This document shows, piece by piece, positions 1 through 64,000 of a stretch of DNA of 64,000 bases. The stretch comes from Bacteroidaceae bacterium (lineage in GTDB: Bacteria > Bacteroidota > Bacteroidia > Bacteroidales > Bacteroidaceae). Location of the stretch: assembly GCA_017448825.1 (NCBI GenBank), contig JAFSKR010000072.1, positions 32,564 through 96,563 on the forward strand, given 5' to 3'. The notes beneath the pieces were generated by a model. The model was not told the DNA's origin and did not search any database. It saw nothing but the letters and a program-made list of their open reading frames with translations. Every line of letters starts with the position of its first letter. Position 1 is the stretch's first letter. A program made the translations under genes and the position numbers.

Positions 1-458
1 AGGGCGGTTGTGCTGGTTGGCGATTCACGGAAGAGGAGGGCATTGACCTCTCCGACTATCAGTATCTGGTTGTCCGATTGGTGCGCAAGGCTTCGAAGGG
101 TACGTTCTTCCGCATCTACGACACGGCTAACTTCTGGGCTGAGCCGTTTCTGTATGATATGGGTCTTGAGAAGGAGTTCAAGATTGACCTCCACAACATG
201 GTGACGGCTTCGGGCGAAAGGGTTGACCCTGCCCACATCCGTATCGTGGGCTTCTCTTCGGCAGATGCTGACCAGTCTCTTTATGTGAAGGAGGTGTTCC
301 TGTCGATGGATGGCGAGACTGATGCAACAGCTATCGAAACACCTGCTGTCAGCATTGTCAAGGCCAAAGATGTTTACTTCGACCTTTCGGGCAGACGGGT
401 TGCTCATCCGACAAAGGGTTTTTATATCGTGAATGGCAAAAAAGTTTTCATTCAATAA
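1..458 (+). CDS. C-terminal end of a secreted protein with a type-A-like sorting tail (partial)
   Basis: The open frame enters from the left edge (frame 3) and ends at a TAA at 456-458, so only about 150 C-terminal residues are visible. The visible part is a compact beta-rich module followed by a short tail with 'YFDLSGRRVAHPTKGFYIVN' and a final 'GKKVFIQ'. That tail resembles the type-A C-terminal sorting signals used by Bacteroidetes for type IX secretion. The module is similar to the C-terminal module of the esterase ending at 10926; shared features are 'GWR', 'YLVVRLVR'/'YLVVKLIR', 'IDLHNM' and 'LYVKEVFLS'/'LYINTVFLS'. The catalytic or binding part lies outside the window. From its place just ahead of GH97, GH31 and GH43 genes it is probably another secreted carbohydrate-active protein, which is inference. 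Confidence 0.75.
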   Translation, partial: GGCAGWRFTEEEGIDLSDYQYLVVRLVRKASKGTFFRIYDTANFWAEPFLYDMGLEKEFKIDLHNMVTASGERVDPAHIRIVGFSSADADQSLYVKEVFLSMDGETDATAIETPAVSIVKAKDVYFDLSGRRVAHPTKGFYIVNGKKVFIQ

Positions 459-520
459 GTGCAACGCACATTTTGAAAACTAAAAACTAAAAGTTAAGAA
501 CTGATTATCAATATCTAACC

Positions 521-2416
521 ATGAATCGCCTTTTGTCTTTATTTTTATATTTGATGGCTTCATGTTCCCTTCTTGCTTCTCCTCCAATAGGAGAGGCAGG
601 AAGGAAAGTTGTTGCCCCCCTCGCTAAATCTCCTAATGGCAATTTGACGTTACAGTATCAAGATGGGCAGTATCGGCTTGCCCTCCGTCGTCAGCCTGTG
701 TTGACGCTGACCGATGTGGGTGTGACGACTACGCATATCGGCAAAGACCTGACGTTTGTGGAGATGAAGGAGGAGGGTGCTGTTGAGGCTCGATACGAGA
801 TGTTGGCTGGTAAGAGGCATTACTGCAACAACAAGGCTAACCGCTATGTGAGCTTGTATCGGGATGGGCAGGGTCATGAAGTCCGTGTGGTGTTCTGCCT
901 GTGGAACGATGGGCTGACTTTTCGTTACGAACTTTCCATCCCTAATCAGGAGGGTGAACGTTTGGAAGGTGAGCAGACGACGTACCGCATCCCAGAGGGT
1001 ATGCCTCGATGGATGCTACAGTGGTCGGACGGTTATGAGGGCTTTTATCCTTTGACTACTACGGGTGAGGGGAAAAACCGTCACTGGGGCTATCCTGCCT
1101 TGATTCAACCAGCCAAGGGAGTGTTTACCCTCATCAGCGAGGCGGACATCCGTCGTCGCCATAGTGCGTCTTCCCTCAAGAACGATGTGGTATCTACCGA
1201 CTATCGGGTATGTCCTGATGTCAACGAGGTGCTGCTCAAGGACGATTGGCAGTCTCCGTGGCGAGTGGTCATCGTAGGTTCCTTGGCAGATGTGGTGGCA
1301 TCGACGCTGGTCACGGATGTGTCCACCCCATGCGTGTTGCAGGATACGAATTGGATACATCCGGGCGTCGTTTCGTGGGTCTATTGGGCATACAACCACG
1401 GTTCCAACGATTACAACATCATCAAGAAATATGTGGACATGGCGGCAACGCTTCATCTGCCTTACGTGCTGATTGATGCCGAGTGGGACGAAATGAAGGA
1501 TGGAAAGACGGTGGAGGATGCTGTCAACTATGCCAACCAACACGGTGTGAAGCCCATGATATGGTACAACTCGTCGGTGGGATGGGTGAACGGTGCTCCA
1601 GGTCCTAAGTTCCGTCTGAACAAACCCGAAGACCGCGAAAAGGAGTTCGCTTGGTGTGAACGTATTGGGGTGGCTGGTGTGAAGATTGACTTCTTCTCGG
1701 GCGACAACCAGATGAACATGGATTATTGCCTCGACCTCTTGGAGTGTGCTGCGCGCCACCACTTGCTGGTCAACTTCCACGGAGCCACTATCCCTCGCGG
1801 ATGGCAGCGCACCTATCCTAATTTGTTGTCCACTGAAGGTGTGTATGGTGCTGAATGGTATAATAATGTGCCGACTTTCACCGACAAGGCGGCAGCTCAC
1901 AACGCCACGTTGCCTTTCACCCGCAACGTCATAGGCCCGATGGACTACACCCCCTGTGCCTTCTCCGACTCACAGCATCCTCACATCACCAGCCATGCTC
2001 ATGAGTTGGCACTGACGGTGCTTTTCGAGAGTGGACTTCAGCATTTGGCAGACCGTCCAGAGAGTTTCCTGTCACAGCCCCAGCAGGTGCAGGACTTTCT
2101 GGGGCAGTTGCCCGCTGCATGGGACGAGACCTGTTTGGTGGATGGCTACCCTGGGGAGTTTGTGGTCATCGCCCGTCGGAAAGGACGGACTTGGTATGTG
2201 GCAGGCATCAATGGAACGGATGAGGAGAAGACCATCCCCGTGAATCTCAAGAAAATCATTCCTTCTTCGGGCGTTGCCACTATCTTTGCCGACCGAGCCG
2301 ACAAGACCGCACCGTGGAGCATCAAGGAGGTGTCCATCAAAGAAATGCCCACCCAAATGGTTTGTCAGCCAAGAGGAGGTTTCGTGTTCGTCATCAACCC
2401 TGTGTTGAGCAGATAA
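521..2416 (+). CDS. GH97 family glycoside hydrolase (SusB-like fold, retaining-type alpha-galactosidase-like)
   Basis: This 631-residue exported protein has the normal size and architecture of family GH97: an N-terminal beta-sandwich, a central (beta/alpha)8 barrel and a C-terminal beta domain. The start gives a good signal sequence (MNRLLSLFLYLMASCSLLAS). Cleavage could be by signal peptidase I or, less likely, at the 'MASC' cysteine as a lipoprotein. Recognisable barrel segments are 'VLIDAEWDEMKDG', 'MIWYNSSVGW', 'GVAGVKIDFFSGDNQ', 'LVNFHGATIPRGWQRTYPN', 'TEGVYGAEW' and 'FTRNVIGPMDYTP'. D390 in 'VKIDFF' sits where retaining members such as the Bacteroides alpha-galactosidase BT1871 carry their nucleophile; inverting SusB-type enzymes differ there. 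It lies 62 bases after the preceding gene and 11 bases before the GH31 gene, so it is co-transcribed with them. Removal of alpha-linked side residues is the likely job; the substrate is not proven. Confidence 0.9.
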   Translation: MNRLLSLFLYLMASCSLLASPPIGEAGRKVVAPLAKSPNGNLTLQYQDGQYRLALRRQPVLTLTDVGVTTTHIGKDLTFVEMKEEGAVEARYEMLAGKRHYCNNKANRYVSLYRDGQGHEVRVVFCLWNDGLTFRYELSIPNQEGERLEGEQTTYRIPEGMPRWMLQWSDGYEGFYPLTTTGEGKNRHWGYPALIQPAKGVFTLISEADIRRRHSASSLKNDVVSTDYRVCPDVNEVLLKDDWQSPWRVVIVGSLADVVASTLVTDVSTPCVLQDTNWIHPGVVSWVYWAYNHGSNDYNIIKKYVDMAATLHLPYVLIDAEWDEMKDGKTVEDAVNYANQHGVKPMIWYNSSVGWVNGAPGPKFRLNKPEDREKEFAWCERIGVAGVKIDFFSGDNQMNMDYCLDLLECAARHHLLVNFHGATIPRGWQRTYPNLLSTEGVYGAEWYNNVPTFTDKAAAHNATLPFTRNVIGPMDYTPCAFSDSQHPHITSHAHELALTVLFESGLQHLADRPESFLSQPQQVQDFLGQLPAAWDETCLVDGYPGEFVVIARRKGRTWYVAGINGTDEEKTIPVNLKKIIPSSGVATIFADRADKTAPWSIKEVSIKEMPTQMVCQPRGGFVFVINPVLSR

Positions 2417-2427
2417 GATTTGTAGTT

Positions 2428-4893
2428 ATGAAGAATCGCATCATCGTTCTTTTTACATCCTTGTGCCTGTTTGTCCTCTCGGCTTCAGCCAAGTCGTATC
2501 CTTTCGGCAAAGGAACGTTGACGGTGAAGGTTGTTGCTGAAAACGCTGTCAGAATACAATATACCGAAGGGAGTCCCTTGCTTGCTTTGCCTGACTATGT
2601 CTATGTGAAGGATGAAGAAATCGACACGAAGCAAGTGTCGGTGAAGGTGGATGCCAAGAAGGGTAGAGTGGAAGTGAAGGACAGGAAAGGGAAAACGGTC
2701 TTTACAGCGACAGAGCATCGCTTGAAGTCAAGCGTGGTGGCAGGACAGCCAACTCTCGAAGCACAACTTGCGTTCGTGTCTCCCGAAGGAGAATGTCTCT
2801 ATGGTTTAGGCCAGTTCCAGGATGGTTACAGTAACATTCGGGGGCTTTCCCGTCGGCTCACGCAGGTGAACACCCAAATCAGTGTCCCCATGATGCTTTC
2901 GAGTGGTGGCTACGGACTTCTGTGGAACAACTATGGCTTGACGGAGTTCAACCCCTGCGACCATCATGTGTCCCTTCATCGGCAAGCGGAAGGAGGGCAG
3001 CGTGAGGTGGTGAATGTGACATCGACCGAAGGTGGGAAGCAGGAAGTGAGGGAACGGAACGTGTATGTCGCCACCATCGACGTGACCGAGGATGGCGATT
3101 ATGCCCTGCTGCTTGACGTGGGACAAAAGATGGCAAGAAGGCATAACCTGAGCATTGACGGGGAAACCGTCATCGAGATGCAGAATTTGTGGTTGCCGCC
3201 TACGGCTTCCACGACAGTTCATTTGACAGCAGGTCAACATACCGTGGCTGCAGAGCTGACCAAGGAGGATGTGCCAGTGCTCTTCTATAGTAAGGTGCAG
3301 AACCAAACCGTGTTCCGTTCGCCTGTGGCGCAAAGCGTTGACTATACGGTGTTTGTCGGCTCACCTGATGAAATCATTGCCGCTTATCGTCACCTGACAG
3401 GTGAGGTGCCTCTGATGCCTCGATGGGCGATGGGCTATATCCATTGCCGTGAACGTTTTCATAGCCAAGACGAACTGTTGTCGGTTGCCCGACGCTTCCG
3501 CGACGAGCAGTTGCCCGTCGATGTCATCGTGCAGGACTGGCAGTATTGGGGGAAGAACGGATGGAACTCCATGACCTTCGATGCCGACAATTATCCTTCA
3601 CCCCGACAGATGACCGACAGCCTCCATCGGATGAATATGCGACTGATGCTTTCCGTGTGGTCGAAGATAGACAAGAACTCGGTGGTAGGGAAGCAGATGG
3701 AGGAGAGCGGCTACTATATTCCCGGTACTGACTGGATTGACTTCTTCAATCCCGAAGCGGCACGGGCATATTGGCAACAGTTCAGTACCCGTCTCATCCC
3801 CTTGGGCATTGATGCTTGGTGGCAGGATGCGACAGAACCAGAAAACGACGATTTGGCTGGGCGGCGTGTGATGAACGGTCAATATCCGGGCGAACTCTTC
3901 CGCAACGTCTATCCCCTGTTGGTCAACAAGACGGTGTATGAAGGACTGAGAAAGGACAACGCTGACCGCCGTTCGATGATTCTGACTCGTTGTGCCTTCC
4001 CTGGCATTCAGCGTTATGGTGCCGCACTATGGTCGGGCGATGTGGGTAACGATTGGGAGACCCTTCGTCGTCAGATTGTGGCAGGTCTTGGGATGCAAGC
4101 TGCAGGGCTTCCTTGGTGGACTTATGATGCTGGCGGTTTCTTCCGTCCTGGCAACCAATACACCGACCAAGACTACATCGAGCGGATGCTCCGTTGGATA
4201 GAGACGAGCGTCTATCTGCCGTTGATGCGTGTACATGGTTACATCAGCAATACCGAACCGTGGAACTACGGTACCGAAGCTCAAGCCATCATCGCCAACT
4301 GCTTGAAGGAGCGTTACCGCTTGCTCCCCTACATCTACTCCAACGCGGCAGCCATCACCTTCGAAGGCTCCACCATGATGCGCCCCTTGGTCTTCGACTT
4401 TGCCGACGACCCCGAGGCTTTGCAGCAGAAATATGAGTATATGTTCGGGACATCCATGCTCATCAGTCCTGTGACCGAGCCTCATGTCACTTCATGGCGC
4501 ACTTATCTTCCGAAGCATCCAGCAGGATGGTACGACTATCGCACAGGAAAACACTATGATGGTGGGCAATATGTCACAACACCTGTTGATGCGGCAACCA
4601 TCCCTGTCTTTGTGCGGGGAGGCAGCATCATCCCCTTGGGACCCGCACGTCAGCACACCGCCGACCAGCCCGATGCGACCTTGGAAGTGAGGGTGTACCC
4701 CGGTGCCGATGCCAGCTTCACCCTCTATGAGGACGATGGTGTGACCCTCGCCTACGAGAAAGGCGAGTACAGCCAGACAGCGTTGACATGGAACGAGCAG
4801 AAACGGCAGTTCCATCAGCAAATTCTGAAGGCTTATCATGGCAGCGATCCATCAATACAGCGTCCTGTCAAGGTCGTCGTAGTTGGACAATAA
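2428..4893 (+). CDS. GH31 glycoside hydrolase with PA14-like insert, alpha-xylosidase-like
   Basis: The start is set at the ATG at 2428 because it opens a signal peptide (MKNRIIVLFTSLCLFVLSASA). An upstream in-frame codon at 2314 would overlap the GH97 gene and has no export signal. The product is 821 residues. Family GH31 signs are 'VIVQDWQYWG', the nucleophile motif 'WWQDATEPE' (D467) and the acid/base motif 'WSGDVGNDW' (D538), followed by 'PWWTYDAGGFF' and a C-terminal beta domain ending in 'LYEDDG'. Residues about 212-288 form a PA14-like insertion before the barrel, as seen in characterised xyloglucan or oligoxyloglucan alpha-xylosidases of this family; that parallel suggests alpha-xylosidase, although alpha-glucosidase cannot be excluded. 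The gene lies 11 bases after the GH97 gene in the same run. The enzyme is probably periplasmic or surface-exposed. Confidence 0.9.
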   Translation: MKNRIIVLFTSLCLFVLSASAKSYPFGKGTLTVKVVAENAVRIQYTEGSPLLALPDYVYVKDEEIDTKQVSVKVDAKKGRVEVKDRKGKTVFTATEHRLKSSVVAGQPTLEAQLAFVSPEGECLYGLGQFQDGYSNIRGLSRRLTQVNTQISVPMMLSSGGYGLLWNNYGLTEFNPCDHHVSLHRQAEGGQREVVNVTSTEGGKQEVRERNVYVATIDVTEDGDYALLLDVGQKMARRHNLSIDGETVIEMQNLWLPPTASTTVHLTAGQHTVAAELTKEDVPVLFYSKVQNQTVFRSPVAQSVDYTVFVGSPDEIIAAYRHLTGEVPLMPRWAMGYIHCRERFHSQDELLSVARRFRDEQLPVDVIVQDWQYWGKNGWNSMTFDADNYPSPRQMTDSLHRMNMRLMLSVWSKIDKNSVVGKQMEESGYYIPGTDWIDFFNPEAARAYWQQFSTRLIPLGIDAWWQDATEPENDDLAGRRVMNGQYPGELFRNVYPLLVNKTVYEGLRKDNADRRSMILTRCAFPGIQRYGAALWSGDVGNDWETLRRQIVAGLGMQAAGLPWWTYDAGGFFRPGNQYTDQDYIERMLRWIETSVYLPLMRVHGYISNTEPWNYGTEAQAIIANCLKERYRLLPYIYSNAAAITFEGSTMMRPLVFDFADDPEALQQKYEYMFGTSMLISPVTEPHVTSWRTYLPKHPAGWYDYRTGKHYDGGQYVTTPVDAATIPVFVRGGSIIPLGPARQHTADQPDATLEVRVYPGADASFTLYEDDGVTLAYEKGEYSQTALTWNEQKRQFHQQILKAYHGSDPSIQRPVKVVVVGQ

Positions 4894-4937
4894 GCGAATA
4901 TGATTGAATATATTTTTACCATTAAAACCTATTGTAT

Positions 4938-6995
4938 ATGCGAATTAAAGCAAGCATTTCTTTACTTCTTCTTGCATTATCGGCGAACGCACAGAATCCC
5001 GTTATCCGAGACCAGTTCTGTGCCGACCCCACCGCGCGTGTGTTTGGTAACAGGATTTATGTGTATCCGTCACACGACATCACTCCTCCTGAGGGTCAGC
5101 GGCAAGACTGGTTCTGCATGGAAGACTATCATGTGTTCTCGTCCGAGAATCTGACCGACTGGACAGATCATGGTATGATTATCAGTCAGACGGCTGTACC
5201 TTGGGGGAAGTCCGATGGCTATTCGATGTGGGCACCCGAGTGTGTTTGCAAGGACGGCAAGTACTATTTCTACTTCCCCAATGGCCCGAAAAATGGGCGT
5301 GGTTTCGCCATCGGTGTCGCCACTGCCGACCATCCTGAAGGCCCCTTCACTTGTGAACCGGAGCCTATCAAGGGCATCAGCGGCATTGACCCTTGTGTGC
5401 TGCTCGACGATGATGGCTCTGCCTACATCTATTGGAGTGGTATGGGTATTCGTGGTGCCAAGTTGAAGGCTAACATGAAGGAAGTGGATGGCGAGTTGAA
5501 GGAGATGCGGTTTCCCCAGCGGCCTGATGCCCAGCAAAACACTAACGCTCAGCAGATGCCGCCCATGCTGGTGGCAGGCGAGACAATGGAAGGACTGCCC
5601 GACGGGTTCAAGGAAGGCCCCCATGCTTTCAAGCGCAACGGCTGGTACTATCTCACCTTCCCTTGGGTGCGTGTAGAGAACGGCACTGAGACATTGGCAT
5701 ACGCCATGTCGAAATCACCGCTTGGCCCGTGGGACTTCAAGGGCATCTTCATGGCAGAACATCCCAATGGCTGTTGGACCAACCACCATAGCTTTGTCGA
5801 GTATAAGGGTCAGTGGTATCTCTTCTATCACACGAATTTCTTTTCACCCAAGGACGACAAGCGTCGGTCTGTCTGCATCGAAAAGGTAACGTTCAATGCT
5901 GACGGCACCATTCAGGAGGTGAAGGAGACCATGCGTGGTGTGGGCATCAACCAAGCCACGGAGAGAATCGAGATAGACCGTTTCAGCACGAGCAGCGTAG
6001 GTGTGAGCACGGAATATGTGGATACAGCCAACACCACACGGGGAGGCTGTGTCACATTGCCGCAGAAGGGCAGTTGGGTGAAGTATAATGACGTGGATTT
6101 CAGCAGCATTACCGACGGCTATATGGTGATATCCGCCAAGGCCAGCGACAACACCGAGTTCTTCATCCGTGACAAAGCTGCCAATGGCAAGGTGATAGCC
6201 CGAGTCAAGATGACCGTGAAGCCTGAAACGCCACAGGGAGCTGCCCCAGCGATGTTCCGTCGCGACTTGAGCAACCAGTGGTTGACGCAGACCGCTTCGT
6301 TGGAGTACACACCCAAAGGCGTGACCGACTTGGTTATCACCTGTGAGGGGGCAGGTGTGTCCGTTGATTGGGTTCAGTTTAAGAATCGTCCCGAATACTT
6401 CGCCAAAGCCAATTCTCTGGCGAATATGAGTGCCCCTGATGCCGAGGGCTACATCCACCGCTGGATGCTCTTGGAGCCTATCAAGCAGGATATCCGCTCG
6501 AATGTCGTATTCACCAATACATGGCTTCGTGAGGCGTTCTCGAAAACCTATTTCAAGAATCAGTTGACCGTTCTTCCCAAAGACGGGCAGCAGGTGAAGG
6601 TGGGTGCCCAGACGTTGAAGTGGCATGCCCTCGACAGTAAGAACTTTAACGTGAAGTTGTTCCGTTTCGCTGAGAAATGGGGCGACCAGACTTACGGTTC
6701 GCTCTTCTGGGGTGTGACCACCATCGACTGTCCTCAAGACTACGAGGATGTGCGATTGGCAGCTGGTTCCAATGGTGCCTCCATTTGGTGGGTTGACGGC
6801 GAAGAAGTGCTGCTGTTGGAAGGCGACCGCCGTATGGTGGAAGATGACGGAATGTCCAAGCGTCTCCAGTTGAAGAAAGGTACGCATACGATACGTTTTG
6901 CCCTTATTAACGGCCCTGGTCTCAGTGATTTCTGTGTACGTTTCCTTGACGAGAAAGGACAGCCGGTTACAAACTACACCATCAAACAACAATAA
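4938..6995 (+). CDS. GH43 enzyme with CBM6 and C-terminal beta-sandwich module
   Basis: An ATG at 4938 opens a clean signal peptide (MRIKASISLLLLALSANAQ); a TTG two codons upstream is less likely. The mature protein begins with a five-bladed propeller of family GH43. The likely catalytic triad is D30 (in 'CADPTARV', general base), D151 (in 'GIDPCVL', pKa modulator) and E226 (in 'KEGPHAF', general acid). A CBM6-like module follows at about residues 350-480 ('GSWVKYNDVDFSS', ending 'VSVDWVQFKN'). The last 200 residues form a further beta-sandwich/PA14-like module ending 'VRFLDEKGQPVTNY'. The combination is typical of secreted beta-xylosidases or alpha-L-arabinofuranosidases acting on xylan. It is 44 bases after the GH31 gene and 20 before the next GH43 gene. 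Exact specificity cannot be read from sequence alone. Confidence 0.88.
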   Translation: MRIKASISLLLLALSANAQNPVIRDQFCADPTARVFGNRIYVYPSHDITPPEGQRQDWFCMEDYHVFSSENLTDWTDHGMIISQTAVPWGKSDGYSMWAPECVCKDGKYYFYFPNGPKNGRGFAIGVATADHPEGPFTCEPEPIKGISGIDPCVLLDDDGSAYIYWSGMGIRGAKLKANMKEVDGELKEMRFPQRPDAQQNTNAQQMPPMLVAGETMEGLPDGFKEGPHAFKRNGWYYLTFPWVRVENGTETLAYAMSKSPLGPWDFKGIFMAEHPNGCWTNHHSFVEYKGQWYLFYHTNFFSPKDDKRRSVCIEKVTFNADGTIQEVKETMRGVGINQATERIEIDRFSTSSVGVSTEYVDTANTTRGGCVTLPQKGSWVKYNDVDFSSITDGYMVISAKASDNTEFFIRDKAANGKVIARVKMTVKPETPQGAAPAMFRRDLSNQWLTQTASLEYTPKGVTDLVITCEGAGVSVDWVQFKNRPEYFAKANSLANMSAPDAEGYIHRWMLLEPIKQDIRSNVVFTNTWLREAFSKTYFKNQLTVLPKDGQQVKVGAQTLKWHALDSKNFNVKLFRFAEKWGDQTYGSLFWGVTTIDCPQDYEDVRLAAGSNGASIWWVDGEEVLLLEGDRRMVEDDGMSKRLQLKKGTHTIRFALINGPGLSDFCVRFLDEKGQPVTNYTIKQQ

Positions 6996-7015
6996 TCCAC
7001 ATAAAAACTAAGAAT

Positions 7016-8470
7016 ATGAAAACTATCATACAGAACATCTTTGCATTAGCCCTCTCCCTTTGGGGCTTGTCCGCCACGGCTCAGGTGGGGGCACCCTATA
7101 TCCATGACCCTTCGACCATTGCCGAGTGTGACGGCAAGTACTACACTTTTGGCACGGGTGGCGGAGGTCTTATCTCTGAAGATGGCTGGTCGTGGCACAG
7201 TGGAGCTGAGCGTCCTGGTGGCGGTGCTGCCCCTGATGTGCTGAAAATAGGCGACCGCTATTTGGTGATTTATGGTGCCACGGGTGGTGGATTGGGTGGA
7301 GGCCATAACGGCCGCATCCTGACGATGTGGAACAAGACGCTCGACCCCAAGTCGCCCGACTTTAAGTTCACCGAGGCCATCGAAGTGTGCGCATCCGATG
7401 GCATGGAAGACCAGGACGCTATTGACCCCGGTATGCTGTTGGACCCCACAACGGGTCGTCTGTGGGTGAGCTATGGCACTTATTTTGGCACCATTCGTCT
7501 GATAGAACTGGACCCTAAGACTGGCAAGCGAGTCAAGGGTAACAAAGAGAAAGACATTGCCATTGACTGTGAGGCTACCGACTTGATTTATCGCGACGGG
7601 TGGTATTACTTACTGGGCACCCACGGAACTTGCTGCGATGGTGTGAACTCTACTTACAATATCGTAGTGGGTCGCTCTAAGAGCGTCGAAGGCCCCTATG
7701 TTGACAACGTCGGTCGCGATATGTTTCATGGCGGTGGCAAGATGGTCATCAATGCTGGCGACCGCAAAACGGGTCCAGGTCATTTTGGACGTACTATCGT
7801 CGATGAAGGCGTAGAGGTGATGTCGTGCCACTTCGAGGCGGACTTTGACCGTAGTGGTCGTTCCGTATTGGGCATCCTTCCGCTCCTCTGGAAGAACGGT
7901 TGGCCATACGCAGGCGAACCCTTCAAAGGGGGAAACTTCGAGATAGAGTCTGAGCGTCGTGGTTACAGCCTCGAACTGGCGGTGGATTTTGTCCGCATGG
8001 AACAGGAACGTCAGCGTTTCTGGCAAATGGATCCCAACGAGCCTCTCAAGGTTTTGCCTGAGCAGAAACTCGAAGACGTGATAGGCACTTGGCCAGAAGG
8101 TGAGATAGGCGTTCGTTGTAGCGATTATATGTTCCGCCCTCATCAGCACTGGACTATCACCCCTGTTCCTGAGGCAGGTGGTCGTCTGACAGGTCCCCTC
8201 TATGAAATTAAAATTGAAGGCACCAACCGCGCGCTGACAGCCACTGCCGATTTCGAACTCACCACAAAGGACTTCCAAGGTGAGGACAGCCAACTGTGGT
8301 GGATTGAACAGCTGACAGATGGCACTTATCGTATCATGCCGTTCGCCATCCCAGGGCAGAAAGGCTTCAACACACGTTATTGCCTCTACTCTGCTGGCGA
8401 CAGCACACCTACGTTGGCTCCTTACGATTTCTCTTCTGACAATTCTAAGTGGAACTTCCGTTCTCACTAA
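7016..8470 (+). CDS. GH43 enzyme, arabinanase/arabinofuranosidase-like
   Basis: This is a 484-residue secreted protein with signal peptide MKTIIQNIFALALSLWGLSATAQ. The N-terminal two thirds is a GH43 propeller: 'YIHDPSTI' (D31, base), 'AIDPGML' (D137) and 'CEATDLIYRDGWYY' (E186, acid). Family members with the same order, including 'DGWSWHSG' and 'GRLWVSYG', are annotated as endo-alpha-1,5-L-arabinanases or arabinofuranosidases. The last 130 residues ('VIGTWPEGEIGVR...' to 'NSKWNFRSH') form a beta-barrel C-terminal domain like that of extracellular arabinanases. A glycine-rich surface ('GGGAAPDV', 'TGGGLGGGHNG') lies near the active-site mouth. It is the fifth member of the plus-strand enzyme run, 20 bases after the CBM6-containing GH43 gene. 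An action on arabinose side chains or arabinan would complement its neighbour. Confidence 0.87.
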   Translation: MKTIIQNIFALALSLWGLSATAQVGAPYIHDPSTIAECDGKYYTFGTGGGGLISEDGWSWHSGAERPGGGAAPDVLKIGDRYLVIYGATGGGLGGGHNGRILTMWNKTLDPKSPDFKFTEAIEVCASDGMEDQDAIDPGMLLDPTTGRLWVSYGTYFGTIRLIELDPKTGKRVKGNKEKDIAIDCEATDLIYRDGWYYLLGTHGTCCDGVNSTYNIVVGRSKSVEGPYVDNVGRDMFHGGGKMVINAGDRKTGPGHFGRTIVDEGVEVMSCHFEADFDRSGRSVLGILPLLWKNGWPYAGEPFKGGNFEIESERRGYSLELAVDFVRMEQERQRFWQMDPNEPLKVLPEQKLEDVIGTWPEGEIGVRCSDYMFRPHQHWTITPVPEAGGRLTGPLYEIKIEGTNRALTATADFELTTKDFQGEDSQLWWIEQLTDGTYRIMPFAIPGQKGFNTRYCLYSAGDSTPTLAPYDFSSDNSKWNFRSH

Positions 8471-8511
8471 TCCTTCCCAATACCTATTTTTACCCCATTA
8501 AACCCTATTAA

Positions 8512-10926
<2,415 letters not shown>

Positions 10927-11334
10927 TGCTGAATGTTAAGAATGAATTCTCTTAACTCCTAAGTGGTTAGGTGCGGATTCGAGGGTAATAGGGAAAGAAA
11001 ACAGATTGCTCGTTAATAGCGAGGATATGATTTAATCACTACCGAGTATTGAATAGAATAAGTACGAGGTAGTGATTCTTATAAGAACGAGGAAGTGTCT
11101 ATGGGGTGTCCGAAAAGACCAATACGATAGAAAAGAGGTATAAACCAATTTGCTAATAAAATAGTCTGTTTTTCCCTTTTAGGGGGGGGGTAAAATGTTA
11201 AAATTAACCATTTTTGACATTTTTTCTCCCTATTATTGTGTTTGTTATTGAAAAATTCAGTACCTTTGTACTTCAGTTGGTAAATTTTATAATTGCTAAG
11301 CGTCGTTGAAGCTTATCTTTTTAGGAACGAAGAA
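10927..11334. other. Intergenic region between enzyme run and fimbrial cluster
   Basis: About 400 bases without a convincing gene. Just after the esterase stop, 10935-10941 and 10950-10956 can pair (7 bp, 8-base loop), a weak terminator-like hairpin without a T tract. A second inverted repeat pairs 11034-11043 with 11068-11077 (10 bp, 24-base loop). A run of nine G lies at 11182-11190, and a TACCTTTG box at 11261-11268. The rest is AT-rich with no feature I can support. Confidence 0.7.
11261..11268 (+). promoter_or_regulatory. Promoter -7 box (TACCTTTG) for the fimbrial cluster
   Basis: The octamer matches the Bacteroidetes primary-sigma consensus TAnnTTTG exactly. It sits 66 bases before the chosen ATG at 11335. 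TTG triplets lie upstream around 11236-11250, but none falls at the ideal spacing, so the -33 element is weak. A G9 tract lies about 70 bases upstream. Confidence 0.65.
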
Positions 11335-12135
11335 ATGAATACGCGCGCATACACGGAAACCACTTTTGATGAAAAAGCCGAGGTACCGGTGTCATCAAAA
11401 TGGATGCTTGGAGTGAGGAAAATGACTGCACCGAAGTGGACGATTGCAAAAGAAACCGCCACACTGAAATGGGTCGTATTGGGCGTAGTGTTTCTTTGGA
11501 GTGTCATGATTCAAGCACAGCAAGTGAGTGTGAGAAACAATGTGGTGTATGATGCGGCTTTGACTCCCAATCTTGGATTTGATGTGGCGGTGGATGAGCA
11601 TTGGTCGGTAGGTGCCAATGTGGGTTTCCGTCCATGGCCTACCGATGACAACAAAGAGAAAAAATGGCGACATCTGTTGGTCGCTCCCGAATTTCGCTAC
11701 TGGAATGCACCTCAAAGTGCTTTGCGACTGCCGAAGAGTGATTCCCTTTATCGGGCACATATGGGGTATTGGGGATTGAACTTGATTTATAGCCACTACA
11801 ATGTGGGTGGCGTGAAATTTCCATTTGGACTTTATAAGACGGTGCGTAACCATCGCTTGCAGGGTGACTTGTTTGCTGTGGGTGCTTTCTATGGTCATAC
11901 ATGGCGTCTCAGCCCTTGGCTTCGCTTGGAGGTGGAGGCTGGTATGGGCTTCGGTTATGCATGGGCAGATAAGTATGACTGCCCTCATTGTGGTGCTTAT
12001 CTGGGCAAGCACAACAAACCGTTCCTGTTACCTAAGTTGGCACTGAATCTGGTGCTTGACCACCAACAGAAAGAAGTGGTAGCACCCTCTCCGCCTTTCG
12101 TTGCCCCGACAACGCATCAGAATGTGGAAAAGTAA
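11335..12135 (+). CDS. DUF3575 protein of fimbrial cluster (outer-membrane beta-barrel-like)
   Basis: The chosen ATG (11335) follows a purine-rich stretch (aggaacgaagaa); a TTG 14 codons upstream is less likely. The 266-residue product has an unusually long N-region before its hydrophobic signal segment ('LKWVVLGVVFLWSVMIQAQ', about residues 43-61), so translation may really begin at a later Met. After it come 'VSVRNNVVYDAALTPNLG', 'WSVGANVGFRPWP', 'WRHLLVAPEFRYW', 'GDLFAVGAFYGHTW' and 'RLEVEAGMGFGYAW': short alternating strands typical of DUF3575, a small barrel-like family encoded at the head of Bacteroidetes fimbrillin operons. 'CPHCG' near residue 220 is a possible metal or disulfide site. 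Family knowledge links it to pilus assembly, but its exact role is not established. Confidence 0.82.
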   Translation: MNTRAYTETTFDEKAEVPVSSKWMLGVRKMTAPKWTIAKETATLKWVVLGVVFLWSVMIQAQQVSVRNNVVYDAALTPNLGFDVAVDEHWSVGANVGFRPWPTDDNKEKKWRHLLVAPEFRYWNAPQSALRLPKSDSLYRAHMGYWGLNLIYSHYNVGGVKFPFGLYKTVRNHRLQGDLFAVGAFYGHTWRLSPWLRLEVEAGMGFGYAWADKYDCPHCGAYLGKHNKPFLLPKLALNLVLDHQQKEVVAPSPPFVAPTTHQNVEK

Positions 12136-12164
12136 TAGAAGAATCAATAAAAAAGCATAGAACA

Positions 12165-13937
12165 ATGAAAAGGATTTTAGAACAGAATGCAAAGACACTG
12201 CTTTCTTTAGCCATCATGTTGATGGCAATGCTCTTCACTGCCTGCTCCAGCAGCGATGACGAGGTGAACGCTGAAGGTTCGCGAGGTGTCGTGAAGGCTG
12301 AGTTCACCATTTCTTTCCCCAACAAGGTGGGGTCAACCAGAATGAGTGCGGCTACCGTCCAAGCAGCTGGACAGACGTTCAGGGGCATCAAGGATATTGA
12401 ATTGTATCCGTTCACTACTCAAGCAAGCGGAATTTCCTCTTCGACAACCATTCCCAGCAAAATTACGCTGGCAGCAGGTGTGGGTACTATAGGAACCACG
12501 GGTGCAAGTAGCACGAATGCGAATGAGATTGTCAATGGATCACTTTTTGCGACCAATAATTCTCATCTCTATCAGAACGTTGACATTCCAGTGGGGACGA
12601 GCGCCTTCATGTTCTACGGCGAAGCCATTCCGTCAGCAGGAGACGATGCCGTCAACGGTGCCCTTACGAAGGTGCAGGCAGCAAGCAGCACGACACTTGA
12701 TGGGATTACATTCAGCCTCAAGCAGATATGCCCGAACAGTGCACTTGGCAATAATGCCGCAACAATAGAAACCTACCTGACAAATATCGCAACTGTAACG
12801 GGATGGGCTTCCAGCACTAACGTGTTGCTGCAAAGCTTGTATCAGTCGTTCATCTCCATGAAAGCCGGTTCATGGGCCAGCATCAAGGGGGCAGTGCAAC
12901 AACTCTATACATCCTTGAGTGGTAAGACAGATGCTGTGTCGGTAGCCATCATAGCTGCGATAACTAACGATACATACGTTTCTGCTGTTACTGACGGTAC
13001 CCTCACATTCGTGGAATTAGGCAACTATCCAGCAGATATCAACCTGCCTGATGGTGCGGCATACTTGACTTGGGATGATACGAACAAAAAGTTTATGGAA
13101 GTAGCAGACAATTCTAATACAGGTCTCGATACTACGCCCATGTCTTCTTACGCTTATCCGGCCCCGCTGTACTATTATGTGCTGAGTAACATCGTGACGG
13201 CAGAAACATCGATGGAATCTGTGTACAATGGCACTAACACATGGGCAGACATCACAAATGCCTATGGTACGGCCAATACTTCAGTGACAGCCAATACTCG
13301 CTCCATCGCCATCAAAGACCAAGTTCAGTATGCGGTAGGAAGACTTGATGTCACCGTGCAGGCTGATGGAACGAATCTTACCGATAATAAGAAGGATATT
13401 GCCGTAGGCACCATCAATTTCCCATTGACGGGTATCCTTGTTGGTGGGCAGAAACCTGTGGACTACAAGTTCCAGCAAACTGAAGGAACTGCTTATACAA
13501 TCTATGACAAAGGAGTCTCGGGCATATATCTCACTTCTGCTAAATCTGCCCCGACCTACACTTTGGTGTTAGAGACGAAGGAGGCAACAGCAGCAGATCA
13601 GGCAGACGCAATTGTCAAAATAGCCTTGGAGTTTGAAAATAAATCTGGTCAAACGATTGTAGGAAACAATAATCAACTGATTTATCCTAATACCAAGTTC
13701 TACCTTGTTGGTACGTTAGACCCCTATAAGAACACGACCCAAAAGTATTCGGGAACAGAAACCGTGATAAAAAAGGCTTTTGTACAAGATTATACCACTA
13801 CGGCCAACATGGTGATAAAGAATTTGAAAAAAGCGTATAATACGATGCCCGATTTGCAGGCCCCCCAACTGGAAATGGGACTTTCGGTTGATTTAGGCTG
13901 GAAAACGGGTATCGAACAAACCATCGAGATTCAGTAA
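12165..13937 (+). CDS. Mfa1-like fimbrillin lipoprotein (first paralogue)
   Basis: This 590-residue lipoprotein precursor has a lipobox at C27 ('MLFTACSSSDDE') after a hydrophobic signal. It shows the fimbrillin hallmark near the N-terminus, 'TRMSAATVQ...FRGIKDIELYPF', as in Mfa1/FimA-type major subunits, and is close to the 563 residues of P. gingivalis Mfa1. Other shared markers are 'YPADINLPDGAAYLTW', 'QYAVGRLDV' and a C-terminal strand region 'MPDLQAPQLEMGLSVDLGW'. In type V pili such precursors are lipidated, moved to the outer membrane, trimmed after a basic residue and polymerised by strand exchange; 'EGSRG' before the first strand could be the trimming site (inference). It follows the DUF3575 gene by 29 bases and is probably a shaft subunit. 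Confidence 0.85.
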   Translation: MKRILEQNAKTLLSLAIMLMAMLFTACSSSDDEVNAEGSRGVVKAEFTISFPNKVGSTRMSAATVQAAGQTFRGIKDIELYPFTTQASGISSSTTIPSKITLAAGVGTIGTTGASSTNANEIVNGSLFATNNSHLYQNVDIPVGTSAFMFYGEAIPSAGDDAVNGALTKVQAASSTTLDGITFSLKQICPNSALGNNAATIETYLTNIATVTGWASSTNVLLQSLYQSFISMKAGSWASIKGAVQQLYTSLSGKTDAVSVAIIAAITNDTYVSAVTDGTLTFVELGNYPADINLPDGAAYLTWDDTNKKFMEVADNSNTGLDTTPMSSYAYPAPLYYYVLSNIVTAETSMESVYNGTNTWADITNAYGTANTSVTANTRSIAIKDQVQYAVGRLDVTVQADGTNLTDNKKDIAVGTINFPLTGILVGGQKPVDYKFQQTEGTAYTIYDKGVSGIYLTSAKSAPTYTLVLETKEATAADQADAIVKIALEFENKSGQTIVGNNNQLIYPNTKFYLVGTLDPYKNTTQKYSGTETVIKKAFVQDYTTTANMVIKNLKKAYNTMPDLQAPQLEMGLSVDLGWKTGIEQTIEIQ

Positions 13938-13941
13938 GCGA

Positions 13942-13970
13942 CGCTTCGCTAAATGATAAATGATAAATGA
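13942..13970 (+). repeat. GCTTCGCT-AAATGATAAATGA spacer repeat, copy 1
   Basis: Directly after the first fimbrillin stop comes cgcttcgctaaatgataa followed by a further tgataaatga. The same core recurs after the third fimbrillin gene, in variant form after the anchor gene, and inverted after asnB. No gene is encoded. Confidence 0.7.
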
Positions 13971-13982
13971 AAGATTTGCGAT

Positions 13983-15722
13983 ATGAAGAAATTTTATGAA
14001 TATGCCTTGATGGGCGCGATAGTATTCACGGGTGTAACAGCTTTTACGTCTTGTTCGTCGGATGAAGAGATAATTGACAATCCCGACTATGACCCCGTTG
14101 AGAACACGGTGAAGGCTCATTTGGCTTTCTCTTTGTCAGAAAACGCACACATCGCTGATACACGTATGACCACTGCGGTGGTGCAGGGACAGACCATCCC
14201 AGTGTTCCGTGGAATTCAGGACATCAAACTGATTCCATACGAGGCCTTTGTGCCCAGCACGAATCCCGATGTTCTTCCTCTTCGGGACAAAGTTTATACC
14301 TTGGCAAATCTCACCGCTTTCGATAATGACGGTAAACAGAATGCCAAGGTGTATAACGAACTTGCTATTCCTGTGGGCACAGGTGCATTCATGCTCTATG
14401 GACAGGCAATGAAGATGGACGACAAGTTTGAAAATGGCTCCATCATCGCTCCAGCTGATTTCGTTACGTCTGCTGCCAACTATGCCTTCTCGCTGGAACC
14501 CATTTATCCTTCGGGGGCTATCAATGAGCGAGCAAACGCTTTGTTGGAATACGTGAAGGGTATCCGTTCCGTCGTGACTGAGGTCACCAATCACACCCTC
14601 CATTCTTACCTTGTGGCATTCCAACCTATAGCTGGCTCTTCTGCCAGCATCGAGGCAGCTGTTCAGGACTTGTGGAACAAGACTTGTGTCATCACAGACG
14701 ATGCCGCAGGTGTAGCTGCTGTGAGAAACGCCATCATTGCGCAAGGAGGTATCACCTATGCTACTATCAGTGAAGACGAGAAAGTGACCCTTATCGATGA
14801 GAAAGTGCTGGGTTATCCTGCAAATATCAACCTGCCTGATGGTGCTGCTTCTATCGACTGGTCGGGTGAAGAACCTGCCATCGTGACAGGAAGCCGTGAG
14901 GGATTGTATATGGCATCGCTCAACAGTTACACTTATCCTGCTGCACTCTACTACCGTGCCAATACCGCTATCGGTGTGTCTGACGATGATAGAGTGTCCG
15001 AACGATTCAACGGTAATTCTTGGCAGGAAATTCTGGATGGCAACTATTATTCATGGAATAAGAAGGTGACGGGCAACACTCATTCTATCGCCCTGCAAAA
15101 CCAAATACAATATGCAGTGGGTCGCTTAGACTTGCAAATCAAGGCGGCTGCCTCAACGCTCTACGATGCAAAGGGTGAGGCTGTCACTGTCAGCACATCA
15201 GGCTTCCCTGTTTCCGCTATCTTAATCGGACATCAGAAGAGCGTGAACTTCCAGTTCCAACCCATTGAGACATCTTCAGAATACACCATCTATGACAAGG
15301 TGATGAACGGCACTCTCGCTGCTACTGCCGAGGTTCCCACAGGCATCAACCACACGCTGGTGTTGGAGACGGCTGAAGACATGAAACAGGTGAACATCGC
15401 TGTGGAAATGACCAACAACACGGGCAAGGACTTTGCCGGCAAGGATGGCATCGTGCCTGCTGGTGGCAAATTCTACCTCATTGGTGTGCTTGACTTGGAG
15501 AAGGAAGGGGAAATGAGCGGTAATGCCAGGAGCAAGATATTCGAACAAGACTTCATCACCAAGGTGGTGTTCACCATCACTGAAGGTACACTGGGTACGA
15601 ACAACACCGGACTGGGTGCTGCCTACAACGTAATCCCAGACTTGAAGACACCGCAATTGGAGGTGGCTTTCTCCGTCAACCTCGAATGGCAGGAAGGCAT
15701 CACTTTCATCAAGGACATCTAA
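13983..15722 (+). CDS. Mfa1-like fimbrillin lipoprotein (second paralogue)
   Basis: This 579-residue lipoprotein precursor has its lipobox at C24 ('VTAFTSCSSDEE'). It carries the same hallmark set as its upstream neighbour: 'TRMTTAVVQ...VFRGIQDIKLIPY', 'YPANINLPDGAASIDW', 'QYAVGRLDLQIKA' and 'VIPDLKTPQLEVAFSVNLEW'. It is therefore a full-length paralogue rather than a fragment. The two proteins clearly differ outside these motifs, so this is an old duplication, not a recent copy. The gap to the upstream gene is 45 bases and holds a GCTTCGCT-type repeat; the anchor gene follows after 15 bases. It is likely a second shaft or adaptor subunit. Which paralogue is the main one cannot be read from sequence. 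Confidence 0.85.
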   Translation: MKKFYEYALMGAIVFTGVTAFTSCSSDEEIIDNPDYDPVENTVKAHLAFSLSENAHIADTRMTTAVVQGQTIPVFRGIQDIKLIPYEAFVPSTNPDVLPLRDKVYTLANLTAFDNDGKQNAKVYNELAIPVGTGAFMLYGQAMKMDDKFENGSIIAPADFVTSAANYAFSLEPIYPSGAINERANALLEYVKGIRSVVTEVTNHTLHSYLVAFQPIAGSSASIEAAVQDLWNKTCVITDDAAGVAAVRNAIIAQGGITYATISEDEKVTLIDEKVLGYPANINLPDGAASIDWSGEEPAIVTGSREGLYMASLNSYTYPAALYYRANTAIGVSDDDRVSERFNGNSWQEILDGNYYSWNKKVTGNTHSIALQNQIQYAVGRLDLQIKAAASTLYDAKGEAVTVSTSGFPVSAILIGHQKSVNFQFQPIETSSEYTIYDKVMNGTLAATAEVPTGINHTLVLETAEDMKQVNIAVEMTNNTGKDFAGKDGIVPAGGKFYLIGVLDLEKEGEMSGNARSKIFEQDFITKVVFTITEGTLGTNNTGLGAAYNVIPDLKTPQLEVAFSVNLEWQEGITFIKDI

Positions 15723-15737
15723 TCAACAAGTCTTGAC

Positions 15738-16850
15738 ATGAGCACAAGAAAGTCATACGACCTACAACATGAGAAACGCATACCCTTGGTATGTGTTCTT
15801 GTGTTGTTGTTTGTACTCATGACAGGCTGCTCCGCCATTGATGATGATTTAAGCGACTGCGGGAATGAGCACCAACTGGACTATGAACTCCAACTGGTGA
15901 CCAATATGAATACCGAACTGCAAACGGAACTGACCACACAGACGGAAGTGGCCATTGCAAATTCCTTACGTTTGCACCTGAACGACATCTTCACTGATTT
16001 CGCCCACGATGTGGACTTATCGTTTTACGACACTGAAGGCGACTCTCTCCGCTTGCAGCATGATGAGCACATCATGGATGCCAATCAAGCCAGTTATACG
16101 CTTCACTTGCCCATGCGGAAGTATATGCATCTTGCCGTTGCCAATGTCGTGGACAATCCGATTGTCGCGCTTGTGAATGACGAACGTTGCCACACGTCTC
16201 TGCTTCGTCAGACAGGGAATGGTGGTACTACATCACATCGCGACACCATCTCCTCACACACCACGGGCATCTTCACGGCACGCCAGCCAATGGATGTGCT
16301 GGAAGGTGTTAACCAGACGTTTAATGTGCACCTCTATATGGCGAACTGTGCCGCAGTGTTGGTGCTTGACCCACGAGGACAGAACATTGATGGTGTACGT
16401 GTTTTCAGTACAGGCTTTGCCACGGCTTTCAACATCGCTGACAGCACCTACATCTATTCAGAAAATCCCCCTATCGTGCGCACAGAGACCATCACACTCG
16501 ATGAGAGTGCCTTGCAGGCTTTCTGTTCGGTGAACTTCCCCTCGCGCGTACATTATAATAATAATAACGAGGCAAAAGAGGATACCCGATCCATCATTCA
16601 GACTGAAGAACCCTCCATCGTTCCAATAGGTGAAGAACCATTTTGGAGTTTTGAAGTTTATATACGTGCTGCCGATGGCACCATCACCCAAACGTGCCTG
16701 GGCATCAAGGAGCCACTGCAAGGTGGACAACTGAAAGTGTTCAAGTGTTGGGTCGATGAACAGGGAGCAGCGAGGACTGATGACCAAGAGGTGGCGGTCA
16801 GCGTAAAACTGAACTGGAAAGAAGGTTCTGAATTTAATCCAGACCTATAA
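15738..16850 (+). CDS. FimB/Mfa2-family fimbrial anchor lipoprotein
   Basis: This 370-residue lipoprotein (C31 in 'VLMTGCSAIDDDLSDCG') shows the characteristic N-terminal pattern of the Mfa2/FimB anchor family: lipobox, a short acidic stretch with a second cysteine, then 'LDYELQLVTN'. Middle segments such as 'YTLHLPMRKYMHLAVAN' and 'INGV'-like 'NIDGVRVFSTGFATAFN', followed by 'VRTETI', fit the same fold. In P. gingivalis the anchor stays lipid-linked in the outer membrane and limits filament length. Here it is placed after two fimbrillins and before a third, so one anchor would serve three shaft-like proteins. The gap of 15 bases to the previous gene supports co-translation. A natural residue run 'YNNNNEAKEDTR' marks a low-complexity linker near residue 275. 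Confidence 0.85.
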   Translation: MSTRKSYDLQHEKRIPLVCVLVLLFVLMTGCSAIDDDLSDCGNEHQLDYELQLVTNMNTELQTELTTQTEVAIANSLRLHLNDIFTDFAHDVDLSFYDTEGDSLRLQHDEHIMDANQASYTLHLPMRKYMHLAVANVVDNPIVALVNDERCHTSLLRQTGNGGTTSHRDTISSHTTGIFTARQPMDVLEGVNQTFNVHLYMANCAAVLVLDPRGQNIDGVRVFSTGFATAFNIADSTYIYSENPPIVRTETITLDESALQAFCSVNFPSRVHYNNNNEAKEDTRSIIQTEEPSIVPIGEEPFWSFEVYIRAADGTITQTCLGIKEPLQGGQLKVFKCWVDEQGAARTDDQEVAVSVKLNWKEGSEFNPDL

Positions 16851-16855
16851 AGGAG

Positions 16856-16900
16856 CTTCGCAAAAGGATAAAAGATAAGGATGCTTCGCTAAAGGAGTGC
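16856..16900 (+). repeat. GCTTCGC-type spacer repeat, degenerate double copy
   Basis: The 89-base gap after the anchor gene contains two degenerate copies, gcttcgcaaaaggataaaag and, 27 bases on, gcttcgctaaagg. They are related to the spacer repeats after the first and third fimbrillin genes. Confidence 0.5.
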
Positions 16901-16939
16901 TGAAGAAAAAAGAAGGGATGAAAAATAACGTATTGTACT

Positions 16940-18688
16940 TTGAAGAGTAGGATATACATAATCATATTGACTCTGTTGACAGTTTGTGGATGGCAAAGTT
17001 GTTCAACAAGCGATGACGGTGATGCCCCCATCACCCACGAGGGTTTCGTGACTGTTGATTTGGCGTTGAATGTATCTACGAATCAGCAAACACAGGACGG
17101 CACCCGTATGTCGGCAGACATCGTGCAAGGAGGGACGACACCTGCTTATCGTGGCATTCAGGACTTACGGCTCTTCCCTTTTGGTGCTGCTGAATCTGTC
17201 AGCAGTTCAGACCAACCGTTGCAAGGTGTTACAGATGTAACAGAAGGAGAAAAAGTTTCTTCTGACAATCAAAACTATCTGAAAGAGGGTATAGACCTTT
17301 ATATAGGAACAAAGTCATTTCTTAGTTATGGCAGGGCTAAAACACAGATAGTCAAGACTGGAGGTGGTGATACGGATGAAATAGCAACCAAATTTAAGAA
17401 TGGCTCTGTGATTGCCCACTATCCGACAAACATAGCCAAAGCTGGTGATGTCACTTTCGATTTGGAGCCTATCAAGGCCACAAATACAGCAGATGCCAAG
17501 GCTACAGCCATTGCTGAGTCTCTGACAGAGATTGCCAATGTCGAGGCTACGGTCGGAGGAGTAACCAAGAGCTGGAAAGACATACCAACAGGAAACCTCA
17601 AACTTTATTTCGAGAACTTCACTGGTGGTGGAAATCTTATCGCTGGTTCCAGTGCAAATGCCCAAAAACTTGTAGCGCAGTTGAACGCGGATCTTGTGAA
17701 CCTCGTTTTCTCAACAGATGATACAGAAAATCAAGCGGTAAGGGATGCTATTGTGACAAAAATTGGGACAACGACCATCGAAACTGGTTATCCCGCCAAT
17801 ATGTATCTCCCTGATGGTTCCGCTGTGCTCAAGTGGGATGAGACTACTTCAAAGTTTCAGCCAGTTGTCACAAAGTCTTCCACTGATGCGTTGGATATGA
17901 ACGACCCAAGTCGTTACGTATATCCTGCAGAGTTGTACTACTACGGCAATAGTCCTATTAGAACCTCTACGAATAGTCAAAAGGACAAATATACCCAGAC
18001 ATGGGAAAACGTCTTGAATCATTATTCCTCCGCAACAGAAGTGGCAGTATCCACTCAATCGGTAGCTATTGAGAAGCCTCTCGATTACGGAGTGGCTTGT
18101 TTGGTGGCTACCATCGTGAGCAGTAGCGATGAATTAAAAGATGCTGATGGTAACAATGTGAGTGTTGCCAATTCTGTATTCCCTCTAAAGGCGATTCTGA
18201 TTGCGGGTCAATTATCTCAAGCCTTTAATTTTGAGCCAGTTGAAGATGATGAGGACGAACACATCATCTATGACATAGACATCCCCAGTGTGGCACTCTC
18301 AACAACAGAATCCACTCCCATCTATACACTGACGTTTTCGAGCAGGCTCAACAAGCCTGTGAATGTCGTGCTGGAGTTCGAGAATAAAAGCGGAGCACTG
18401 TTTCATGGTTACAACGGTGGTATAGTCTATCCCGACACCAAGTTCTATTTGGCGGGTAGAATCACACCATCAACGAATGTCAATGAGGACGAACACAAAC
18501 AGCGGGTGTTCACTCATGACTATCAGACTACGGTTCAGTTGAAAATAGGCAGTTTGAAGAATGCCTACAATGTGATTCCAGACTTGAAGTCCGCGCAGTA
18601 TGATGTGGAGGTCGTGAACTTTGGCGTCAAACGATGGACTGATGTCAATGCAGACAATCCAGAAAGGCACTCCTTTTATAATTGGTAG
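16940..18688 (+). CDS. Fimbrillin-like lipoprotein (third, divergent paralogue), TTG start
   Basis: This 582-residue lipoprotein has the same hallmark as the other two fimbrillins ('TRMSADIVQ...AYRGIQDLRLFPF', 'YPANMYLPDGSAVLKW', 'AYNVIPDLKSAQYDV'). Its C-terminus departs from theirs and ends 'RHSFYNW', and its 'AVGRLD' segment is altered to 'GVACLVA'. The only workable start is a TTG at 16940, giving MKSRIYIIILTLLTVCGWQSC with lipid attachment at C21. The frame is closed by a TGA at 16919. An ATG at 16918 opens an 11-codon overlapping ORF in another frame, ending at 16950, so translation may reinitiate at the TTG. The altered C-terminal strand may mean a terminal or minor subunit, which is inference. 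Confidence 0.8.
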   Translation: MKSRIYIIILTLLTVCGWQSCSTSDDGDAPITHEGFVTVDLALNVSTNQQTQDGTRMSADIVQGGTTPAYRGIQDLRLFPFGAAESVSSSDQPLQGVTDVTEGEKVSSDNQNYLKEGIDLYIGTKSFLSYGRAKTQIVKTGGGDTDEIATKFKNGSVIAHYPTNIAKAGDVTFDLEPIKATNTADAKATAIAESLTEIANVEATVGGVTKSWKDIPTGNLKLYFENFTGGGNLIAGSSANAQKLVAQLNADLVNLVFSTDDTENQAVRDAIVTKIGTTTIETGYPANMYLPDGSAVLKWDETTSKFQPVVTKSSTDALDMNDPSRYVYPAELYYYGNSPIRTSTNSQKDKYTQTWENVLNHYSSATEVAVSTQSVAIEKPLDYGVACLVATIVSSSDELKDADGNNVSVANSVFPLKAILIAGQLSQAFNFEPVEDDEDEHIIYDIDIPSVALSTTESTPIYTLTFSSRLNKPVNVVLEFENKSGALFHGYNGGIVYPDTKFYLAGRITPSTNVNEDEHKQRVFTHDYQTTVQLKIGSLKNAYNVIPDLKSAQYDVEVVNFGVKRWTDVNADNPERHSFYNW

Positions 18689-18690
18689 GG

Positions 18691-18720
18691 GCGCTTCGCT
18701 AAATGATAAATGACAAATGA
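18691..18720 (+). repeat. GCTTCGCT-AAATGATAAATGA spacer repeat, copy 2
   Basis: The gap after the third fimbrillin begins with gcgcttcgctaaatgataa then tgacaaatga. It is nearly identical to the copy at 13942-13970 and likewise sits directly behind a stop codon. Confidence 0.7.
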
Positions 18721-18750
18721 CAAGGATAACGAATAACGGATAAAGAGGCA

Positions 18751-19845
18751 ATGAAGATGATGCATACATATATTTCTCGGTTGGCAATCCTGCTCGGCAT
18801 GACGCTCATGCTGTGCTGTGCCTGTTCCAATGACGATAGCAGCGAACAGCACACACGGCAAGAACGTGAGTTCCACTTCATACCCTGCTGGCAGACACTT
18901 CCCGACATCAATGCCTCTCTCACACGTTCCATCCCCACAGGTTATGACCTCTATAGCGGCCAAGACCCAGTCAGCATCCGTGGCTATATCACCACCAGCA
19001 ACCGCATAGACTTCTATGGCGATTTCACTTATGATGGGGAGATTTGGTCTTCGAAGGTGCCTATTGACGATGACACTTACTACATCTATGGTCTCATGCC
19101 CAGCCTATATGCAGACAACATCTCTGTGAGAACACGCACGGGTGATGACTTCGCTAATGGTGCTACGCTCACACTTTCTGGTCTTGATGCAGTGATGGCA
19201 GATGACATTTGCATCATCACAGGGGTGGCGAAGAGTGAGAATAGGGCGGAACCGACGATGGAACTGGGAAAATTTAGTTATACGACCACCACAACAGCGG
19301 GTGGGCACAACTATGTTTACCTGTTGCTGGACCACCTCTATGCCGCCCTTCACTTCAAGATAAGTATCGACAACGAATATAGCAAACTGCGCACCATCAA
19401 GGTGAAGTCGATGAAATTGACCCCTGAAGCAGAATCCTCGACCGCGACGGTGCGCACAGTGGATGCAACGGTGACGCTTACGCCTACCTCTGATGGCAGC
19501 ACACCAATGGCACTCTCCTTCACCAACCAGACAGGTGAGGGAAAGGGAATCACTCTCTATCCTGAGAATCCAACGGAGGCAAAAGATTTCTATGCCTACA
19601 TAGCACCGCTGACCACGACTGCCTCCAACAGACGTTTCCTTCTGGAATGCACATACGATGTGTATGACAGCAAGGGCACCCTTTTGGTTAGAGAAAATGA
19701 AACGTCAAAGAACTACTTGACTCTCAATAGCAACACACTTTTGTCGGGTGAAAGATACATGGTTGAAATAACCGTGATTCCTACATACCTCTATGTACTT
19801 TCCGACCCCGATTTGGACAATCCAACGTTTATCCTAAGTAATTGA
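18751..19845 (+). CDS. Fimbrillin-family lipoprotein, probable tip or accessory subunit
   Basis: This 364-residue lipoprotein has its lipobox at C25 ('LMLCCACSNDDSS'). It is shorter than the shaft-like proteins and lacks their 'TRMS...FRGI' and 'LPDGAA' motifs. Instead it has the pattern common in fimbrillin-family accessory proteins: 'FYGDFTYDGEIWSSKVPIDD' then 'TYYIYGLMPS', a middle 'VYLLLDHLYAALHFKISID' segment, and a late 'GERYMVEITVIPTYLYVLSD'. Two stacked immunoglobulin-like beta domains are expected. Placement after the anchor and third fimbrillin, 62 bases after the latter and 10 before the first giant gene, suits a tip or tip-adaptor subunit, as genes downstream of the anchor fill that role in the Mfa system. 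The tip role is inferred from order, not shown by a motif. Confidence 0.72.
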   Translation: MKMMHTYISRLAILLGMTLMLCCACSNDDSSEQHTRQEREFHFIPCWQTLPDINASLTRSIPTGYDLYSGQDPVSIRGYITTSNRIDFYGDFTYDGEIWSSKVPIDDDTYYIYGLMPSLYADNISVRTRTGDDFANGATLTLSGLDAVMADDICIITGVAKSENRAEPTMELGKFSYTTTTTAGGHNYVYLLLDHLYAALHFKISIDNEYSKLRTIKVKSMKLTPEAESSTATVRTVDATVTLTPTSDGSTPMALSFTNQTGEGKGITLYPENPTEAKDFYAYIAPLTTTASNRRFLLECTYDVYDSKGTLLVRENETSKNYLTLNSNTLLSGERYMVEITVIPTYLYVLSDPDLDNPTFILSN

Positions 19846-19855
19846 AGAATAAGCT

Positions 19856-22800
19856 ATGCGTAAAATACTGACCATATTGTTTTTTTGTTTGTCTGCGTTG
19901 CTGATGCAGGCACAGATAACCATTGGCGGTAGCGTCTATGGCGGCGGCAACGAGGGTAAAGTCGGTGGCAGCACTACCGTCACCGTCAGAGCTGGCGACC
20001 TGCATAAAGTATTCGGTGGTGCCCGTATGGCTGATGTCGGTGGCAGTGCTTTTGTCAATATCGATGGTGAACACGCCTCTGGCTATATTCTCATTGACTA
20101 CGTCTATGGCGGCAACGACATATCGGGAACGATAGGAACGTCGGAAACACTTCCTGCTGGACTGGAAACAGAAGAACTGACTGAATATAAGGTTGACAAT
20201 ACATGGAATGCCTTCGTGCATATCAGCCGCTCAACAAAGACTGTTACGACGGGTGAAGGCGAAGGTGCAACATCAGAGACTGTTGATGACCAGAAAATCT
20301 ATATAGGTCAGCTATTTGCTGGTGGCAACGGGGACTATACCTATGGTTCAACGTCAACTACTACGGGGGAAGGTGATGAGGCTGTCACGACCACAACCTA
20401 CACCGTCACTGATAAGAAAACAGGGGAGGAAATAGAGACGAGCAGCAGTGAATTCCTCAAACCCGACCTTGCCAAGACCTATCTGCAGCTGCATGGCGGT
20501 TCTATCGTCTATGCATACGGTGGTGGCAACAATGCCACAGTGACGGAGAAGACGGTGATATGCCTTAACAACCCGAGTACTGTGGTGAACGAAATCAAAG
20601 TCGATGATAACGGAGAGTACGATGAGAACGGTACGGATGCCATCACTAAGGACAACCGCACTCAGAATAAGATGGATCTTAATCCGACCTATTCTTATCC
20701 TTCCAGTGACAAGTACCAGATAGGCAGCTTCTTCGGCGGAAACAACACGGCTGAGATGAAGATTCGCCCAGAGTGGCATCTGAAAAAGGGTAAGATTCGC
20801 AACCTCTACTCAGGTGGTAATCGTGGTACCATGACCAGTCCTGATGGGTTGCTGTTAGTTATTGACCCTGCATCTGACGATGACTTGGAAATAGAGAATG
20901 TCTATGGAGGTTGCCGTATGGCTGACGTGCGCCCCCAAGTAAACGGAGTCGATACGCCTACCCAGAACTTGGCAGGTTACCATTTCCCCGACGAATTTTC
21001 TGCCCGTCTGCTGGTCAAAGGTGGTAAAATCACCAATGTCTATGGTGGCAACGACATCACGGGAAAAGTGTATGGCGGTAATGCGGTGGGTGTCTATACC
21101 AGCATCGAAGGAGATATCTATGGCGGTGGCAACGGCTCGTATCCCTATACCGACAACGGCAACCTGACCCCCGCTGCCAAGCAGATATACGAGGACTTCA
21201 TATACGACCCCAATGAGAAGGACGAGGACGGAAACAGCATCTTCGCCTCTTCTCTCGATGCCCTCAACGCCTATCGTCCCAATGCCGAACAGGTGTCCAT
21301 CCGTGTGTGGGGACCCAGTGAAAATGACCCCACTATTATCCGAGGCTCCATCTACTGCGGTGGTAATAGTGCCACGCTGAAACCCAAGGATGGTAAAACC
21401 AACCCCACAGTGGAACTGAAGATTGGCTCTCACGTCATTGCTCAAAACGTCTTCCTTGGCAACAATGGCGAGAATATGGTGAAGACCAATGAAGAAGAGG
21501 GTGACAATTATATCCATGAAGGTGTCCTGCGAACCATGCGGAGAACCGACTTGACGAATGATGGTTCAAAATTCTGTTCTTTAGACTTGACGGATGAAGC
21601 CACCTTCGCCTCCTATATGAACGGTGCAGCCATGGACATCATGCCCAGCGTGGTGTTCGACAAGAAGAATGATGACGGCACAGGAGACCCCGAGACCTAT
21701 CAGGATTATACCTCCTATTTTGGCTCGTTCTATTGTGGTGGCAATGTGGGAAGCATCACAAAAGCAGGATGTGAAGCCATCAACTTCAATTATAAGGTAG
21801 TCATCTTCGAGAAATTGGTGGGTGGGTGCAACAACGCGATTGTGGATGCACAATACGATGAGAGTAACAACCAGTATAATGCTCGCTATGAAGGAGGTCT
21901 TATCGGTGACCCAGAAGCCTCGACAGGCAATAAGATGATGCTTAATCTTTCAGGTTTGAAGATTGAACCAAGACGATGGAAGACAACCCCAGACAACAAA
22001 ACTTTTCCAGATAATTATCTGGAGTGGAACACCTTCCTCAATGGCAACACGGTAGATCCTGTCACCGAAATAGTTTACGACAATGAGCAAGACGAGAATG
22101 GTCAAGTTGTAACAGATGATGAAGGTCACCCTGTGAAATTGAACTATCAGCGGTCAACTGACGACGACCTTGCTCGCCGCTTCGAGGGTGGCAACATCTT
22201 CGGCGGTTGCTATACCAGCGGTATTGTGAGGGGCAACGTGGTCATCAATGTGGATGCCACCCTCGTAGAACGTGAGAAACTCTTTGACGAGGTGGAGTCA
22301 GACGAATTGGGAGAGGAAGTCAGTCTCTATGGAACAGACCAGACTACTGAAACCACTTACCACATCACTAAGCGCAACACTGGTGTCATCCTTGGTCAGC
22401 AAGGTATGGACGTGCTTGGTCGTGCTCTCAGTGTATTTGGCGGTGGCAAAGGTTCTGGCACTGAAGTCTGGGGCAACACGACCATCAACCTGAACAAGGG
22501 TTACACTTTTCAGGTATTCGGTGGCAGTGCAGAAGGCGTCATTGGCAAACCTGACGATGGTGACGGCAATCCTTACTCCTTTAATAGTAAGACCTTCAAA
22601 TACAATCCAAATTACAGTTGCTATGTCAACTTGAGAGGCAACCATGCTGGTGTATCGAAAAAAGCCGACAGCAGCGAGGATATGGCAGAGGCGGAGTTTA
22701 TCTATGGTGGTGGTTTCGAAGGCCCTATCTGCGGCAATACTGTCATCAACTTAGGCAAAGGCCGTATCTTCAACTCCTTTGCCGGTAGTTGTAATGCTGA

Positions 22801-25800
22801 CATCTTAGGACATACCGAGACCTATATCGGTAGGCAGGTGCAGGACGATTATAAAAACGACCTCGGTTCCCATGTTGATAGCGATAATACCTATGCAGAA
22901 GGCTTCCCTTGGATTCGCGACATCGTGTATGGCGGCAACGACTTGGGTGGAGAAATTCTTCGCACAGAAGACTTCTCTGGGCGAGTGAGCGATTTTGCCA
23001 GTACCAAAGTGTACACCTCGACCAGTGCTGAGGCCGCTGCACTCACCACAGCCTCCTCCTACGTGGAGTACCTACAGGGGCGTGCTGATGCCATCTTTGG
23101 TGGTTGCTATGGTACCTACGATTATACCGACGAGAAGTATAGTGCCTACACTTATACAAAAGGGGAAGATGGAATCCCTTCTGGCAAAACAGCGGGCGAC
23201 CCTCGCGAAGGCTCAGGCTTCAAGAAGCCCTATATGCCCAATGCTTTCGTCAACTTCTGCCCCACCTACACCAATGACAACAACGTGGTGAAGAAAGTTT
23301 ACGGTGCGGGACAGGGCTATCCCGAAGACCGTACGGGCGACAAGTTGCAGGATCACAGTTATGTGCTGATTGATATCCCGGAGGGTATCGGGAATTTCGC
23401 CAATATGGAGGTCTTCGGTGCCGGTGCCTATAACGGTTTGGGTATGCGTTTCACTGCAGAGGGAACTTTTGCAGAAGAATTTGACCTCAACGAGGCCTCT
23501 GCTGTCATCGACTTGATGCGGGGTCAGGTGGGCGCGGCCTACGGTGGCAGTTACGCGGAGGGCATCACCCGTCGTACCTTGGTGAATGTGCCAGAAGGAT
23601 CCACCATTAAAATTGGCAGCATTTTTGGTGGTGCCTATGGTAGTGATGACTATTTGCTGCCTTGTGATGTCTATGAAGCCAATGTGAACTATCTGACCAA
23701 GAGTGAAGATGCCTACTTGATTTGGAATCCCGAAAGAACTGATCAGGACGACAATACGATTGGCAACAAACTGATGAAAGGTGCCATCTATGGTGGTAAC
23801 AACAATTCACGACGCACCCTCTATGGCAAAATCAATATCTCTGCTCCCGTCAGACAGAAACATCCAACCTATGGCATGACCACTGCTACCATCTATGGTG
23901 CTGGTTGTGGTTCCTTGACCTGGAGTGAATATACAGAGGTCAACTTGAATGCAGATGCCAGTGTTTGGGAGGTTTATGGCGGTGCTGAGGCTGGAAGTGT
24001 GATGAGTGCCGAAAGTGTACAGAAATACATTAGTATAAATCCCAATAACGTTGATCCAACCAAGTGGCAGGCCGCATGGACCTTAGGAAGTGGCTATGAT
24101 CCCACGTCGTTGGCTGAAGGCTATGCCAATAATCAGTACACCAATCTGAGCAATCAATTGGTAAGAACTGCCGAAATGGATGACAGGGAGAACAAGATTT
24201 ATCGGTATAACACCAATGTCATCATCAACAAAGATGCTTATGTTGGTAATTATGCATACGGTGGTGGACTTGGTAAGGAAGGAGATGCTTTTGTGGGTAG
24301 TGGAGATATCTACGGCACAACCTATATAGCCCTCCTTGGCGGCACGGTGAAAAAGGACCTCTATGCAGCGGGTACGCTGGGTGCCGTCTATAACCTGTTT
24401 GGTGCGGAAAACTACACGGTCAGTTCCAATGCCTACATCGCTGGCGGCACGGTGCGTAACGTGTATGGCGGTGGCTGGAAGGGTGATGTCGGCTATACGA
24501 CAATGACTGTCGATGACGAAGGGGAGACCGCCACTTTCGATGATGCCAACGAGAAGCCTGGAGAGGCACATGTGGTCATCGGTATCCGTGAAGACCAGAC
24601 CGACAAGCCCACCGATTACGGCTTCTATAATGGTGTGCCCGCCATCCAGCGTAATGCCTACGGCGGTGGTGAGGGCGGTGCCATATTCGGTCAGGCTTAC
24701 CTGACACTGAACAACGGCTATGTGGGCTATGAGTATAAGGACGGAACCTATCAGGAGAAAATCGACGACGATACCTACTATGTCAATAACGAATATGCTG
24801 GCGACAACCGTCTGAAAGACTGCGGAAATATGTTTGGTGGCGGTTATGATGTACGAAGCAGCGTGGATGTCACCAATGTCACGATGTGGGGCGGTATAGT
24901 TCGCAACAGCATACATGGTGGCGGTGAGATTGCCACTATCGGTCGTGGTGCCATTGAGGCCAGTGGCCCCTTAAACTCCGTTCGTAAACTGAAAGGCATC
25001 TACAAGCCAGGAAAGACCAACGTCGAGATGTTCAACGGTCATGTGCTTCGTAATGTCTTCGGTGGCGGTAAGGGCTACAATACTTTCGGTTATGGTCAGC
25101 AGGGTACGCTCTATATGGATGGCTACGTGTTCGGACAGACAGAGGTGCATGTTCATGGAGGTGAAATCGGTACCGATGAGGGCTTGGCCGATGGCTATGG
25201 CAACGTGTTTGGCGGTGGCGATGTGGGCTACGTTTACAGTTCCAGTGTGTATAGCGACAAGACCAAAGCGAAGACCAGTACAGGCTCTCCTGGACACATC
25301 TATTATTATAATAGTGCTGGCAATCTGACGGAAGACTGTAAGGTGGTTGTGGCACCGTATCTGCAGGTGAAGAATACCCCCGTCGTCTATGCTGGTCAGA
25401 CTTATAACAAGTATGACTATGTGCCGACGGACTATCTGAACACCTTGCCGAAGAAAGACAGCGACGGTAACTATACTGGTGGATGGGAAAACCTCTTCAC
25501 AGGCGATGCTGATGGTGAGGAGGAACGTGGCATCTATATCCACAACGCAGTGTTTGCTGGTGGTAACGTGTCATCGAACAGTGACCAGACTTACGCCAAC
25601 GCAACGACCGTTTACGGCAATACCACCGCTACGCTCTACGATGTCTATCATCGTGACTTCATCACCGTGGGTACGGAGCATACTGGTGGACTTTATGGTG
25701 GCGGCAACCTCTCCGTGGTTGATGGCTACCGTGAGTTGAACATCACCAACTATGGCACCGACTACTACGGACTGAAGCAGACCATCAGTATTGATGAGTA

Positions 25801-28800
25801 CCGTGGTCTCTCTAATCGTGAGCGTGCCTACTTCCAACTGGAGTATAAGTGTATTGCCGCCTCTGAGACCAATGCTGCTGGCAAGACGGGTATCACCATC
25901 GACGGTGTCTTCTATGAAACAGGAGAACGCTTGGAGGAAGAGAAGTATCTGAAACTGCTGAATAATGAGGATGAGGCCATTGCCCAGAGGGTGAAGGACA
26001 GTTTCGAGCCATACGGCTTTTGCTCTATCTATGCCGGTCGTCTGCTGAACACCATCCAGCGTGCCGACCTCTGCGGTGTGTTCGGATCGCGCATGGTGCT
26101 CCAGGGAGCCAAGGACCGTGTGGCAGAGGTGGGTGAGGACATCGACTACACCATCAACCGTGTGGGCGAACTGTCGCTCAACCAGCAACATTCCGTCAGA
26201 CTGGCTGATGAGGGTACCGATGCCACGCATGGAAACTATTTCGGCATCTACAGTCTCGTGAACTATCTGGGCAACCTGACCAGCGACGTGCGCTTCGGTA
26301 ACTCCTATGTCAACGGTAATGGCGTCACGGATACGGAAAAGACCTATTACAGTTATAAGTCAGCGAACCCCACCAGCAGCGACCGTAACAAGGGACAGAG
26401 TTCCAATCAAGTGGCTTTGGCATCGGGTGTGTTCTTGGAACTGACGACAGAGAATAGTACGAAAGAAAAGAAAGACTATGGCTACGTGACGGGTGTCATC
26501 GAGTTGGACCTCATCAATGTGAAGAAAGATGATGTGGGCGGTGGCTTCGTCTATGCCAAGAACGAGCATCGCGTGCCGAAGTACTATCCCAACAAGAGCA
26601 ATGTAATCCTTTCGGAATATAATAACCCCAAGACCGTGGGTGATATTGAGTTGCGTGACGAGGCACGTACATATAAGCGTTACTATTATACCAACGAGAA
26701 CCTGCCTACTGGCGATGAGGCCGAAGGAGCCACTGTCATCAGCGGTGATGATTCTCACGTCTTCCAGACGATGGCATGGCAGACCTCTGGCAACTTCATC
26801 CATCCATCGAAGCGCATTGTTGACGATTGTTACCCAACCAACAACGCCTATATCATCGGTTCGGATAATTATTCCGAGGCTCACTATTGGTACGTGAAGG
26901 GTGAGGTCTATATCTACGACCAAAAGGTATCGGCCTATACGGGTTCAGCCAATGCCTACTCGAAAGAGGTACACCTGCCGCTCACCATTACCGCCGCCTC
27001 CCACGGCAAGTTGCAGTTGCTTAACGTGAAGCCCAACCTCTATGCCTACAAGACAGACAAGGATGGTCAGACGGTGAAGATAGGCACAGCAGGCTCCGAT
27101 GGCAAACCCATTGACAAGGTGTGGGTGAACAACGAGAGCGACAGTTATGGGCTGAACGATGTCATCTCTTGGTGGGATTGGCATCAGTTGTCGGCCAAAG
27201 ACCGCCAGTACTTCGTCACCCAGACCTACGTGAACTGCGTCACCTGCATCGTGGATGGTGTTGAGTATGAGCAGGGCACCTATGTCATGGATCAGAATGA
27301 CTACGACCATTTCATGGGCGAACCCCATGTCATCAGCGATTCTCAGGGCGAAACGTTCCAGGATGATGGCGGTCACGACATCGGTAAGACCTTCGTGTTC
27401 CGTTCGTCTAATAACATCAGTCACGAGAATGGCTATGTGCTCACCTTCGACATGAATAGCCCGAAGGTGTGGGATGACTATTTCTCACCTGTCTCTGGCA
27501 GCAGTGCCACTGGAAAGATGATGAAGTCGGACTATCAGGCTCTGTTCACAGACGGTCTGTCCGATGCCCAAAAGCAGGCCATCATCGATGCTTGGCGCGA
27601 GGGTCCCACCTTCACACCCACGGAGACAGGTGTCTATGGAAAACGGTCGTATAATGTAGGTGAGATTATCACCGAAGCCACTTATCTGGATGCGGGTGAG
27701 GGTCAGGACAAGATGGAGAGAGCCTACGTGGCAATCGAGTCAGTCACCTATTCTTACAATGGTACGATGAAGACGGTGAATTCTGGCACGGCCATTTCCT
27801 TAACAGAATTCAACAGCATCGGCACCTCTCAATCCTCGTTCAGAGAAGCCTTCTTCTGCACCAACTCCGTGAAACTGACCAACGAGAATTATATGCTCTA
27901 TGGCGAGTTGAAGACGGCTGACGAGATTGCCGCCATGAAGGCCATCGAAGGCAAGTCTGCCACGGATGATGAAATAGATGCTGCCCTCACCCCAGCTTAT
28001 ATCTGTACCCAAGATGGAGAATATGGTGGGCAACGCTTCGAGACAGGCAAGAACTATGGTGCCATCCAGGCTTGGAGTTCACTGCCAGAGGCCGACCGTA
28101 CGAAGTTCAACTATAATTTCGATGCGCTCGACCTGTTGACCAACACCGATTACTTGAAGGTTTATCCGGATGTCATCACGTCGCCGGCAACCGAGACTAC
28201 GGTGGCTGCCTTCCATTCACCCTACACCGACCAGGTGAAAGTGGAGTATCAGGCTGTTTTCAAGAAAGATGGCGTTGACGTGAAGTTCAATGGTGCCAAC
28301 CTTGACGATGGTGCCATCCTCACCAATGAACAGTTTGAGACCATCCGCAACGACAAACGACACTACACCCATGTGGAGACCAGAAATAATGGCGATAATG
28401 TCTATATTGCCAAGGAAAATTTCATCTATCTTGGAACGCCTTATGGCATCGGACAAGTGGTAGATGCCGATGTTTACCGTGCCAACACCCAATATGTGGA
28501 AGTCGTCGTCTTCGAGACGGCAGGCGAGTGGTACTACTGTTATGAAGACTACAAGGACGAGAACGGTCAGACGGTGGCCAAGGGCACCCAAATTACCAAG
28601 GCCGACTATGGCAATGTGCCCAACTACCAGCAGTACTTCATCATCCAAGGTCAAGAGCCTACGGAGACCACAACACTCTATGTCAGCCGCGAGTCGAATG
28701 CTTACGATGTGCTGAAGGAGAAGATTATCACTGTGGTCTATCAGTACACCTATTATGAGGATGAGGACGACGGCAGTGTGAAGATGACCAACGAGCTGCA

Positions 28801-31800
28801 TGTCATCAATGTCCATCTCGACTTGGAGAGCGGTGTGCCTCAAATCGGTACGCTCAATCCGCCAGCCACCGTATTGCCGGGCAACGCCATCGGACTGAAA
28901 GCCCCTGATGTGAACCCCGGACTCTATGAGGTGCTCACCAGCGGATGGGAGCTCTATGCCACACACGACGATGCCTACAACCATCGCAATGGCATGGACT
29001 TTGAGAACAACAAAACGCCCCTCTATTGGTACCAGAACCAGAAGAATTATGTGGCGTTCTATTCGAAGACTTACCTCGGCAAGACCTACTCCAACCCTGT
29101 GCCGCTCTCGGTGGCCAACTATCACGACCTGGATGCCGTGATGCAGGACAAGGAGCACCATTTGTATGTGGACCGCTCTGACGTGGATCGTCCCAGCAAG
29201 ATATACATTGACAACCGCCAATGTAAGAGCGACGAGACAAAGAACGAACTCGACCTGCTGAAGGACTTCTACGACTTGAGTGTGCTCAACAGTTCATCTA
29301 CGGGAGTTGCTGACGGAAAGGTGACGGCCGAAGGTGCGCTGAATGGTCATGCCCTGTTGGGTAACCATGTGTATGCAGGCAACAACTTGGAGTTCTTCCT
29401 CAACAGTGATGTCAGTCCGAAGGCTACCTACACGGTGGATGAAAATACTGCCACCTGGTCGTCCATCGGCAGCGGCTCCAACGATCCCTGCTTCTCGGGC
29501 ACACTGCACGGTGATGGCCATACCATCAGCGGACTCGACCACTCGCTGTTCGACAAGCTCTGCGGCGAGGTCTATAACCTTGGTGTCACAGGTTCGTTCA
29601 CGGGTGCTGGCGTTGCCGAGACTGGCGAAGGTTATGTGGAGAACTGCTGGGTGACGACCACTGGAACACCAACGCAAGGTGAGGGTCACTATGCCGTCTT
29701 CGGCAACCCATCAAGAGAGAGCGGGGATGAGCGAGGACCCATTCAGGTGGTGAACTGCTACTATCCCGAGAGCAACGCCTACACCGAGCCGACATCCACC
29801 ATCCACGGTCAGGCTACGCAGATGCCCGACAAGGCGTTCTACAACGGTACCGTGGCATACAACCTAAACGGTTTCTACCTGAAGAAGCGCTATTACGATA
29901 ATACGACGTGGACGGGCGATAAGACATCGTACAACTACCTGCCGTTGGCAGCCGATGGCAGTCTGGCCGAGACGATGAGCACCGCCTGGTATCCCAACAC
30001 CTACGCGCTCTATCAGCCCAAGGGAACAGAAGAAGCACCTTACCTCGGCTATGTGGAGAGTCGCTTCTACGATGGCGATTTCGTCTATGCCAACGGCACT
30101 ATTCCCGAAAGCACGAACGTCCGTCTGAGGACAGTCACCGTGGGTGAGGGAGAAGACGCTACGACCAAGACGTACTACACCCCCATCTGGCCCGACGACT
30201 ACCTCTTCTTCGGACAGACACTCACCTACGGACACGTGGATGGTCGCACCCATCAGGCGACCCCGTCAGCTATCAGCCGCAGCAACGAGCGTGTGGTGAC
30301 TTCTGCCGATGGCAACCGCGTTTACCGTGCACCAGCCTATTACCAAAACGGAACGATGGGTGTGGCTCACTTCAATTCGAATGCCGTCTTCGCCCAAACC
30401 AAGAAGAACGATGCCAGCGTCACCGCTTACCAAAACATGACGGCCATCGACTTCACTGGCTACCACGACGATGGCTACCAATATGGCAGCGTGACAGCAT
30501 CGGGCAGTTTCTTCCCACCGCTGCTTGACGACGATGGTCTCACCCGTTTCCAAAACGTTGACCTGACACGTAACCTGCTGGTTTATACCGGCACCAGCAC
30601 AGCGGCTGCCCAAAAGACGGGCAATACGGTGAGCGCCTACCTGCCCGATGGAACCTATCAGGAGACCAACAGTACCTACCACACGGTAGCAGTTTGGGAC
30701 AGGTATGCTGATGCCATTCGTGGACACTGGGTACAACTGCAGGAGGGACAGTATGTGGCACCTCGTGACCATCTGTTAGTGGACAAGGCAGACTTCAACT
30801 GTCCTATCAGCTACACCTTCGCCGATGGTAAACGTATGTGGTACCAGCGTGAGCCCAGCAACTATGCAGGTCAGAAGACGGTGACGACCGAAGAAAGCGG
30901 CACAACAACAACGACCGTGGTCTTTGACAGTCGTGCTGGTTGGGAAGGTATCAGTCTGCCGTTCAGTGCCGAGCTGGTGACCACACAAGACAAGGGTGAA
31001 ATCACGCACTTCTATAAAGGTAGCACCACGGGACATGAGTACTGGCTGCGCACCTACGAAGGGGGTACACTCTCGGAAACCGTCTTTGAGGCGGCCTTCA
31101 ACCCTCTTGATGCAGGTGCCAACACCAAGGACTATACCAACACCTTCCTGTGGGACTACTATTACAGCAAGGATGACTATCAGGACAAGAACAAGGATCA
31201 ATATCAGCAAGACTATTACAGCAGCGACTATCTGCAAAGCAGGTATCCTGTCACCGACTATCCTTATGGCGATGCCGGTATGCCTTACCTGATTGGTTTC
31301 CCAGGTAACCGCTATTATGAGTTCGACCTTAGCGGTGAGTGGACTCCCGATTACCGTCTCCTCGATAAGACCATCGAGCATCCGGGCAAGCAAGTCATCA
31401 CCTTCGCCTCGGCAGAGGGAATCACCATTGGCGTGAGCGATAATGAGATGGGAGGTGTGTCCAACGATGGCTACACCTTCAAGCCCAACTACCTGAACAA
31501 GGAGATGACGGATACCTATATGCTGAACGACGAGGGCAGTAGCTTCATGAAGCAAGCAGCAGCCACGGCAGCTGTTCCATTCCGTCCATACTTTGTGCTT
31601 GCCAGTGCAGGTGCCAAGAAGCGGGCGGCAGAGCAAATCGTCTTTAACACGGTAGATTCTTCTTTCGACCATGAAGAGGAAGCCGACCCGACAGAAGGAG
31701 AGAGTGGTCGTCTGACCATCACGGGTAAGAAGCACACCATCATCGTGTCATCGTTGCTCCAGAAGGAAGTTCCTGTGCGCATCGTGAGTGTCAGCGGCAT

Positions 31801-31903
31801 CACCATCGCGACGTTCACCATCCAACCAGGCGAAACCATTGAGACCCATGTTCCGATAGCTGGTGTTTACATCGTCAATCGAACGAAAATCTCGGTGAAA
31901 TAG
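19856..31903 (+). CDS. Giant secreted YGGGN-repeat surface protein (4015 residues)
   Basis: One uninterrupted 12-kb frame encodes an exported protein (signal MRKILTILFFCLSALLMQAQ). Residues about 22-1950 are built from irregular units of 20-45 residues carrying 'VYGGGN', 'IFGGCY', 'YGGND' or similar, each followed by a beta strand such as 'TTVTVRAG' or 'NVVINVD'. This predicts a long beta-solenoid. Residues about 1950-3000 contain a second unit type with '(D)R.YF' and 'I.G..Y..G' (for example 'VNCVTCIVDGVEYEQGTYV'). About 3200-3300 is a GLUG-like segment ('LHGDGHTISGLDHSLFDKL'). The last 80 residues ('VPVRIVSVSGITIATFTI') resemble a type-A sorting domain for type IX secretion. It starts 10 bases after the tip-like gene. 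No enzyme motif is visible. Surface display or adhesion is inferred. Confidence 0.85.
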   Translation: MRKILTILFFCLSALLMQAQITIGGSVYGGGNEGKVGGSTTVTVRAGDLHKVFGGARMADVGGSAFVNIDGEHASGYILIDYVYGGNDISGTIGTSETLPAGLETEELTEYKVDNTWNAFVHISRSTKTVTTGEGEGATSETVDDQKIYIGQLFAGGNGDYTYGSTSTTTGEGDEAVTTTTYTVTDKKTGEEIETSSSEFLKPDLAKTYLQLHGGSIVYAYGGGNNATVTEKTVICLNNPSTVVNEIKVDDNGEYDENGTDAITKDNRTQNKMDLNPTYSYPSSDKYQIGSFFGGNNTAEMKIRPEWHLKKGKIRNLYSGGNRGTMTSPDGLLLVIDPASDDDLEIENVYGGCRMADVRPQVNGVDTPTQNLAGYHFPDEFSARLLVKGGKITNVYGGNDITGKVYGGNAVGVYTSIEGDIYGGGNGSYPYTDNGNLTPAAKQIYEDFIYDPNEKDEDGNSIFASSLDALNAYRPNAEQVSIRVWGPSENDPTIIRGSIYCGGNSATLKPKDGKTNPTVELKIGSHVIAQNVFLGNNGENMVKTNEEEGDNYIHEGVLRTMRRTDLTNDGSKFCSLDLTDEATFASYMNGAAMDIMPSVVFDKKNDDGTGDPETYQDYTSYFGSFYCGGNVGSITKAGCEAINFNYKVVIFEKLVGGCNNAIVDAQYDESNNQYNARYEGGLIGDPEASTGNKMMLNLSGLKIEPRRWKTTPDNKTFPDNYLEWNTFLNGNTVDPVTEIVYDNEQDENGQVVTDDEGHPVKLNYQRSTDDDLARRFEGGNIFGGCYTSGIVRGNVVINVDATLVEREKLFDEVESDELGEEVSLYGTDQTTETTYHITKRNTGVILGQQGMDVLGRALSVFGGGKGSGTEVWGNTTINLNKGYTFQVFGGSAEGVIGKPDDGDGNPYSFNSKTFKYNPNYSCYVNLRGNHAGVSKKADSSEDMAEAEFIYGGGFEGPICGNTVINLGKGRIFNSFAGSCNADILGHTETYIGRQVQDDYKNDLGSHVDSDNTYAEGFPWIRDIVYGGNDLGGEILRTEDFSGRVSDFASTKVYTSTSAEAAALTTASSYVEYLQGRADAIFGGCYGTYDYTDEKYSAYTYTKGEDGIPSGKTAGDPREGSGFKKPYMPNAFVNFCPTYTNDNNVVKKVYGAGQGYPEDRTGDKLQDHSYVLIDIPEGIGNFANMEVFGAGAYNGLGMRFTAEGTFAEEFDLNEASAVIDLMRGQVGAAYGGSYAEGITRRTLVNVPEGSTIKIGSIFGGAYGSDDYLLPCDVYEANVNYLTKSEDAYLIWNPERTDQDDNTIGNKLMKGAIYGGNNNSRRTLYGKINISAPVRQKHPTYGMTTATIYGAGCGSLTWSEYTEVNLNADASVWEVYGGAEAGSVMSAESVQKYISINPNNVDPTKWQAAWTLGSGYDPTSLAEGYANNQYTNLSNQLVRTAEMDDRENKIYRYNTNVIINKDAYVGNYAYGGGLGKEGDAFVGSGDIYGTTYIALLGGTVKKDLYAAGTLGAVYNLFGAENYTVSSNAYIAGGTVRNVYGGGWKGDVGYTTMTVDDEGETATFDDANEKPGEAHVVIGIREDQTDKPTDYGFYNGVPAIQRNAYGGGEGGAIFGQAYLTLNNGYVGYEYKDGTYQEKIDDDTYYVNNEYAGDNRLKDCGNMFGGGYDVRSSVDVTNVTMWGGIVRNSIHGGGEIATIGRGAIEASGPLNSVRKLKGIYKPGKTNVEMFNGHVLRNVFGGGKGYNTFGYGQQGTLYMDGYVFGQTEVHVHGGEIGTDEGLADGYGNVFGGGDVGYVYSSSVYSDKTKAKTSTGSPGHIYYYNSAGNLTEDCKVVVAPYLQVKNTPVVYAGQTYNKYDYVPTDYLNTLPKKDSDGNYTGGWENLFTGDADGEEERGIYIHNAVFAGGNVSSNSDQTYANATTVYGNTTATLYDVYHRDFITVGTEHTGGLYGGGNLSVVDGYRELNITNYGTDYYGLKQTISIDEYRGLSNRERAYFQLEYKCIAASETNAAGKTGITIDGVFYETGERLEEEKYLKLLNNEDEAIAQRVKDSFEPYGFCSIYAGRLLNTIQRADLCGVFGSRMVLQGAKDRVAEVGEDIDYTINRVGELSLNQQHSVRLADEGTDATHGNYFGIYSLVNYLGNLTSDVRFGNSYVNGNGVTDTEKTYYSYKSANPTSSDRNKGQSSNQVALASGVFLELTTENSTKEKKDYGYVTGVIELDLINVKKDDVGGGFVYAKNEHRVPKYYPNKSNVILSEYNNPKTVGDIELRDEARTYKRYYYTNENLPTGDEAEGATVISGDDSHVFQTMAWQTSGNFIHPSKRIVDDCYPTNNAYIIGSDNYSEAHYWYVKGEVYIYDQKVSAYTGSANAYSKEVHLPLTITAASHGKLQLLNVKPNLYAYKTDKDGQTVKIGTAGSDGKPIDKVWVNNESDSYGLNDVISWWDWHQLSAKDRQYFVTQTYVNCVTCIVDGVEYEQGTYVMDQNDYDHFMGEPHVISDSQGETFQDDGGHDIGKTFVFRSSNNISHENGYVLTFDMNSPKVWDDYFSPVSGSSATGKMMKSDYQALFTDGLSDAQKQAIIDAWREGPTFTPTETGVYGKRSYNVGEIITEATYLDAGEGQDKMERAYVAIESVTYSYNGTMKTVNSGTAISLTEFNSIGTSQSSFREAFFCTNSVKLTNENYMLYGELKTADEIAAMKAIEGKSATDDEIDAALTPAYICTQDGEYGGQRFETGKNYGAIQAWSSLPEADRTKFNYNFDALDLLTNTDYLKVYPDVITSPATETTVAAFHSPYTDQVKVEYQAVFKKDGVDVKFNGANLDDGAILTNEQFETIRNDKRHYTHVETRNNGDNVYIAKENFIYLGTPYGIGQVVDADVYRANTQYVEVVVFETAGEWYYCYEDYKDENGQTVAKGTQITKADYGNVPNYQQYFIIQGQEPTETTTLYVSRESNAYDVLKEKIITVVYQYTYYEDEDDGSVKMTNELHVINVHLDLESGVPQIGTLNPPATVLPGNAIGLKAPDVNPGLYEVLTSGWELYATHDDAYNHRNGMDFENNKTPLYWYQNQKNYVAFYSKTYLGKTYSNPVPLSVANYHDLDAVMQDKEHHLYVDRSDVDRPSKIYIDNRQCKSDETKNELDLLKDFYDLSVLNSSSTGVADGKVTAEGALNGHALLGNHVYAGNNLEFFLNSDVSPKATYTVDENTATWSSIGSGSNDPCFSGTLHGDGHTISGLDHSLFDKLCGEVYNLGVTGSFTGAGVAETGEGYVENCWVTTTGTPTQGEGHYAVFGNPSRESGDERGPIQVVNCYYPESNAYTEPTSTIHGQATQMPDKAFYNGTVAYNLNGFYLKKRYYDNTTWTGDKTSYNYLPLAADGSLAETMSTAWYPNTYALYQPKGTEEAPYLGYVESRFYDGDFVYANGTIPESTNVRLRTVTVGEGEDATTKTYYTPIWPDDYLFFGQTLTYGHVDGRTHQATPSAISRSNERVVTSADGNRVYRAPAYYQNGTMGVAHFNSNAVFAQTKKNDASVTAYQNMTAIDFTGYHDDGYQYGSVTASGSFFPPLLDDDGLTRFQNVDLTRNLLVYTGTSTAAAQKTGNTVSAYLPDGTYQETNSTYHTVAVWDRYADAIRGHWVQLQEGQYVAPRDHLLVDKADFNCPISYTFADGKRMWYQREPSNYAGQKTVTTEESGTTTTTVVFDSRAGWEGISLPFSAELVTTQDKGEITHFYKGSTTGHEYWLRTYEGGTLSETVFEAAFNPLDAGANTKDYTNTFLWDYYYSKDDYQDKNKDQYQQDYYSSDYLQSRYPVTDYPYGDAGMPYLIGFPGNRYYEFDLSGEWTPDYRLLDKTIEHPGKQVITFASAEGITIGVSDNEMGGVSNDGYTFKPNYLNKEMTDTYMLNDEGSSFMKQAAATAAVPFRPYFVLASAGAKKRAAEQIVFNTVDSSFDHEEEADPTEGESGRLTITGKKHTIIVSSLLQKEVPVRIVSVSGITIATFTIQPGETIETHVPIAGVYIVNRTKISVK

Positions 31904-32003
31904 CCTCCTGCGGTTTGAGAGTGCATCGCAAACTCATTACTTCTGAGGAAGTACTAAGAAGGGAAAAGGAAAAAAAGAAATTGCCCGCAAGGGTTCAAAG
32001 ATA

Positions 32004-35000
32004 ATGAAGATGAAAGAACAAGGATTTTTAAGCAGATATTACATAGGAAAACTCATGGCTGTTTTGGTCATGATGGCTACGGTTGTGGGAATGCGTGGAC
32101 AAAATTTTTCTGGCATCTGGTATATTGCCAACAATACCAATCATAACTCAACCACAGACCAGCGATGGTATATGGTGCCAGCCAAAGACCCACAACAACC
32201 CAATGCTATTGATGCCTATTATTCGCCCAACCACAACACCACCCCTGGCGACTCCGAAAAACCCTTCCTGACCACCTACCAAACGAACAAAGACTCCAAC
32301 TCCATCTGGATTATCGCACCCAGTGGTGTGGAAGGCAACTACTATATCATACATGCTATAACAGGCAAATACGTAATCTATGAGCCTCCTCTACCTAATG
32401 ATGGTGATAATCAACGCAAATCGATGCACCTGCAGACCATCGATAATAGCACATATAACCCTGGCACAAACAATAACTTCACATTCAAAGTCACTGGTAC
32501 TTCTACCAGTAGCCCCATCAACATACAACCCCAAAGTCGTTCTGACTGGTATTTCAATCCTGCGGGCAGCAACAAATCTACTTATTATGGTCAAGATTCA
32601 CCGCTATATCGCAATGGAATCATTGGCATCTACAACAGAAGCGATGGTGACTCCTGGTGGTTTCTTGAGGATGCCAAACTTCCTGCCCCCACAATCCATA
32701 TCGACGATGAGGCAGGAACCTATACTTTCAGTTATCCTAACAACATTCTGCCTGATGGCTACTCGTTCCTCTTTACTACCAATGGCAATGACCCCACGGT
32801 AGACGGTACAGGTGTCACCACTTGGGATGCTACACCTCAGTCTATTGTCGGCGATTGCCACATCAAGGCGGTGATTGCCCGTTATGGTGTGGTACTATCG
32901 GAGGTGGCAGAGCAGATTGTGGATATGCCTGACCCGCCAACCATCACTTACGACAACACGACAGGCAATGTGACCATATCGTCAGCCACGACTGATGCCA
33001 GCATCTACTATACCACCGACGGAAGCACAACTCCTACTTCATCTTCTACTTTGTATAGTGCTCCTTTCAGCATCACAGGCGAAACTACCATCAAGGCCAT
33101 TGCCGTCAAGGGTGGCTTTAGAAACTCTGAAGTGGCTACAGTGACCATCAGTAAATTGGCAGCCCCAACAGTTACATTCAACGATGCCAATCAAACAGTT
33201 AGCATCACCAAGAACAGTGATGTGGAGGGAGCAACGACCTACTATACCGATGACAGTACAGATCCGACGGCAGCATCCACAGAATACACAAGCCCTATTT
33301 CCCTGACAGCGACAACAACCATTAAGGCAAGGAACATCAAGGACGGATATATCAATTCTGATGTGACAAGCCTGACTGTTACCAAGTTGGCTTCTTTACC
33401 GACTATCACAATATCGGGCAACAGTGCTACATTGTCTTACGCAGGAGATAGTGATGCCACCATCCATTACACGACCGATGGCACGACACCCACATCGGAG
33501 TCAAGCACATATACCACGGCTATTTCTCTAAGCGGTGACCAGAAATACACCATCAAGGCCATTGCCACAAAGGCTGAATACCTCCATTCTGACGTAGCGA
33601 CGGAGGTGGTGGATAAGCGTACCTCCATACCAGCTCCAACCATTACCGTTGATGGCAACAGCGTAACCATTACTGCAAACGATGCTGGCGACGAGATATA
33701 CTACACCACGGACGAGACAGAGCCAACGACTTCCACTCTGACACACTTCACGGGCACAGGAACCTTCAACCTTGTAGATGGAAGTAATTATACTGTCAAA
33801 GCCATAGCCTCTAATGGCACTCTCTCTTCGTCAGTGGTTACACAAACCGTCGATTTGAGTGATTTAGGGTACTCCGGCATCTATTATATCCAGAGCAGCA
33901 ATCGGGAGTACTATATGTATCCTGTAGGTGGCGAAAGCACATACGTCAAAACTGCTAAGAATGCAGATAAGAATGCTATTTGGAAAATAGAGAAGGTGGG
34001 CGACTACTACCGCATCATCCATTATGAGGATGGAAAATACTTGGTGGCTGCGGACGCAACGGTAGAAACGAACACGGTGTCACTTGTCGAGACAAATAGC
34101 CCAGGCGAGACCGCTCTGTTTGAGATTACGCGTAAAAGCGGCAGCGAGACAAATCTCTTAGACCAAATCATCTTGTTCAAACCGAAAGCAGCAGCCAATG
34201 ATAATGGTCATATCTATCTGAACACGACTCAAGGCAATGACGGCACCCATACCATCGGTCTATATGATAATACTGGTAGTTCGGAATGGAGACTGGGAAG
34301 AGTTCCTGCAAAGCCCACGTTCACGGTGGCAGATCTCAAAGTAACCATGACGAATACCTTGGGTGATATCTATTACACCACAGACGGAGCGGATCCTACG
34401 ACAAGTTCTACAAACGGAAAGTCTGTGATGCTGGCATACGGACCATCATATACCGTGAAGGCCATTAGCGTCTATACGGATCCCAAATCAGGCGGAACAT
34501 GGCAATCGGACATTGCGAGTAAGACTGTAAAAGTGGACGTGTTAGCACCTACATTCTCTGTCTCAGGGAACACTGTCTATCTAAGAAGCTCGCAGGCAGG
34601 TGTAGAATTCCGTTATACGACTGATGGGGGTATTTCTTTGACCCCAACAACAGGCGAATCGTATGATAATAATACAGGCATAACCTTGGCAAGTGGCAAT
34701 GTGTACACTCTTAAGGCTTTGGCATATAATACAGTTTCAGGTACCGTCTATCCTTCAGTCGTCAGTACTATTGAAGTTGATTTGCGTGAAGCCACCGAAA
34801 TATCCAGCCTTACAGAAATTACCAGTGCAACGGGCAATTATAAGTTGACAGCCAACAATACCTACAGTTCAAGCAACAAGCCCGCTGTCACTACTTTCAG
34901 CGGCATCCTCGATGGCGGAGACTTCATCATCAGCGACCTTACAGCCCCTCTCTTTGAGACATTAGACGGCGGTACGGTGCACAACGTCACATTCGACAAT

Positions 35001-38000
35001 ATTGAAATCAGTAGTGGCAATACTAATGGTGATGCCGGGGCTGTATGCAGCGAGGCCAAGGGAACGGCGCGTATCTATAACGTCGGCGTGCTTGCTACTG
35101 GCAGTACGGTAGATGAGAACGGTCATGTAACCACTAATAGCAGTACCATTGGCGCAAGTCGCTATGTGGGAGGCCTGGTGGGTCTGCTTGACGGCTCTGC
35201 GCGCGTCATCAACTGCTACAGTTATGCAGACATCACAGGTGGCGACAAAGTGGGCGGCATTGTGGGCTATAACAACGTGGCCACTACTGCCACCAATCTC
35301 AAGACTATGGTGATGAACTGTATGTTCTATGGAGACATCACAGAGGGTACGAATAAGGCTCCCATCTATAACGGGCAGATTATCACAAACATTAATAATA
35401 ATAAGGGCGTGAGCAACTTCAATTTCTTCTGTGCAGAGGCTTCTTACGTGCAGAATCTGGATATTGACACCTACAACTGTGCCCTGATGGCTGAGAAACG
35501 CTTCTTGCAGCGCTTCGAGTTTTTCCGCCACCTGCTCAACAGCAATCGTGAACTGGCGGCATGGTGGGCAACGGGCAATATGAACAAAGACCAGATGATG
35601 AAGTGGGTGATGGAGCCGTCGCAAATAGGCACCGCTAAGCCCTATCCCATCTTGAAAGAACCAGGCAGGTATCATTCCGTGGTTAATATCGACAACCTTG
35701 ACGTGGATAACGCTACATCAAACAGTATCGGCACCAAGTTGGCGACACTGACTGTCCACATTCAGATGGGCAGTGGCGGAGCCAAGTTCGGCGCTCCTAC
35801 AGGTGCAGGTATTAAATCGGGAAAAGAAACCCTTTACCTCGACATCACAGATAAAGACCCCGGCCACTATAATTTCAACTACTACAAGGTACAACTGCCC
35901 TATTATAACGATGTGGGAACAGGTAATTATACCACAGCCTCTGATGGGACAAGCCGTGTGGTGGCAGGTTGGAAAATTGTCAATTTCCATGGTGGCGGAA
36001 CTGCTGGAACCTTTACCACAGGCAGTAATGATGCACCGGCTTACAACTTTGCCGACCGCAAATGTACCAACAAAGACTACTATGGCACTGGTGGCAGTAA
36101 CCGCATCTTCAATCAGGGAGCCTATTTCGACGTACCTGAGGGAGTCTCAGAAATCACGATTGAACCTTACTGGGCAAAGTGTGTCTATCTCTCTGATGCC
36201 ACTCCTGATGTGGTGTATAAATCAGATATGACGGCGGCATATAACGTAACAGCCGTTGCTGGAGGTCAGCGATATGTGGACGGTAGTAGTTACAGTATAA
36301 ATGGCGTGAGCCAAAAGGTCTATACTTCGATGAACACTGCGGTGAGTGCGCTTTCGACCAATTCGTCGTACACCCCTTACGACTATGCTGTGGTGTTGGT
36401 GGGCAACTATCATCAGTACAACGGTATTGAGGGAGAAAAACCTTATACCGTGATGTCCATCGACCTTGATGGTGATAACGAACCCGACAACTCATTTTTG
36501 CTCCGATTTGACGGACGTACAGCCTTCCACCCCGTAAGATACGACTTCCTGAACCTGATGGGTCTTGGTATGGCACAGAAATCTACTAGCGGTACTGGTT
36601 CCTACAATTTCGGTATCATGCAACCTAAGGGCTGGTTCGAGGTGACTAATACTGCCTTGTTCCGTGTCACGCAATTTGAATACAGCCCTTCTGGTCGCAG
36701 CAAGAAGCCAATCATCCTTCATGGCGGTGTGATGGAACAGTGGGTATGCTTGCAGGGTAACCCTGGCGACCGTGTCGAATACTTCCATGTAGGTGGCAAC
36801 GTCTGGTTCAAGGAGTTCCATTTAGGCATACATCAAGATAATCAAAATAAGACGCCACATCCACCAGTGTCAGTAACAGGTGGTGACTTTGACTATTTCT
36901 ACCTTACTGGTGCTTATAGGGCGGACGTCGAAATTTATGATGACAATGCTGAGTGTTATATCAATGGTGGGCGTTTTGGCATCATGGCAGGGACTGGCAT
37001 GGAAGGACTTGGCACAACCTCTGACAATGGTAACATCACCTGGCAGATAGACAATGCTGACATCACCGAGTTCTACGGTGGCGGCATCAATGCCGCACAC
37101 CCAGCTATCGGCAACATCAGCACCACTATTTCAAACAGCCGAGTCACCCTGTTCTGTGGTGGCCCAAAGTTCGGTGATATGACAGGTGGCAAGACAGTTA
37201 CGACGAATGCTACTAACTGTACCTTCGGCACCTATTTCGGTGCTGGCTACGGTGGTAATTCCTACAGCCGTGAGGCTCCAAATAATCGAACCCAGACAAT
37301 GAATACAGATTGGAACAATTGGATAACAACAAATTATAAGCAGGAATACAAATCGGGATTTGGCGGTGTTTCCACCCAATTCGATTACCAGTTCCTGCCC
37401 ATGTCCGGCAATGCTAACAATGTCTGTCGTATCTTTATAGAATATGTAAAGTTCTCCTTGGCCACTACTCACAATGTCATTTCAAACCTTACGGGCTGTA
37501 CGGTGACAGGCAACTTCTATGGTGGTGGCAATCTTGGCAAGGTAGATGGAAATGTTACATCAACTCTTACCAACTGTACTGTAAATGGTGATGCCTTTGG
37601 CGCAGGTTTCTCAGCTTCTCTTCCTTCTGTCGAAGTCGATAGTATCGGCTTTAGGACGGAGCCTTACTACTATCAGAATCTCGGTAATTACCGAATAGGT
37701 GTGAAAGGCCCAACCGAGACTTATACTTGGGAACATGCCGAAACGGTCAATAATACGGCATCGGCAATCAACAAGGATGACCATATTCTTTACACCACAG
37801 AGAATCTGACGACCCTTGGAACCGTTACTGGTACTGCTACGCTGAATATCAAGGGTGCAACCACGGTGGAGGGTAGCGTCTATGGCGGTGGCTGCGAGGC
37901 TGATGTGATGGGAAATACTCGTGTGGAGATGGAGGATGGTTATATCTTTAACGGTATCTTTGGCGGCGGACTTTCCGGTTCGGTGGGCACGTTCACAAGG

Positions 38001-41000
38001 TCAACGGCAGATGCTGATGTGACAGTTTTTGGCCATGAAGCTCATGAAGGCTGCATTGGCAAACCTGTGTCATGTGCAGAAAACACTGGCAAATGTACGG
38101 TTGTTGTTACTGGCGGTCAGATTGGTCCTATAGAGGTGACAACAAAAGGTATGACAAGGTCTGTCGAGGAAGGTGGCCCTGTTTCGGAAGGCTGGGTATG
38201 GGGCGCAGGCTGTGGTTTAATCGAGGATCCAGCGACTCACCCAGATACGCACTTCAAGACATACGTGAATGAAACTGAAGTGACCATCGGTGGTGATGCC
38301 TTTATTCTGGAGTCCATCATAGGCGGTGGTGAGTTCGGACGTGTGCTTGGCAATACGCACGTAACGATTCAGGATGCCTGTCAGATTGGTGTGGGAGAAA
38401 ACCAGACAGAAACCGTGAATGGTGTGCTCAAGCCCAAGCGCTATGCAGATGAAAAGTTCATCAATCCGCTCGAAACACCTGTCACCAATTCGAATGCTCT
38501 GGTCGAGTGTTCGCACTTCCCTTATGGAAGGAATGTCGGCACTACAGAATCCCCTAATTGGGTATATGAGACTTTCGACCCTTACTACGATAAATATTAT
38601 GTAACAGGAGCATACAAAGATAACATTCCCGAAGACTTCTCCCTTGGCAGCACTTCGCATGCATCGGACGGTAAGACGTGGATTGGCTGTGTGTTTGGCG
38701 GTGGTTCTGGCTATTATCCTTATGAAAAGAGTGATGGTACAGGCTACGGATGGCTTCGTTCGGCAGGTTGGGTGGAAGGCAATTCCTTGGTAGAAATCAA
38801 GGGTGGTCATATCCTGACCAATGTCTATGGTGCGAATGAATATACCGACGTTAAGGGCAGTAGTACGGTGAGGATGTCTGGCGGTACAATTGGTGTGCCG
38901 CGTACCTTGGAACAGATAAAGGAAAGCCCAAATACAGGCAACCTTTATGGTGGAGGAAAGGGTGACCCGCGTACTTATTTCAATACGATGACCAACGTCG
39001 GAAGCGTGGAAATAGAGGTTACCGGCGGTATCATCTACGGCTCTCTCTATGGTGGTGGCGAGGACGGTCACGTACTGGGCAATGTCGTGACGACCATCAG
39101 TAAGGAAACTGGTGAAGGAACGTCAGCACCTGTTATAGGCTGTGACGGCACTTCTGGAGACGACGGCAATGTGTTTGGTGGTGGTAAAGGTGCCTCTACC
39201 GCACTGACTGCTGGAGTCGTGGGTGGTAATGTTAATCTTACCATTTTGGATGGTTCTATTAAAGGTTCCGTCTATGGTGGAGGACAAGTAGCATCGGTAG
39301 GTACTCACTTCACAGCCCCTTATGACGATAACTATGGCAAGATGCAGGAGGGTGAAGAGCATGGTTGCATCACCGTCAATTTGAAAGGTGGCACCATTGA
39401 GCAGAATGTCTATGGCGGCTGTATGGGTATGTTGGAAAATGCTGCTTTGGGCATATCGAAGGATGTCAGTGTGAACTTGAATAAAGATGTGGATGACACA
39501 GCACGAGGGTGTGCTGTGAAGGGGGAGATTTTTGGCTGTAACAACGTGAACAGCACCCCTCAAGGCGCGGTGACGGTGCATATCTATAAGACTCAAAATG
39601 CAGCGGCAGACCAGATTGTCAATACGGCGGCTTCTGGTGAAACACCTGCTGTAACTAATGCTAAGGTGTCAGGAAGATATGATGTGAAGGCTGTTTATGG
39701 TGGTGGTAACTTGGCTGCTTACGAACCAACAAAGGCTACTGCTACCACTGATGATGAGAAAGATCAGGCTTATGCCCATGTTATCATAGAGGGTTGCGGC
39801 AGTACCAGCATCCAGCAGGTGTATGGTGGTGGTAATGCAGCTTCGACTCCTGCCACGATGGTGGATGTGGATGGAACGTTCGAGATTGAAGAGGTGTTTG
39901 GTGGTGGCAATGGTAAGGATGATATATCCAAGGACGCCGGGAAGACGTATATCAAAAATCCTGGTGCTAACGTGGGTTTCAAGGATTACTGGGACTATGA
40001 GAAGGATGAGGATATAGAAGACTATAACACCAAGGCGAAACGACAGAGTGACACATTCCTAAGTAATTATGTCTATGGCTCTGGCAAGGCTCGTGTAAAC
40101 ATTCATGGTGGCAAGGTGCATCGTGTGTATGGTGGTTCCAACACCAAGGGCAATGTACGCATTACGGCGGTGACCATGCTGGAGGATGAGAGCGGTTGTG
40201 ATTTTGATGTGGACGAGGCATACGGTGGCGGCAAGAGTGCTCCAATGGATGCTGAGTCGAGATTGGAGATGGCGTGCATACCAGGTTTGAAGGTGGCGTA
40301 TGGTGGCGCAGAGAATGCTGAAATCGAGGGTGATGTGAACCTGACCATCACTAATGGAACCTTCGACCGTGTGTTTGGTGGCAATAATGTGAGCGGATAT
40401 ATTAAGGGCACCATCACTGTGAACATTGAGGAGACAGGATGCAAGCCTATCATCATCGGACAACTTTATGGTGGTGGCAATCAGGCACCTTACACGGCAC
40501 CTTTCAAAGAAGGCTCCACCACAGAAAGAGAAGACGGCCCAACCATCAATGTGCGCTCCTTCACCAGTATTGGTGAGGTGTATGGCGGTGGGTATGGAAA
40601 GACGGCTGTGGTGACTGGCGACACTCATGTGAACATCAACGTGTGCGAGGGCAAGTATAAAGATGGTACCTATACCTATTCGGATCATTCTACAATAGCG
40701 GACAAGACTGGTAATCAGGCGATTCAATTCACTGAGTATGCTCGTACTGACGATGGCGATTTTGTTGAGGAAAATGGTAGCCGAAAAGTGGAGACCATCA
40801 CAGAACATCTGTATCTGCCTCTTCATGATGCAAACAAAATTGGTGCTATCAACAGGGTGTTTGGCGGTGGTAACGCAGCAAAGGTGGATGGTGATACGTA
40901 TGTGTATATTGGCACGAAAAGCAATGAGGTGTTCAAGACGCCTGTTACGAAAACCGTCAAAGTGAATAATGAAGACCAAGAGGTGAATACTACAGACGAA

Positions 41001-41114
41001 GACCGTACACAGGAAGTCAAGGGCGCTGATATTAGAGACAATGTCTATGGCGGTGGCAACAAAGCGGAAGTGACGGGAAAGACGAACGTGACTATCGGCA
41101 AAGAGAAAGAGTAG
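32004..41114 (+). CDS. Giant secreted protein: lectin-like, chitobiase-C-like, GLUG and YGGGN repeats (3036 residues)
   Basis: This is a second giant frame; the signal anchor is 'LMAVLVMMATVVGMRGQ' (ending about residue 33). Modules in order: a beta-trefoil/ricin-like segment (about 34-225, 'GIWYIANN', 'YYIIHAITGKYVIYE'); five chitobiase-C-terminal-like Ig repeats (about 229-620) each with 'IYYTTDGSTTPT' or close; another trefoil-like segment (about 622-767); two more Ig repeats (to about 922); a GLUG-like part ('INCYSYADITGGDKVGGIVG', about 930-1110); then a long YGGG solenoid region (about 1630-3036). The protein stops within the solenoid pattern ('VYGGGNKAEVTGKTNVTIGK' plus three residues) with no recognisable sorting tail, unlike its neighbour. 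It lies 100 bases after the first giant gene and 6 before the next. Glycan or surface binding is suggested by the trefoil-like parts. Confidence 0.83.
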   Translation: MKMKEQGFLSRYYIGKLMAVLVMMATVVGMRGQNFSGIWYIANNTNHNSTTDQRWYMVPAKDPQQPNAIDAYYSPNHNTTPGDSEKPFLTTYQTNKDSNSIWIIAPSGVEGNYYIIHAITGKYVIYEPPLPNDGDNQRKSMHLQTIDNSTYNPGTNNNFTFKVTGTSTSSPINIQPQSRSDWYFNPAGSNKSTYYGQDSPLYRNGIIGIYNRSDGDSWWFLEDAKLPAPTIHIDDEAGTYTFSYPNNILPDGYSFLFTTNGNDPTVDGTGVTTWDATPQSIVGDCHIKAVIARYGVVLSEVAEQIVDMPDPPTITYDNTTGNVTISSATTDASIYYTTDGSTTPTSSSTLYSAPFSITGETTIKAIAVKGGFRNSEVATVTISKLAAPTVTFNDANQTVSITKNSDVEGATTYYTDDSTDPTAASTEYTSPISLTATTTIKARNIKDGYINSDVTSLTVTKLASLPTITISGNSATLSYAGDSDATIHYTTDGTTPTSESSTYTTAISLSGDQKYTIKAIATKAEYLHSDVATEVVDKRTSIPAPTITVDGNSVTITANDAGDEIYYTTDETEPTTSTLTHFTGTGTFNLVDGSNYTVKAIASNGTLSSSVVTQTVDLSDLGYSGIYYIQSSNREYYMYPVGGESTYVKTAKNADKNAIWKIEKVGDYYRIIHYEDGKYLVAADATVETNTVSLVETNSPGETALFEITRKSGSETNLLDQIILFKPKAAANDNGHIYLNTTQGNDGTHTIGLYDNTGSSEWRLGRVPAKPTFTVADLKVTMTNTLGDIYYTTDGADPTTSSTNGKSVMLAYGPSYTVKAISVYTDPKSGGTWQSDIASKTVKVDVLAPTFSVSGNTVYLRSSQAGVEFRYTTDGGISLTPTTGESYDNNTGITLASGNVYTLKALAYNTVSGTVYPSVVSTIEVDLREATEISSLTEITSATGNYKLTANNTYSSSNKPAVTTFSGILDGGDFIISDLTAPLFETLDGGTVHNVTFDNIEISSGNTNGDAGAVCSEAKGTARIYNVGVLATGSTVDENGHVTTNSSTIGASRYVGGLVGLLDGSARVINCYSYADITGGDKVGGIVGYNNVATTATNLKTMVMNCMFYGDITEGTNKAPIYNGQIITNINNNKGVSNFNFFCAEASYVQNLDIDTYNCALMAEKRFLQRFEFFRHLLNSNRELAAWWATGNMNKDQMMKWVMEPSQIGTAKPYPILKEPGRYHSVVNIDNLDVDNATSNSIGTKLATLTVHIQMGSGGAKFGAPTGAGIKSGKETLYLDITDKDPGHYNFNYYKVQLPYYNDVGTGNYTTASDGTSRVVAGWKIVNFHGGGTAGTFTTGSNDAPAYNFADRKCTNKDYYGTGGSNRIFNQGAYFDVPEGVSEITIEPYWAKCVYLSDATPDVVYKSDMTAAYNVTAVAGGQRYVDGSSYSINGVSQKVYTSMNTAVSALSTNSSYTPYDYAVVLVGNYHQYNGIEGEKPYTVMSIDLDGDNEPDNSFLLRFDGRTAFHPVRYDFLNLMGLGMAQKSTSGTGSYNFGIMQPKGWFEVTNTALFRVTQFEYSPSGRSKKPIILHGGVMEQWVCLQGNPGDRVEYFHVGGNVWFKEFHLGIHQDNQNKTPHPPVSVTGGDFDYFYLTGAYRADVEIYDDNAECYINGGRFGIMAGTGMEGLGTTSDNGNITWQIDNADITEFYGGGINAAHPAIGNISTTISNSRVTLFCGGPKFGDMTGGKTVTTNATNCTFGTYFGAGYGGNSYSREAPNNRTQTMNTDWNNWITTNYKQEYKSGFGGVSTQFDYQFLPMSGNANNVCRIFIEYVKFSLATTHNVISNLTGCTVTGNFYGGGNLGKVDGNVTSTLTNCTVNGDAFGAGFSASLPSVEVDSIGFRTEPYYYQNLGNYRIGVKGPTETYTWEHAETVNNTASAINKDDHILYTTENLTTLGTVTGTATLNIKGATTVEGSVYGGGCEADVMGNTRVEMEDGYIFNGIFGGGLSGSVGTFTRSTADADVTVFGHEAHEGCIGKPVSCAENTGKCTVVVTGGQIGPIEVTTKGMTRSVEEGGPVSEGWVWGAGCGLIEDPATHPDTHFKTYVNETEVTIGGDAFILESIIGGGEFGRVLGNTHVTIQDACQIGVGENQTETVNGVLKPKRYADEKFINPLETPVTNSNALVECSHFPYGRNVGTTESPNWVYETFDPYYDKYYVTGAYKDNIPEDFSLGSTSHASDGKTWIGCVFGGGSGYYPYEKSDGTGYGWLRSAGWVEGNSLVEIKGGHILTNVYGANEYTDVKGSSTVRMSGGTIGVPRTLEQIKESPNTGNLYGGGKGDPRTYFNTMTNVGSVEIEVTGGIIYGSLYGGGEDGHVLGNVVTTISKETGEGTSAPVIGCDGTSGDDGNVFGGGKGASTALTAGVVGGNVNLTILDGSIKGSVYGGGQVASVGTHFTAPYDDNYGKMQEGEEHGCITVNLKGGTIEQNVYGGCMGMLENAALGISKDVSVNLNKDVDDTARGCAVKGEIFGCNNVNSTPQGAVTVHIYKTQNAAADQIVNTAASGETPAVTNAKVSGRYDVKAVYGGGNLAAYEPTKATATTDDEKDQAYAHVIIEGCGSTSIQQVYGGGNAASTPATMVDVDGTFEIEEVFGGGNGKDDISKDAGKTYIKNPGANVGFKDYWDYEKDEDIEDYNTKAKRQSDTFLSNYVYGSGKARVNIHGGKVHRVYGGSNTKGNVRITAVTMLEDESGCDFDVDEAYGGGKSAPMDAESRLEMACIPGLKVAYGGAENAEIEGDVNLTITNGTFDRVFGGNNVSGYIKGTITVNIEETGCKPIIIGQLYGGGNQAPYTAPFKEGSTTEREDGPTINVRSFTSIGEVYGGGYGKTAVVTGDTHVNINVCEGKYKDGTYTYSDHSTIADKTGNQAIQFTEYARTDDGDFVEENGSRKVETITEHLYLPLHDANKIGAINRVFGGGNAAKVDGDTYVYIGTKSNEVFKTPVTKTVKVNNEDQEVNTTDEDRTQEVKGADIRDNVYGGGNKAEVTGKTNVTIGKEKE

Positions 41115-41120
41115 GGAAAG

Positions 41121-41939
41121 ATGCTGAGGAGAAGCTTGTTCTTGGGAGTGCTGTTGGCTGTGTCGTTGGGCACGCGTGCACAGGGAACGTTTCCTTATGT
41201 GTCCATCCCCGACTCGTTGGTGGACGGGCAGGAGCGGCTGGCCTATATGTTGGAGCATTTCTGGTGTTCATTTGACTTCGGCGACTCCACGGAGACGAAC
41301 CTTGCCGTGGCGGAACAGGGCTTTGTGGATTATGTGAACTTGATGCAGCATGCCGACTCGGCGGTGGCTGCACGGAGTGCTGCGGTGTTTGTGGCAAGCC
41401 TTGCTGACCAGAAGGGATGGCTGAGCCGTATGGAGGAACTGATGGATCACTATTTGGGGAATCCTCAGTCGCCCGTGCGAGACGATGGCGTGTATGCCCA
41501 TCTGCTGCGTGCCATGCCTGTCACGCCTCAACGGACTTACTTGCTTGGTCGGTTGAGCCAAAACCAACTGGGAATGGTGGTGAACGACATCCCGTTGATG
41601 GACGGGCAGGGGCTGCTCCGCGGCGAAGACAAACAATCCCTTCACTCCGAAGGCTGGAATTTTCTCCATGAAGTGGAAAGCCCTTTCGTCTTGCTGGTAC
41701 TCTACGACCCCGACTGCGAGCAGTGTCGGGAGTTGTTGGCTCAGATTCGTGAGAACCAACCACTGAACAGCCGCGCGAAGGAGGTGAAGGTGTTGTATAT
41801 CGATACAGCGTTGCATCCGTCTGTGAACAAGGCGTTCTATTTGCCGTCGCTGCCGTCGCTCTATCTGCTCGATGCACAAAAACGTGTGTTGCTGAAGGAT
41901 GCCAAATGGATGGAAGTTCGTGAGTTTTTGGGGTTGTGA
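41121..41939 (+). CDS. DUF5106-like secreted protein with thioredoxin-type C-terminal half
   Basis: This 272-residue exported protein (signal MLRRSLFLGVLLAVSLGTRAQ) has a helical N-terminal half of the DUF5106 type ('ERLAYMLEHFWCSFDFGD', 'FVDYVNLMQHAD'). Its thioredoxin-like C-terminal half has 'FVLLVLYDPDCEQCRELL' with a CxxC pair at C199 and C202, and 'FYLPSLPSLYLLDAQKRVLL' containing the expected cis-Pro-like loop. Such proteins are periplasmic or outer-membrane-facing redox factors in Bacteroidetes. It begins only 6 bases after the 3036-residue gene and is the last gene before a repeat-rich gap, so it belongs to the fimbrial/giant-protein cluster. It may handle disulfides of exported partners; the DUF3575 protein and the anchor have spare cysteines. 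That link is inference. Confidence 0.75.
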   Translation: MLRRSLFLGVLLAVSLGTRAQGTFPYVSIPDSLVDGQERLAYMLEHFWCSFDFGDSTETNLAVAEQGFVDYVNLMQHADSAVAARSAAVFVASLADQKGWLSRMEELMDHYLGNPQSPVRDDGVYAHLLRAMPVTPQRTYLLGRLSQNQLGMVVNDIPLMDGQGLLRGEDKQSLHSEGWNFLHEVESPFVLLVLYDPDCEQCRELLAQIRENQPLNSRAKEVKVLYIDTALHPSVNKAFYLPSLPSLYLLDAQKRVLLKDAKWMEVREFLGL

Positions 41940-42056
41940 GTCTTTAAGTTCTTGGAAATCTGAAAACTCGCAAACTTACACGCTGAAAACTTGCAAACTC
42001 ATAAACTTACAGACCTAAAAACAGACAAATTCATAAACTCAAAAAATTACCCCCTC
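41940..42056. repeat. Short imperfect direct repeats in spacer
   Basis: The gap holds several imperfect copies of an 'aaact(c/t)gcaaact' / 'ataaactta' pattern (for example around 41965-42010 and again near 42030). The DNA is AT-rich with no gene and no clear promoter box. Confidence 0.5.
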
Positions 42057-42761
42057 ATGAAGATATGTTATGTTGTGGCGATGGAGGCAGAAGCACAGCC
42101 GTTCATCGCGCGTTATGGAATGCGGAAAGTGGAGAATGCCTTTGCCCCTCTTCCTTGCCAGCTCTACGAGGCAGAAGTGAACGGGCATACCCTCCATGTC
42201 GTGCTCAACGGTCAGCAGCACCAGCGTGACCTTGTGGGTTGCGAGGCTGCCGTGGTGGCCACACTGAGTGCCATCCAGCGGTTGCACCCCGACCTTGTCA
42301 TCAACTCGGGTACCTGTGGCGCGTTTCGTGCCCACGGAGCCGACATCGCCCAGGTCTATATCGGCAACGGTGCCATGTTCCACGACCGCCGCGTGCCTGG
42401 CGACGATGCATGGGGCACACAGAGCCTTGGCAACTATGCCGTGTGGGACGGCAGTGCAGCCTTGGCGCAAACGCTGGGACTGAAGATGGGCAAAGTGACT
42501 ACGGGTTCTTCGCTGGATATGCAGCCGTGTGACCTTGACCTCATCCGTCAGCATGGTGGCGAACTGAAAGATATGGAAGGTGCTGCTGTCGGCTTTGTCT
42601 GCTCGTTGTTGAACGTGCCTATTCTCTATGTCAAGTCTGTCACCGACCTTTGCGACAGTGGAACCGAGACCTACGAGGAGTTCTCGCGAAACCTGAACCA
42701 TGCATGTGAGGCACTGAAGGTGGTCAACGAACAGGTGATTGACTACCTCACGGCAAAGTGA
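42057..42761 (+). CDS. MTA/SAH nucleosidase-type phosphorylase-fold protein
   Basis: The ATG at 42057 is preferred over an in-frame codon at 41991, because the upstream 22 residues are translated spacer repeats and the domain starts at MKICYVVAMEAEAQPF. The 234-residue product has the nucleosidase fold: 'LVGCEAAVVATLSAI', 'DLVINSGTCGAF', 'TTGSSLDMQP', 'DMEGAAVGFVC' (purine/ribose-contacting MEGAA) and 'VKSVTDLCD', whose Asp is the usual catalytic acid. It would hydrolyse 5'-methylthioadenosine and S-adenosylhomocysteine to adenine and thioribose products in the cytoplasm, recycling methyl-cycle by-products. A related nucleosidase specificity (for example futalosine) is possible. It stands alone between the fimbrial cluster and a convergent glycan set. 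Confidence 0.78.
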   Translation: MKICYVVAMEAEAQPFIARYGMRKVENAFAPLPCQLYEAEVNGHTLHVVLNGQQHQRDLVGCEAAVVATLSAIQRLHPDLVINSGTCGAFRAHGADIAQVYIGNGAMFHDRRVPGDDAWGTQSLGNYAVWDGSAALAQTLGLKMGKVTTGSSLDMQPCDLDLIRQHGGELKDMEGAAVGFVCSLLNVPILYVKSVTDLCDSGTETYEEFSRNLNHACEALKVVNEQVIDYLTAK

Positions 42762-42815
42762 GTGGCTGGTGGGCTGACTGGTGACTGGCTACCTCACAGC
42801 AAAGTAAGTGGCTAG
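42743..42815 (+). repeat. 27-bp direct duplication spanning the nucleosidase stop codon
   Basis: Positions 42743-42769 (the 3' end of the gene with its stop) recur at 42789-42815 with three mismatches, 46 bases downstream. The second copy is noncoding and looks like a duplicated gene end. Confidence 0.65.
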
Positions 42816-42843
42816 AGGGGCTTCGTCGGTACCAGTGCTGACA

Positions 42844-42893
42844 CCAAGAGGCTGTGCCAAAATAGCGAACACTATTTTGGCACAGCCTCTTGG
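42844..42893. terminator. Perfect 22-bp hairpin, bidirectional terminator
   Basis: Positions 42844-42865 and 42872-42893 are exact reverse complements around a 6-base loop (cgaaca). The hairpin lies between the convergent nucleosidase and GH31 genes, so it can stop transcription from both sides. T-rich flanks are weak. Confidence 0.7.
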
Positions 42894-42965
42894 TTGTTAT
42901 ACGTCCCTTGGTATGTTGTTGCTCCAGGTTCTTGGACTTATTAGCAGTTGCGCAACTTGTCTCCG

Positions 42966-45404
42966 TTATTTGACTGTTACGGCTTTACCGCTATAAGTGA
43001 TGGTCTTTTCGGTGCCACCAATGACCTTCACGTGGAAGGTGCGAGTGGGGAGCATCCCCTCGAAGGAGCCTGTGCGCTTGCCGATGGTGAGGGTCTTGGC
43101 GCGGTCGTTCCATGTGAGGGGGATGGTGGTGTACTGTCCCTTCTCGTAGTTGTAGTTGTCGCCTTCGTCTTCGTAGAGGGTGAAGGTGGCGTTGGCTCCA
43201 GGATAGATGACGAGGTCGAGGTTGTCGAACTTGTTCTCGTTGGCATACTGCACGTCGGGACCGAGGGGCAGGATGGAACCAGCCTTGATGTAGAGTGGCG
43301 AGTGGCTGAGGGGTGCGGAGGCTGTGACGTTCTGGCCGCCATCGAGTTTCGTGTTGGTCCAGTAGTCATACCATTGTGCCCCTGCTGGCAGATAGACGTT
43401 GAAGGTCTTTGTGGCTTGCCAATCGACGGGCGTATAGGTCTCGCGCTTCAGTTCTTGCTTGTCCCAGCCCGACATGGGGTCGGTTCTCACGATTTTCTCT
43501 TGGGTGTAGAGTGGGTCAACAACGGGGCATACGAGCACGTTGTGCCCAAACATATACTGGCGGTTGTTGTTCCATGTCTGGCGGTCTGCCTTGAAGTCCA
43601 TGAAGAGGGCACGCATGAAAGAGTCGTTGTTCTTGGTCACCTGCCATGACTGGCTGTAGATGTAGGGGAGGAAGCGGTAGCGAAGCCGAACGGCATCGAC
43701 GAGTGCGTCGTACACGGGTTCGCCCTGCTTGCCGAAGTAGTAGAGCTCGCGGTAGATGTCGGCTCCGTGACTGCGCATCATGGGCGTGAAGGTTCCGAAC
43801 TGCATCCAGCGCACGTAGAGTTCCTGAAACTGTGGGTTGCGGGTGGCGGAGTTGAAGCCTTGGGTGCTGTAGGAGCCTGCGAAGAAGCCGCCAAGGTCGG
43901 TGTTGACGTTGGGGTTGGCAGTCAAGGTGTAGTTGAGGCAGATGGGGACTTGCTTGCGGAAGGTGTCCCATGATGAGCCTGTGTCGCCACTCCATGTGTT
44001 GGCTCCGTAGCGTTGCTGCCCTGCGAAGTAGGAGCGTGTGAGGATGAAGACGCGCTTGGATTCATCGACGGCGCGCTGGTTGTCATACACACCGCCCACA
44101 GTCATGAGTGGGAAGGCGTTGCGCACACTGCGGTAGCTGCCCATCGCGGTGGGCTGGTCGCGCTGCTCTTCGGTGAGATCCATCTGGTCGGGGTCGGTGG
44201 AGTCCATCCACCAGGCATCGATGCCCATCTTGTGGAGACGAGAGAGGTTCTTCCAGTAGATGTCGCGGGCTTCCTTGCTATATACGTCGTAGCAACGCAC
44301 ACCGCTGGGATAATCCTTGCGTGGAGGCCATTGGGAGAGTCCACTCTGAGGCCAAGTGTCGAAATCGAGCATCAATCCTTTCGGCTTCATCTCCTTGAAA
44401 GCTTTGGTTTCGGGACCGAAGGATGCCCAGATGCTGATGCTGATATGGGCGTTCTGCTTGTGCACCTCATCAATCATGTCTTGTGCACGACCGAAGTCGG
44501 GGTTGAGGAACTCCATCGCGTTCCAGTTGTAGTTGCTGCCCCAGTACTGCCAGTCTTGGATGATGCCGTCGAAAGGTATCTTGAGGTCGCGGTACTTGTG
44601 CACCACTTCGAGCAGTTCCTGCTGTGACTTGTAGCGTTCGCGGCATTGGTGGAAACCATACGTCCAGAGGGGGAACATGGGCACAGAGCCTGACAGATGG
44701 CGCATCCCCGCAATCACGCCGTCGGCATCGCCACCGTAGATGAAGTAGTAATCCACCAACTTGCCCACTTCGCTCTCCAGTTCGATATTACCTGCCTGTC
44801 CTTCGGTTGGAGTGACGAGACGGGTGGGGGAGTAGTTGTCCCAATAGATGCCATAGCCCTTGATGGTCTGGTAGAAGTGGGCGTAGTCTTCGAGGTTGCT
44901 CTGTTCCATGCGGCGGTTCTCTCCCCGTTGCGACATCTTGCCGTTTTGCAGGAGTCCCACACCGTAGATGCCTTCGTCGCCCTCCACGGAGAAGGTCTGT
45001 TTCACCTTGTAGGCTCCTGTGTCGGGTCCCTTCGTGATGGGGGTGAATGCACATTCGCCCTCACGGGTGAGGAGGTTGCCCTTGGGGTCGAAGAAGGCCA
45101 CCTTGCCATCTTCCACCTTGACGGTGAGTGCCGACGATTTGTAAACCGTGGCGTTGCCCTCACGGCTCTGGGAAACTTTCACCTGCTCGGGCTTAGCGAT
45201 GACCACGAGCGAGCCTCCCGTCCCCTGAAGAGGGAGGGCATCTGCGTTGCTTGTCTGTGGGTTATTACTGCGTGAGTCCTCCCCCTTTGGGGAACGGGGG
45301 GCTTTCACGATGTGGACTGTCTGGGGAGTGTAGAACTCCACTTGCTGAGCCTTCGCGGTACTCATGCCCACGAATGCCAGTGCTAACCATAACGTTTTCT
45401 TCAT
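42966..45404 (-). CDS. GH31 glycoside hydrolase, alpha-xylosidase/alpha-glucosidase type
   Basis: This 812-residue secreted enzyme (signal MKKTLWLALAFVGMSTAKAQ) has family signs 'GIIQDWQYWG', nucleophile motif 'WWMDSTDPD' (D401) and acid/base motif 'TWSGDTGSSW' (D474), then 'TDLGGFFAGS' and a C-terminal 'LYEDEGD' beta domain. Unlike the GH31 at 2428 it has no PA14-like insert, so the two are distant paralogues with probably different substrates. Residues about 37-65 ('RSPKGEDSRSNNPQTSNADA' and beyond) are low in structure and correspond to GC-rich hairpin repeats, which look like an in-frame insertion of an intergenic element. It is the last gene of the minus-strand set, 48 bases after the GH43 gene. 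Removal of alpha-xylose or alpha-glucose from oligosaccharides is likely. Confidence 0.88.
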   Translation of the reverse strand: MKKTLWLALAFVGMSTAKAQQVEFYTPQTVHIVKAPRSPKGEDSRSNNPQTSNADALPLQGTGGSLVVIAKPEQVKVSQSREGNATVYKSSALTVKVEDGKVAFFDPKGNLLTREGECAFTPITKGPDTGAYKVKQTFSVEGDEGIYGVGLLQNGKMSQRGENRRMEQSNLEDYAHFYQTIKGYGIYWDNYSPTRLVTPTEGQAGNIELESEVGKLVDYYFIYGGDADGVIAGMRHLSGSVPMFPLWTYGFHQCRERYKSQQELLEVVHKYRDLKIPFDGIIQDWQYWGSNYNWNAMEFLNPDFGRAQDMIDEVHKQNAHISISIWASFGPETKAFKEMKPKGLMLDFDTWPQSGLSQWPPRKDYPSGVRCYDVYSKEARDIYWKNLSRLHKMGIDAWWMDSTDPDQMDLTEEQRDQPTAMGSYRSVRNAFPLMTVGGVYDNQRAVDESKRVFILTRSYFAGQQRYGANTWSGDTGSSWDTFRKQVPICLNYTLTANPNVNTDLGGFFAGSYSTQGFNSATRNPQFQELYVRWMQFGTFTPMMRSHGADIYRELYYFGKQGEPVYDALVDAVRLRYRFLPYIYSQSWQVTKNNDSFMRALFMDFKADRQTWNNNRQYMFGHNVLVCPVVDPLYTQEKIVRTDPMSGWDKQELKRETYTPVDWQATKTFNVYLPAGAQWYDYWTNTKLDGGQNVTASAPLSHSPLYIKAGSILPLGPDVQYANENKFDNLDLVIYPGANATFTLYEDEGDNYNYEKGQYTTIPLTWNDRAKTLTIGKRTGSFEGMLPTRTFHVKVIGGTEKTITYSGKAVTVK
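45211..45303. repeat. GC-rich hairpin repeat inserted in frame within the GH31 gene
   Basis: The stretch contains cctccc (45214-45219) pairing with gggagg (45232-45237), and further on a second C-run/G-run hairpin. The pattern resembles the intergenic hairpin at 60852-60893. It encodes an odd, low-complexity part of the GH31 N-terminus. Confidence 0.5.
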
Positions 45405-45452
45405 GTCTTTATATGTACATCAAATTAGTTTTTAGTTTGCGGCCAAAGTGTC

Positions 45453-46517
45453 TCAGTAGCCGAAGTGCTTTTCCAATCGCTTGCGCTCCTTGGCGGTGAT
45501 GGGGATGACGGAGCCATGGCGTGGGGTGAAGTTGCCTTGGGTGGGTGTGTCTTTCACGTAGTCGAAGTGAGTGAGGTCTCCTTGACAGAACTGGTAATGG
45601 CCGTTGGCATAGCAGTCATACATGAGAATGTACTGTGTGGGAGCTTTCTTCGACTTGGGGATGAGGGGAAAGACACTGGAACCTTCCACGGGGTATTGCC
45701 CAGGCTTTTGCAAGTGTCGCCACTCCACGGTGTAGGGCCCAGTGAGCGTCTTGCTGGTGGCGCGCATCACACCTTGACGGGTGCGCCATCCGCCGTTGGG
45801 TCCTGCGGGGTTGATGACGGAGCGGCCTTCGTCTTTGAAGAAGAGCACGTATTCTTGGTTCTTGGGGTCGTAAACGATGTCGCCATCGATGGATGCCTTG
45901 CCGAAGTCGAAGAGCAAACGGGGTTCGGTGATGTCGGTGAAATCGGCATTGGCATAGGAGTAGTAGATCTTGAAGTAGGGCTGGTTGAACTTCGGGTCGT
46001 CGGTGGGGTATTCCCAATCGTGGCGACCGATGCTGTAGTATATCATGTACTTCTTCTCCACAGGGTTCCAAATGGTCTGCGGTGCCCACACGGCATGCAG
46101 GTTCTGGCGGTCTAAGCCTGCCAGATTCGGGAATCGGGTAGGGAAGTCGATGGCGGTGTGTTGCCAGTGGATGAGGTCTGTGCTTTTCATCAGCACTAGT
46201 CCGTCGTTGGACTGCCATCCTTCGCTGGAGCGCATATCGGTGAGCACCATATAGAAGGTCTTGCCGTCGTTGGCGCGGAGGATGTGGGGGTCTCGGATGC
46301 TGTGCTTGAGCGAGATGGTGTCGGATGTCACCACTGGTTTGCCGTCGTTGAGGGAGCGGTAGTTGAAACCGTCGTCGCTGATGGCAAAGCGGATTTGTTC
46401 GCCCTCAGGGGTGTTGTTGGAGAAGAAGGCGAAGAGATAGGAGGTGTATTTCTGAGCATAGGCTCCCCCTGCCCCGAAGGGGAGGAAGAGCAGGAGGGTG
46501 AGGATGAACTTTTTCAT
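45453..46517 (-). CDS. GH43 glycoside hydrolase
   Basis: This is a 354-residue single-domain secreted enzyme (signal MKKFILTLLLFLPFGAGGAYAQ). Propeller markers are 'SIRDPHILRA' (D76, likely base), 'HAVWAPQTIWNPVEKKYMIY', 'SIDGDIVYD' (second Asp) and 'VEGSSVFPL' (likely acid Glu), the usual GH43 set. With no appended binding module it is the shortest of the three GH43 proteins in the window. The start overlaps the stop of the upstream GH30-like gene by four bases, which points to translational coupling. An arabinofuranosidase or xylosidase role fits the set, but the subfamily cannot be fixed by eye. Confidence 0.82.
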   Translation of the reverse strand: MKKFILTLLLFLPFGAGGAYAQKYTSYLFAFFSNNTPEGEQIRFAISDDGFNYRSLNDGKPVVTSDTISLKHSIRDPHILRANDGKTFYMVLTDMRSSEGWQSNDGLVLMKSTDLIHWQHTAIDFPTRFPNLAGLDRQNLHAVWAPQTIWNPVEKKYMIYYSIGRHDWEYPTDDPKFNQPYFKIYYSYANADFTDITEPRLLFDFGKASIDGDIVYDPKNQEYVLFFKDEGRSVINPAGPNGGWRTRQGVMRATSKTLTGPYTVEWRHLQKPGQYPVEGSSVFPLIPKSKKAPTQYILMYDCYANGHYQFCQGDLTHFDYVKDTPTQGNFTPRHGSVIPITAKERKRLEKHFGY

Positions 46518-49339
46518 TTTACGAAGACCTTTTTGCCGTTATTGATGAGGATGCCTTTATCAGTTGCGGTGGCTGGGCGACCGTTGAGGTCGTACGATGT
46601 ACGAGGTGTGGTGTGCGATGAGCCATCGGATGCTTTTCCGTTTGTCACGTGTATGTCGTCGATGCCTGTGCTGACTACTTCCTCATAGGTGTCGTTGATG
46701 TCTTTTGATACGGTGTCGAGGTCGGTCATGATGGCAGCAATCTCGTCGGCTGTAAGCGCATAGTTGTAGATGCGGAAGTCGTCGATGTTGCCATTGAAGA
46801 GCGGGTCGGCGGTGAACATGGAACGCCCGATGTAGCAGAGGGACGGGGCGATGTCGGAAGGCTTGATGGTGAAGTCATTGCTCTCGGCGATGTTCTCGCC
46901 ATCGAGGTAAAGGATAGCTTGCACAGCCCCCTCCTTCTCTCCCGCAGGGGTAGTGATGGGCTTGAGGGTAACGGCTACGTGGTGCCATGATGCTTTGCTT
47001 AATGCCTTGCCGTTGGTAAGTATCTGTTCGTCGCCTCCGTTCTTCATGACAAAGCGCATTTCGCTTCCGCTGGTGGGGGTGAGGAACATATATTGGTCGG
47101 TTCCGTTGCCGAAGTCGAAGATGCGCATCCAGTTTCCTGACTGGCTTTGGCGCACCCAAGTGGCAATGGTGATTTCGTCTTGATGGGCCACGGAGTAGGG
47201 GAGCATGACATAGGCGTTGCTCTCAAACTTGATGCTGTGGCTGCCAGACTTCATCAGCAGGGCGGATTGCGAGAATTTCTCGGTGCCATAGAGGGAAGCG
47301 TCAAGTTGGTTCGCTGAGTTGTCGGTCAAGTCGCCGTCGAATTGCCACTGGCCGATGAGTGCCTTCTGGGTGAGGGGTGCGGCTTGCAGCATTTCTGAGG
47401 CTTCGGAGCGGTTGCCAGCATAATCGACAGCGATGACCTTGTAGGCGTATTGTTGCCCTGCAATGGCGGTGTTGTCGATGAAGGTGGTGAGGGTGTCGCC
47501 ACGTCCGATGGTGTTGTATTCGATGGGCGAACCATCGAATGCCGAAAGTTCGGAGCGCAGGATAGTGTAGGTGAGGGCATCGTCGTCGGTGGGTGCTGTC
47601 CATGAAAGTTCCACGCTGCCGATGCGCTGCTTGGCAGAAAGTCCAGATGGTGCCTCGGGAGCCTTGGTGTCGGCCTTTGCATCGAGGGGCATGAATCGCC
47701 ACAGGTATTTCTTCAGGTTGCTGGTGGTGGTGCTTTCATCGGGTGCATTTTGCAGAGTAATGTTCGACCCCGACGTGGTGCTGCCGCAATAGAGGTATTT
47801 GTTGGAGAGTCGGCTGATGATGTAGTAGTAGCCGTCTTGTGCATATTTGAGGTACCACTGCTCGTTGGCACTGTGTCCTGCATCGTAACAGATGACTCCA
47901 GCGCCTGCACTGAGGCTGTTGTTGAGCACGTTGAGGTTGACTTTGGTGATGCTGCTGCTGGCGTTGGCGTTGTCGATGAACCAGTAGGAAATGTCGCCGT
48001 CGGTGTAGGAGGGATAGACTTTCCACTGCTGGCTGGTGCCCGAAGTCTTGCGGGTGACACTCTGCACGTTGCTGGTGCCGTTGTAGGTCAACATCTTCTT
48101 GCTTGAAGCATTCATAATTTGATAGGTGCCATCGATGACTCCTGGGGCGACGTCTTCACCCCACGTGATGTCGAAGAGACGTTCGGCATTGATTTGTCCC
48201 TTTTGGTAGCCTGTGCCTCCAGGTACGTCATAGACAAACATACGGGTGGGGCCATAGCCGTTGAAGAACACATCTTTGGTTTGGCTGATGAAGGCGAAGG
48301 AGGAAGAGGTGGCCTGACGTTCAGACGAGCCAAGGTAGCCATGCACTTCGCCTGTGGTCTCGTTACGATAGACGGCTCCACTGGTCCATGCGTCAGCGTT
48401 TTCACCATAGCCAATGCGCACTCCCTCGTTGGAGTCGATGCAGAACTGGCCGCGAGCCTTCGAATCGAAGCCCCACCAGATGCCGTTCTCCATGCCGTAG
48501 TTCACACCCACGATGGCTTCGCCCACGTTGTGCAACTCATCGGCAGTAGCCACCTTGCCGTCGGCTTTCACGGTCTGGAAGAAGGTGGCGTAGTTCTCTA
48601 ACGAACCTGCCAACTGGTGGGTGTTGCCTTCGTCAACGTAGTCTTTCAGGGCATTATACCACGGCAGTGCCTGGTCGCAGTTGAGCGTGTTGCCGCCACT
48701 GATGCGGATGCCGTCGAAGAAGGAGTCTTCGCGAATCCACTTGCACACTTGCAGGAAGTCGCTCTTGTTGCCTTCCAGCCATCCCCATGTGTAACCGTCG
48801 CCATAGTCGGGTTCGTTGAAGGGACTGACAGAATAGACTTCCATGCCCAGTTCTTGGCAGTATTTCACACTGGCCTTCAGACACTTGTACCACTCCTTCC
48901 AGTTGCCCAGGTAGTTGGTGCGGTATTCGGGATGGTCTTCGTTGAGGTAAGCATCTTGGTCGGCGGTGATGTTGATGCGTGTCACGCCCGTCAGTTTCTT
49001 GATGTTGTCACACCGCGACTTCATGGCACTCTTCTGAGCGGCCGTCAGTTCGTAGGTGCCATCGCCGTTGTCAATCACCAGTTCTGTAGGCTGGTATGCT
49101 ACACGCCCGATGGCAAGTTGTTCCTTGCCGATGAAGGCAACGCCACGATTGATGTTCCAATCCCAGTTCCACGCAGCATCCATGCCCCAGTTCACGTGGT
49201 AGGCTTTTCCCTCTGCGTTCACGTCGAAGGCGATGTTCACATCGGCAGCCTTCATGGCCTTCATGTAGTCGGCACCAGTCTGTGCGTATGCGGTCATGCC
49301 AACCAGCATCGCAGCCGTCAGTAAAAGATTCTTTTTCAT
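46514..49339 (-). CDS. Clan GH-A (GH30-like) glycoside hydrolase with ricin, Fn3 and LamG modules
   Basis: This 941-residue secreted protein (signal MKKNLLLTAAMLVGMTAYAQ) is modular. Residues 20-400 resemble a GH30-type (beta/alpha)8 barrel plus side beta domain, with 'YSVSPFNEPDYGDGY' giving a candidate acid/base at E176; the nucleophile is not obvious, 'DELHNVGEAIVG' being one candidate. Then come a ricin-like beta-trefoil (about 405-555, 'GTYQIMNASSKKMLTY', 'YYYIISRLSNKYLYC'), an Fn3 domain (about 570-660, 'PSGLSAKQRIGSVELSW'), a LamG/concanavalin-like domain (about 665-860, 'GQWQFDGDLTDNSA', 'WHHVAVTLK') and a type-A sorting tail ('YDLNGRPA...KKVFVK'). It heads the minus-strand glycan set, 22 bases after serB. 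GH30 members include xylanases, galactanases and glucosylceramidases, so the substrate is open. Confidence 0.72.
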   Translation of the reverse strand: MKKNLLLTAAMLVGMTAYAQTGADYMKAMKAADVNIAFDVNAEGKAYHVNWGMDAAWNWDWNINRGVAFIGKEQLAIGRVAYQPTELVIDNGDGTYELTAAQKSAMKSRCDNIKKLTGVTRINITADQDAYLNEDHPEYRTNYLGNWKEWYKCLKASVKYCQELGMEVYSVSPFNEPDYGDGYTWGWLEGNKSDFLQVCKWIREDSFFDGIRISGGNTLNCDQALPWYNALKDYVDEGNTHQLAGSLENYATFFQTVKADGKVATADELHNVGEAIVGVNYGMENGIWWGFDSKARGQFCIDSNEGVRIGYGENADAWTSGAVYRNETTGEVHGYLGSSERQATSSSFAFISQTKDVFFNGYGPTRMFVYDVPGGTGYQKGQINAERLFDITWGEDVAPGVIDGTYQIMNASSKKMLTYNGTSNVQSVTRKTSGTSQQWKVYPSYTDGDISYWFIDNANASSSITKVNLNVLNNSLSAGAGVICYDAGHSANEQWYLKYAQDGYYYIISRLSNKYLYCGSTTSGSNITLQNAPDESTTTSNLKKYLWRFMPLDAKADTKAPEAPSGLSAKQRIGSVELSWTAPTDDDALTYTILRSELSAFDGSPIEYNTIGRGDTLTTFIDNTAIAGQQYAYKVIAVDYAGNRSEASEMLQAAPLTQKALIGQWQFDGDLTDNSANQLDASLYGTEKFSQSALLMKSGSHSIKFESNAYVMLPYSVAHQDEITIATWVRQSQSGNWMRIFDFGNGTDQYMFLTPTSGSEMRFVMKNGGDEQILTNGKALSKASWHHVAVTLKPITTPAGEKEGAVQAILYLDGENIAESNDFTIKPSDIAPSLCYIGRSMFTADPLFNGNIDDFRIYNYALTADEIAAIMTDLDTVSKDINDTYEEVVSTGIDDIHVTNGKASDGSSHTTPRTSYDLNGRPATATDKGILINNGKKVFVK

Positions 49340-49361
49340 ATTGATAGGTTTTAGTAGGTTT

Positions 49362-50588
49362 CTATTCTCGTCCTTTTTCGTCTAAGTAGGAATCTTTGAA
49401 TCCCAAGAAGTAGAGCACACCGTCCAGTCCAATCGTGTTGATGCTCTGCTGTGCGTTTGCCACCACACGGGGCTTGGCATGGAAGGCAATGCCGAGACCA
49501 GCCTGAGAGAGCATGGGCAGGTCGTTTGCCCCGTCGCCCACGGCTATGGTCTGTTGCAAGTCCACCTTTTCCACCTGGGCAATGAGCTTCAAGAGCTCTG
49601 CCTTGCGACGTCCATCCACAATCTCGCCCACATAGTTGCCCGTCAAGTGCCCAGTCTCGTCAATTTCTAGTTCGTTGGCATACACATAGTCGATGCCGTA
49701 ACGCTTCTGGATGTACTCACCAAAGAAGGTGAAGCCACCAGAGAGGATAGCGATTTTGTAGCCATACTTCTTCAGCACATACATCAGCCTATCGACTCCC
49801 TCGGTGAAAGGCAAGTTCTCCGCAATCTCTCGCATCACCCCCACATCCAGTCCTTTCAAGAGCTTGCACCGCTTCGTGAAGCTCTCCTTGAAGTCTATCT
49901 CGCCCCGCATGGCACTTGCCGTGATGGCTGCCACCTCGTCATACACTCCATGCTTCCTTGCCAGCTCGTCGATGACCTCCGTCTGAATGAGTGTGGAGTC
50001 CATGTCAAAGCAGATGAGTCGGCGCATCCGTCGGTACATATCATCCGTCTGGAAGGAACCGTCCACTTCTAACTCGCTCGACATACGGAGCAGTTCGGCA
50101 TGTAGAGCCTCCTTGTCCTTCGGAGTGCCACGCACGGAGAACTGGATGCAGGCACGTGTCTTCTCTTTGGGATGGCGGATGCTGGCACGTCCCGACAAAC
50201 GTTTGATGCCGTCGATGTTGAGTCCTTGCTCCACAATCAGTTTGCTCACAGCCTCAATCTGTTGTGCACTGAGTTGTCTGCCCAGCACGGTGAGGATGTA
50301 GCGATTCTTACCTTGACGTGCCACCCATGCTTCGTACTCGTCCATTGTGATGGGATGGAAACTGATGTTCACACCCAACTCGCTCGCCTTGAAGAGCAGT
50401 TCCTTCATCACATAGCCCGACTTCTCTTCAGCCACCCGAATTAGGATGCCAAGTGAGAGAGTCGAATGGATGTCTGCCTGACCGATGTCCTGAATGTCCA
50501 CATCGTAACGTGCCAACACGTCCATCACGCCAGCCGTCAGTCCTGGGCGGTCTTCGCCTGTGATACGCAATAAGATAAGTTCCTCCAT
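49362..50588 (-). CDS. serB: Phosphoserine phosphatase with N-terminal ACT domains
   Basis: The ATG at 50588 (MEELILLRITGEDRPGLTAG) is preferred; an upstream TTG adds four residues only. The 408-residue product has ACT domains in residues 1-170 ('GEDRPGLTAGVMDVLARYDV'; 'ILTVLGRQLSAQQIEAV') and a HAD phosphatase in 185-400: motif I 'FDMDSTLI' (D195 nucleophile, D197 acid), 'AILSGGFTFFGEYI' and motif III/IV 'VAVGDGANDLPML'. It performs the last step of serine biosynthesis, phosphoserine to serine, in the cytoplasm; ACT domains usually bind amino acids for control. It lies between tyrS and the GH30-like gene on the same strand. The 22-base gap to the glycan set raises the chance of read-through into it. 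Confidence 0.94.
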   Translation of the reverse strand: MEELILLRITGEDRPGLTAGVMDVLARYDVDIQDIGQADIHSTLSLGILIRVAEEKSGYVMKELLFKASELGVNISFHPITMDEYEAWVARQGKNRYILTVLGRQLSAQQIEAVSKLIVEQGLNIDGIKRLSGRASIRHPKEKTRACIQFSVRGTPKDKEALHAELLRMSSELEVDGSFQTDDMYRRMRRLICFDMDSTLIQTEVIDELARKHGVYDEVAAITASAMRGEIDFKESFTKRCKLLKGLDVGVMREIAENLPFTEGVDRLMYVLKKYGYKIAILSGGFTFFGEYIQKRYGIDYVYANELEIDETGHLTGNYVGEIVDGRRKAELLKLIAQVEKVDLQQTIAVGDGANDLPMLSQAGLGIAFHAKPRVVANAQQSINTIGLDGVLYFLGFKDSYLDEKGRE

Positions 50589-50662
50589 GGCTATAAACAA
50601 AGTTAAGAATTGGTTTATTCAACTTTCTGAAGTTATCACTTTTTTCGAAGTTATTTTTTTTT

Positions 50663-50791
50663 CGAAGTTATCGCTTCGCTCGAAGTTATCGAAGTTAACG
50701 AAGTTATCGCCGATAGTTTTTGTGGTTGTTTTCGATGTAGTTTCGATGTCCTTAACTATTGTCGTTAACTTCGAGCGAAGCGATAACTTCG
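50663..50791. repeat. Inverted-repeat-rich spacer between tyrS and serB
   Basis: Positions 50663-50691 and 50763-50791 are reverse complements over 29 bp with one mismatch, around a 71-base spacer. Multiple short 'cgaagtta' / 'taacttcg' units occur across 50645-50832, including outside the arms. No gene is present. It may form a large cruciform or terminate tyrS transcripts. Confidence 0.75.
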
Positions 50792-50865
50792 CTAACTTCG
50801 TTAACTTCCCAAAGCGCTAACTTCGTTAACTTCAAAGATATACAACTTGCGAAAGTTGAATTAGT

Positions 50866-52167
50866 TTAGCACTTTGCTATGATCAAACTATACTTCTTTT
50901 TGCCTTGCTGAATGAGAAGGTATTTCTCGTCCAACAGGTCAGCAGTGGTGATGAGTTGGTCAGCTTGTGCCACCTTCTCCTTGTTGACACTTACGCCACC
51001 ACCCTTCACGAGCGTCTTCACCTCACCCTTGCTGGGGAAAACTGCCGCATGGTCCACACACAGGTCTGCCAGTTTCACGCCATCCTTGAAGAGCGTCTTG
51101 TCCACCTCGAAGTGAGGCACGCCGTTGAACACATCCAGCAGCGTCTGTTCGTCCAGCTTCAGCAAGCTTTCCTTCGTCGATTTGCCGAAGAGAATGTTGC
51201 TCGCCTCCACAGCCATGTCATAGTCCTCCTTGGAATGCACCATGATGGTCACCTCCTCTGCCAGCCGTTTCTGCAGCACACGGCGACCCGGGTCAGTCTT
51301 GTGTTCAGTGATGATAGCGTCAATCTCCTCCTTCTCCAGCGAAGTGAATATCTTGATGTAACGCTCCGCATCCTCGTCAGGCACATTCAGCCAGAACTGA
51401 TAGAACTGATAAGGCGACGTGTAGCGTCTGTCCAGCCACACATTGCCACTCTCCGTCTTGCCAAACTTCCTGCCGTCGCTCTTCGTCACCAGCGGACACG
51501 TCAGCGCGAAGCACTCCTTGCCATTCATGCGGCGAATCAGTTCCGAGCCCGTCGTGATGTTGCCCCACTGGTCGGCACCACCCAACTGCAACTTGCAGCC
51601 CTTATGCTCATTCAAGTAATAAAAGTCATACCCTTGCAGCAGCTGATACGTGAACTCCGTGAAGCTCAGTCCATCCCTCGCCTCACCATTCAGACGCTTC
51701 TGCACACTCTCCTTCGCCATCATGTAGTTCACCGTGATGTGCTTCCCGATGTCCCTCACAAAGTCGAGGAACTTAAAATCCTTCATCCAGTCGTAGTTGT
51801 TCACCAGTTCCGCACGGTTAGGCGCATCGCTGTCGAAGTCCAAGAAGTGAGAGAGTTGCTTCTTGATGCACGCCACATTATGCCGCAGCGTCTCCTCATC
51901 CAGCAAATTCCGCTCCTGGCTCTTGCCAGAAGGGTCGCCAATCATGCCCGTCGCCCCTCCGATGAGTGCCAGCGGTTTATGTCCGCACCGTTGGAAGTGA
52001 CGCAGCATCATCACACCACACAAGTGACCGATGTGCAGCGAATCAGCCGTCGGGTCAATGCCCAAATAAGCCGTAACCTGCTCCTTCTTGAGCAGTTCGT
52101 CAGTGCCTGGCATCATTTGGTGAATCATGCCACGCCAAGTAAGTTCCTGTACAAAATCCTTCATCAT
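50866..52167 (-). CDS. tyrS: Tyrosyl-tRNA synthetase
   Basis: This 433-residue class Ic synthetase charges tRNA-Tyr with tyrosine. The Rossmann core has the HIGH motif in '[11 protein letters not shown]', '[14 protein letters not shown]', the tyrosine-site helix '[12 protein letters not shown]', '[11 protein letters not shown]' and the KMSKS equivalent 'KFGKTESG'. The C-terminal 80 residues form an S4-like RNA-binding domain ('[17 protein letters not shown]'). The length matches bacterial TyrRS of the 420-430 class. It starts MMKDF, with either Met usable. A TACCTTTG box lies at 52210-52217 on this strand, and asnB is divergent. A long antisense frame across the gene is a codon-bias shadow. 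Confidence 0.96.
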
Positions 52168-52209
52168 ATTTTTAGTTTTTAATTTATTGTTTTTAGTTTT
52201 TTTAGGCTA

Positions 52210-52217
52210 CAAAGGTA
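52210..52217 (-). promoter_or_regulatory. Promoter -7 box for tyrS
   Basis: The plus strand reads caaaggta, i.e. TACCTTTG on the minus strand, 42 bases upstream of the tyrS start. No TTG at proper -33 spacing is visible. Confidence 0.55.
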
Positions 52218-52313
52218 GTGAATTTTCTGTACTTACCCCCTATTTTTTCCGTTTTTCTTGCAACCCCCAAACATATTTTTCCCCCTTTACCTGTAACATT
52301 TTTCATATTTTTC

Positions 52314-52344
52314 TTGCAAGATGAGTGTGAAAATGCTACCTTTG
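52314..52344 (+). promoter_or_regulatory. Promoter for asnB (TTG, 20-base spacer, TACCTTTG)
   Basis: A TTG at 52314-52316 and TACCTTTG at 52337-52344 are separated by 20 bases, a good match to the Bacteroidetes -33/-7 pattern. The box lies 51 bases before the asnB ATG. Confidence 0.75.
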
Positions 52345-52395
52345 CATCCGATTTTAGTATCAAAAAGAAACAAAAACAAATAAAACACCTTCATT

Positions 52396-54132
52396 ATGTG
52401 TGGTATCGTAGGAATCTTCGGAGTGAAAGAACAAACCCCCGAATTGAGAAAGAAAGCCCTGAAGATGTCGCAAAAAATACGGCATCGCGGACCCGATTGG
52501 TCAGGCATCTATGTAGGAAAGACAGCCATCTTGGCACACGAACGACTCTCCATCGTTGACCCCGAGTCAGGAAGACAACCTCTCTTTTCGCCCGACAAAA
52601 AGCAGATTTTGGCAGTGAATGGAGAAATATACAACCACCGTGACATCCGTCGCCGTTATTCCACCCTGTATGAATTTCAGACCGGCAGCGACTGCGAAGT
52701 CATCCTGGCACTCTATCAACACCTGGTAGTCCCAGCAACGCCAGCAGAAAAGCCCGCCAAAATCAGAGAACTCTTTGAGCAACTAAACGGAATCTTCGCC
52801 TTTGCCCTCTACGATGAAGCAAACGACACCTATCTCATAGGTCGCGACCCCATAGGCGTCATCCCACTATATATCGGTCACGATGCCGACGGAAAAGTCT
52901 ATGTGGCATCCGAACTAAAAGCACTCGAAGGATTCTGTGAAAAATACCAGCCCTTCCTGCCTGGACATTATATATATGGAAACGAAAAACAACTCACCCA
53001 GTGGTACGACCGTTCGTGGATGCACCAACTTCCGACAGACTGCACCGATGAAACCCGTGAAACCGCACGCCTCACCTACAAAGAAAGTGTAGAAGCCATC
53101 CACGACGCACTCCAAGCCAGCGTGAAGCGACAGCTGATGAGCGATGTGCCATACGGAGTGCTCCTCTCAGGAGGGCTCGACTCCTCAGTGACCAGTGCCA
53201 TCGCCGAGAAATTCGCCTCACACCGTGTGGAAGCCGATGGAAAAGAACCAGCATGGTGGCCACGTCTGCACTCCTTCGCCGTAGGCCTGAAAGGAGCCCC
53301 CGACCTTGCCAAAGCCCGAGAAGTGGCAGACCACATCGGCACCGTCCATCACGAAATCAACTACACCGTGCAAGAAGGCATCGACGCCATCCGCGACGTG
53401 ATATACTTCATCGAGACCTACGACGTAACCACCGTACGCGCCTCCACCCCCATGTACCTCTTGGCACGAGTCATCAAGTCCATGGGCATCAAGATGGTGC
53501 TCAGTGGCGAAGGAGCTGACGAAGTGTTTGGAGGCTACCTCTACTTCCACAAAGCCCCCGATGCCAAAGAATTCCACGAAGAGACAGTGCGCAAACTCGG
53601 AAAACTCTATCAGTACGACTGCCTCCGAGCCAACAAAAGCCTGTCCGCATGGGGAGTCGAAGGACGAGTCCCCTTCCTCGACAAAGAATTTCTGGACGTC
53701 GCCATGTCGCTCAACCCAGCCTACAAACTCTGTCCAGGCAAAGAAATCGAGAAGAAAATCGTCCGTGAAGCCTTTGCCCACATGCTCCCCGAAACCGTTG
53801 CATGGCGGCAAAAAGAGCAATTCTCCGACGGAGTGGGCTACAGCTGGATAGACACCCTCAAGCAAATCACCTCCCAAGCCGTCACCGACGAACAGATGGC
53901 ACATGCCGCCGAGCGGTTCCCCATCAACACACCATTGAACAAAGAAGAATACTACTATCGAACCATCTTCGAAGAGCACTTCCCCAGCGACTCCGCAGCC
54001 CGTTCCGTGCCCCACGAAGCATCCGTCGCCTGCTCCACCGCCAAGGCACTCGAATGGGACGAAGCATGGAAAAACATGAACGAACCCTCAGGGCGAGCCG
54101 TTGCAGGAGTACACGAACAAGCATATCAATAG
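52396..54132 (+). CDS. asnB: Asparagine synthetase B, glutamine-hydrolysing
   Basis: This 578-residue enzyme makes asparagine from aspartate, glutamine and ATP in the cytoplasm. It begins MCGIVGIFG, giving the N-terminal Cys nucleophile of class II glutaminases after Met removal. Further glutaminase markers are 'HERLSIVDPESGRQPLFS', 'VNGEIYNH' and 'GSDCEVI'. The synthetase half has the PP-loop 'LLSGGLDSSV' (S258-S263), 'YDVTTVRASTPMYLLAR', 'SGEGADEVFGGYLYF' and 'GVEGRVPFLDKEFLD'. The length is normal for E. coli-type AsnB. Good promoter elements lie upstream and a weak hairpin downstream, so it is probably a single-gene unit. Confidence 0.96.
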   Translation: MCGIVGIFGVKEQTPELRKKALKMSQKIRHRGPDWSGIYVGKTAILAHERLSIVDPESGRQPLFSPDKKQILAVNGEIYNHRDIRRRYSTLYEFQTGSDCEVILALYQHLVVPATPAEKPAKIRELFEQLNGIFAFALYDEANDTYLIGRDPIGVIPLYIGHDADGKVYVASELKALEGFCEKYQPFLPGHYIYGNEKQLTQWYDRSWMHQLPTDCTDETRETARLTYKESVEAIHDALQASVKRQLMSDVPYGVLLSGGLDSSVTSAIAEKFASHRVEADGKEPAWWPRLHSFAVGLKGAPDLAKAREVADHIGTVHHEINYTVQEGIDAIRDVIYFIETYDVTTVRASTPMYLLARVIKSMGIKMVLSGEGADEVFGGYLYFHKAPDAKEFHEETVRKLGKLYQYDCLRANKSLSAWGVEGRVPFLDKEFLDVAMSLNPAYKLCPGKEIEKKIVREAFAHMLPETVAWRQKEQFSDGVGYSWIDTLKQITSQAVTDEQMAHAAERFPINTPLNKEEYYYRTIFEEHFPSDSAARSVPHEASVACSTAKALEWDEAWKNMNEPSGRAVAGVHEQAYQ

Positions 54133-54160
54133 TGCTTCATTTAGCGAAGCGCCTAATATG
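54132..54160 (-). repeat. GCTTCGCT-type repeat, inverted copy after asnB
   Basis: Directly behind the asnB stop the plus strand reads tgcttcatttagcgaagcgc. Its reverse complement contains gcgcttcgctaaatga, matching the core of the repeats behind the fimbrillin genes about 36 kb away. Confidence 0.6.
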
Positions 54161-54183
54161 TTACATGTCTGCAAAAAAATGTT

Positions 54184-54215
54184 ACCTGCCTTATAATGTG
54201 AGGCGGGTTTTCTTT
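54184..54215 (+). terminator. Probable intrinsic terminator of asnB
   Basis: acctgcctta (54184-54193) can pair with tgaggcgggt (54199-54208), including G-U pairs, around a 5-base loop. It is followed by a T-rich stretch. It overlaps the promoter region of the next gene. Confidence 0.5.
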
Positions 54216-54216
54216 G

Positions 54217-54224
54217 TACCTTTG
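54217..54224 (+). promoter_or_regulatory. Promoter -7 box for the GH51 gene
   Basis: TACCTTTG lies 43 bases before the ATG at 54268. No TTG is seen at -33 spacing, where the asnB terminator hairpin sits instead. Confidence 0.6.
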
Positions 54225-54267
54225 CATCGCACATTTGACTTTTTGCATTATCAATACCTAAAACGAT

Positions 54268-56265
54268 ATGAATATACACAACACTTGTCAGGTTGTGGCG
54301 TTGGCGGCAGCTCTGATGGCACCTTCGGCTTTGATGGCTCAGGGGGTGAAGGCTCCAGCAGGGGGCAAGCAGATTAGTAAGGAACTGATTGGCATCTTTT
54401 TCGAGGACATCAGCTATTCGGCTGACGGAGGTCTGTATGCCGAACTGGTGGAGAACGGCTCGTTTGAGTATAACCCCACGGAACGTGATGGCTGGGGACC
54501 TGGAACGGGTTGGAAGCAGGTGCGCCCTGGGCACTCGCTGGGTATGTTGGAGATCAGGAAGGACAGTCCCATCCATCCGAATAACCCCACCTACATGAGG
54601 CTGCACACGGAGCGTGTGAAGGAATTTTACGATTATGCAGGTTGGAAGGGCTTCGGACTGGAGAATGGTGGCTTCGACGGCATCAGCGTGAAGGCTGGGG
54701 CGAAGTATGATTTTTCGGTGTTCTTCCGCAACTTCGGCGATGCCAAGCAGGTGCGCGTGGTGCTGGGTGTGCCGCAGGGATGGGGCAAAGACCCGAAACT
54801 GCTGGCTGAGGCTACGCTGGACGTGAGTGGTGAAGTGTGGAAGAAATATGAGGCAGTGCTGACTCCGAGTGAGGATTGCACGAATGCCATCCTGCAAATT
54901 TTGGTGCTGAACACGGGCGATGTGGACGTGGACATGGTTTCGTTGATGCCACAGGACACCTACAAGGGGCATGGCTTGAGGAAGGACTTGGCGGAGGCTC
55001 TCGAGGGGTTGCAGCCGAAGTTCATGCGCTTCCCGGGTGGATGTGTGGTGCATGGTGGCGGCGACGGTTTCTGGAACACGTATCGCTGGAAGACGACGAT
55101 TGGTCCGAAGGAGCACCGTCGTGGCTTGAAGAACACGTGGGGCTATCACCAGTCAATGGGTCTGGGCTACTATGAGTATTTCCAGTTCTGTGAGGACATG
55201 AACATGGAGCCGCTGCCCATTCTGCCTTGTGGTGTGAGCTGCCAAGGTACTAATGGCGGTTGGGGCATGAAGGGTCAGGCGCAGGATGTGGTGCCTATGA
55301 GCGAGATGGACGAATGGGTGCAGGATGCTCTCGACCTGATTGAGTGGGCTAATGGCGACGTGAACACTACTTGGGGCAAGAAGCGTGCCGAGCAGGGACA
55401 TCCGAAGCCTTTCAACCTGAAGTATCTGGGCATCGGTAATGAGGAGAAGATTTCGCCTGAGTTTGAGGAGCGCTTTAAGTATATGTATGAGAAGATTATG
55501 GCGAAATACCCCAATATCGTGATTGTGGGCACAGCGGGTCCCGGTTCTCACAAGGGGAATCCCGATTTCGACAATGGCTGGAGAATTGCTGAAGAGACCA
55601 ATCTCCCCATCCTCGATGAGCATTATTACGAGCCTCGCGACTACTTCCTGAACAATCAGGACAATTATGACAAGTATCCACGCAATCGTAAGACAAAGGT
55701 GTATCTGGGCGAGTATGCTGCCAAGGACAAGAAGATGGCTGATGCGCTCTACGAGGCTCTTTATCTGTTGGGTGTGGAACGTAATGGTGACGTGGTGGCC
55801 ATGACGAGCTATGCACCGCTTTTCGCTAAGAAAGACCACATGAGTTGGAACCCTGACCTCATCTACTTCGACAACCAGCGTGTCATCCTTACTTGCAGTT
55901 ATTATGTGCAGCAAATGTTCGGCACTACTGCTGGCGACTACTACTATGGCGACGTGGCGAAGTTTGAGGGTGGCGACAAGTATCAAGGCACTTCGTGTGT
56001 GCTGAACACGGAGAAGGGTGAGTTGTACATCAAGCTGGTGAATGCCGCTGCTGAGGCAAAGGAGGCTACGATTGACTTGGGCAAGTTTAAGGGACTGCCA
56101 TCGAAGGCAATGGTGAGCACCATCAGTGCTTCTTCTCTCGATGTGGAGAATAATTTTGACGCTCAACCCGTGGCTCCGTTTGGTAAGGAGGTGAAGATTG
56201 CCAAGAAGATGACCTTCACGGCAGAGCCTTATTCAGCCAATGTCATTAAGTTGAAGTTGAAGTGA
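54268..56265 (+). CDS. GH51 alpha-L-arabinofuranosidase
   Basis: This 665-residue secreted enzyme (signal within MNIHNTCQVVALAAALMAPS, cleaved after 'LMAQ') removes alpha-L-arabinofuranose from arabinoxylan or arabinan. The N-terminal part has the GH51 signature 'ISKELIGIFFEDISYSADGG' followed by a CBM4_9-like beta module (about 60-225). The barrel has 'RFPGGCVVHG', 'YHQSMGLGYYEYFQFCEDM', acid/base E392 in 'LGIGNEEK' and nucleophile E482 in 'YLGEYAAKD'; the C-terminal beta domain ends 'AEPYSANVIKLK'. It has its own TACCTTTG box and a strong terminator. It lies apart from the two glycan sets but complements them. Confidence 0.93.
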   Translation: MNIHNTCQVVALAAALMAPSALMAQGVKAPAGGKQISKELIGIFFEDISYSADGGLYAELVENGSFEYNPTERDGWGPGTGWKQVRPGHSLGMLEIRKDSPIHPNNPTYMRLHTERVKEFYDYAGWKGFGLENGGFDGISVKAGAKYDFSVFFRNFGDAKQVRVVLGVPQGWGKDPKLLAEATLDVSGEVWKKYEAVLTPSEDCTNAILQILVLNTGDVDVDMVSLMPQDTYKGHGLRKDLAEALEGLQPKFMRFPGGCVVHGGGDGFWNTYRWKTTIGPKEHRRGLKNTWGYHQSMGLGYYEYFQFCEDMNMEPLPILPCGVSCQGTNGGWGMKGQAQDVVPMSEMDEWVQDALDLIEWANGDVNTTWGKKRAEQGHPKPFNLKYLGIGNEEKISPEFEERFKYMYEKIMAKYPNIVIVGTAGPGSHKGNPDFDNGWRIAEETNLPILDEHYYEPRDYFLNNQDNYDKYPRNRKTKVYLGEYAAKDKKMADALYEALYLLGVERNGDVVAMTSYAPLFAKKDHMSWNPDLIYFDNQRVILTCSYYVQQMFGTTAGDYYYGDVAKFEGGDKYQGTSCVLNTEKGELYIKLVNAAAEAKEATIDLGKFKGLPSKAMVSTISASSLDVENNFDAQPVAPFGKEVKIAKKMTFTAEPYSANVIKLKLK

Positions 56266-56268
56266 AAA

Positions 56269-56298
56269 AAAGGAGCGGCTTTGCGAGGCCGCTCCTTT
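56269..56298. terminator. Bidirectional intrinsic terminator (11-bp stem)
   Basis: aaaggagcggc (56269-56279) pairs exactly with gccgctccttt (56288-56298) around an 8-base loop. Ts follow on the plus strand, and a run of A on its left gives Ts for the minus strand. The stop codon of the DUF4435 gene lies at the edge of the stem. Confidence 0.85.
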
Positions 56299-57289
56299 AG
56301 TTTTTCAAAAAGTTTTGAATATGAGTGCGGAGCCGCTGGTAGGTTTCGCACTCTTTGTATTGGGTGTTGCGACGAAGCATCTGTTCTGGCTGGAACTGGC
56401 TGTGAGAGTAGCAGGAGAGTTCGTTGTTCATCTGTTGGGAGTTGCCCTTTGCCAGCATCTTGATGTTCTTCTCACGTTCACGGCGAAGGAGGGTGCATAC
56501 GGGGGTTATGGCAGCATCGACAACGTTCTCCATGAGGTGATGCCCTTGGATGAAAAGGTAGGTGTTGTCTTTCTGCAAGCCCAGGTCGGCGAGTTCCTGC
56601 TTGAGGGGGGTGAGCTTGCCCTTGGCCTCTTTCACGTGCTGCTGGAGCCAGGCGAGTTTGCGGTTCACGCTCTTGCGTACTTTTTCCAGTGCTTCTTCGG
56701 GCTTGAAGACGTTGAGTTGCTCGACAGCGGTGATGTTGTTGAAGGAGTTGAGGGGGAAGTCGTTGTAGCGTCCCTTGCGATGCAACCACACAAGCCACAC
56801 GAAGAGTTCATAGACAATTTCGGAGTACTGCCGCAAGTACTCCTCAAAGTTGAAGATGTTGCGGTCGTTGAGAGTTGCCATCACACAGACGTTGTGCAGG
56901 CTTGGGGCATAACATTGATAGTTTTCAATAGAGTATGCGTAGGTGTGTACCACGTAAGGGTTGCTGAGCATTCGCAAGGAGGAGGGGGTGGAGCGTTGAA
57001 GCAGGTAGTCGAGGTCGGCATCCACACAAGCTATCATGCAGGTTCCCAATGACTCGCCAAGTTGATTCATCATGGCGGTCTTCTTGCCACGGTTGAGGTT
57101 GGTGCGGCTGGGCAGCATGACCTCGAAGGCCGTGTTCTCATCCTCGAACTCGCTCAGCACACTGCGCCAGAAGAAGATGTCGTCATACGATTCGACGTAT
57201 GCCACAATCTTCCGTTTCTTCGTTTTGGGGCGAAGGCGGTTGGCGGCCTCGATGTAGGCAGAGGTGATGTTGGAGGTGAGACGTTTCAT
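56297..57289 (-). CDS. DUF4435 protein, TOPRIM-like nuclease candidate (AriB-like)
   Basis: This is a 330-residue cytoplasmic protein without signal or membrane segments. The N-terminal 120 residues have a TOPRIM-type pattern: 'VAYVESYDDIFFWRSVL' with acidic residue E33, then 'MIACVDADLDYLL' with D89, D91 and D93. Next come 'TYAYSIENYQCY', typical of DUF4435, and a helical C-terminal half. In PARIS anti-phage systems the effector AriB is a DUF4435/TOPRIM protein encoded after the ATPase AriA, as here: this gene starts one base after the stop of the ATPase gene. The assignment as an AriB-like effector is inference from domain and order. Uncharacterised housekeeping pairs of the same kind also exist in Bacteroidetes. 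Confidence 0.7.
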   Translation of the reverse strand: MKRLTSNITSAYIEAANRLRPKTKKRKIVAYVESYDDIFFWRSVLSEFEDENTAFEVMLPSRTNLNRGKKTAMMNQLGESLGTCMIACVDADLDYLLQRSTPSSLRMLSNPYVVHTYAYSIENYQCYAPSLHNVCVMATLNDRNIFNFEEYLRQYSEIVYELFVWLVWLHRKGRYNDFPLNSFNNITAVEQLNVFKPEEALEKVRKSVNRKLAWLQQHVKEAKGKLTPLKQELADLGLQKDNTYLFIQGHHLMENVVDAAITPVCTLLRREREKNIKMLAKGNSQQMNNELSCYSHSQFQPEQMLRRNTQYKECETYQRLRTHIQNFLKN

Positions 57290-57290
57290 T

Positions 57291-58148
57291 TTAATTTGAC
57301 ATCGTACGTGATGTGATTTCTCCCACCTCTGTCACATTGCTCATCCAGCCGTCCATAATGAGGGCAGGGGAGTGGGTGGAGAGAATGATTTGTGCATGGG
57401 GGTTCAGTTGACGGATGAGGTCGATGAGCCGTTGCTGCCAGTCGATGTGGAGTGAGATTTCGGGTTCGTCCATGAGGAGGGCGTATGGCTCGCGGTTCTC
57501 CACCAGCACGGTGAGCAAGATGGCAAGCATCTGTTTCTCGCCGCTGGAGAGCTGGTAGGGGGTGATTGTCTCGGTGCTGCCTTGGTCGTTTGTCTGTATG
57601 AACTGAATCTCGTTGTTCTTGCGGTCAATCTTCTTGTGGGTGTCGGCAAAGAGCTCGTCAATCATGTCTTGGAACTGCTTCTTGGGGGCACTCACCTCGG
57701 CAGCCTTCATTTGGTCGTCGGGGGTGCCACTGGTGAGCAATTCGATGATGCGGTTGCCAATGTTCACTTGATAGTCGAGAAAGCGCTTCTGCAGACGATA
57801 AATTTGCCAGTCGAGTTCAGTCTTCACCCGAGAGTCGGAGAGTTTCTCCAGCAAGTCGCTGTGCAGTAGTGGGCGGTCGAACGAACGGATGACATCGAAT
57901 TTGATGTAGGTGGCATCCTCAGGCATCAGTTTGATGGTTACGCCCTGTGGAGCCTCCTTGGGCACGATTTCATCGCGGTCTATCTCTGCCAATGTGCGTG
58001 CTGAGTGGTTGATGATGGTGCTCTTGCCCACCCCGTTGATGCCGCTCAGGATGTTGACATCAGGTTGCAGATGCCAGACAATGTGTCTTCCACCTTTCCA
58101 TAAAGCCTGTATCTCTATGCTTTGGATGTATTCAGCCCTTTTTTTCAT
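57291..58148 (-). CDS. AAA/ABC-type ATPase paired with DUF4435 (AriA-like)
   Basis: The ATG at 58148 (MKKRAEYIQSIEIQALW) is preferred; the longer frame from 58274 would translate the palindromic promoter region. The 285-residue protein has Walker A 'SGINGVGKST' (G36-T44), an ABC-type signature 'QLSSGEKQ' near residue 199, Walker B 'ALLMDEPEIS' (D227, E228) and an H-loop 'ILSTHSPALI'. A short helical segment between Walker A and signature ('YRLQKRFLDYQVNIGNRI') replaces the long coiled coils of SMC proteins, as in the AAA_15/AAA_21 group. It acts in the cytoplasm, probably as sensor or scaffold for the following DUF4435 protein. Its promoter box lies in the left arm of the palindrome at 58169-58313. 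Confidence 0.8.
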   Translation of the reverse strand: MKKRAEYIQSIEIQALWKGGRHIVWHLQPDVNILSGINGVGKSTIINHSARTLAEIDRDEIVPKEAPQGVTIKLMPEDATYIKFDVIRSFDRPLLHSDLLEKLSDSRVKTELDWQIYRLQKRFLDYQVNIGNRIIELLTSGTPDDQMKAAEVSAPKKQFQDMIDELFADTHKKIDRKNNEIQFIQTNDQGSTETITPYQLSSGEKQMLAILLTVLVENREPYALLMDEPEISLHIDWQQRLIDLIRQLNPHAQIILSTHSPALIMDGWMSNVTEVGEITSRTMSN

Positions 58149-58168
58149 GGTCGTATGCTTTTGTTTTT

Positions 58169-58313
58169 GCAAAGGTAAGGAAAAAAGTGAAAAAGTGAAA
58201 GTGAAAAGTGAAAAATTTGCTACCGCAGCAGTTGACAAACAGTTGTAGTGCAAGTGCGGTAGCAAATTTTTCACTTTTCACTTTCACTTTTTCCCTTTTT
58301 TCCGTACCTTTGC
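58169..58313. repeat. 145-bp near-perfect palindrome with two divergent -7 boxes
   Basis: Positions 58169-58227 and 58255-58313 are reverse complements over 59 bp with two mismatches, around a 27-base centre. Each arm ends in a promoter box: TACCTTTG on plus at 58305-58312 and on minus at 58170-58177. The arms are rich in gtgaaaa units. It occupies almost the whole gap between the divergent ATPase and PurF-like genes. Confidence 0.85.
58305..58312 (+). promoter_or_regulatory. Promoter -7 box for the PurF-like gene
   Basis: TACCTTTG ends 28 bases before the ATG at 58341, at the outer edge of the palindrome's right arm. The mirror box on the minus strand (58170-58177) serves the ATPase gene. 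Confidence 0.6.
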
Positions 58314-58340
58314 ACCAAATTTCAACTCATTATTTTATTT

Positions 58341-59822
58341 ATGGGAGGTTTTTTCGGAACCGTATCAATGGAAAAGTGTGCGGCTGACCTTTTCTATGGC
58401 ACAGATTATCAGTCGCACCTCGGCACTCGGCGCGGAGGTATGGCTTCTTACAGCAAGGAAAAGGGATTCTACCGCGCGATTCACAATTTGGAGAGCACGT
58501 ATTTCCGTACTCGCTTTGAGTCGGAACTGCCCAAGTTCGAGGGCAAGGCGGGCATCGGCATCATCAGCGACACCGATGCGCAGCCAATGCTCTTCAACAG
58601 TCACTTAGGGCGATTTGCCATAGTGACTGTGGCGAAAATCAACAATATGGAGGAGATAGCAGACCGGCTATTGGAGGAGAATATGTACCTGTCGGAGTTT
58701 TCTTCAGGCAAAATCAATCCTACGGAACTGATTGGGGTGCTGATTGTGCAGGGGAAGGACTTTGTGGATGGCATCGAGAACGTATTCCGCACGGTCAAGG
58801 GTTCCTGTTCCATGCTGTTGTTGACGGAAGATGGCATCATCGCTGCTCGTGATGCATGGGGTCGCACCCCGATTGTCATTGGACAGAAGGCAGGTGCGAT
58901 GGCTGTGACGAGCGAGAACACGGCGTTTGCCAATTTGGGCTACGAGACTACCTACTATGTGGGTGCGGGCGAGATTGTAAGGCTACGTGCCGAGGGCATG
59001 GAACAGTTGCGCAAGCCCAACAAGCAGATGCAGATTTGTTCCTTCCTGTGGATATACTATGGTTTCCCCACATCGTCGTATGAGGGCAAGAATGTGGAGG
59101 ATGTGCGCTTCTATACAGGTCGTGTGATGGGCGAGACCGATGAGACAGAGGTGGATTGTGTGGGAGGCATCCCCGATTCAGGCATTGGCATGGCAGTAGG
59201 TTACAGTGCGGGCAGCCGCATCCCCTACCAGCGCGGCATCAGCAAATATACCCCCACATGGCCACGTTCCTTCATGCCGCCCAGTCAGGAAGTGCGCAAT
59301 TTGGTGGCGAAGATGAAGCTTATTCCCAACAAAGATATGTTGCGTGGCAAGCGTTGTTTGTTCTGTGACGACTCCATCGTTCGGGGCACGCAACTCAGAG
59401 AGAACACGAAGGTGCTGAAGGAACTGGGTGCTAAAGAGGTGCACATGCGTATAGCTTGTCCACCACTCATCTATGCCTGTCCGTTCGTCAACTTCTCGGC
59501 CTCCAAGTCGGAACTGGAACTCATTACACGCCGAGTCATCAAGGATTTGGAGACCCACTCTCGCACAGCCACCATGCTGGCCGATGCACAGACTGCACAG
59601 AACGTGGAGGTGCCTGCCGAGCGTATCAAGGCATACGCCACAACCGACTCACCCGAATACAAGACGATGGTGGCAGAGATTGCACGCCGACTCAATCTTG
59701 ACAGTCTCAAGTTCTCCTCACTCGAAACCATTGTCAAGGCGATAGGCTTGGAAAAGTGCCAGATTTGCACCCACTGTTTCGATGGCAGTTCGTTCCACAC
59801 CCTGTCGGAGGAAAACAATTGA
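58341..59822 (+). CDS. Amidophosphoribosyltransferase paralogue lacking the catalytic N-terminal Cys
   Basis: This 493-residue protein has the full PurF layout: an N-terminal class II glutaminase-like domain and a C-terminal phosphoribosyltransferase domain with the PRPP motif 'LFCDDSIVRGTQL'. It begins MGGFFGTVS, so the Cys that should follow Met is replaced by Gly and glutamine hydrolysis should be impossible. Conversely, cysteines matching the iron-sulfur ligands of B. subtilis-type PurF appear kept: C233 ('QICSFLWIYYG'), C380 ('IYACPFVNF') and C473/C476/C479 ('KCQICTHCF'). It could use free ammonia, or have a new role. It starts the plus-strand group with a BASS transporter 24 bases downstream. 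Confidence 0.85.
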   Translation: MGGFFGTVSMEKCAADLFYGTDYQSHLGTRRGGMASYSKEKGFYRAIHNLESTYFRTRFESELPKFEGKAGIGIISDTDAQPMLFNSHLGRFAIVTVAKINNMEEIADRLLEENMYLSEFSSGKINPTELIGVLIVQGKDFVDGIENVFRTVKGSCSMLLLTEDGIIAARDAWGRTPIVIGQKAGAMAVTSENTAFANLGYETTYYVGAGEIVRLRAEGMEQLRKPNKQMQICSFLWIYYGFPTSSYEGKNVEDVRFYTGRVMGETDETEVDCVGGIPDSGIGMAVGYSAGSRIPYQRGISKYTPTWPRSFMPPSQEVRNLVAKMKLIPNKDMLRGKRCLFCDDSIVRGTQLRENTKVLKELGAKEVHMRIACPPLIYACPFVNFSASKSELELITRRVIKDLETHSRTATMLADAQTAQNVEVPAERIKAYATTDSPEYKTMVAEIARRLNLDSLKFSSLETIVKAIGLEKCQICTHCFDGSSFHTLSEENN

Positions 59823-59846
59823 CATTTCACATCATGCATAATTTCT

Positions 59847-60845
59847 ATGTATAAAATACTCAAAACCATCAGTGACACGTTGAGCGGCAAGGCCAGCATC
59901 TTCATCATCTTGACCGCACTTGTCACATTTTTCTTTCCCGTCCTGTTCGTGTGGGTGAAAGGGAACACCCAGACCATCATCCTCGGCATCATCATGTTGA
60001 CCATGGGGTTGACGCTCACCCCCGACGACTTCAAGTTGTTGGCAAAACGCCCGCTTGACATCCTGATAGGTGCAGCGGCACAGTTCACCATCATGCCCCT
60101 CGTTGCGTTCACCCTCTCGTGGCTGTTCAGCCAAGTGCCAGCCTTCGCGCCCTACAGCACGGCGATGGCTATCGGCATCATCCTTGTGGGCTGCTGTCCA
60201 GGGGGCGTTTCGAGCAACATCATGTCATTCCTCTGCAAGGGCGACGTGGCATACTCCGTGGGCATGACCTGCGCCTCCACCCTCCTCGCCCCCGTGCTCA
60301 CACCGTTGCTGGTGCTGTGGTTGGCAGGAGAAAGAGTCGATGTAGATGCTTGGGGAATGTTCCAGCAGATACTCATTGTCACCATCATCCCCATCGCCAT
60401 CGGCTTCATGCTGAACGTTTGGCTGGGGCACAAGGACGTGTTCAAGCAGATACAGAGCTGCATGCCTGGAGTGTCGGTGCTCAGTCTCGCCTGCATCGTG
60501 GGCGGCGTGGTCACCACGGTGCACGACCCCTTGGTGGCGAACGGCCTTCCCCTCTTCCTCCTCACCTTTGGCATGGTCTTCTGCCATAACACCATCGGTT
60601 ACGTGTTGGGCTACTTCGTCGGCAGCCTCTGTCACTTTTCCGTGCCGAAGAAACGCACCCTCTCCATCGAGGTGGGCATGCAGAACGCAGGGTTGGGAAC
60701 CAACCTCGCCATGACCTTCTTCGTCGCCACCAACCCGATGGCGGTGGTGCCCTGTGCCATCTCCTGCGCATGGCACAGCATCAGTGGAACCATCCTGGCA
60801 AACATATTCGCGCAGACCAAAGAAATAACATCAATAAAAAAGTAG
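59847..60845 (+). CDS. Bile acid:sodium symporter (BASS) family transporter
   Basis: This 332-residue inner-membrane protein has about nine to ten hydrophobic segments, among them 'ASIFIILTALVTFFFPVLFV' and 'TIILGIIMLTMGLTL'. The BASS family pattern is clear in 'MLTMGLTLTPDDFK', 'VGCCPGGVSSNIMSFLCKGD' (crossover helix region) and 'SIEVGMQNAGLGTNLA' (second crossover, sodium/substrate site). Despite the family name, bacterial members import varied organic anions such as pantoate, keto acids or sulfonates, so the substrate is unknown. It follows the PurF-like gene by 24 bases and precedes the SpmA-SpmB fusion by 61. The substrate could relate to nucleotide or cofactor metabolism, which is only a guess. 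Confidence 0.88.
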   Translation: MYKILKTISDTLSGKASIFIILTALVTFFFPVLFVWVKGNTQTIILGIIMLTMGLTLTPDDFKLLAKRPLDILIGAAAQFTIMPLVAFTLSWLFSQVPAFAPYSTAMAIGIILVGCCPGGVSSNIMSFLCKGDVAYSVGMTCASTLLAPVLTPLLVLWLAGERVDVDAWGMFQQILIVTIIPIAIGFMLNVWLGHKDVFKQIQSCMPGVSVLSLACIVGGVVTTVHDPLVANGLPLFLLTFGMVFCHNTIGYVLGYFVGSLCHFSVPKKRTLSIEVGMQNAGLGTNLAMTFFVATNPMAVVPCAISCAWHSISGTILANIFAQTKEITSIKK

Positions 60846-60851
60846 AAAATC

Positions 60852-60893
60852 TCCCCCACCAACATTCTACTCCTCCCCTTGGGGAGGCGGGGG
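60852..60893. repeat. Nested GC-rich hairpin repeat
   Basis: cctccccttggggagg (60872-60887) is a perfect palindrome. It is flanked by tcccccacc and ggcggggga, which also pair with one mismatch. The same style of element appears inside the GH31 gene at 45211-45303. No T tract follows. Confidence 0.6.
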
Positions 60894-60906
60894 AAGGGTC
60901 ATTTAT

Positions 60907-62196
60907 ATGGTACTCAACTACATTTGGATAGCATTCTTCCTGCTGGCAGCCGTGTGTGCCGTCGTTCAGAGCCTTATGGGCAACACAGGTGTGTTTGCCG
61001 ACATCATCAATTCCACCTTCGACAACGCCAAGACCGCATTCGAGATATCCCTCGGGCTCACTGGCGTGCTCTCCCTCTGGATGGGCGTGATGAAGATAGG
61101 CGAGAAAGGCGGCATGGTCAGTGCCCTCTCCAAGATGCTCAGCCCCCTCTTCACGCGACTCTTTCCCGACATTCCCAAAGGACACCCCGCCACGGGGCAC
61201 ATCTTCATGAACATCGCCGCCAATATGCTGGGGCTGGACAATGCCGCCACCCCCCTCGGGCTCAAGGCAATGGAAAGTATGCAGGAACTCAACGTCGCCC
61301 GAAACGAAGAAGCGGGCAGGAAGGGAGGATGGACAACCCAGCGGTTGGCAGAGCAAAACGCCACCGCCTCCAACCCCATGATTATGTTCCTTGTGCTCAA
61401 CACCTCGGGACTCACCATCATCCCCGTCAGCATCATGGTCTATCGCGCCCAGCTCGGAGCCGCCCAACCCACCGATGTGTTCGTGCCCATCCTCCTCGCC
61501 ACCTTTGCGGCGACACTGGCAGGAGTCATCATCTGCAGCATCTACCAGCGCATCAACCTCCTCAAGCCCGTGCTGCTCGGCACGCTTGGCGCACTCTGCG
61601 CCCTCGTCTCTGCCGTCATCTGGGCATTCAGTCAGATGGACAAAGAGACCATGGACACCGTGAGCACCCTCACCGCCAATATCATCCTCTTCGGCATCAT
61701 CCTCGCCTTCATCCTCTCAGGCATGGTTAGGCGCGTCAACGTCTATGAAGCATTCATCGAAGGAGCCAAAGACGGATTCGCCACCGCCGTGCGCGTCATC
61801 CCCTACCTCGTTGCCATCCTCGTTGCCATCGGCGTGTTCCGCGCCAGCGGAGGCATGGACATCCTGATTAATGGCATCAACTGGCTCGTCCAGCTCTGCG
61901 GTGGTGACACCGACTTCGTTGCCGCCCTGCCTACCGCGCTGATGAAGCCCCTCTCCGGCAGTGGAGCCCGAGGCATGATGGTGGACACTATGACCACCTA
62001 CGGGGCCGACTCCTTCGCAGGTCGCCTTGCCTGCATATTCCAAGGCTCCACCGACACTACCTTCTACATACTCGCCGTCTATTTCGGGTCAATAGGCATC
62101 CGCCACACACGCCATGCCGTCACCTGCGGACTCCTTGCTGACCTTGCCGGCATTCTCGCCGCCATCGCCATCGCATACTTCTTCTTCGGCAACTAA
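60907..62196 (+). CDS. SpmA-SpmB fusion, nucleoside-recognition (Gate) domain membrane protein
   Basis: This 429-residue multi-pass membrane protein joins the two halves that are separate SpmA and SpmB in Bacillus. The first half (about 1-200) has 'MGVMKIGEKGGMVSAL' and 'MNIAANMLGLDNAATPLGL'; the second (about 225-429) has 'FIEGAKDGFATAVRVIPYLV' and 'LMKPLSGSGARGMMVD'. Spore maturation names come from Bacillus. Bacteroidetes do not form spores, and homologues there are of unknown role; the Gate domain is shared with nucleoside transporters. The reading frame ends by overlapping the convergent preA stop by four bases. Confidence 0.85.
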   Translation: MVLNYIWIAFFLLAAVCAVVQSLMGNTGVFADIINSTFDNAKTAFEISLGLTGVLSLWMGVMKIGEKGGMVSALSKMLSPLFTRLFPDIPKGHPATGHIFMNIAANMLGLDNAATPLGLKAMESMQELNVARNEEAGRKGGWTTQRLAEQNATASNPMIMFLVLNTSGLTIIPVSIMVYRAQLGAAQPTDVFVPILLATFAATLAGVIICSIYQRINLLKPVLLGTLGALCALVSAVIWAFSQMDKETMDTVSTLTANIILFGIILAFILSGMVRRVNVYEAFIEGAKDGFATAVRVIPYLVAILVAIGVFRASGGMDILINGINWLVQLCGGDTDFVAALPTALMKPLSGSGARGMMVDTMTTYGADSFAGRLACIFQGSTDTTFYILAVYFGSIGIRHTRHAVTCGLLADLAGILAAIAIAYFFFGN

Positions 62197-63668
62197 ATGC
62201 GCTTCGCAATCCGTCTCGTCACGTCAATGGCACCCGTGGGGCAGACAAGGCGGCAGAGGTGGCAGCCGACACATTTTTTCCCCAAGATGCGGGGCTGGCG
62301 CGTGGCTGCTTCGAAAGAGATAGCCTGATGACCACCGTCCATGCAGGAAGTGTAGCAGCGTCCGCAGCCAATGCAGCGTTCGCGGTCAATCTTAGGATAG
62401 ACGATGGTGTCGCGGTCGAGGTCGGTAGGCGTGACGAAACTGGGAAGTTCCTCGCCCACCAAGTCAGCAAGGCTGCCACAGCCCCGTTCCGCCATATAGT
62501 GCTGAAGACCGAGGACAAGGTCATCGATGATGCGGTAGCCATACTGCATGACCGCCGTGCACACCTGCACATTGCGACAACCCAGCTGGATGAACTCCAA
62601 AGCATCGCGCCATGTCTCAATACCCCCAATGCCGCTCAGCTCCACCTTCTTTCCGTGCGAACCCATCAAGACCGCATTCTGTGCCATCTCAAGAATGAAA
62701 CGCAGGGCGATAGGCTTCACGGCACGGCCAGAAAGCCCCGAAATAGTTCTGCGCCCCGACACCTCGGCTCGACTGCCCATCGTCACGCTCTTGATGGTGT
62801 TGATGGCAGAGATGGCATCAGCGTCAGCAAAGAAGCAGGCCAAAGCTGGTCTCACCATTTGTGTGATGTTAGGCGTCATCTTCGGAATCACAGGAATGCT
62901 CACGCTGCGCTTCACGTAGGCTGTGTAGCAGAGCACCAATTCGGCATCCTGCCCCACATCGCTGCCCATACCAGCCAGTCGCATCTGCGGACACGAGAAA
63001 TTCAGCTCCACAGCATCGCATCCAGCCTTCTCCGCCAGCTGCGCCAACTCAATCCAATCCTCCTCAAACTGCCCCATGATGCTGGCCACAACCACCTTCG
63101 TGGGGTAGTTCTCCTTCAGGTGGCGCAGAATCGCGAAGTCCACCTCGTGAGGATTCTCGCTCAACTGCTCCATGTTGCGGAAACCCGAGAAGTCGCTCCT
63201 GCCACCCTCCTGAAGAGCGTCGAAGCGGGGAGACACCTCCTTGATTTCCTGCATGCAGATAGTCTTGTAGAACACGCCCCCCCATCCCATGTCGAAGGCA
63301 CGTGCCACCATGTCATAATTGGTACATACGGCCGATGAGGCGAGGAAAAAAGGATTCTCGCAGTGGATGCCGCAGAAGTCGATGGCAAGCGAGGGAAGCC
63401 CCTCCTCCGCAGCTGTCGGCGCAGCGGCAAACGGAGCCACCAGTTCCTTGATGCGGATGGGGCGGTCATAGTGAATGCAGGCTCTCTCCGCAGCCTCCAG
63501 CTCCTCATGAGTACACTGAGCGACCCACCTGCCAGCCAGCCTCTCGTTTCCGAAGCGGATGGCACGGATGGCACGGGCGGGGTCACCATTCTTGCAGGCT
63601 TTCGAACATGGAGCCTCTGCGCACAACAGGCATCTTGAGGCCTCTTCTTGGATGTGTAGCATATTCAT
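62193..63668 (-). CDS. preA: PreA-type dihydropyrimidine dehydrogenase with N-terminal Fe-S segment
   Basis: This 491-residue cytoplasmic enzyme would reduce uracil or thymine. Residues 1-75 carry a Cys cluster ('RCLLCAEAPCSKACKNGDP'; C13, C16, C21, C25) like the N-terminus of the partner PreT. Residues 90-400 form the FMN-binding barrel of the dihydroorotate-dehydrogenase type, with the active-site Cys C226 in 'NFSCPQMRL' and 'SGIGGIETWRDALEFI'. The last 80 residues hold two 4Fe-4S motifs ('CIGCGRCYTSC' and 'CVGCHLCRLVCP'). The flavin/NADPH part of PreT is missing, so another electron partner is needed. A promoter pair lies upstream at 63715-63745. The stop overlaps the convergent gene. Confidence 0.9.
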   Translation of the reverse strand: MNMLHIQEEASRCLLCAEAPCSKACKNGDPARAIRAIRFGNERLAGRWVAQCTHEELEAAERACIHYDRPIRIKELVAPFAAAPTAAEEGLPSLAIDFCGIHCENPFFLASSAVCTNYDMVARAFDMGWGGVFYKTICMQEIKEVSPRFDALQEGGRSDFSGFRNMEQLSENPHEVDFAILRHLKENYPTKVVVASIMGQFEEDWIELAQLAEKAGCDAVELNFSCPQMRLAGMGSDVGQDAELVLCYTAYVKRSVSIPVIPKMTPNITQMVRPALACFFADADAISAINTIKSVTMGSRAEVSGRRTISGLSGRAVKPIALRFILEMAQNAVLMGSHGKKVELSGIGGIETWRDALEFIQLGCRNVQVCTAVMQYGYRIIDDLVLGLQHYMAERGCGSLADLVGEELPSFVTPTDLDRDTIVYPKIDRERCIGCGRCYTSCMDGGHQAISFEAATRQPRILGKKCVGCHLCRLVCPTGAIDVTRRIAKRI

Positions 63669-63714
63669 ATCATTTTGGTAAAGAGATGGTAGCTCATTTG
63701 TATGAGCGATGGCA

Positions 63715-63745
63715 CAAAGGTATCACTTTTTTTGTATTCCTGCAA
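63715..63745 (-). promoter_or_regulatory. Promoter for preA (TTG, 20-base spacer, TACCTTTG)
   Basis: On the minus strand TTG (63743-63745) and TACCTTTG (63715-63722) are 20 bases apart, the same spacing as at asnB. The box lies 46 bases upstream of the preA start. Confidence 0.7.
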
Positions 63746-63850
63746 TAGTTAAGTAAAAAACACCCCCATATTTAACACTTTTAACCTTTGCTGCCCTCCA
63801 TGCCCCCATTGAGGACACCTGTAAAGGGCTTAGCTCAGTGTGTGAAGGGA

Positions 63851-63896
63851 GGACACCTAAGTGACAGACGCATGGACACCTAAGTGACAAACGCAT
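63851..63896 (+). repeat. Two tandem 23-bp repeats plus partial third
   Basis: ggacacctaagtgaca-g-acgcat (63851-63873) is repeated at 63874-63896 with one mismatch. A third start, ggacagccaagt, follows at 63897. A related ggacacct occurs once more upstream near 63815. Copy number is too low to call it an array. Confidence 0.65.
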
Positions 63897-64000
63897 GGAC
63901 AGCCAAGTTATCCGAGCTGGGCAAGCAGGGTGCGGTGGGGTGTCAATTTGTCAAAAAGTCAATTTGTCAATTTCGCGTGCGGACGCGCGATTATATATAA

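What the first reader, a model, noticed from the sequence alone, without database searches (positions are those of the whole stretch)
19856..41114. Two giant YGGGN-repeat secreted proteins encoded inside a fimbrial operon
Two uninterrupted frames of 4015 and 3036 codons follow fimbrial subunit genes by only 10 bases, then by 100 bases from each other, with no promoter box between. Both have signal peptides and long stretches of irregular 20-45-residue units with 'VYGGGN', 'IFGGCY' or 'YGGND', which predict extended beta-solenoids. I know of no described pilus system with partners like these. They could be filament-associated adhesins, sheath material, or large glycan-binding scaffolds. Sequence shows the frames, repeats and linkage; the pilus association is inference.
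Basis: partly seen in the sequence, partly recalled or inferred. Interest (0 to 1): 0.78.

Follow-up and report, generated by a model that had tools for sequence, protein, structure and literature searches.

The report
Giant solenoid proteins at a pilus locus
Bacteroidales, many of them from ruminant stomachs, carry a conserved gene block in which pilus-type genes are followed by enormous repeat-built secreted proteins that probably form an adhesive surface fibre working with the pilus.

Summary
In detail: frames of 4015 and 3036 codons lie 10 and 100 nt apart after a pilin-like lipoprotein gene (fimA8), with 16 [VIL][YF]GG[GCN] motifs each against at most 2 in shuffles. It is not one MAG's oddity. 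fimA8 directly precedes giant 1 in 17 of 17 same-genus loci, 19 of 20 of other genera and 4 of 4 genomes of two other families; a YGGGN giant 2 follows or adjoins in 16, 18 and 4. Of 46 genomes with a strong fimA8, 44 show it linked to giant 1; in 2 they lie on separate contigs. Giant 1 ends in a type A T9SS sorting domain. The precedent is Mfa5, a T9SS-exported tip protein of a type V pilus. Further features: the gene before fimA8 ends in -YNW (33 of 37); giant 1 starts, and giant 2 ends, directly on a coil. I infer exported solenoid segments that act with the pilus as an adhesive fibre and may stack end to end.

The parts
11213..11295 (+). three Bacteroidales-type promoter-like boxes (TTTG-N19/20-TAnnTTTG, one mismatch each) before the first gene
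   Evidence: consensus match only
11293..12135 (+). DUF3575 protein, first gene of the block (true start probably an ATG inside this ORF, e.g. 11335)
   Evidence: Pfam PF12099 E=2.2e-44; DUF3575 detected in 14 of 17 same-genus loci
12165..13937 (+). pilin-like lipoprotein (fimA4)
   Evidence: lipobox-like N-terminus by eye; no Pfam or credible PDB match
13983..15722 (+). pilin-like lipoprotein (fimA5)
   Evidence: as above
15738..16850 (+). Mfa2/FimB-type anchor lipoprotein
   Evidence: PF08842 Mfa2 in 10 of 16 orthologues (E<=1), best E=3.6e-8; this copy E=0.024
16940..18688 (+). pilin-like lipoprotein (fimA7) preceding fimA8; TTG start
18674..18685 (+). C-terminal FYNW tail of the gene before fimA8
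   Evidence: [YF]N[WF] end in 33 of 37 genes just upstream of fimA8; 34 of all 522 ORFs over 300 aa in these loci end so, those 33 included
18751..19845 (+). fimA8, lipoprotein, constant neighbour of giant 1
   Evidence: Mfa_like_1 in 5 of 34 family members scanned (of 36 held), best E=1.4e-6, not in this copy; linkage
19856..31903 (+). giant 1 (4015 aa)
   Evidence: C-part matched at E<1e-100 in 44 of 301 family genomes
19916..19993 (+). giant 1 N-terminal edge coil ITIGGSVYGGGN..., straight after the signal peptide
   Evidence: first coil at residue 17-95 in 36 of 36 giant 1 proteins with an intact start
19937..25708 (+). giant 1 YGGGN coil region
31691..31900 (+). giant 1 T9SS type A sorting domain
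   Evidence: TIGR04183 at E<=1 in 21 of 21 C-termini (window included), best E=7.2e-8; window copy E=0.0014, 18.6 bits, below the 23-bit cut-off
32004..41114 (+). giant 2 (3036 aa)
32946..33863 (+). giant 2 CHB_HEX_C_1 / Fn3_assoc modules
   Evidence: E=4.6e-50 and 4.3e-53, 6 stretches each; outer limits given here are by eye
34890..35237 (+). giant 2 M26_N / GLUG-like stretch
   Evidence: E=4.8e-9; GLUG E=0.014, below cut-off; IgA1 protease chains E=2.1e-4
37068..41063 (+). giant 2 YGGGN coil region
41016..41111 (+). giant 2 C-terminal edge coil VKGADIRDNVYGGGNKAEVTGKTNVTIGKEKE, no sorting domain
   Evidence: same type of end in 25 of 31 complete coil-bearing chains after giant 1 (by eye); no NCBIfam hit in giant 2
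41121..41939 (+). DUF5106 plus thioredoxin-like CxxC protein, 6 nt after giant 2
   Evidence: PF17127 E=3.3e-26, thioredoxin E=0.003 below cut-off; found in 11 of 17 same-genus loci

Best explanation
The block is a type-V-pilus-like locus extended at its end by two giant secreted proteins. The small subunits are lipoproteins (by N-terminal signature; only the anchor and the FimA8 family have profile support): an Mfa2-type anchor, stalk-like subunits, a subunit ending in -YNW, then FimA8. [quoted passage not shown] export inferred). The YGGGN regions of both giants fold as a long beta-solenoid with coils of about 25-27 residues (inferred from spacing). Giant 1 begins directly on a coil and giant 2 ends directly on one, so the two may meet edge to edge and form one long fibre, with giant 2's variable modules (CHB_HEX_C_1/Fn3_assoc; ricin-type lectin or MBG in some relatives) at the far end (inferred). 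FimA8 is the likeliest link to the pilus, taking the -YNW tail of the preceding subunit as docking strand (inferred). The likely role is adhesion to plant, protozoal or host glycans (inferred). In place, size, export route and pairing giant 1 works like Mfa5 of P. gingivalis; it is not shown to be its homologue.
For: Linkage: fimA8 directly before giant 1 in 17 of 17 same-genus loci mapped, gaps 8-56 nt; 19 of 20 loci of other genera, the 20th cut by a contig start; 4 of 4 genomes of two further families, picked by giant 2's repeats. In 301 family genomes 46 have a strong fimA8: 40 have giant 1's C-part downstream on the same contig and strand, 4 more have giant 1 starting right after fimA8 and cut by the contig end, 2 have them on different contigs; the 3 genomes with giant 1 alone are cut at contig ends. 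In the genus the next large ORF starts -4 to 109 nt after giant 1 in 14 of 16 loci with sequence there, four with 4-nt overlaps. Export: TIGR04183 in 21 of 21 C-termini; GldM in 45 of 45 genomes of the genus including this one. -YNW tail 33 of 37. Edge coils: 36 of 36 giant 1 starts, 25 of 31 giant 2-type ends. Precedent: Mfa5.
Against: No structure could be predicted; the profile of giant 1 residues 740-1400 matches nothing in the PDB. FimA4/5/7 match no fimbrillin profile and FimA8 only weakly. Giant 2 has no recognised T9SS signal. The window's sorting domain is below the curated cut-off, and with C-parts cut shorter only 13 of 23 matched. In other genera the next ORF over 600 aa starts within 109 nt of giant 1 in only 6 of 18 loci, else 242-4782 nt away; in the genus G014 and G015 have 1428 and 625 nt. 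G530 has giant 2 divergently transcribed. G255 shows no giant 2 in the 17 kb read after giant 1. Of four distant giant loci, G030 has a fimA8-like gene directly before the giant, G029a one gene away, G029b and G033 none found; G029b and G030 giants do not start on a coil. Mfa2 was found in 16 of 17 same-genus loci (not G014) but only 8 of 20 in other genera. G038 and G007 show no DUF5106 after giant 2. Linkage does not show physical attachment.
Confidence: 0.48

Rival explanations
1. The giants are a surface adhesin fibre in their own right, anchored through giant 1's sorting domain, and are merely encoded and regulated next to a pilus without touching it.
For: The sorting domain alone could bring giant 1 to the surface; the genes upstream of fimA8 differ widely between genera while giant 1 stays about 3400-4400 aa; in G014 the window-type shaft genes are missing although fimA8 and both giants are there; in other genera giant 2 often lies 0.5-2 kb from giant 1.
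Against: One pilin-like family, fimA8, is the constant neighbour (44 of 46 genomes seen linked), and the gene before it keeps a -YNW end in 33 of 37 loci even where the rest no longer matches; both suggest a physical interface.
Confidence: 0.31
2. The giants are shed matrix, sheath or scaffold material, for instance to hold glycan-degrading enzymes.
For: Size, repeats and CHB_HEX_C_1/Fn3_assoc modules; glycoside hydrolase genes flank the block in this window.
Against: No cohesin-, dockerin- or S-layer-type family appeared in the scans; linkage is to pilin-like genes. Whether enzymes flank the block in relatives was not examined.
Confidence: 0.12
3. The giants are large exoproteins of the two-partner-secretion or contact-toxin type.
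For: Great length and solenoid-like repeats recall filamentous-haemagglutinin-type proteins (recalled, not tested).
Against: No two-partner secretion, toxin or immunity family in the Pfam and NCBIfam scans made; giant 1's C-terminus is a conserved T9SS domain.
Confidence: 0.03

Closest known systems
Porphyromonas gingivalis Mfa1 pilus with Mfa5 (type V pilus)
   Same: Cluster of pilin genes with an Mfa2 anchor; a much larger non-pilin secreted protein at its end with a T9SS C-terminal domain; sometimes two such genes in tandem (PMC7835359, PMC8313007, passages).
   Different: Mfa5 is 1228 aa in the strain studied, with vWF and Ig-like domains; giant 1 is about 3400-4400 aa with YGGGN coils and an unassigned C-half; giant 2 has no sorting domain. 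No homology beyond the sorting-domain type was shown.
T9SS type A cargo proteins (TIGR04183)
   Same: Signal-peptide-like start and C-terminal sorting domain on giant 1.
   Different: Size and pilin linkage; giant 2 lacks the domain.
Bacteroidales type V pili with tip pilins
   Same: Anchor, stalk and tip lipoprotein logic; incoming C-terminus as docking element (PMC12632263, passages).
   Different: [quoted passage not shown] here the putative binding parts are separate giant proteins.

Membership tests
Type V pilus locus | Mfa2/FimB-type anchor lipoprotein | tested here: met
   PF08842 in 10 of 16 orthologues at E<=1, best 3.6e-8; window copy only E=0.024
Type V pilus locus | Stalk or tip pilins matching fimbrillin profiles | tested here: inconclusive
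   FimA8: Mfa_like_1 in 5 of 34, 3sy6 E=0.042; FimA4/5/7 with relatives (22 of 37 held): none; lipoboxes by eye or regex
Type V pilus locus | Assembled filament of these subunits | not testable with these tools
   needs microscopy
Mfa5 family | Large protein after the pilin genes with T9SS C-terminal domain | tested here: met
   (giant 1 only)
Mfa5 family | vWF and Ig-like N-terminal domains, or sequence match to Mfa5 | tested here: not met
   no Pfam family in whole giant 1 at E<=1; profiles of residues 740-1400 and 2960-4015 match no Mfa5 chain in the PDB at E<=1. It works like Mfa5 but is not filed as Mfa5
T9SS type A substrate | C-terminal sorting domain and T9SS in the genome, giant 1 | tested here: met
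   of the machinery only GldM/PorM was tested
T9SS type A substrate | C-terminal sorting domain, giant 2 | tested here: not met
Beta-solenoid proteins | Stacked coils of regular length | tested here: inconclusive
   spacing peak 25-27 residues; no model

The most novel reading that the evidence does not exclude
A composite surface organelle: a type V pilus whose tip adaptor (FimA8) carries one continuous beta-solenoid fibre built from separately exported giant chains stacked edge to edge. Uncapped coils at the start of giant 1 and the end of giant 2 act as plug and socket, so chains can be split, lengthened or swapped; giant 2, lacking an export signal, would travel with giant 1 or by an unknown route.
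Probability: 0.22. Interest if true: 0.88.

Novelty: new variant of a known kind. Interest (0 to 1): 0.7.

Why it matters
It would add a surface system, conserved over several genera of Bacteroidales that include many ruminant-stomach MAGs, to the type V pili, of which little is known about what they bind (PMC12632263, passage). It offers named, testable interfaces (-YNW tail with FimA8; giant 2 end with giant 1 start) and an export puzzle: how a giant without a sorting signal would reach the surface. If the stacking holds, it would be a modular protein fibre of some 7000 residues.

Tried and rejected
Two-partner secretion or toxin reading: no family support. Relatives of giant 1 among solved structures: none for residues 740-1400, E=0.3 at best for 2960-4015. 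FimA4/5/7 as fimbrillins by profile: no support from Pfam, PDB or profile-profile comparison. Sorting domain in the PDB: only designed Ig-like proteins at E 0.1-0.21. Invertible promoter: an imperfect inverted repeat lies upstream of the block, but under a stricter test (14 nt, one mismatch) only G034 and G019 of 14 loci show any, neither the same. Occurrence elsewhere in the phylum: 1 of 395 genomes at E<=1e-15, the window's own. Paper searches that gave no description of such a locus: (listings and abstract starts; passages read). Confidence in the best reading and in the novel case was lowered slightly (0.50 to 0.48, 0.25 to 0.22) on rechecking, because of the long giant 1-giant 2 gaps in other genera and the distant giants that do not start on a coil.

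Full report
WHAT IS THERE. The window lies in a 2.95 Mb, 75-contig genome (G000, 86% complete). Two open frames, 19856-31903 (4015 aa, giant 1) and 32004-41114 (3036 aa, giant 2), follow a run of smaller genes on the same strand. Their translations have signal-peptide-like starts (by eye) and 16 [VIL][YF]GG[GCN] motifs each, against shuffle means of 0.18 and 0.14 and a maximum of 2 in 500. The motifs cover giant 1 residues ~28-1950 and giant 2 ~1690-3036. Giant 1 as a whole matches no Pfam or NCBIfam family at E<=1; giant 2 has six CHB_HEX_C_1 and six Fn3_assoc stretches, an M26_N stretch, and sub-threshold GLUG and ricin-lectin hits.

THE NEIGHBOURS. Upstream, in order: DUF3575 (11293-12135, E=2.2e-44), two lipoprotein pilin-like genes, an Mfa2-type anchor, a third pilin-like gene, and fimA8 (18751-19845). 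The anchor is supported by PF08842 in 10 of 16 orthologues, the FimA8 family by Mfa_like_1 in 5 of 34 members (34 of 36 held). The other three match no profile, so calling them fimbrillins is inference from lipoboxes, size and place. Downstream, 6 nt after giant 2, is a DUF5106 protein with a thioredoxin-like CxxC part.

CONSERVATION IN THE GENUS. Giant 1's second half matches 23 of 81 genomes (own included), all in the genus. I mapped own plus 16 of them; of the other six, G039 is split over contigs and was not fetched, G004 and G012 have only weak matches and were not fetched, and G029, G030 and G033 hold more distant giants, treated apart. In the 17 mapped loci fimA8 directly precedes giant 1 in 17 (gaps 8-56 nt), Mfa2 is found in 16, DUF3575 in 14, a giant 2 in 16 (G001 ends inside giant 1) and DUF5106 in 11; G038 and G007 lack DUF5106 where it could have been seen, the others run off the sequence. 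G014 lacks window-type shaft genes upstream. Of 16 loci with sequence past giant 1, the next large ORF starts -4 to 109 nt away in 14, with four 4-nt overlaps; G014 and G015 have 1428 and 625 nt. Four distant giant loci: in G030 a fimA8-like gene directly precedes a 6296-aa giant, in G029a it lies one gene away, in G029b and G033 none was found.

CONSERVATION BEYOND. In 301 genomes of the family giant 1's C-part is strongly present (E<1e-100) in 44. In 20 loci of 19 genomes from other genera fimA8 precedes giant 1 in 19, the other being cut by the contig start; a YGGGN or giant 2-type ORF follows in 18, G158 ends at the contig end and G255 shows none in 17 kb. Here the next ORF over 600 aa starts within 109 nt in 6 of 18 loci and 242-4782 nt away in the rest, so one transcript is less evident. 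A search with giant 2's repeats hit own and four others of 295 genomes of the order, these four in two other families; in all four fimA8 adjoins giant 1 and a YGGGN giant 2 is near, in G530 divergently transcribed. In 395 genomes drawn over the phylum only the window's own matched. The 22 loci are all MAG or uncultured records; 9 titles name a ruminant stomach compartment or rumen, 9 more carry the RUG prefix (recalled as rumen uncultured genomes), 4 name neither.

FIMA8 IS A CONSTANT PARTNER. In 301 family genomes 49 have a FimA8-profile match at E<=1e-8; I set aside 3 weak ones (E 2e-10 to 2e-9), leaving 46. Giant 1's C-part lies 2.9-17.3 kb downstream on the same contig and strand in 40 (G030 with its divergent giant included). 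In 4 more (G182, G247, G305, G313) giant 1 starts right after fimA8 and runs off the contig. In G224 and G115 the two lie on different contigs. Three genomes have giant 1 without fimA8; in each the contig starts or ends in or beside giant 1. The profile was built from linked copies, so distant unlinked relatives could be missed.

A CONSERVED -YNW TAIL. The gene just upstream of fimA8 ends in [YF]N[WF] in 33 of 37 loci that have such a gene within 200 nt (of 38 loci; in G233 it lies 232 nt away and also ends in YNW). Of all 522 ORFs over 300 aa in these loci 34 end so, those 33 included. Of the four exceptions G019 and G255 end in HNW, G029a in KNW, and G030 does not fit. In the 11 loci of other genera without an Mfa2 match (G224 apart), 3-8 ORFs of 250 aa or more, mostly with lipobox-like starts, occupy the upstream place. 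Type V pilin C-termini are reported to dock into the neighbouring subunit (PMC12632263, passage), so this tail is a candidate docking strand to FimA8.

EXPORT. Giant 1's last 90 residues match TIGR04183 at E<=1 in 21 of 21 C-termini, window included (two of the 22 loci were left out because giant 1 is cut short); best E=7.2e-8, window copy 18.6 bits against a cut-off of 23. With the C-parts as first cut 13 of 23 matched. GldM/PorM, the only machinery gene tested, is present in 45 of 45 genomes of the genus including G000. Giant 2 carries no such domain. In G034, G013 and G096 an extra coil-free ORF of 1158-1327 aa with a sorting-domain-like C-terminus (by eye) lies between giant 1 and the coil-bearing giant 2.

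EDGES. All 36 giant 1 proteins with an intact start have their first coil at residue 17-95, though the distant G029b and G030 giants do not. Of 31 complete coil-bearing chains after giant 1, 25 end in a shared coil of the type GADIRGNVYGGGNxAEVTGxTxVxIGK, some with a short P/T-rich tail; 5 end in a related coil (G036, G096, G175 twice, G224), after which a later chain begins on a coil; G297a's ends otherwise; 8 chains running off the stretch were not judged (classed by eye). G434 shows the same split. The spacing peak of 25-27 residues over 75 proteins suits a right-handed beta-helix (recalled). Uncapped solenoid ends can join (recalled), so I infer edge-to-edge stacking.

CONSTANT AND VARIABLE PARTS. 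Against 16 relatives, giant 1 aligns over 93-100% of its length at 44-55% identity; giant 2 over 35-100% at 29-49% in the 15 that have one (G026's is cut by the contig end; G003's is in three ORFs), with single chains from 1680 to 5352 aa where one coil-bearing chain is complete and unsplit. Eight giant 2-type N-terminal parts that I chose show CHB_HEX_C_1 in 7, M26_N in 6, ricin lectin in 1 and MBG in 1. This fits a constant carrier and a variable binding part.

TRANSCRIPTION. On + between 10900 and 42500 one-mismatch boxes lie at 11213-11295 (three), 20315 (inside giant 1) and 31914 (giant 1-giant 2 gap). Over 14 same-genus loci with DUF3575, 10 have such a box upstream of it and none has one in the fimA8-giant 1 gap. 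Overlapping genes in relatives favour co-transcription, but a second promoter in this genome is possible.

MECHANISM AND VERDICT. Best reading: a type-V-pilus-like system whose end carries T9SS-exported giant solenoid proteins, working like Mfa5 but not shown to belong to its family. Shown: frames, repeats, linkage, sorting domain, one T9SS gene, tails and edges. Inferred: fold, pilus attachment, stacking, adhesion. The structural step could not be run. In the paper searches made I saw no description of such a locus.

Noticed in passing
window 10986-11001 and 11220-11235: Imperfect 16-nt inverted repeat 218 nt apart upstream of the DUF3575 gene, its right arm overlapping a promoter-like box; such a pair arose in 1 of 100 letter shuffles. 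Under a stricter test only G034 and G019 of 14 loci show any, and the window none.
   Followed up: partly
window 50624-50833: Tandem arrays of 9-, 18- and 34-nt units (TAACTTCGC-like) between two - strand ORFs.
   Followed up: no
window 58170-58200 (-) and 58282-58312 (+): Two near-identical promoter-like boxes on opposite strands, TTTCACTTTTTC...ACCTTTG, near the starts of divergent ORFs.
   Followed up: no
window 521-6995 and 42966-46517: Glycoside-hydrolase-like genes on both sides of the block: alpha-galactosidase-, GH31- and arabinanase-like (weak) upstream, GH31- and GH32-like downstream.
   Followed up: no
   Followed up: partly
   Followed up: partly
window 41121-41939 and giant 1: The protein after giant 2 has a CxxC motif that recurs in relatives (by eye), and giant 1 has invariant cysteines: a possible folding helper.
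   Followed up: no
   Followed up: no
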